Positions 1-20,946 of a stretch of 20,946 nt of DNA are shown piece by piece. Made by a program: the position numbers and the translations under genes. Origin of the DNA: a virus; IMG/VR virus record IMGVR_UViG_3300034418_008334, positions 1-20,946 of that record; one strand, given 5' to 3'. The number at the start of each line of letters is the position of its first letter. Positions within the stretch are counted from its first letter, which is position 1. The notes beneath the pieces are model-generated. The model ran no database searches. It had not been told where the DNA came from and saw only the letters and a program-made list of their open reading frames with translations.

Positions 1-421
1 CATTAAAGTCAAATCTTACTCTTAATTGGTCTCCGTATTTACAGTCGTTTAGTCTAATTCTACCTGTAGAACCTTCAAAACCTGTTCCTGTAGAAGAGGG
101 ATACTCAGTGTCAAAATCAAATGTATAATCTAATAAAGAAGTTACTCCATCAGGTAAAGCATATCCGTTAAACAAATCTACATTAGATGAACTTGACACG
201 TCAGGAGTTGACCAATAAGGATTATCAACAGAGTTGTGTACATCGTTGTCTAATGAAAATACTTTGTACCTTTCTGAAGCTACATCAGCAGCATTATACT
301 CTATACCTGTTCCAGCTTCCCAAACAAAATTATTAGATAAAGGCTTACCAGCAAACGCACCTGTATGGGCATATCCTGATTCTCCTAACTTTCCATCTGT
401 TGTTTGATTAAATAAAGGCAT
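1..421 (-). CDS. Virion structural protein, beta-rich (partial, 3' end beyond window)
   Basis: The frame opens with ATG at 421 and runs without a stop to base 1, giving 140 residues of an incomplete protein that begins MPLFNQTTDG. The sequence is rich in Ser, Thr, Gly, Asn and aromatic residues with few charges, as in extracellular beta-sandwich or fibre proteins, and has no membrane segment. It ends in a CKYGDQLRVRF-like strand at the edge. Its start overlaps the stop of the upstream 177-aa gene by 14 bases, so it belongs to the same late operon after portal. A head or tail fibre/decoration role is inferred only from position and composition; I cannot assign a family. Confidence 0.8.
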   Translation of the reverse strand, partial: MPLFNQTTDGKLGESGYAHTGAFAGKPLSNNFVWEAGTGIEYNAADVASERYKVFSLDNDVHNSVDNPYWSTPDVSSSSNVDLFNGYALPDGVTSLLDYTFDFDTEYPSSTGTGFEGSTGRIRLNDCKYGDQLRVRFDFN

Positions 422-941
422 AACTAAATTTTGTAATTACTAAATTGCCTGTACCTGTATTAGAAAATACTACATTAACAGCACCTGAATAATTATAAGG
501 CATTTCATACACAGCACCATCATTAGGAACTAATTTAACAGTATAATTTGTTGCAGAAGCCGTACCACTTCCAAGTAAAATATAAGCATCTTTATTAGAT
601 AAATTAACAAAACTAGCACCTACAGTACCTTCGTTAGCAGCTAAAACCTCAACATTTACTGTTGTTACTGCTTGAGTAACTATAGTTGAACTGTTTGCTC
701 CTTTGCTATTTACATAAGATAATAAAGTAGTGTAAAATTCATCTGCACTAGCAGGTAAAGGTATTACATCTGTATATAATATCTTATACTCTTTTGCAGG
801 GACTCTACCAGAATCAACTATAACAACATAATCAGAGCTCTTTTCTAAAGTAATGTTCTCTTTCTGTATAGAGTACTTATCTGAATTGCCCGAGTATATT
901 AAGTCTATCGTTCTTTTGTTATTAGTTATCTGTATCGCCAT
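408..941 (-). CDS. Small virion protein with C-terminal Ig-like decoration-type domain
   Basis: A 177-aa protein starting MAIQITNNKRT. The N-terminal 70 residues contain charged strands plus an ASADEFYTTLLSYV helix. From about residue 95 to the end is a compact beta domain of a type common in phage virion proteins: an N-LSNKDAYILLGSGTASA strand pair, a TVKLVPND strand, an EMPYNYSGAV turn and a final TGTGNLVITKFSY strand. That resembles domains usually annotated as structural protein or decoration. The gene starts inside the portal stop region (20-base overlap) and overlaps the next gene by 14 bases, so translational coupling is likely. Function as head decoration or fibre attachment is inference; the domain resemblance is from memory of the family pattern. 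Confidence 0.85.
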   Translation of the reverse strand: MAIQITNNKRTIDLIYSGNSDKYSIQKENITLEKSSDYVVIVDSGRVPAKEYKILYTDVIPLPASADEFYTTLLSYVNSKGANSSTIVTQAVTTVNVEVLAANEGTVGASFVNLSNKDAYILLGSGTASATNYTVKLVPNDGAVYEMPYNYSGAVNVVFSNTGTGNLVITKFSYAFI

Positions 942-2235
942 CTTTTTGTGTTTCAGGAGTATCTTTCTGTTGACCTCTTAGCATTGCTTCTTCTCTAATC
1001 TCCGAGATTAATTTAGCACCCTTTTCAGCATCGTGATACTTAGCCAACCCTAAACTGTTTTCTCTAGCTTCATCAACAGTTACAATAGAATTTACATCTA
1101 TTAAATCTATTAAAGAAACAGGACTTTCATTTCTAAATTCTAAAGCATTTGAATCTATATTACTATGTTCCTCTATTAAATATTTTATTTCAGATAAGAT
1201 AGCGTCTTGGTTTTCACCAATTACAGTATTCTTTGCAACTTGATATTCATTCCTAATTCTCTTAGTATCAAACCCTGTTGAATCAGAAATACCACTCAAT
1301 GATCTAAACCAGTTATGAGCAACAACTAATTCAGATTCAGACTGTTCATGCAAGTTTATCCATTCACCATCAGAAGTTTGAATTAATGGAGTAAATGATG
1401 TTCCAGCACCAGCTTCTCCAAACTGTTTAGTGATCAATAATATATCGCCAGCGTTTTCTTCGCCTTGATGCCTTGCTTTTAAGTCTTTTTTAAGCTTATC
1501 CGCTTTATCTACACCAATATCTCCAACAACCTCTAAAACACCGCTAACACTAAACCCATTCTCTAGTCTTGATAAGTTCCATCTATTAGTCTTATAAGCA
1601 ATACCAGCAGCATCTAAGGCAGCAACCCACGAAGGAATTCCATAATCAGAGAACTCAGGTTCATATTGCTTAAAGTGAAATATAGCTCTTTTATAGCCAT
1701 CAATCTCCTCGAACTCAGGATATAAAGGTAAAACCTTTGCATACTTCTTTTTACCTTCATATTGTCTCCAATCTGGGTGTATAATTACATGAGTTCTATT
1801 CTTATGTATTCTTACTTTTGTAGCATCGTGATGGTAAAACTGAACAGAATTACCAGCGATTACAACTTCTAAGTAGGCATTACCAAATGAATACCAATCT
1901 TTAAATATCTTTTTTAAGACTTTTCTTAAAGACTCTCTATTGTTATTTACTTTCTTAATAAAAGATTCTAACTCAGCGTTACCTTCTGTTATAAATCCTC
2001 TACCAAGAGAATAAGTAGTTTTGTTCTCTAAGATACTTCTATGAGTTACTGCTCTCCTATTTAATATAGCTAATCCTTGTGGGAATAGATTGTCGTTACC
2101 AAATGCAACGTAGTCTCTAGGGTTGTGATCTACCTTAGATTCTTCTTTAATAGTCGAAGCACTAGATGTTGTAATAACACTAGATGAAAACGACTCAATA
2201 TTAGTAGGATTATTATCTAGTTGGCTATTCTCCAT
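922..2235 (-). CDS. Phage portal protein
   Basis: A 437-aa protein, a normal size for HK97/PBSX-like portals, which form the dodecameric DNA entry ring at one capsid vertex and bind terminase and neck proteins. Supporting features: an N-terminal low-complexity Ser/Thr region, then the PRDYVAFGNDNLFPQGL segment, a helix-rich stem with KKIFKDWYSFGNAYLEVV (residues about 105-125, the typical 'xxGNAYxE' portal core), a HFKQYEPEFSDYGIPSWVAAL segment where portals carry the P-x-YG-P-S motif, and a clip/crown-like helical C-terminus (GENQDAILSEI). The C-terminus is hydrophilic and Asp/Lys-rich. It overlaps the upstream 67-aa gene by 11 bases and the downstream structural gene by 20. Its place downstream of the capsid gene, about 13 kb from terminase, is unusual. 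Confidence 0.93.
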   Translation of the reverse strand: MENSQLDNNPTNIESFSSSVITTSSASTIKEESKVDHNPRDYVAFGNDNLFPQGLAILNRRAVTHRSILENKTTYSLGRGFITEGNAELESFIKKVNNNRESLRKVLKKIFKDWYSFGNAYLEVVIAGNSVQFYHHDATKVRIHKNRTHVIIHPDWRQYEGKKKYAKVLPLYPEFEEIDGYKRAIFHFKQYEPEFSDYGIPSWVAALDAAGIAYKTNRWNLSRLENGFSVSGVLEVVGDIGVDKADKLKKDLKARHQGEENAGDILLITKQFGEAGAGTSFTPLIQTSDGEWINLHEQSESELVVAHNWFRSLSGISDSTGFDTKRIRNEYQVAKNTVIGENQDAILSEIKYLIEEHSNIDSNALEFRNESPVSLIDLIDVNSIVTVDEARENSLGLAKYHDAEKGAKLISEIREEAMLRGQQKDTPETQKDGDTDN

Positions 2236-2428
2236 CTTTAGGCGATTCTTCTTCTTTTACTTTCTTAGATTCTTCTTTCTTAGGCTCAGATTTTAAGATA
2301 TAATCCTTATGTCCTAATTCATATAAGTATTCTAATTCGCTTTCAGTACATTCACAAAGAACATACGCTCTCCTTTTAATACATATTTTGATTAATTCGC
2401 AACCTTTTTTAAATCTATACTGTGCCAT
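2225..2428 (-). CDS. Small charged hypothetical protein upstream of portal
   Basis: A 67-aa protein beginning MAQYRFKKGC. The first 45 residues hold a CIKRRAYVLCECTESELEYLYELGHKDYI core with three cysteines and a predicted helix-turn; the tail from residue 47 is a Lys/Glu/Ser-rich disordered stretch (EPKKEESKKVKEEE). The 'xTxxELxYLYELGH' pattern resembles short proteins often found beside portal genes in Bacteroidetes phages, but I know no function. It begins directly after a terminator-like hairpin and overlaps portal by 11 bases, so it is likely coupled to portal translation. Confidence 0.75.
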   Translation of the reverse strand: MAQYRFKKGCELIKICIKRRAYVLCECTESELEYLYELGHKDYILKSEPKKEESKKVKEEESPKDGE

Positions 2429-2445
2429 ATTACTATATTTAGGAT

Positions 2446-2473
2446 GAAAAAGGGGAGTTTTAATCCCTCCCCT
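2446..2473 (-). terminator. Rho-independent terminator-like hairpin after tail-tube gene
   Basis: Read on the minus strand, AGGGGAG and CTCCCCT pair as a perfect 7-bp stem around a 9-base loop and are followed at once by a run of five T. It begins 14 bases after the stop of the 177-aa tail-tube-like gene and ends before the ATG of the 67-aa gene. In such AT-rich DNA a GC-rich stem with a T tract is the clearest terminator in the window. Because the portal operon continues beyond it, it probably attenuates rather than ends transcription. Confidence 0.75.
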
Positions 2474-2487
2474 AAATGGATTCTATA

Positions 2488-3021
2488 TTAAAGTGCTAAT
2501 GCAGCATCAATACCAACAGAACAAGTGTGTGCTTTCGCAACAGACATTGCTGTTAAAGTCATTGTAGAACCTGCTAAGTCAGTTAACTCTTTACCAGAAG
2601 CAGAAGCATCAGAAGCCAATTTCATTGGTCTTTCATTCAACAAGTCAGCAGAATGTCCTAAAATATAAACTGTTCCGTTCATGTCTTCAATTAAAACGAT
2701 GAATCCACAGTTACTTCCTAACTCTGCTAATGCAGTTCTGTTAGTGTCGTTGTTCTTTCTAATGAAGAACTCTAATTCTTGAGTGTACTTTAAAGAACCG
2801 TTGATTAATTCACCGTTCTCTCTCCACTCAGCTGTATCTTGCTCAAACTCAAACTCGTAGAAAGCATCATTAGCACCAGCTTCCATAGTGATTCCAGTAG
2901 CGATTGTGTTTGGAGTATTGTAAGTAACAGTTGCAACCGCAGCTTCATTTGCAATAGCAATCCTTTTAATTCCTCCTGAGTTAGCATTACAGTCTTTTGA
3001 TAATCCAGCAGCTAAAGCCAT
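2488..3021 (-). CDS. Tail tube-like major structural protein
   Basis: A 177-aa protein starting MALAAGLSKDCNANSGGIKR. Order of elements: a short N-terminus with the DCNANSGGIKRI motif, an ITMEAGANDAFYEFEFEQDTAEW strand pair, a LKYTQELEFFIRK strand followed by DTNRTALAELG helix, an IVLIEDMNGTVYILGHSADL hairpin and a C-terminal SASGKELTDLAGSTMTLTA strand. This layout (long beta-hairpin, helix after 'D/NxxNRxAL', strand pair) matches small tail-tube/major tail proteins seen in Bacteroidetes phages. The gene stands alone between two hairpins (2446-2473 and 3056-3078), consistent with a highly expressed virion protein. An alternative is a capsid decoration protein, given its place between capsid and portal genes. 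Confidence 0.7.
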   Translation of the reverse strand: MALAAGLSKDCNANSGGIKRIAIANEAAVATVTYNTPNTIATGITMEAGANDAFYEFEFEQDTAEWRENGELINGSLKYTQELEFFIRKNNDTNRTALAELGSNCGFIVLIEDMNGTVYILGHSADLLNERPMKLASDASASGKELTDLAGSTMTLTAMSVAKAHTCSVGIDAALAL

Positions 3022-3055
3022 AATATTATTTATTTATATTGTTAAAATTAAAGTA

Positions 3056-3078
3056 GGAGGGCAGTCAAACCACCCTCC
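3056..3078 (-). terminator. GC-rich hairpin after major capsid gene (attenuator or mRNA-end structure)
   Basis: On the minus strand GGAGGGTGG pairs with CTGCCCTCC across a 5-base TTTGA loop: nine pairs, two of them G-U wobbles in RNA. It starts about 20 bases after the capsid stop codon. Downstream bases are TACTTTAATTTTAAC, a poor, interrupted T tract, so termination would be partial; protection of the 3' end of capsid mRNA is an alternative role. Confidence 0.55.
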
Positions 3079-3097
3079 AAGAAAATGAAAGAATATA

Positions 3098-4441
3098 CTA
3101 GTAAGCAGCAACTATATAATCCTCGTGAACGTATTGTGTACCAGCCTTGTATTCAGCTCTTACATATCTTACTTGATCTTTCTTCTCATACCAAGATTCA
3201 ATCTTAGTATCGTCAGAAATACCATCTGTTCCTACAACTAAGTTTCTAGGAATAGTGAATAAGATTCTGTGAGGTCTTACTGAACCGAAATCGTTTTCGA
3301 TATGCTCATCCCACTCTTCTCTTTCGATAATTGGAACACCTCTAAAAGCCATTTTCTTTTCTCCATCTCTTAAAGTGAAGTAAGCAGCATCAGAACCATT
3401 CAATGCTTCGATAGTGTCAGTGTAGTTATCAGCAACAGAAGAAGTAACCATAATTTTACCTTCTTGCTTGAATAACTTTCTTAAAGTGTTAGGCATTTTA
3501 GACCATAACGCTTTGAAAGCTGTTAAAGAAGCATCAGTCTTTAAAGTAGTGTTAGCAACATTAGCAGTAGTGTTAGCATTAGAACCTGCTAAATCTCCTG
3601 ATACGTTAGCAACAGTTGGGTCTTGTTGAGCCATTCCTGCAACACCAGCAGTAATAATAACATCAGCACCACTAGAAGTAACAACTAATTTCCCTTCTCT
3701 AGCTAAGATAGTAGCAGCGTGAGATGTTACGAAGTTAGCAGCAGTTGTAGTTAAATCAGTATCGAAAGTAGCTAAATAATCTACTCCGTTGATATTAACG
3801 TTAGCTGTTCCAGATGTACCAGTCAAGGTTACTGTATCAACTTCTTTTACCGCAACAGTTGTTTGGTAAGTAGAAGAGTTTAAGTCTAAATATTGACCAG
3901 AAGGTAAAGCAGCAGAATCGAAATCATTGATGATTCTAGTCCAGAAACCATTATACTCTTTGTAGTCAGCATCTAAAGTACCAGTTGGAACACCAGATGA
4001 TCTAGTTTCTTTTACAGTATCACCGAAGAAGATTTGTCTTTGTAAATCTCTTGCCATACCTGCCATGTAAATTTCCATGATGATTTGCTCGAACAAAGTG
4101 TCAGCAATATCATTCTCATCTACACCTTTTTTCAATAAAGATTCTTTAACATAGTTTAAGAACGCTTTACCGTTTTGCTCAACTTGAGCTTTCATATCAA
4201 CAACAGATAAAGTCTTTTGTGTAATAGTAACACCAGTAGAAGACGTGAAAGAAGTACCTTGAGCATAAGCTTTAGTGATCTTCTCTAAGTTGTCGATAAA
4301 ATCTAATTTTTCAGAGTTCTTAATATCTGTTCTTACAGTTACGATTTCTCTGATGTCCGATTGAACGAACAATGGTTTAATAAAATACTCTTGAACACTT
4401 TCTTTAGAAAACGACAGAGCGTGTGACATTAAATCAGCCAT
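3098..4441 (-). CDS. Major capsid protein (HK97 fold) with inserted domain
   Basis: A 447-aa protein forming the icosahedral shell. The N-terminus (residues 1-80) has the arm and E-loop-like pattern KEYF-x-PLF and the TSFTSSTGVTITQKTL strand; residues 85-145 contain the long spine helix region (DTLFEQIIMEIYMAGMARDLQRQIFFGD); residues 300-345 (LTAFKALWSKMPNTLRKLF then GKIMVTSSVADNY) and 365-447 (FRGVPIIEREEWDEHI ... FTIPRNLVVGTD ... YKAGTQYVHEDYIVAAY) form the typical P- and A-domain ending. Residues about 202-295 look like an insertion (see findings). Located downstream of protease and the 50-aa gene, upstream of a hairpin and the tail-tube-like gene. The start is preceded by the A-rich AATTTAAAGAAAC, as expected in Bacteroidetes. 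Confidence 0.93.
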   Translation of the reverse strand: MADLMSHALSFSKESVQEYFIKPLFVQSDIREIVTVRTDIKNSEKLDFIDNLEKITKAYAQGTSFTSSTGVTITQKTLSVVDMKAQVEQNGKAFLNYVKESLLKKGVDENDIADTLFEQIIMEIYMAGMARDLQRQIFFGDTVKETRSSGVPTGTLDADYKEYNGFWTRIINDFDSAALPSGQYLDLNSSTYQTTVAVKEVDTVTLTGTSGTANVNINGVDYLATFDTDLTTTAANFVTSHAATILAREGKLVVTSSGADVIITAGVAGMAQQDPTVANVSGDLAGSNANTTANVANTTLKTDASLTAFKALWSKMPNTLRKLFKQEGKIMVTSSVADNYTDTIEALNGSDAAYFTLRDGEKKMAFRGVPIIEREEWDEHIENDFGSVRPHRILFTIPRNLVVGTDGISDDTKIESWYEKKDQVRYVRAEYKAGTQYVHEDYIVAAY

Positions 4442-4467
4442 GTTTCTTTAAATTGTTTAGTTAAAAA

Positions 4468-4620
4468 TTATTTACTTTTAGTTTTTGGTTCTACTTTTTT
4501 AGGTGCAGAACCACCCACCTTTTTAGCTTGATATTTCTCTTCAAAATGTGGAAAGTCAGACTCAGGAATCTCCGCTTCTAACTCTTTCCCATTTTTTATG
4601 TATTTTATTTTAATACTCAT
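4468..4620 (-). CDS. Small hypothetical protein between prohead protease and capsid
   Basis: A 50-aa frame from ATG at 4620 to TAA at 4468-4470, beginning MSIKIKYIKNGKELEAEIPE and ending in a Lys/Pro/Ser-rich tail (APKKVEPKTKSK). The first 30 residues look folded, with two short strands followed by a SDFPHFEEKYQAK helix; the rest is basic and probably disordered. It starts 6 bases after the protease stop and ends 27 bases before the capsid ATG, so it is an intact member of the head operon. The function is unknown; small linker, capsid-associated or decoration proteins occur at this place in other phages. Confidence 0.75.
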   Translation of the reverse strand: MSIKIKYIKNGKELEAEIPESDFPHFEEKYQAKKVGGSAPKKVEPKTKSK

Positions 4621-4625
4621 AGTTA

Positions 4626-5039
4626 TTATCCTTTAATTTCTTTAATAAAATCAGCTAAAACTTGAGCACTTTTAGATAACTTCTTTTCTTCTCCACTAAT
4701 GTTAGCATCCTCATTACCTTCAACAGCTGTAGGTTTTGCAGATAATTCAGCAATCTTAGCATCCTTTTCAGTAATGTTTGCTGATAAAGATTCGATTTTC
4801 TCGTTCAACTCACCTAATTGTTTTTCTAAGTGGTTCTTTTCTTCTTCAAACTTAATTTCTAAAGCTTCTTTTTCAGCATTGAACTTTTCTTCAATCTGTG
4901 CTAATGCTTCTGATGCTTCTTCCTCAGATAATTCAGTTTCATTAACTTCTGGCGTTTCCTCAACTTCGTTTTCTTTTTCAGTAATCAAACCGAAAGAAAC
5001 TAAAGCTTCCTTAACTTTTTCGCTAAATGATTTTTCCAT
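4626..5039 (-). CDS. Possible nested scaffold protein from internal in-frame start
   Basis: An in-frame ATG at 5039 (Met223 of the protease-scaffold protein) follows AAAACTAAAAAAAGTAAA, an A-rich leader like those before other starts in this window. Initiation there would give a separate 137-aa coiled-coil scaffold starting MEKSFSEKVKEALVSFGL and sharing the C-terminal capsid-binding helix. Nested protease/scaffold pairs are well known (lambda C/Nu3, and herpes protease/scaffold). This internal start is not proven by sequence alone, and the scaffold could equally be released by self-cleavage. Confidence 0.45.
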   Translation of the reverse strand: MEKSFSEKVKEALVSFGLITEKENEVEETPEVNETELSEEEASEALAQIEEKFNAEKEALEIKFEEEKNHLEKQLGELNEKIESLSANITEKDAKIAELSAKPTAVEGNEDANISGEEKKLSKSAQVLADFIKEIKG

Positions 5040-5705
5040 TTTACTTTTTTTAGTTTTATAATTATTATATCTATTTAAGAATTGCTCAATTAACTCTGGT
5101 TTGTTGAACAAAATTTCTTCTACTTCTGGATTAGACTCTAAGAACTCAGTTACTTTAGCAGCAGTTAAGTCTTCTGAGAATAAAGATTCTGTTGCAGCAG
5201 GAGTATCCACTAAGTCAGAAGCCATTAACGCAACGATGGATGTATATTCCTTAGTAATAACTTCTTCGTTTTCTCCGATAACTTCTTCAAACCTAGACTC
5301 ACCAGCTCTAAAAACGATACTGTTACCAAACATATCAGCATTGTTCCTAGCCATGCCAAATACATAACTATACAAATCGCCTTTTGGACTCTTCTTTGCA
5401 ACTTCGTCCATGTGTAAATCAGCATAAGCCTTATCTTCAATTACTCTAAAGTTTTTAAATCTTCCAATGTAAGTTCCTAAAGCATCAGAACACATATTAG
5501 GATGTCCGAACCTAGCTTTAACACCTTGCTCGATTTCATTACCTAATCTTACTAAATCTCCAATGAATTTTGAATCTAAATGAACTCCATGACCTTTAGC
5601 GATACCTTCTCTTGCTAGTACCACGTTTTTGATTACTCCACTATGCTCATCAATGTTTTCTATTGATAGATTCCCTGAAAAGCATACATCTGTTCTAAAT
5701 CTCAT
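4626..5705 (-). CDS. Prohead (head maturation) protease fused to capsid scaffold domain
   Basis: A 359-aa two-part protein. Residues 1 to about 185 resemble the HK97-type prohead serine protease: VKARFGHPN places a catalytic-type His at 68, and GNSIVF places the Ser at 129 in the position of the family's S-I-x-F motif. Residues 223-320 are Glu/Lys-rich heptad coiled coil (EEASEALAQIEEKFNAEKEAL and onward), as in scaffolding proteins, followed by a short basic C-terminal helix (SAQVLADFIKEIKG), typical of capsid-binding scaffold ends. The protease would digest the scaffold and delta-like domains during maturation. Sits 5 bases upstream of the 50-aa gene and directly ahead of capsid. Catalytic assignments are motif-based inference. 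Confidence 0.88.
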   Translation of the reverse strand: MRFRTDVCFSGNLSIENIDEHSGVIKNVVLAREGIAKGHGVHLDSKFIGDLVRLGNEIEQGVKARFGHPNMCSDALGTYIGRFKNFRVIEDKAYADLHMDEVAKKSPKGDLYSYVFGMARNNADMFGNSIVFRAGESRFEEVIGENEEVITKEYTSIVALMASDLVDTPAATESLFSEDLTAAKVTEFLESNPEVEEILFNKPELIEQFLNRYNNYKTKKSKMEKSFSEKVKEALVSFGLITEKENEVEETPEVNETELSEEEASEALAQIEEKFNAEKEALEIKFEEEKNHLEKQLGELNEKIESLSANITEKDAKIAELSAKPTAVEGNEDANISGEEKKLSKSAQVLADFIKEIKG

Positions 5706-5727
5706 ATATTAAAATTGTACTAAATAC

Positions 5728-5763
5728 TATACACTTTTACGCACTAGTGTACTAAAAGTTATA
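5728..5763. repeat. Imperfect 36-bp inverted repeat in tail/head module junction
   Basis: In the 76-base gap between the tape measure stop and the protease start, a TATA-ACTTTTA half and its TAAAAGT-TATA counterpart flank a central 8-bp palindrome CACTAGTG; each half is displaced by one base, so the symmetry is approximate. The spot could be an operator, a promoter region or an RNA stem separating tail and head transcripts. No clear TAnnTTTG promoter or T-tract terminator accompanies it. Confidence 0.4.
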
Positions 5764-5781
5764 CAGCGTTATGTTATGTTT

Positions 5782-8700
5782 TTAGAATGTAGCCATTGAT
5801 TGAGCGTTAAAAACTTTCCTACTTATTGAAGACGTATCTGTAGCTACATTGACAACAGGAATTTGGCTGATTCTCATAGCTATAGCTTCCCCGATCATGT
5901 CTGCTAATTCAGCTTGATTTATAGCGTTATTCTGAACTCTAGGAACAACACCTCCATTTGCAAACATATAGCTATTGTCAGGTGCTTTTCCATCAAAGTT
6001 AATTCTGTCTAAGAAATCTACGCCTACTTTATTTACAGCTTTTCTTGACATGATGTATTCACCACCTTCCATTTCAAAACCACCTTGTCCTTTAACGGTA
6101 AAAGGAACACCACCATCTCGATGTAAAGCACCTTTTACGATACCACCATCTTCGTAAGTAGTTGGTTGGAATTGTTTAGCAAGAACAGTAGCTACACCGA
6201 CAGCACCAGAAGCTATAATTAAAGGAATAGTTATACCTCCTGTTTTCCATGCTTGGGATACAGCAACTGCTGTATTAATCCCGATTTGTGCGATTGAATT
6301 TATCTTTTCGGCGACAAAAGCTTGTTTTCTTATTCTATTCTCTTCATCTATTTGCTTCTTTCTAAGAGCTTTTTCTGCATCGGATTGTTTCTTCTCAAAC
6401 TCTAATCTTTCTAATCCTTTTTGTTTTTCAAAATCAGCCTTTGCGCTTTCAGAACCTATGAAAGTATCTAACTGATGTTTTTGGTTAATATCAAAAAGAC
6501 TAAGCTCTTTGTCTTGTGTCTCTTTAAAAGACTGAAACTGCAACTCATTTGCTCTAATAGTAGCATTTAGTTTGTTATCAACGAAAGTAACGAACAAGCC
6601 TGTTAATTGATCGTATAACTGAGCGGACTTCTCTATTTGTTCATATAGAAGATCTAATTGCTCTTGATTAAACTTTTCAGTTAGTTCTTTTGTCTTTTCA
6701 AACCTTTTTTCGTTAGCTTCTTCTTCTTTATCTAAATATTTTTGATATTCTTCTTGATCTTTATCATATTGAGCGAACCTTCTTGCTTGTGCATCATCTT
6801 CTAATTTCTTAATCTTTAAATCAAGTTCTTTTTCAACTTTTAGTTTTTCAGCACCCTCTAGTTTTTTGAAAGCTATTGATTGCATTATGTCAACTTTCTC
6901 TTGCTTGGCAGCATCTATTAAAGCTTTTTCTCTTGCATCAATATCATCAATCATTAGAGCGTCTATTTCTCTAATTCTAATTCTAGCTTTAAGTTGTGTT
7001 TCAGACCAAGATTCAAAGTGTTTAGCATCCTCTTCATAACCCTTTATTCTAGCTTCTTCTAATGCTTTCTGTTGATTTAATAATTGAGAAGTAGGGTCAC
7101 CATCTTTTAGCAACTTTTGCCATTTTTCTATCTCATTGGTTAAATCTACATATTCCTCTCCTAGGCTGTTTACTGTTTTTCTCTCTGATTTTAATCTGTT
7201 TATCTCGTTTGTTACCTCTTGTTGAAATGTCCTAGAGTCTTTTAACCTAGCTTGTCTTAATATTAATTCGCTTTTTTGCTCGTCATTTAAAGACCTATAC
7301 CCCTCTAGTTGCTCTTTGATTTTTTTTAATTCCTCCTTTCTTTCTTCAGTAATTTCTCCTAATTCACCATTTATAAATCCTAGAACGATTTCGAAATCTG
7401 AAAGTTCTTTATTTTGTTCTCTATATCCCTCTATTGTCTTTTTTAATTTAGCTTCTTGTTGGTCGTAAAGTTCTCCACTTTCTTTTAGGAGTTCTTTTAG
7501 CTTTTCAGTAGAAGTGTTTTGAGTTGATTGAGTTTGTCCTATTTCTTTTTGTGCTCCCTCAAATTTCTTCATTATACGATAACCTCTATCTGTTTCGTTT
7601 AAGAACTCTGACATCTTATTCAAAGCAGTAGATAATATCTTAGATAATCCTTCACCTTCTCTAAGAGTAAAACCTTCAACAGAAGACTTAAACCTATCCC
7701 AGCTTCCTGACAGAGTGTTCCCAACTGTGTCTGCCATCTTATCACTAACCCCAGTTGATTCTTCTAAAGACTCTCTAAGTTTATCTACGCTATCTTTACC
7801 TTTTAGTAAAGTTAAAAAAGCTGCTTTAGACCTTTCATCAGTTAATCCAGTTGCTTTTGCTAGGTCAATGTTTCTTTTTACTAATTCCTCAAAAGCTATG
7901 TTCAACCCTTCTGAATTATTTACTGTATAACCTAATTCTTTAGCTAAATCAGATGTAGGGTCTGTAAGCTGTGACATTAAGTTTTTTAATCCAGTTGCTG
8001 CTTTTGTTCCTCTAATACCAGCGTCAGCAAGAACGCCTAGCATAGCTGTTGTTTGTTCTAAAGAAATATTTGCAGAACTAGCGATAGGGGCAACAGTCTT
8101 CATTGATTGCTTGAAATTCTCTAAACTCAAAGCACTCGAACTAAACGACTGAGCCATTATATCAACCACTCTTGTCGCTTCCTGAGCATCTAGTCCAAAA
8201 CCTCTGATAGTAGCACCAACAACGTCAGCAGAATTTGCCAAATCATCTCCTGTAATTGTTGCTAATTTAGTTGTAGCTTCCGTTGCGTTTAGTATTTCCT
8301 CAGTTGTAAAACCTAACTTAGCATAAGCTAATTGTAATTCTGCAACCTGAGTAGCTGTAAATATAGTTCCTAATGCTAATTCTTGTGCAGACTTTTCTAG
8401 TTTTTTAAATTCTTGATCTGTTGCGCCTGTAATAGCTTTTACTTTTGCCATTGATAGTTCAAAATCAGCAAGAATCTTAACTGATTCTGTAACAGCTCTA
8501 GCCAACAACTGAAAAGACTTAACTATAACAAATCCTCTTGCTATTGCCGTAAAAGTTTTTCCTAATCCTAAGAACCCTTTACTAGCTTTATTAGCACCAT
8601 TTCCTAAGTTCTCAGTTTCATCGCTTATCCCTTTTAACTTAGTTTTCGCACCAGCATCATTAATTACTACCGAAATTATTACTTTTTTATTATCTGCCAT
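5782..8700 (-). CDS. Tail tape measure protein (TP901 family)
   Basis: A 972-aa protein that sets tail length and leaves the tail on infection. Residues about 70-330 match the TP901/PhageMin_Tail core: ELSMAKVKAITGAT, an AELQLAYAKLGFTTEEIL segment, DDLANSADVVGATIRGFGLD, and FKQSMKTVAPIASSANISLE with LADAGIRGTKAATGL. Residues 370-740 are Lys/Glu-rich coiled coil. Residues 799-841 are a hydrophobic Ala/Ile/Val stretch of the type inserted in the host membrane, followed by a Gly-rich tail with GGEYIMSRKAVNK, a motif frequent near the end of tape measures. Its ATG (8700) shares one base with the stop of the 1061-aa baseplate protein, showing translational coupling. It lies after, not before, the large baseplate genes, which is unusual. 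Confidence 0.95.
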   Translation of the reverse strand: MADNKKVIISVVINDAGAKTKLKGISDETENLGNGANKASKGFLGLGKTFTAIARGFVIVKSFQLLARAVTESVKILADFELSMAKVKAITGATDQEFKKLEKSAQELALGTIFTATQVAELQLAYAKLGFTTEEILNATEATTKLATITGDDLANSADVVGATIRGFGLDAQEATRVVDIMAQSFSSSALSLENFKQSMKTVAPIASSANISLEQTTAMLGVLADAGIRGTKAATGLKNLMSQLTDPTSDLAKELGYTVNNSEGLNIAFEELVKRNIDLAKATGLTDERSKAAFLTLLKGKDSVDKLRESLEESTGVSDKMADTVGNTLSGSWDRFKSSVEGFTLREGEGLSKILSTALNKMSEFLNETDRGYRIMKKFEGAQKEIGQTQSTQNTSTEKLKELLKESGELYDQQEAKLKKTIEGYREQNKELSDFEIVLGFINGELGEITEERKEELKKIKEQLEGYRSLNDEQKSELILRQARLKDSRTFQQEVTNEINRLKSERKTVNSLGEEYVDLTNEIEKWQKLLKDGDPTSQLLNQQKALEEARIKGYEEDAKHFESWSETQLKARIRIREIDALMIDDIDAREKALIDAAKQEKVDIMQSIAFKKLEGAEKLKVEKELDLKIKKLEDDAQARRFAQYDKDQEEYQKYLDKEEEANEKRFEKTKELTEKFNQEQLDLLYEQIEKSAQLYDQLTGLFVTFVDNKLNATIRANELQFQSFKETQDKELSLFDINQKHQLDTFIGSESAKADFEKQKGLERLEFEKKQSDAEKALRKKQIDEENRIRKQAFVAEKINSIAQIGINTAVAVSQAWKTGGITIPLIIASGAVGVATVLAKQFQPTTYEDGGIVKGALHRDGGVPFTVKGQGGFEMEGGEYIMSRKAVNKVGVDFLDRINFDGKAPDNSYMFANGGVVPRVQNNAINQAELADMIGEAIAMRISQIPVVNVATDTSSISRKVFNAQSMATF

Positions 8701-11700
8701 TATATTACAATTTTTACCATTTCACCATTAACTTCTTCATAAACATTTTGGATATTGCCACTAACTTCTTCAACAACATGACCATTTCCTTCTCTTACAA
8801 TTCCATCTCGCCCAACAGATAAAGCGTTATATCTGTTTGATTTACTTGTTCCAGCTCCTACCGCCATTACATTTTTAGTACTAGGCACTGAAAACTCACC
8901 CATTACAGTTTGGTTTCTACCTGATGCGATATTACCTCTACCAGAAACCATATTACCACTATTAGGACGAGCGTAGTTTCCTTCATTAGTTAATACAGCA
9001 CTTGTTGTGTTTGATTGTTTGTTTGCTTTAACATTTCTAGCATCAACTAAAGCACCGCTAATATCTTTTATCCCTGTTACGTTCTTTGTGTTTTTAACAA
9101 ACAATTCCTTATCTGACGTAAACGTGTCTATTTCATCTTTACTTGTTATACCTTTACCTGTGTTCCAAACTTTTACATCTTTATCGTACCAATCTCGAAC
9201 TACTTCAAATTCTCTATCATTAAAATCAATAGTTTTCTTATCTTGTGTAGTATCTATTTCAATAGCACCATGATCTTCTTTCTTGATTAACTCAATAGTT
9301 GTGGTTACATTAGCAGAAGGTAGAAAGTTTTTAACACGATCTAAAATATAGTAACCCTTTATATCTGATGGATAATCTATATATATAAGCTTAGTTATAT
9401 CTAAGTTATTTATATCCTTAAAAGATAGCTTAACAGGCAATTCTAGTCTAGTTGACTTTTCTATTGTATTGACAGTCTTCTCATAGTATGTTTTGAATAA
9501 ACCATTGTCAGTCCAATTATTATATCCTAAATTGACCGTAAAATCAGAATCATAAGAATCTAACACACTACTTAAAGAGTTTGGCAAAGCACTTGGAACG
9601 GAAGTTTTATCTTCTCCCTCAAAAACCCATTTAGGTGAATTTGAATATTGAACTCCGTAGCTGTAATAAAGTAATCTAGGTTTAAACTCATAAGCTGGAG
9701 GTGGTGCTTCTGTTGAACTAGCGTATTCAGTCCACATTCTTGATAACCATATTCCTTTAGAGTTTGAACCATCAGGAGATGTTCTTTTATTTACTATATT
9801 CTTATCTGCAATATGGTAAGTGTATGAAAATAAAGGATTCTCCATTTTCGATTCACCCTCTTCAAACCTATCGCTTAATGTATGTGTGTATTCACCAGCA
9901 ACATTCTTATGTATTTCATTTCTTTCTTTTAAATAACCATCCTTATCATCGTCTTTAAATCTAAAAACTAAATCCTTGTTGTAGTCGTCTAAATACTCTA
10001 TTAAATATTGTTTTTTAGCATCTATTTTTTCAGTCCAATCAACAGCATTAGATTGAGTGTCGTAAAACTCATCCCTAGTTTTTATTATAACTTTTTTAGA
10101 ATGAGGGTCTGTTTTTATCAATAAATTGAAGGCATGAATACATCCTTTTATATAATCAATAGTTTTATATCTATCATCTAATACGTTAGCTATATCTCCT
10201 AGTGAGTATCCGTTTTTTATAGATTCGATTGGTAATACTTTCAACTCTGCGCTTTGAATATAAGCAGTTGTAGTAAAACTATCTCCTTCCGAACTCAATT
10301 CATATAATTTACTAAAACCTTCACTAACTTCTTCTGGTTCACATTCTATTTCAACCCATATTTGATCTCCACTTTTTAAATCTATATCTCCTGTGTCAAT
10401 AGAGAATGGAATTTGATTTAACTTAATATTTTTAGTATAAAATAATGTTTGAACACTAACAGTTATAGTAGATACAGGGTCATTATTGAAGTCTTCCGTT
10501 AAGTTTATAAACTCTTGATTTAAAACAGTTTCAGTTGATGTTGCACCATCTTTTTTTATAAACTTAAAAGTATATATTCCACGATTCTTAGTTTTATTGT
10601 CCAACCCAGCTAATAAACAACTAAAACTAAAGTTAGCCGTAATTGAATTATCTGCTGTGAATATATTAGTAGATGTATCAAATAAAGTAGTTGAAGGCGT
10701 TTCAGTGTCAAAATCTATTTTTTGACCACCACCAATATTTGTAGAAATAATTCTTAAAGTAGAACCATCTAATTTATTAAAATTATTGAACAAAGAAACT
10801 TCATTAGGCGTAACATTAGTATATAAATCTACATAAGTAACAACCGAAGAATCTGTTGCTCTACCATAATTTATTATTTCAAATACCTTACCTTTCTCAG
10901 TAGTGAATTTATCTTCTGCTTTAAACCTTAATATAGCGTAACTATTTTCATCAAAATTATCAAATTCAGTTGTTACATCGTTTTCTAAATAGAACCTAAA
11001 AACTTTACCATTCTCATTCCAATCTACAGAAGGGTCGCCACCTAAACTTGCTTTCTGAGTAGAAGAACCTATTACAGGAAACACTATTTTCCTTACTTTA
11101 TATAATTTAGTCAAGCTAGAATCAACACTATAAGACTTTACTCCATCTCTAGTCATTACCAAATCGTAGTCGTCTATGTCAGTTTGATCAACTTTCCAAT
11201 TTGTTCCTGTAAATGGAAATACTACATTATCTGCAAAAGGATTAGTAGTTGAATTAAAGAAGTCATTATCATCAGTGTCTGTTTGAAGTGTATATCCTTC
11301 CGCATTAAAAGCCTTTTCAAAGAAAGACCTCATAAAAAGTGAAGGTCTTAAATCTTGAGCAAGAACACTAGTACCACCATCACCAGACCAAGCACCATAA
11401 TGAACTAATGGGAAAGTGTATCCATCAGTGTGGTCGTTAGTCCAAGTACCCTCAATAGTAGATTTATCTAAAGTTGCAATAGTACCCCAATCATAGCTTT
11501 GTGGTGTTTTAGCTTTCATGCCTTCCACCCAATCCATCCCATCGCCTAATAAGATGCAATTAAATTCTTCGTTCCCTCTGTCGTTTACCTTCCCTAAAAC
11601 TTTAAATTCCCCTGTAAATATAGGAATACCATCAGCATAAACAACAACAGGCGTTTTCTTTAATATGTTAGCACCATCTAAAATATTTGCATCATTCAAA

Positions 11701-11885
11701 TGGTTTAAAGCACTTTTATTTTTCTTGTTAGCAGGAATCCTAAAATCTAAAGAGAAATTAGTAGTCCTGTTATTTATATCTCTTAGACTTCCAGCCGTAT
11801 AGTTTAATTGTAAAGGAAATTCCCTTCCTTGCTCTACATCTAAATCTACTCCTAAGTCTGTTAATATTAATCTAATATCAGCCAT
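8700..11885 (-). CDS. Large tail/baseplate protein with C-terminal YadA-like beta-roll segment
   Basis: A 1061-aa protein. I chose ATG at 11885 (MADIRLILTDLGVD), because the longer frame starts with TTG deep in the upstream gene, while this ATG overlaps that gene's stop by 8 bases. The N-terminal 150 residues (LQLNYTAGSLRDINNRTTNF, DFRIPANKKNK, GIPIFTGEFKVLG) match a baseplate/tail-hub type common in Bacteroidetes phages. The middle is beta-rich. Residues about 975-1028 show SGRGNIASGRNQTVMGEFSV and VGAGTSKSNRYNALSVGRDG, the pattern of YadA-head/hep-Hag left-handed beta-rolls in trimeric fibres. The end has an EEVSGNIQNVYEEVNG coiled coil. It may form the tail tip and anchor fibre functions; the hub role is inferred from order and size. 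Confidence 0.8.
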   Translation of the reverse strand: MADIRLILTDLGVDLDVEQGREFPLQLNYTAGSLRDINNRTTNFSLDFRIPANKKNKSALNHLNDANILDGANILKKTPVVVYADGIPIFTGEFKVLGKVNDRGNEEFNCILLGDGMDWVEGMKAKTPQSYDWGTIATLDKSTIEGTWTNDHTDGYTFPLVHYGAWSGDGGTSVLAQDLRPSLFMRSFFEKAFNAEGYTLQTDTDDNDFFNSTTNPFADNVVFPFTGTNWKVDQTDIDDYDLVMTRDGVKSYSVDSSLTKLYKVRKIVFPVIGSSTQKASLGGDPSVDWNENGKVFRFYLENDVTTEFDNFDENSYAILRFKAEDKFTTEKGKVFEIINYGRATDSSVVTYVDLYTNVTPNEVSLFNNFNKLDGSTLRIISTNIGGGQKIDFDTETPSTTLFDTSTNIFTADNSITANFSFSCLLAGLDNKTKNRGIYTFKFIKKDGATSTETVLNQEFINLTEDFNNDPVSTITVSVQTLFYTKNIKLNQIPFSIDTGDIDLKSGDQIWVEIECEPEEVSEGFSKLYELSSEGDSFTTTAYIQSAELKVLPIESIKNGYSLGDIANVLDDRYKTIDYIKGCIHAFNLLIKTDPHSKKVIIKTRDEFYDTQSNAVDWTEKIDAKKQYLIEYLDDYNKDLVFRFKDDDKDGYLKERNEIHKNVAGEYTHTLSDRFEEGESKMENPLFSYTYHIADKNIVNKRTSPDGSNSKGIWLSRMWTEYASSTEAPPPAYEFKPRLLYYSYGVQYSNSPKWVFEGEDKTSVPSALPNSLSSVLDSYDSDFTVNLGYNNWTDNGLFKTYYEKTVNTIEKSTRLELPVKLSFKDINNLDITKLIYIDYPSDIKGYYILDRVKNFLPSANVTTTIELIKKEDHGAIEIDTTQDKKTIDFNDREFEVVRDWYDKDVKVWNTGKGITSKDEIDTFTSDKELFVKNTKNVTGIKDISGALVDARNVKANKQSNTTSAVLTNEGNYARPNSGNMVSGRGNIASGRNQTVMGEFSVPSTKNVMAVGAGTSKSNRYNALSVGRDGIVREGNGHVVEEVSGNIQNVYEEVNGEMVKIVI

Positions 11886-13242
11886 TTTGTCTTCTATTTG
11901 GGTTTGCGTATTCGTAAACAAGTTTAATAGTCATTAAGTCAGCTCCTTCGTCTATTATCTTTGTTTCACCAGCTCTTACTTTAATAGGAATATAATTACT
12001 ACCTTCCTCAACAAAGCATTCATATCCTTCCAACAATTCTTCTAACCAAATTCTATCAGCTTGTTTCATTGGTTGTGAATAAACTTCAAACTTAGTCCTA
12101 CTATCTATATCTAAAACCCTATCTCCACCTGAACCTATAGAATACCCATCATCTAAATTCTGTTGGTAGTAATTCTTTCTTATAGTAATAGACCTATCTT
12201 TATATCCTTTAAAAGTAAAATACTCAAAAGCACCAAGTCTATTTAAGAATTTTATCCTAGTATGGTTGGTAGAACATGAATTATCTACGTTATATAATAC
12301 TTGCTCTGAAATATCAGTAGGAGCAATAATATCATCTATTAACTTTATAGTATAAGAGCCAACAGTAGAGTCTATCGTAGGGTCTGTTCTAGGAGCACCT
12401 AATCCATTTAACCAACTACCAGTTGTTGCGTTTATGTTTGCAGCACCAACAGGAATATCAAACCTATTTGCGTTAAATGTTAGTGCTAAATAATATATTT
12501 CTAATTTACTCGCACCGTTCTTACCTCCGTAAGTTACTAATTTTAAATACTGAGTACCCGTTAAAGTAGTAAACCCACTTAAATACTCACTATCATTTAC
12601 ACCAATTTCTCTAGTATTTCTGTTATTCGTTAGGAAGTATTTATTTCCTGTTGTCGCAATTTTAAAGCTGTTTAACTCATCATAAGAACCAGTTACGCCA
12701 TCATATTGCCAAACACCATTAATACAGAAAAAAGAATTAGAAGTTGCCTTTGAATATGAATCCACAACGTCAGAAGCGTAATATAACAATCCTGTTCCAT
12801 TAGTAGTGTCTAACAATGGGTCGAAGTACAATATCTCGTCAAACTTACAAACAATAGATTTCAATGAATTAGTATCTCTACCAATAAAACTTATGGCTGT
12901 GGAATTGCTTTGTAAGTCATTAGTCAAAGTATCTAAACCAGCTATATAAGAACTAATATCGAAAGTAAATTGATATGAAGTACCAAAATCTGGGGTCAAT
13001 ATAATAGGACTACCCGCATTGTCAGCAGTACCATTCCCATCTAAATATATGTAACAAGCAACCTTTTTTGTGTAAATGAAGTTATCAATATTAGGAACAG
13101 CTGCGACTGAACTTAAAGCACCAATATAAGTGTTCGTTCCAGAATCAGAAGTATTATTATCAGAAGTTACTGTTATCTTTATAGGTCTGTAAGGACTTAA
13201 TAAATCGTTACTTGAAGGTTGTGTGTTTATTGTTATTGCCAT
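11878..13242 (-). CDS. Distal tail / baseplate-type structural protein
   Basis: A 454-aa beta-rich protein starting MAITINTQPSSNDLLSPYRP. The N-terminal part has the FIYTKKVACYIYLDGNGTAD strand set and FGTSYQFTFDISSYIAG; the C-terminal third has RIKFLNRLGAFEYFTFKGY, a string I associate with conserved baseplate or distal-tail proteins of Bacteroidetes phages, then EVYSQPMKQADRIWLEELLEG. No signal peptide or membrane segment. Located between the gp10-like gene (2-base gap) and the large baseplate protein (8-base overlap), so the set is likely co-translated. A Dit-like adaptor between tail tube and tip is the likeliest role, but this is inferred. Confidence 0.72.
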   Translation of the reverse strand: MAITINTQPSSNDLLSPYRPIKITVTSDNNTSDSGTNTYIGALSSVAAVPNIDNFIYTKKVACYIYLDGNGTADNAGSPIILTPDFGTSYQFTFDISSYIAGLDTLTNDLQSNSTAISFIGRDTNSLKSIVCKFDEILYFDPLLDTTNGTGLLYYASDVVDSYSKATSNSFFCINGVWQYDGVTGSYDELNSFKIATTGNKYFLTNNRNTREIGVNDSEYLSGFTTLTGTQYLKLVTYGGKNGASKLEIYYLALTFNANRFDIPVGAANINATTGSWLNGLGAPRTDPTIDSTVGSYTIKLIDDIIAPTDISEQVLYNVDNSCSTNHTRIKFLNRLGAFEYFTFKGYKDRSITIRKNYYQQNLDDGYSIGSGGDRVLDIDSRTKFEVYSQPMKQADRIWLEELLEGYECFVEEGSNYIPIKVRAGETKIIDEGADLMTIKLVYEYANPNRRQNG

Positions 13243-13244
13243 CT

Positions 13245-13856
13245 TTATATAACTTTTATATTTGGATACCTTGAAGCTAATTTATCTAGGAAGTTGCCTA
13301 TAACATCCACAACGTCTTCACTAATAGCAGGTATCACTTTTTTATCTATATTTATTTTCTTTCTTTCATAAGGTATGTTAATCCACCCTAATCTTCTTCC
13401 GTTATTTGTATATCTACTACTATATGCACTAAGCTTATTTGGGCTATTAACGATCACAGTAGGGATTCCCTCTTCCGATATAGACCTAGCAATATACCTA
13501 GCAATCATTTCTTTAGGAAGATATGGTGTAGTAGGTTTAAAGTTACGATGACTATTCATCCATTTTAATATATCCCCTTCTCTCACTCTTTTAGGAGGTT
13601 GTTGCTCATTCAACCTAAGACCATAAGATAAAGCTTCAATTTCTGCTTTAAATTGGAATAAACCACTATTGGTATTAGGAAAGTTTATGTTTATACTATC
13701 CAATAACTTACCACTACCAACGTGTCCTTGATCTCTTAATTCCTTCTTTAAAGCTTTTTGTAAGTCAAACATAAACTTTGACATAGCTCGACCAGTCTTT
13801 GAAGTCTTTAAAGTTAAACTTCTTACATCTCTTAAAACTATCCTGTTTAAACTCAT
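13245..13856 (-). CDS. HK97 gp10-like tail completion/neck protein
   Basis: A 203-aa basic protein. Residues 20-60 contain AMSKFMFDLQKALKKELRDQ followed by GHVGSGKLLDSININF, the helix plus 'G-x-L-x-x-S-I' layout of gp10-like neck/tail-completion proteins. The middle is Arg/Lys-rich with NSHRNFKPTTPYLPKEMIARYIA; the C-terminus has a VVDVIGNFLDKLASRY helix. Start is ATG at 13856, sharing one base with the upstream FN3-bearing gene stop. A role at the head-tail or tail-terminator interface fits both motif and context, but the match is short. Confidence 0.6.
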   Translation of the reverse strand: MSLNRIVLRDVRSLTLKTSKTGRAMSKFMFDLQKALKKELRDQGHVGSGKLLDSININFPNTNSGLFQFKAEIEALSYGLRLNEQQPPKRVREGDILKWMNSHRNFKPTTPYLPKEMIARYIARSISEEGIPTVIVNSPNKLSAYSSRYTNNGRRLGWINIPYERKKINIDKKVIPAISEDVVDVIGNFLDKLASRYPNIKVI

Positions 13857-14545
13857 TACGCTGATGTTGTCGCTGATGCTACATTAGAAAAAGGAGATCT
13901 ATTGCTTGAACTTAAACACCTTACCCTGTAGTAATACTCCGTACTACTATCCAGACCAATATCACTGTAAGAAGTACTGTCAGCAGCAATAGACGTAAGG
14001 CTAGTCCAAGTAGAATTATCAAGACTCCTATAAATCTCATAACTAGTTTCATTCGATTCCCTATCATACCATGCTAAATCTATTTGAGAAGAACTGACCG
14101 CCGTAGCTGTAAAGCCAGTAGGTTTTTTTAACAACCTTAAACAATCATGTACTCTTACAGTAAAAGAGAATTGAACAACTATCAAATTGTCATTGTATTG
14201 ATCTTGACCTCGATTTATAGTTACAGAATCTACATCTTTTATTTCAGGCACATCATACATTTCTTGAATAATTTGTACTCCGTATCTTTGCAAGTCTGAA
14301 TACTTTTTCCGTAAACTATCCGCATCATCTTGAAAGTATGTGTCCATTATAAACAACTCTAAAACGTAATCTTGCTCATTAGCTCTAGGGTCTATTGAAT
14401 CTTGAGTTGGAGTTAAAAAACACAAAGGGTAGCTCGTTGCGTGTAATTCATTTACAGCTTCTAAATCATCAAATACAAATGTGTTTATATCAGGCGATGA
14501 AATCGCTATATCATCTATTTTGTCAACTAGCTCTTCTAGTGTCAT
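13856..14545 (-). CDS. Tail-terminator-like protein with C-terminal fibronectin type III domain
   Basis: A 229-aa two-domain protein. Residues 1-135 form an alpha/beta domain (FVFDDLEAVNELHATSYPLC, a DYVLELFIMDTYFQDD strand, RKKYSDLQRYGVQIIQEMY helix, LIVVQFSFTVRVHDCL final strand), the pattern of phage tail-terminator/completion proteins. Residues about 140-229 are a clear FN3 domain: PTGFTATAVSSSQIDLAW with the core Trp, SYEIYRSLDNSTW, DIGLDSSTEYYYRVR with the Tyr-x-Arg strand, and SNVASATT. The ATGA start overlaps the chaperone T-frame stop by 4 bases. FN3 additions are common on virion proteins and are thought to help surface adhesion; here it would project from the tail end. Confidence 0.8.
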   Translation of the reverse strand: MTLEELVDKIDDIAISSPDINTFVFDDLEAVNELHATSYPLCFLTPTQDSIDPRANEQDYVLELFIMDTYFQDDADSLRKKYSDLQRYGVQIIQEMYDVPEIKDVDSVTINRGQDQYNDNLIVVQFSFTVRVHDCLRLLKKPTGFTATAVSSSQIDLAWYDRESNETSYEIYRSLDNSTWTSLTSIAADSTSYSDIGLDSSTEYYYRVRCLSSSNRSPFSNVASATTSA

Positions 14546-15464
14546 AGGTCGCTTATTTTCTGCTGATACAAGTTTTCCGAAGCATTAGCAGTTATGTACA
14601 TTAAAAAGTCGTAAAGATTAGTCTTTTCTACGCTTTTTATAGCAGACAAGTTGTTATGCGTAAAGACATTCTTCTCTGCAACAGATTTTATCTGTAAGTA
14701 CCAGCCAAAACCATCTAATCCGCTTGATTTGGCTGCCGCTGCATACTTAGCTTTACTTTTTCCAGCGAATAAGGGACTATAGTTTTCGTGTATGTAGTTA
14801 AGAGTTCTCCTAAGTAAAAAAAAACATCCCATGCTATGTTCATTGGCAGTTGCTTGAATCTTTCAGCACGTTCTAACATAACATCCTCATCGTATTCTTC
14901 ATTATCCTTAACACATAAAATAGCGCATATATTAGCAAGAACAGAGTAATCTTTATTATCAAGACCATTCATGTAAACATCTAAATCTGCTGCTTCTGTA
15001 AACTGAATTGTACTTAAATATCCCATTGGTCTTTCTTTGTCTAAAACCTTTTTTGCTCTAGGGAAGTAATAAGTATCTCCTTCAAAATCAAAAGAATCTA
15101 AACTACTAGGCTCTATATCAATAGGCGCATACAAACAACCAATAGCAAATTTAATTAAGTAAACATTAAAGAACTGTTCCCTTGAATCTCTATCTATCTG
15201 ATTTATGATTTTTCTATCAATATCACAAAGAACGCCAAGCATATCTCCATAAAACTTAGGAAAAGTTTTTAAAGACTCGTTTTTACTAAGTTCAATGCTC
15301 TCTAATTCCTTTTTATCATTAGTGTAGATATAACCTATTATGTCTTTTAACTTTTTAGGTGCGTTATCTACGATCTGTTGGACTTTTACAAACTTTTCGA
15401 TAGTTAGCTCACTCCACTCGGTAATAACGTCGTACTGCTCATCTAATACATCTATTTTTATCAT
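14542..15464 (-). CDS. Tail assembly chaperone, -1 frameshifted long form (G-T type)
   Basis: Slippage at the T9 run (14816-14824) joins residues 1-216 of the short form to 91 residues of the -1 frame, giving about 307 aa. The added part (LLRRTLNYIHENYSPLF..., then DGFGWYLQIKSVAEKNVF and NLYDFLMYITANASENLYQQ) looks like the T domain of Bacteroidetes tail chaperones, which usually carry a 'WGWY-x-x-I' motif and an 'L-x-x-FLxY' helix. The long form binds tape measure and recruits tail tube subunits. The T frame has its own ATG at 14832, but that start lies inside the slippery context and would yield a fragment, so frameshifting is the better model. Its stop overlaps the next gene by 4 bases (ATGA). 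Confidence 0.78.
14715..15464 (-). CDS. Tail assembly chaperone, short form (G-like)
   Basis: A 249-aa protein starting MIKIDVLDEQYDVITEWSEL. I place the start at ATG 15464; the longer frame begins with a TTG at 15488 inside the terminase gene. Typical features are the WSELTIEKFVKVQQIV segment near the N-terminus, DIDRKIINQIDRD in the middle, a NKDYSVLANICAIL helix, and RFKQLPMNIAWDVFFYLGELL near the frameshift point, followed by a 33-residue end used only when no slip occurs. It lies 11 bases after terminase. Expected role: bind the tape measure with the long form and hold the tail tube until assembly. Identification rests on the frameshift geometry and on both domains resembling Bacteroidetes chaperones. 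Confidence 0.82.
   Translation of the reverse strand: MIKIDVLDEQYDVITEWSELTIEKFVKVQQIVDNAPKKLKDIIGYIYTNDKKELESIELSKNESLKTFPKFYGDMLGVLCDIDRKIINQIDRDSREQFFNVYLIKFAIGCLYAPIDIEPSSLDSFDFEGDTYYFPRAKKVLDKERPMGYLSTIQFTEAADLDVYMNGLDNKDYSVLANICAILCVKDNEEYDEDVMLERAERFKQLPMNIAWDVFFYLGELLTTYTKTIVPYSLEKVKLSMQRQPNQAD
14816..14825 (-). promoter_or_regulatory. Programmed -1 ribosomal frameshift site
   Basis: In the short-form frame the codons read GTT TTT TTT TAC, so a T TTT TTT heptamer allows a one-base backward slip in both A- and P-sites. The next codons in the new frame are TTA CTT AGG. This is a canonical slippery heptamer of the X XXY YYZ class, at the expected place in tail chaperone genes. No downstream pseudoknot was verified. 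Confidence 0.8.
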
Positions 15465-15474
15465 AACATCTTTA

Positions 15475-16818
15475 TTATATAAAATCAAAAACTGTTTCGT
15501 TTCTTCCTAACTCGAACCACATCCGCATCATCATGGCATCTGAATAGTCTGGTGATCTTTGAATCATGTCTTTTATTTGTTCTTTTGGTAATACTGCGTT
15601 TTTACCATCTTTCTCTATATGTCTTTTCTTTACCACTTCTAATTCCTGAATAAGCATATCTTTTATTACCTTGTCTTTAGGCATAAACCAAATCCTACGC
15701 TCATTTATAAAGTTTGCTAATAGAAAATAACATTGAGATTTTAAGTTTTGATAATTATGATCTCCATTACCTCTTTTTATAGCTGTCTTATTGGCTACAA
15801 AACCTTTTACATTTGGTGCGTGTTGCCTTAACATATCTACTACTCCTCCACCTACTCCATCTTCATCTACTATGATGTTTCCTGATGGTATCCCATGTTG
15901 ATTAGCTAATTGCATTATCTTATTAGCACATTCAACAGTTGAAGATTTTGCCATCATTTGTATGTGCGTTACACGCCAACCAGACCATATAAATATTGTC
16001 GTGGCATCTTTCCCAAAACGAGCAATATCGACAGACATAAACATTTCTCCATCTGGAACATTATTGTTCTGAAATAAATCACATATAGAGTCGTAATCCA
16101 TTAAAGCAGAATCATCATCATCATAATCAAAGTTCCCATAAAAAAGTCTTTCTACTTTAGCCTTATCACCTTTTCTTAGTTGAGCTATATACTCAGGAGT
16201 GGCAGTAGGATTATCTGTAACTAATGCTCGTATAAAACAAGTATCTTCTGGCAAACTCCCCTCTTTCTCAGGCTTATGATACCTCCAATAAACATGATCT
16301 TTAGAAGGGTTAAAAGACTCTAACATGGTTGGAAATATATCGTATTCATCGTTTAAATGCCTTCCAAGCCTTGAAGATAATATTTCAATAGACTTTAGGG
16401 AGCATTCATTAGATTCATCTACGAAAGCACCAGTTAATTCAAGACCTCCAAATCTTAGAAATTCAGGGTCGGAAGGTTGATCTGCCATGTCTAGCAAAAT
16501 AATTTCACTTCCATTAAAGAATTTAATTTCACCATATTGCTTGTCATAACGATAATAAGCATCAGTTATGCCATGATGACCCATAGCCTTAAAAAGAGTC
16601 TTTACTGTTGTTGCCTTTAATGTTTTCAGCTCTCGCCTAGCCATTGCATATCTAACACCTTTATATGTCAAGCATTGTATTATTATCCAATTAACACCTA
16701 ACCATGACTTACCGCCAGAAGCAGCTCCTCCATAACCAACAAATGAAGTTTTATGATCTACCAAATGTTGCCAAGCTATATTCTGTTTTATACTAGGTTT
16801 AAAGTTAATAGTCGGCAT
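15475..16818 (-). CDS. terL: Terminase large subunit
   Basis: A 447-aa DNA-packaging motor protein with ATPase and headful/cos nuclease parts. Walker A is GGAASGGKS at residues 30-38 (Lys37, Ser38), Walker B is AFVDE at 131-135 (Asp134, Glu135), and an adenine-type motif region precedes them (KQNIAWQHLV). The RNase H-like nuclease shows Asp264 (MSVDIARFGKDAT), Asp318/Asp320 (IIVDEDGVGGG) and Asp424/427 (SPDYSDAMM). It forms the upstream end of the morphogenesis operon: a 48-aa gene ends 2 bases before its ATG, and the chaperone begins 11 bases after. No small terminase subunit was recognised in the window; one of the small upstream genes could fill that role but none shows the expected DNA-binding domain clearly. 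Confidence 0.96.
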   Translation of the reverse strand: MPTINFKPSIKQNIAWQHLVDHKTSFVGYGGAASGGKSWLGVNWIIIQCLTYKGVRYAMARRELKTLKATTVKTLFKAMGHHGITDAYYRYDKQYGEIKFFNGSEIILLDMADQPSDPEFLRFGGLELTGAFVDESNECSLKSIEILSSRLGRHLNDEYDIFPTMLESFNPSKDHVYWRYHKPEKEGSLPEDTCFIRALVTDNPTATPEYIAQLRKGDKAKVERLFYGNFDYDDDDSALMDYDSICDLFQNNNVPDGEMFMSVDIARFGKDATTIFIWSGWRVTHIQMMAKSSTVECANKIMQLANQHGIPSGNIIVDEDGVGGGVVDMLRQHAPNVKGFVANKTAIKRGNGDHNYQNLKSQCYFLLANFINERRIWFMPKDKVIKDMLIQELEVVKKRHIEKDGKNAVLPKEQIKDMIQRSPDYSDAMMMRMWFELGRNETVFDFI

Positions 16819-16819
16819 A

Positions 16820-16966
16820 TCAATTCTTATCTAGTGAAGATTTAGCTATATGATACATATATTCCATTATTTTATACCTAAAATGGTTGTCTGGTGGTGA
16901 TATATCCACGTAAACACCTTTTTTTTGATATATATACTCTCTTATTATAGCTATCTTATATTCCAT
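16820..16966 (-). CDS. Small hypothetical protein directly upstream of terminase
   Basis: A 48-aa frame from ATG 16966 to TGA 16820-16822, two bases before terminase. It begins MEYKIAIIREYIYQKKGVYV and ends with a HFRYKIMEYMYHIAKSSL helix; the centre reads DISPPDNHF. It is mostly helical and aromatic-rich. It overlaps the upstream stop by one base (TAATG), so the pair and terminase are probably coupled. Function unknown; it is too short to be a typical TerS. Confidence 0.65.
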   Translation of the reverse strand: MEYKIAIIREYIYQKKGVYVDISPPDNHFRYKIMEYMYHIAKSSLDKN

Positions 16967-17136
16967 TAAAAATAAACATCTTTTCCTTCGTGTCCAGCTT
17001 TTCTAGCCTGTTCAATTTGTTCAGCTGTTAACCCATTAGCAGGTTCTATTATAATAGTTATTTTAGTGTTATTGTTTTCCAAAGATTCGGATAATATCTT
17101 GCAAATCTCTTGTATTTTCGATTCTTGTTTCTTCAT
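16966..17136 (-). CDS. Small hypothetical protein (56 aa, or 38 aa from a TTG)
   Basis: The frame runs from ATG 17136 to TAA at 16966-16968, with MKKQESKIQEICKILSESLE then NTKITIIIEPANGLTAEQIE and a Gly/Lys tail. An N-terminal helix is followed by one strand and an AEQIEQARKAGHEG helix. The first 68 bases overlap the end of the 81-aa gene in another frame; a TTG at 17082 would cut the overlap to 14 bases and give a 38-aa protein, so the start is uncertain. The stop overlaps the next ATG by one base. Function unknown. Confidence 0.6.
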   Translation of the reverse strand: MKKQESKIQEICKILSESLENNNTKITIIIEPANGLTAEQIEQARKAGHEGKDVYF

Positions 17137-17314
17137 AATCAGCTAAAGCTATTAAAGTAAATAATTCACCCTTACCTAGTTCTATAAATGTTTCTCTAGT
17201 GATAAAAGAAAGTCCATTTAAATCTAATTGTAGGTAGTAGTCTCCTATAACATCGGTTTTCTTTTGCTTAAAACCTAACTCGATTAACTCAATAGTGTCA
17301 AAACCCTTACTCAT
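17069..17314 (-). CDS. Small hypothetical phage protein (81 aa)
   Basis: A protein starting MSKGFDTIELIELGFKQKK. I take ATG 17314, which overlaps the upstream stop by 8 bases, rather than the longer frame that lies mostly inside the upstream gene. It shows 'xELGFxxK', DYYLQLDLNGLSFITRE and NTRDLQDIIRIF segments, resembling short two-layer proteins repeatedly seen in Bacteroidetes phages ('LELGF ... YYxL-LxxLxLI ... I/TDLxxLxxLI'). No catalytic motif. No function is known to me. Confidence 0.7.
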   Translation of the reverse strand: MSKGFDTIELIELGFKQKKTDVIGDYYLQLDLNGLSFITRETFIELGKGELFTLIALADYEETRIENTRDLQDIIRIFGKQ

Positions 17315-17561
17315 AAACAGGAACTTGAATTTTAGTGTAAAAACCATCGTAATCGCAATGGAATATCTTAAATTTAGACTGATAATCATTCCATATTTCG
17401 CAACGTACATCGTTGGAAGACTTTTTAATAATCTTAATAGGTTTCTCGCCTATTCTTCCGTTGAAATAATAACTACCTTCCGTTAATTGGTCTTTTTTTA
17501 CTTCTTGATCTACAATTCTGTAGCCTTTTACTTCTTGCTTAGTTTCCATTCTTTCTTCCAT
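17307..17561 (-). CDS. Small hypothetical protein
   Basis: The stop at 17307 is firm; the start is not. ATG 17603 gives 98 aa but overlaps the previous gene by 65 bases; ATG 17561 (MEERMETKQEVKGYRIVDQE, used here, 84 aa) or ATG 17549 (80 aa, 11-base overlap, preceded by GGAAGAAAGA) are more economical. The core is beta-rich: VKGYRIVDQEVKKD, EGSYYFNGRIGEKPIKIIKK, DVRCEIWND, FKIFHCDYDGFYTKIQV. A small, perhaps OB-like, beta-barrel is possible; no family was recognised. Confidence 0.65.
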   Translation of the reverse strand: MEERMETKQEVKGYRIVDQEVKKDQLTEGSYYFNGRIGEKPIKIIKKSSNDVRCEIWNDYQSKFKIFHCDYDGFYTKIQVPVYE

Positions 17562-17955
17562 TTGGTTTACTCCATTTTCTTTGTTGTTCAATTCTATATC
17601 CATTCGCTTTTAAATATTTAACAAAATTAGTTGGTAATTTACCTTTATTTAAGTCGTGTGACCACTTAGTTAGTGTCGATGCTTTATACTGCTTACATAT
17701 TTCCCTATTTTCTAGCATATGTTTAAATGCTCTAAGGTCTGATAACTCTGATTCTCTAACTCGTTTGTGATCTGGAACAGCTCTTTTTCTGAATATTTCC
17801 TTTCTGTCCTTTAGAAGCTTATCTTGATGTTCTTTCATTAGCATCTTCAATTCACAAAGCCTATACTGTAATTGTAGTGCTTTTGAAACTTCTAAGCTTT
17901 CATCCTCTAAATCTTCTAATATCGCATTGTATTCAAACGAATAAGGGTTTTTCAT
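17539..17955 (-). CDS. Hypothetical protein, charged, possible DNA-binding C-terminus
   Basis: A 138-aa protein starting MKNPYSFEYNAILEDLED. The first 65 residues form a helix-rich region with KALQLQYRLCELKMLMKEHQ and DKLLKDRKEIFRKRAV; residues 65-105 are basic with an ELSDLRAFKHMLENREIC helix; residues 105-138 (LTKWSHDLNKGKLPTNFVKY, NGYRIEQQRKW) look like the helix pairs of small DNA-binding proteins. The size and place near terminase recall a regulator or a small terminase, but I cannot confirm either. ATG 17955 shares one base with the upstream stop. Confidence 0.7.
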   Translation of the reverse strand: MKNPYSFEYNAILEDLEDESLEVSKALQLQYRLCELKMLMKEHQDKLLKDRKEIFRKRAVPDHKRVRESELSDLRAFKHMLENREICKQYKASTLTKWSHDLNKGKLPTNFVKYLKANGYRIEQQRKWSKPNGRKNGN

Positions 17956-18200
17956 TAACTAAGATTGATTTTGTCGTTGATTTCTAATATATAAATACTT
18001 CCTTCCTTTTCTTTATGTTCACAAACAGCTTCCACGACCTCATATTCATAGCCACACCTTGCATTTTCGCCATCAGAAAAGCAAACGCAATCATAACTAT
18101 GATATATATTTATTACCTGACAAAGACCATATTCATTTATGAATTGCTGATAATCATCTAACTGATCTAATGTGGTAACTGTGTATTCTGTATCGTTCAC
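17955..18200 (-). CDS. Hypothetical acidic protein with GTG start
   Basis: The 81-aa frame begins with GTG at 18200; a nearby ATG (18202) is out of frame and followed at once by TGA. Protein starts MNDTEYTVTTLDQLDDYQQF, then INEYGLCQVINIYHSYDCVC, GENARCGYEYEVVEAVCEHK and SIYILEIND. Acidic, with five cysteines, which might bind metal, though not in paired CxxC spacing. Its end shares one base with the next gene (TAATG). Function unknown. Confidence 0.65.
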   Translation of the reverse strand: MNDTEYTVTTLDQLDDYQQFINEYGLCQVINIYHSYDCVCFSDGENARCGYEYEVVEAVCEHKEKEGSIYILEINDKINLS

Positions 18201-18247
18201 ATTCTATTCTACGACAACTTTATAAATTAGTTATCGTACATAGATAC

Positions 18248-18430
18248 ATGGGAAAAAGAAAGAAAGAACATAGAAGAAAAGTCGAAAAAAGAAATAAAGA
18301 GATTCGACAAGCTCAAATGAAAAGAGTGAATACACTTACTAATAACATAAGCACGTTACAGCAAGTATTGTTAGATTACGCAAATGAGAGGGTTCAAAGT
18401 AATCCCAAAGAAGATTCTTCCTCCAAGTAG
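18248..18430 (+). CDS. Small basic protein on the opposite strand (only plus-strand gene)
   Basis: A 60-aa frame with ATG at 18248, starting MGKRKKEHRRKVEKRNKEIR and continuing with a QAQMKRV ... NNISTLQQVLLDYANERVQ helix and an acidic/Ser end. The first third is almost entirely Lys/Arg/Glu; a helical, nucleic-acid-binding type of protein is likely. 'MGKxKxEHRxKVxKRN' openings occur in short, function-unknown proteins of many phages. The last 92 bases are antisense to the C-terminal part of the 155-aa minus-strand gene, and its start lies in the gap after that gene's end. No clear promoter was found upstream. A chance frame is the alternative. Confidence 0.62.
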   Translation: MGKRKKEHRRKVEKRNKEIRQAQMKRVNTLTNNISTLQQVLLDYANERVQSNPKEDSSSK

Positions 18431-18806
18431 ATTTTCTTCCAAAATTATCTACGGCTTCAAAATGAGTACTAGAGTAGTCTAAGTCTGTTGGTATAACGTA
18501 ATCCTCACTACACCAATTATCTAATCTGTATTTAGTTAGCTCTTCTAGCTCGTTTCTGTTTATTTCTATAAGATTTTCCCAATATTTTTTGGGTTTTGAC
18601 TTGTCATTTAAATTTACCCCATTAACTATAGCCATTAAAAGAGAGTTTTCTTCTTTTTCAGCTGTTAATCGAAAGCTTTTCTTGTCTTTAACATCCAACC
18701 TTTCGTAAAACCTAAGTTCTTTTTCGTGCGTTCTGTTTAAATTCGCTATTAAAGCCTTCTTAGTTTCGTGATTACTCACCTTTTCAAACCACTTTCTAAT
18801 CTTCAT
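18339..18806 (-). CDS. Hypothetical protein (155 aa), C-terminus antisense to a plus-strand gene
   Basis: Starts MKIRKWFEKVSNHETKKALI from ATG 18806. Residues 1-110 look genuinely folded: a basic helix, LNRTHEKELRFYERLDV, SLLMAIVNGVNLND, and YWENLIEINRNELEELTKY. The last 40 residues (NFGRKSTWRKNLLWDYFEPS onward) become hydrophobic and Cys-containing, and from 18430 down the bases are shared with the plus-strand 60-aa gene, so this end may be a read-through shadow. ATG overlaps the previous gene's stop by 11 bases. Function unknown; it resembles no family I recognise. Confidence 0.65.
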   Translation of the reverse strand: MKIRKWFEKVSNHETKKALIANLNRTHEKELRFYERLDVKDKKSFRLTAEKEENSLLMAIVNGVNLNDKSKPKKYWENLIEINRNELEELTKYRLDNWCSEDYVIPTDLDYSSTHFEAVDNFGRKSTWRKNLLWDYFEPSHLRNLTILAVTCLCY

Positions 18807-18963
18807 TTTTTATATTATTCCATTTACCTTTTGGGCAAACCGCCCACCGAATTTTAGATTTTGCATACATTACGCACCCACACGCCCTGCAAATCTCAAC
18901 TTTAGGTATTAAATATACGCATTTTCTACAGATTTCCATCCTTTTCTTCGATAATTCGCTCAT
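18796..18963 (-). CDS. Small zinc-ribbon-like cysteine protein
   Basis: A 55-aa frame from ATG 18963 (or ATG 18939, Met9, which cuts overlap with the upstream gene from 38 to 14 bases) to TAG 18796-18798. The core shows C-x-x-C (ICRKC), then IPKVEICRACGCVMYAKSK and a later AVCPKGKW, i.e. two CxxC-type pairs followed by 'CGC-x-M-x-x-K' and 'CPxxKW'. This is the signature of a short zinc-binding protein found in many tailed phages. The metal ligands are likely C12, C15, C25, C28 and/or C30 and C43. Function unknown. Confidence 0.8.
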   Translation of the reverse strand: MSELSKKRMEICRKCVYLIPKVEICRACGCVMYAKSKIRWAVCPKGKWNNIKNED

Positions 18964-19081
18964 ATTCCTCTAATTTTATCCATTCACCGTTCAAATACAC
19001 TTCTAATTCGTAAAGTTGATTGAATTTTATCCACCCGTTTGTAGGCTGAATTTCTTCTGAAAAATCAAATAAATTACCCAC
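18926..19081 (-). CDS. Small hypothetical protein, GTG start
   Basis: A 51-aa frame from GTG 19081 to TAG 18926-18928. It begins MGNLFDFSEEIQPTNGWIKF and continues NQLYELEVYLNGEWIKLEEY and ERIIEEKDG. The start overlaps the end of the MptE-like gene by 8 bases and the end overlaps the zinc-ribbon gene by 38 bases, suggesting coupled translation. Trp/Tyr/Glu-rich, probably a single small beta-hairpin plus helix. Function unknown. Confidence 0.55.
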   Translation of the reverse strand: MGNLFDFSEEIQPTNGWIKFNQLYELEVYLNGEWIKLEEYERIIEEKDGNL

Positions 19082-19589
19082 GTAAATCTCTGTTTATGAA
19101 GTGTTTTATGTTAGAATCATACATATATATGTTGTAATCGCTAAGAGAAGGCTTTATTTTAGCTAAAAACCTGTCTATTCGATCAAAATGCCTTCCATAT
19201 ATCTCTTTTTCTCTGTTGCTAGGCTTATGGACTGAGTACCAATGTAAATATTCCTCTAATCTGTTGTCTATCCCGTAGCAATGTATGTCTTTAAAGCCTA
19301 AATGAATAGCAACAGCTAAAGCCATCACAAAAGTAGCGTTGAAATTAGGTATTGTCATTGGTTCTTTAGATATTTCAGAGCCTTTGTTAATCCATTGACC
19401 TCCAAAAACCTTTAAATACTGAGGATTTGGTGCTTCTTTTATAAATTCAGGTACATTATCAAAGAAAATAGTGTAATCACTACCCTTGAAATGCTTATAA
19501 GTGTAATTTAAGCATATATTTACTCCTGTTAGGGTATTTAAGTTAAAGTTTCTCAAACTATTTCCTGACCCTATTATGTTGCAACGCAT
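19074..19589 (-). CDS. Rossmann-like MptE/DUF115-type protein
   Basis: A 171-aa protein with an N-terminal IIGSGNSLRNFNL glycine motif (residues 5-17), then VNICLNYTYKHFKGSDYTIF where such proteins bind a nucleotide or sugar nucleotide, and residues 81-109 PNFNATFVMALAVAIHLGFK plus DIHCYGIDN, the 'N-x-T/G-x-x-A-x-x-LA-x-x-LG-x-K-x-I-x-x-x-GxD' signature of the MptE-like/DUF115 fold. Related phage proteins are sometimes called glycosyltransferase-like, which would fit virion or DNA sugar decoration, but this one is shorter and lacks a visible partner. It overlaps the 60-aa membrane gene by 32 bases. Enzymatic activity is inference. Confidence 0.75.
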   Translation of the reverse strand: MRCNIIGSGNSLRNFNLNTLTGVNICLNYTYKHFKGSDYTIFFDNVPEFIKEAPNPQYLKVFGGQWINKGSEISKEPMTIPNFNATFVMALAVAIHLGFKDIHCYGIDNRLEEYLHWYSVHKPSNREKEIYGRHFDRIDRFLAKIKPSLSDYNIYMYDSNIKHFINRDLRG

Positions 19590-19740
19590 ATTTCTGTTTT
19601 AATTCTGTATAAGATGAGTCACATTCATGTAGTGATTCAAAAATAGTTTGTACGTTTTCTATAAGAATATCGTTACGACTTTGTAGTCTATAAATAATCG
19701 CTGACATTAGAATTATTATAGCTATAAGTATTTTATTCAT
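19558..19740 (-). CDS. Small single-TM membrane protein (possible spanin- or holin-like)
   Basis: A 60-aa protein: MNKILIAIIILMSAIIYRLQ is a short basic end plus a hydrophobic segment (residues 4-17), followed by a hydrophilic, helical tail with one Cys (NVQTIFESLHECDSSYTEL). The layout is that of an inner-membrane anchored coiled coil, as in i-spanins, but it is only 60 residues and no lysin gene is visible, so the role is open. It is coupled to the 43-aa membrane gene by a one-base overlap. Confidence 0.6.
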   Translation of the reverse strand: MNKILIAIIILMSAIIYRLQSRNDILIENVQTIFESLHECDSSYTELKQKYALQHNRVRK

Positions 19741-19871
19741 TACATAAATAATTTTAATATATTACCATTACTTAATGCTATAATCAATATAACACATAAT
19801 ATTAATTGAAATAATATTAGATTTCTAAAATAATTATCACTAGTTATAAATATTGTTTTTATTTTTTTCAT
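19740..19871 (-). CDS. Small membrane protein
   Basis: A 43-aa frame from ATG 19871 to TAA 19740-19742, beginning MKKIKTIFITSDNYFRNLIL and containing a hydrophobic FQLILCVILIIAL stretch. It starts 3 bases after the 149-aa gene's stop and its stop overlaps the next ATG by one base. A basic N-terminus plus one TM segment suggests a membrane peptide; with its neighbour it could be a lysis-type pair, but no signature proves it. Confidence 0.5.
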   Translation of the reverse strand: MKKIKTIFITSDNYFRNLILFQLILCVILIIALSNGNILKLFM

Positions 19872-19874
19872 GTT

Positions 19875-20324
19875 TTACTTTATTGATACTTTGTAGTAGT
19901 GGTAACGACTATCATCTATAGATAACATTTCTGTTTCAGCTTTTGTATTAACTCTTAGGTCTTTTTCAAGGGTTTTTATTCTAAAAAGATTTACCTCACT
20001 GAAATTAGTAATCTTTATACTTCCTGATGATGGTACAAATATATCCCCAACTTTCAAATCTTCATACTTTACTTCATCTACTCGCATTTGTGAGCCTGTT
20101 AGTTGGTCTTCTACTAATGTTGTCATTACTTCGTAAAGCTTTTTATTTGCATAAAAAGTATGACCTTTTACGACTAATCCTAATTGACCATCGTGAAACA
20201 TATCCCTCTCAAACACTATGCTATCTGGAATAGGTGTATGGATAGTTTCTTTCTTAGATTTTAATCTTTCAATTTCAGCATCTAATGCTTTTCTTTGTGC
20301 TTTTAATTTTTCTAGTTTGTTCAT
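19875..20324 (-). CDS. Hypothetical coiled-coil protein (149 aa)
   Basis: A protein starting MNKLEKLKAQRKALDAEIER. Residues 2-28 are a Lys/Glu/Leu coiled coil. Residues 30-75 hold IPDSIVFERDMFHDGQLGLV and VKGHTFYANKKLYEVMTTLV; the C-terminal half is beta-rich (VKYEDLKVGDIFVPSSGSIK, NLFRIKTLEKDLRVN, SRYHYYKVSIK). Domain order, helix then small beta domain, recalls short phage regulators or adaptors, but no family is recognised. It is the first gene after the 193-base control region and its ATG overlaps the stop of a possible 10-aa leader. Confidence 0.78.
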   Translation of the reverse strand: MNKLEKLKAQRKALDAEIERLKSKKETIHTPIPDSIVFERDMFHDGQLGLVVKGHTFYANKKLYEVMTTLVEDQLTGSQMRVDEVKYEDLKVGDIFVPSSGSIKITNFSEVNLFRIKTLEKDLRVNTKAETEMLSIDDSRYHYYKVSIK

Positions 20325-20353
20325 AGTTGTTTGTTTTTAATTCCTTCATCCAT
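20321..20353 (-). CDS. Possible 10-aa leader peptide
   Basis: ATG 20353 opens the short frame MDEGIKNKQL that ends with TGA at 20321-20323, inside the ATGA start of the 149-aa gene. Such a leader would couple or attenuate translation of that gene. At this length it can easily be chance. Confidence 0.2.
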   Translation of the reverse strand: MDEGIKNKQL

Positions 20354-20390
20354 AATCTGTTTTTTAAAAGTTTTATAAGAACTAAGATAA

Positions 20391-20422
20391 CAAATTTTTA
20401 ATAACTCCAAAACACTAAACAA
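20391..20422 (-). promoter_or_regulatory. Bacteroidetes-type promoter candidate
   Basis: On the minus strand a TTG (20422-20420) is followed by 21 bases and then AAAATTTG (20398-20391), seven of eight positions agreeing with the TAnnTTTG -7 box and TTG -33 box of Bacteroidetes sigma factors. Transcription would start about 20384, 60 bases before the 149-aa gene. In an AT-rich region this could arise by chance. Confidence 0.4.
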
Positions 20423-20444
20423 CTTTTTTATTTTAACTTCGTAT

Positions 20445-20493
20445 TTAAGTAAACTACTAGTAGTTATATGTACACTACTAGTATATTACTTAA
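20445..20493. repeat. 49-bp near-perfect dyad with two ACTACTAGTA cores
   Basis: Arms TTAAGTAA and TTACTTAA enclose two copies of ACTACTAGTA (20453-20462 and 20474-20483) with start points 21 bp apart, two helical turns. The first copy lies in a perfect 14-bp palindrome AACTACTAGTAGTT at 20452-20465. It sits just upstream of the promoter candidate and just after the stop of the 92-aa gene. A tandem operator for a dimeric repressor, or an RNA hairpin at the transcript end, are both possible. Confidence 0.6.
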
Positions 20494-20517
20494 CTATAAA
20501 AAGTAAACCAAAAAGAA

Positions 20518-20796
20518 TTAGGCGTACTTAATTTCTCTCATAAAATAACGCTTATCAATCCAAACTACATGAGTCCATGTTCTGCCGTTTAATTTCTTCA
20601 TAAGGATACAATTATCTGTCGGAACAGTTACACTAACTTCTTCACGATCTAGTCTTATCGTAAATCTAACATATTTACTGTCGTTAGAAACAGTCTTACA
20701 CTTCCTCACGATTCCTGTCGCAAATAATTCTTCTCTGTAAAAAGATGCTAATGTAACACCTAAATCTACTTCTTTATAATTCTTTAAATCTTTCAT
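20518..20796 (-). CDS. Hypothetical protein (92 aa)
   Basis: The frame begins at ATG 20796 (MKDLKNYKEVDLGVTLASFY); a TTG at 20814 would add six residues but lies in the upstream repeat. Later segments are EELFATGIVRKCKTVSNDSK, YVRFTIRLDREEVSVTVPTD, NCILMKKLNGRTWTHVVWID and KRYFMREI. Basic and beta-rich, without transmembrane or known motifs. It is separated from neighbours on both sides by non-coding control-like DNA, so it may be an independently controlled early gene. Function unknown. Confidence 0.75.
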   Translation of the reverse strand: MKDLKNYKEVDLGVTLASFYREELFATGIVRKCKTVSNDSKYVRFTIRLDREEVSVTVPTDNCILMKKLNGRTWTHVVWIDKRYFMREIKYA

Positions 20797-20812
20797 AGAA
20801 CTAAAATACAAC

Positions 20813-20866
20813 AAAGGGGTTTTGTTACCAAAAAAAATTTTTAGGATTCAAAAAGGGGTTTTGGTA
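20813..20866. repeat. Direct repeat pair AAAGGGGTTTTGKTA
   Basis: AAAGGGGTTTTGTTA at 20813-20827 recurs as AAAGGGGTTTTGGTA at 20852-20866, 14 of 15 bases equal, 39 bp apart, directly upstream of the 92-aa gene. In this AT-rich DNA the GGGG-containing copies stand out. Possible operator or promoter elements; one copy lies inside the end of the partial gene at the right edge. Confidence 0.45.
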
Positions 20867-20946
20867 GAAAAAATTGGGTGAGGGGTATAATACTCCTGAC
20901 GTTCCCAAAAAGACGCAGAATTAGGTATCCATTGATTATCAACGAC
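20848..20946 (-). CDS. C-terminal end of a gene running in from the right (partial)
   Basis: One frame is open from the right edge to TGA at 20848-20850. It reads VVDNQWIPNSASFWERQEYY then TPHPIFSTKTPF, aromatic- and Pro-rich. Only 32 residues are visible, so no family can be named. It follows the same strand as its neighbours and ends 52 bases before the 92-aa start, making it a credible gene end, although a chance open frame is possible. Confidence 0.45.
   Translation of the reverse strand, partial: VVDNQWIPNSASFWERQEYYTPHPIFSTKTPF

Follow-up and report, generated by a model that had tools for sequence, protein, structure and literature searches.

An uncultured tailed-phage fragment with the terminase–tail–head gene order of sequenced Bacteroidales phages

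Results

Gene order in the window

The window, that is the whole stretch of DNA analysed here, is the entirety of one IMG/VR virus record, linear, 20,946 bases long and without end repeats. All its morphogenesis genes lie on the minus strand. In the order of transcription, the following features were found:

15475–16818, minus: large terminase subunit, TerL (phrog_2, 1.4e-26; phrog_979, 2.8e-26; tblastn)
14542–15488, minus: probable tail-assembly chaperone gene with a programmed −1 frameshift (overlapping −1 frame, TTT TTT site)
14817–14823, minus: candidate slippery heptamer T_TTT_TTT (context GTT TTT TTT TAC)
13856–14545, minus: tail-region protein with a C-terminal FN3 domain (PF00041, 4.5e-7), terminator by position only
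13245–13856, minus: gp10-like from its position; weak GHVxSGrLxdSI motif
11878–13242, minus: large tail-region protein (syntenic homologue in relatives, including G002)
8700–11885, minus: large tail-region protein, possibly hub or baseplate (NF040983, 6.7e-5; syntenic homologues)
5782–8700, minus: tail tape measure protein (PF10145, 7e-37; TIGR01760, 8e-45; phrog_1533, 1e-64)
4626–5705, minus: probable protease of head maturation, its C-terminal part coiled-coil and scaffold-like (N-domain homology, synteny)
3098–4441, minus: major capsid protein (phrog_1623, 6e-10; BS-TP3 capsid homologue)
2488–3021, minus: virion protein gene g11, tube or connector (synteny; paralogues in PMC12697093)
2225–2428, minus: small conserved gene between g11 and portal
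922–2235, minus: portal protein, PBSX-like (PF04860, 6e-17; TIGR01540, 5e-20; phrog_11226, 4e-22)
408–941, minus: conserved gene just after the portal

The order is TerL, chaperone, tail genes, tape measure, protease, capsid, g11 and portal. In the textbook siphophage layout, portal, protease and capsid come right after the terminase. Here the portal follows TerL on the same strand at a distance of 13.24 kb, which exceeds 10 kb, and tape measure, protease and capsid precede it. An earlier note on this DNA had placed a tail module between terminase and head genes over 408–16818, with the portal about 13 kb from the terminase, and both the order and the coordinates were recovered on re-check. 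Its description of the order as a departure from the textbook layout was also right; within its own group, the order is not unusual, since more than 100 Bacteroidales phages are apparently alike (see below). A standard order with misread genes was ruled out, because TerL, tape measure and portal, as first named in the note, are each confirmed by the profile matches listed above.

A candidate frameshifting chaperone and the tail-region genes

The gene that follows TerL had been read as a chaperone at 15488–14715. We keep it as a probable tail chaperone, with different boundaries. ORF 14832–14542 overlaps ORF 15488–14715 in the −1 frame, and the overlap contains an in-frame GTT TTT TTT whose position is conserved among six contigs: the window and five of its relatives, the divergent G002 among them. 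This TTT TTT run, also read in the overlapping ORF, is the only one in the 15 genes examined. The zero-frame product has 257 aa, and a longer fusion, ending at 14542, is predicted. An overlapping −1 frame, a conserved slippery site and a predicted C-terminally extended product are features of the lambda G/GT kind and, judged from sequence alone, the two ORFs look like one gene with a programmed −1 frameshift, better read from 15488 to 14542. The candidate chaperone stands directly after TerL, rather than adjoining the tape measure.

For the next two genes, the labels terminator (13856–14545) and gp10 (13245–13856) proposed earlier were not borne out: profile comparison of the former with syntenic genes was negative, the weak motif of the latter is common to BS-TP3 gp57 but not significantly (probability 8%), and a sequence search of solved structures with the gp10-like profile gave no credible match. 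Profile searches with the 11878–13242 protein gave no family match. The 8700–11885 protein (start ATG at 11885; TTG at 11921 in the ORF list) is weakly similar at its C-terminus to a trimeric autotransporter family (NF040983), far below the cut-off of that model. It is possibly a hub or baseplate protein. No profile match confirmed the baseplate labels given to these two genes (11878–13242 and 8700–11921).

From tape measure to portal

The portal and the 8700–11885 protein were the two whose reassignment by a profile search might have overturned the reading of the note. PF04860 and phrog_11226 both identified the former as a portal; for the latter, the searches gave no role that contradicts the note. 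The score of the portal against TIGR01540 portal_PBSX was 71.9 bits, below the equivalog cut-off of 166.05, making it a relative and not an equivalog.

The protease candidate had no family match of its own in profile searches. A profile of its N-domain (single pass, first 178 alignment columns) matched, beyond close relatives, only the same-position genes of phages BT24, EMB2, BU2-1 and BS162P3 (E 3e-9 to 6e-7). In G002 and in phage BS-TP3, the slot is filled by a ClpP-type maturation protease (PF00574, 6e-27 and 3e-26, respectively). Homology and synteny thus support the protease-scaffold label as probable. The ClpP-type genes lie at 28422–29471 in G002 and at L006:1493-2623 in BS-TP3, and the candidate of the window in that slot looks unrelated to them.

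The capsid label drew support from phrog_1623 (annotated as 'virion structural protein', head and packaging category), from synteny, and from a homologous BS-TP3 gene annotated as capsid-type (phmmer 8e-14, profile E 4e-15). A tblastn search of 50,697 phage records with the window capsid found no relative, and a structure model from an eight-row alignment was too weak to be used (pLDDT 40).

The g11 slot holds a single gene in the window versus three tandem paralogues in BT24 (L068:15452-17046), EMB2, BU2-1 and BS162P3. The earlier tail-tube label for g11 went unconfirmed, as comparison with the profiles of syntenic genes was negative or not significant, and Foldseek matches of a fold model (eight-row alignment, pLDDT 55) were not significant. 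Sequence searches of solved structures with the portal, capsid and g11 profiles returned no credible match. The gene after the portal, 408–941, has a second copy in contigs G001 (31502–32775), G003, G007, G008 and L087.

The same junctions in other contigs

Eight other contigs, with portals 43–97% identical to that of the window, carry all or part of its order. The order is full-length in the IMG/VR contigs G001, G003 and G005 (portal 76–79%), and partial, as is their coverage, in G004, G006, G007 and G008. The most divergent, G002 (IMG/VR 3300010234_000029, 37.5 kb), has the same order, with a capsid 77% and a portal about 43% identical and a conserved frameshift site, but differs by a Terminase_3-type TerL, a ClpP-type protease and a few extra kb between tape measure and protease. 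A scan with the portal brought in contigs further removed from the window, L088, L089 and L091–L095 (39–45% identity). Each keeps whatever it covers of the tape measure, capsid, g11 and portal genes; among them, the protease profile matched only L089.

A 20.9-kb linear record without end repeats might be an assembly artefact, a false join between different phages or between the ends of a single genome, and the earlier note had named misassembly as a possible refutation. However, the same junctions occur in these other contigs, the ends of G002 share a 55-base terminal repeat that closes the genome circularly, and isolated phages have the order. Misassembly is therefore excluded for all practical purposes.

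The order in sequenced Bacteroidales phages

Comparison with Bacteroidetes phages, which the note had suggested, showed that the order recurs in the isolated Bacteroidales phages BT24, EMB2, BS162P3 and BU2-1. The tape measure and portal of EMB2 were confirmed by PHROGs, and the TerL of BU2-1 is split over both ends of its linear record. For ARB25, the order was assigned from a capsid match and gene positions, because all its listed products are hypothetical proteins. The BS-TP3 record (PQ571276), read as circular, runs TerL, gp60 (tape measure-like, phrog_339 2e-9) and, across the record end, ClpP-type protease, capsid and phrog_11226 portal. Its TerL is 37% identical to that of the window and its capsid is homologous (4e-15), whereas the genome has 57.5 kb with integrases, and extra genes between tape measure and the ClpP-type protease.

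Distances were tabulated for the 46 records having both TerL and portal among the tblastn matches listed, treated as circular (for BT24, with the annotated TerL coordinates). In all 46, TerL and portal share one strand, the portal coming 10,779–15,770 bases further downstream (median 11,688), and the capsid is between the two in each of the 20 records with a listed capsid; these records are the top of ranked lists, with many close relatives, and do not amount to 46 independent cases. The BU2-1-type capsid is common to 139 records. The BS-TP3 portal matches 148, including phiST-like phages of another arrangement. Taken together, more than 100 sequenced phages of Bacteroides, Phocaeicola and Parabacteroides appear to share the order of the window, which was read directly in the named records and inferred for the remaining ones. 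A third arrangement is seen in phiST (L071) and Larrie (L070), where the portal, phrog_11226-like, is placed just upstream of TerL. Phages B40-8 and B124-14 were rejected as carriers of the order, their portal being near TerL.

A 2025 announcement of BT phages described a conserved virion gene cluster, including three paralogous genes, in the B. thetaiotaomicron 'alpha cluster' (PMC12697093). Beyond it, no published statement of the order was found in the open literature. The alpha cluster (BT03, BT24, ARB25, SJC01, HNL35), together with EMB2, BU2-1 and BS162P3, has the same TerL-to-portal order as the window. These phages share with it a homologous protease N-domain, capsid and tape measure matches obtained by iteration and, in EMB2, a phrog_11226 portal. 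They differ by a TerL of another family, by three g11 paralogues (genes 13–15 in BT03) versus one, by a capsid of about 314 aa versus 447 aa, and by their gut hosts. The window TerL groups with the 11b/phi10:1 type and not with BT24 and EMB2, and tblastn with its capsid gave no match to the alpha-cluster capsid, which is linked to it by iterated profiles only.

Terminase and gene order are incongruent

The closest isolated relatives of the window TerL, by tblastn, are those of Flavobacterium phage 11b (45% identical) and Cellulophaga phage phi10:1 (44%). Both phages have the standard order, TerL, portal, protease, capsid, and a portal of a different family. More generally, 11b, phi10:1 and several IMG/VR contigs have a TerL 37–45% identical to that of the window right beside a portal of this other family, with the standard order. 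Conversely, portal, capsid and g11 homologous to those of the window stand beside a Terminase_3-type TerL in G002.

In a TerL tree of 23 rows, the window falls among the TerLs of standard-order phages. The order label needs three changes on this tree, two of which are imposed by branches with good support; the placement of BS-TP3 and G002, both on long branches, is uncertain. Because tree and TerL/portal pairings are both incongruent with the order, we read the order as tied to the tape measure-to-portal block, and not to TerL. The proposal that a shared permuted order would define a clade thus did not survive in terms of the terminase, whose tree needs at least two changes of order.

The earlier note had also suggested a distinct lineage of Bacteroidetes phages. 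What stands is that the order is common to a set of Bacteroidota phages. That it would define a new, previously unrecognised lineage could be argued from the nearest relatives of the window, all uncultured, from the capsid search of phage records, which was empty, and from two scans of GTDB, with capsid and portal alignments, in which no relative was found. We consider this quite unlikely, given the number of sequenced isolates with apparently the same order, the virion cluster already published for the alpha cluster (PMC12697093), and a TerL tree holding no single order-defined clade.

Discussion

Since more than 100 sequenced phages apparently share its order, the window belongs to a group already known and is no oddity; it adds an uncultured branch to that layout. 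In our preferred reading, which we hold with good confidence, this fragment derives from an uncultured tailed phage with the Bacteroidales-phage layout, in which the block from tape measure to portal has been inherited together and TerL, protease and tail genes have been exchanged at fixed slots. The late genes, laid out on one strand as terminase, tail, tape measure, protease, capsid and portal, would be co-transcribed. Tape measure, protease, capsid, g11 and portal would form a conserved unit, and their co-inheritance may be why the order is kept, while TerL, the type of protease and some tail genes would be replaced in place. As virion proteins assemble in trans, the order need have no consequence for assembly. 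The host probably belongs to the Bacteroidota, because the related isolates have hosts of this phylum.

An alternative to this common descent is convergence, in which the same gene order arose twice, once in the lineage of the window and once in the gut Bacteroidales phages. TerLs are distantly related or unrelated between the two. Portals are weakly similar (hhalign E 1.5e-5 with BS-TP3 and 0.004 with EMB2), the link between them resting on shared phrog_11226 matches, and the capsid is tied to the BT24/EMB2 type by iterated profiles and weak phrog_1623 matches. This weak portal homology and iterated capsid link make convergence conceivable. Because iteration may let profiles drift when proteins contain coiled coils, the links by capsid and by protease were examined again in a single pass: those of the protease and of the BS-TP3 capsid held, that of the BT24/EMB2-type capsid did not. 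Against convergence, however, a homologous protease N-domain is found at the matching position, the capsid matches BS-TP3 and, with iteration, BT24 and EMB2, and contigs G002, L089 and L092–L094 are intermediates in sequence. We therefore regard an independent origin as highly improbable.

Common descent of the block might be pushed one step further. The tape measure–protease–capsid–g11–portal block could be a mobile virion cassette that keeps its order as it passes between phages with unrelated terminases, the window being one such swap, and gene order and terminase would then evolve independently. This extension is more speculative, and we put it forward tentatively, as somewhat doubtful.

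Annotation commonly assumes that portal and capsid directly follow the terminase, which does not hold in a large group of Bacteroidota phages. This has consequences for automated annotation and for the use of TerL as a proxy of virion type. In the deposited records, most virion genes of this group are still called hypothetical proteins. With the window, the group gains an uncultured branch, and the relatives of the window are sequence intermediates towards the gut phages.

Two genes outside the morphogenesis block, both on the minus strand, can be mentioned. Upstream of TerL, 18796–18963 encodes a small cysteine-rich DUF6171 protein. The product of 19074–19589 is sialyltransferase-like (phrog_4603, 1.2e-5), possibly a phage-encoded glycosyltransferase, and a similar N-terminal motif is present in G002 at 30687–31220, on the plus strand.
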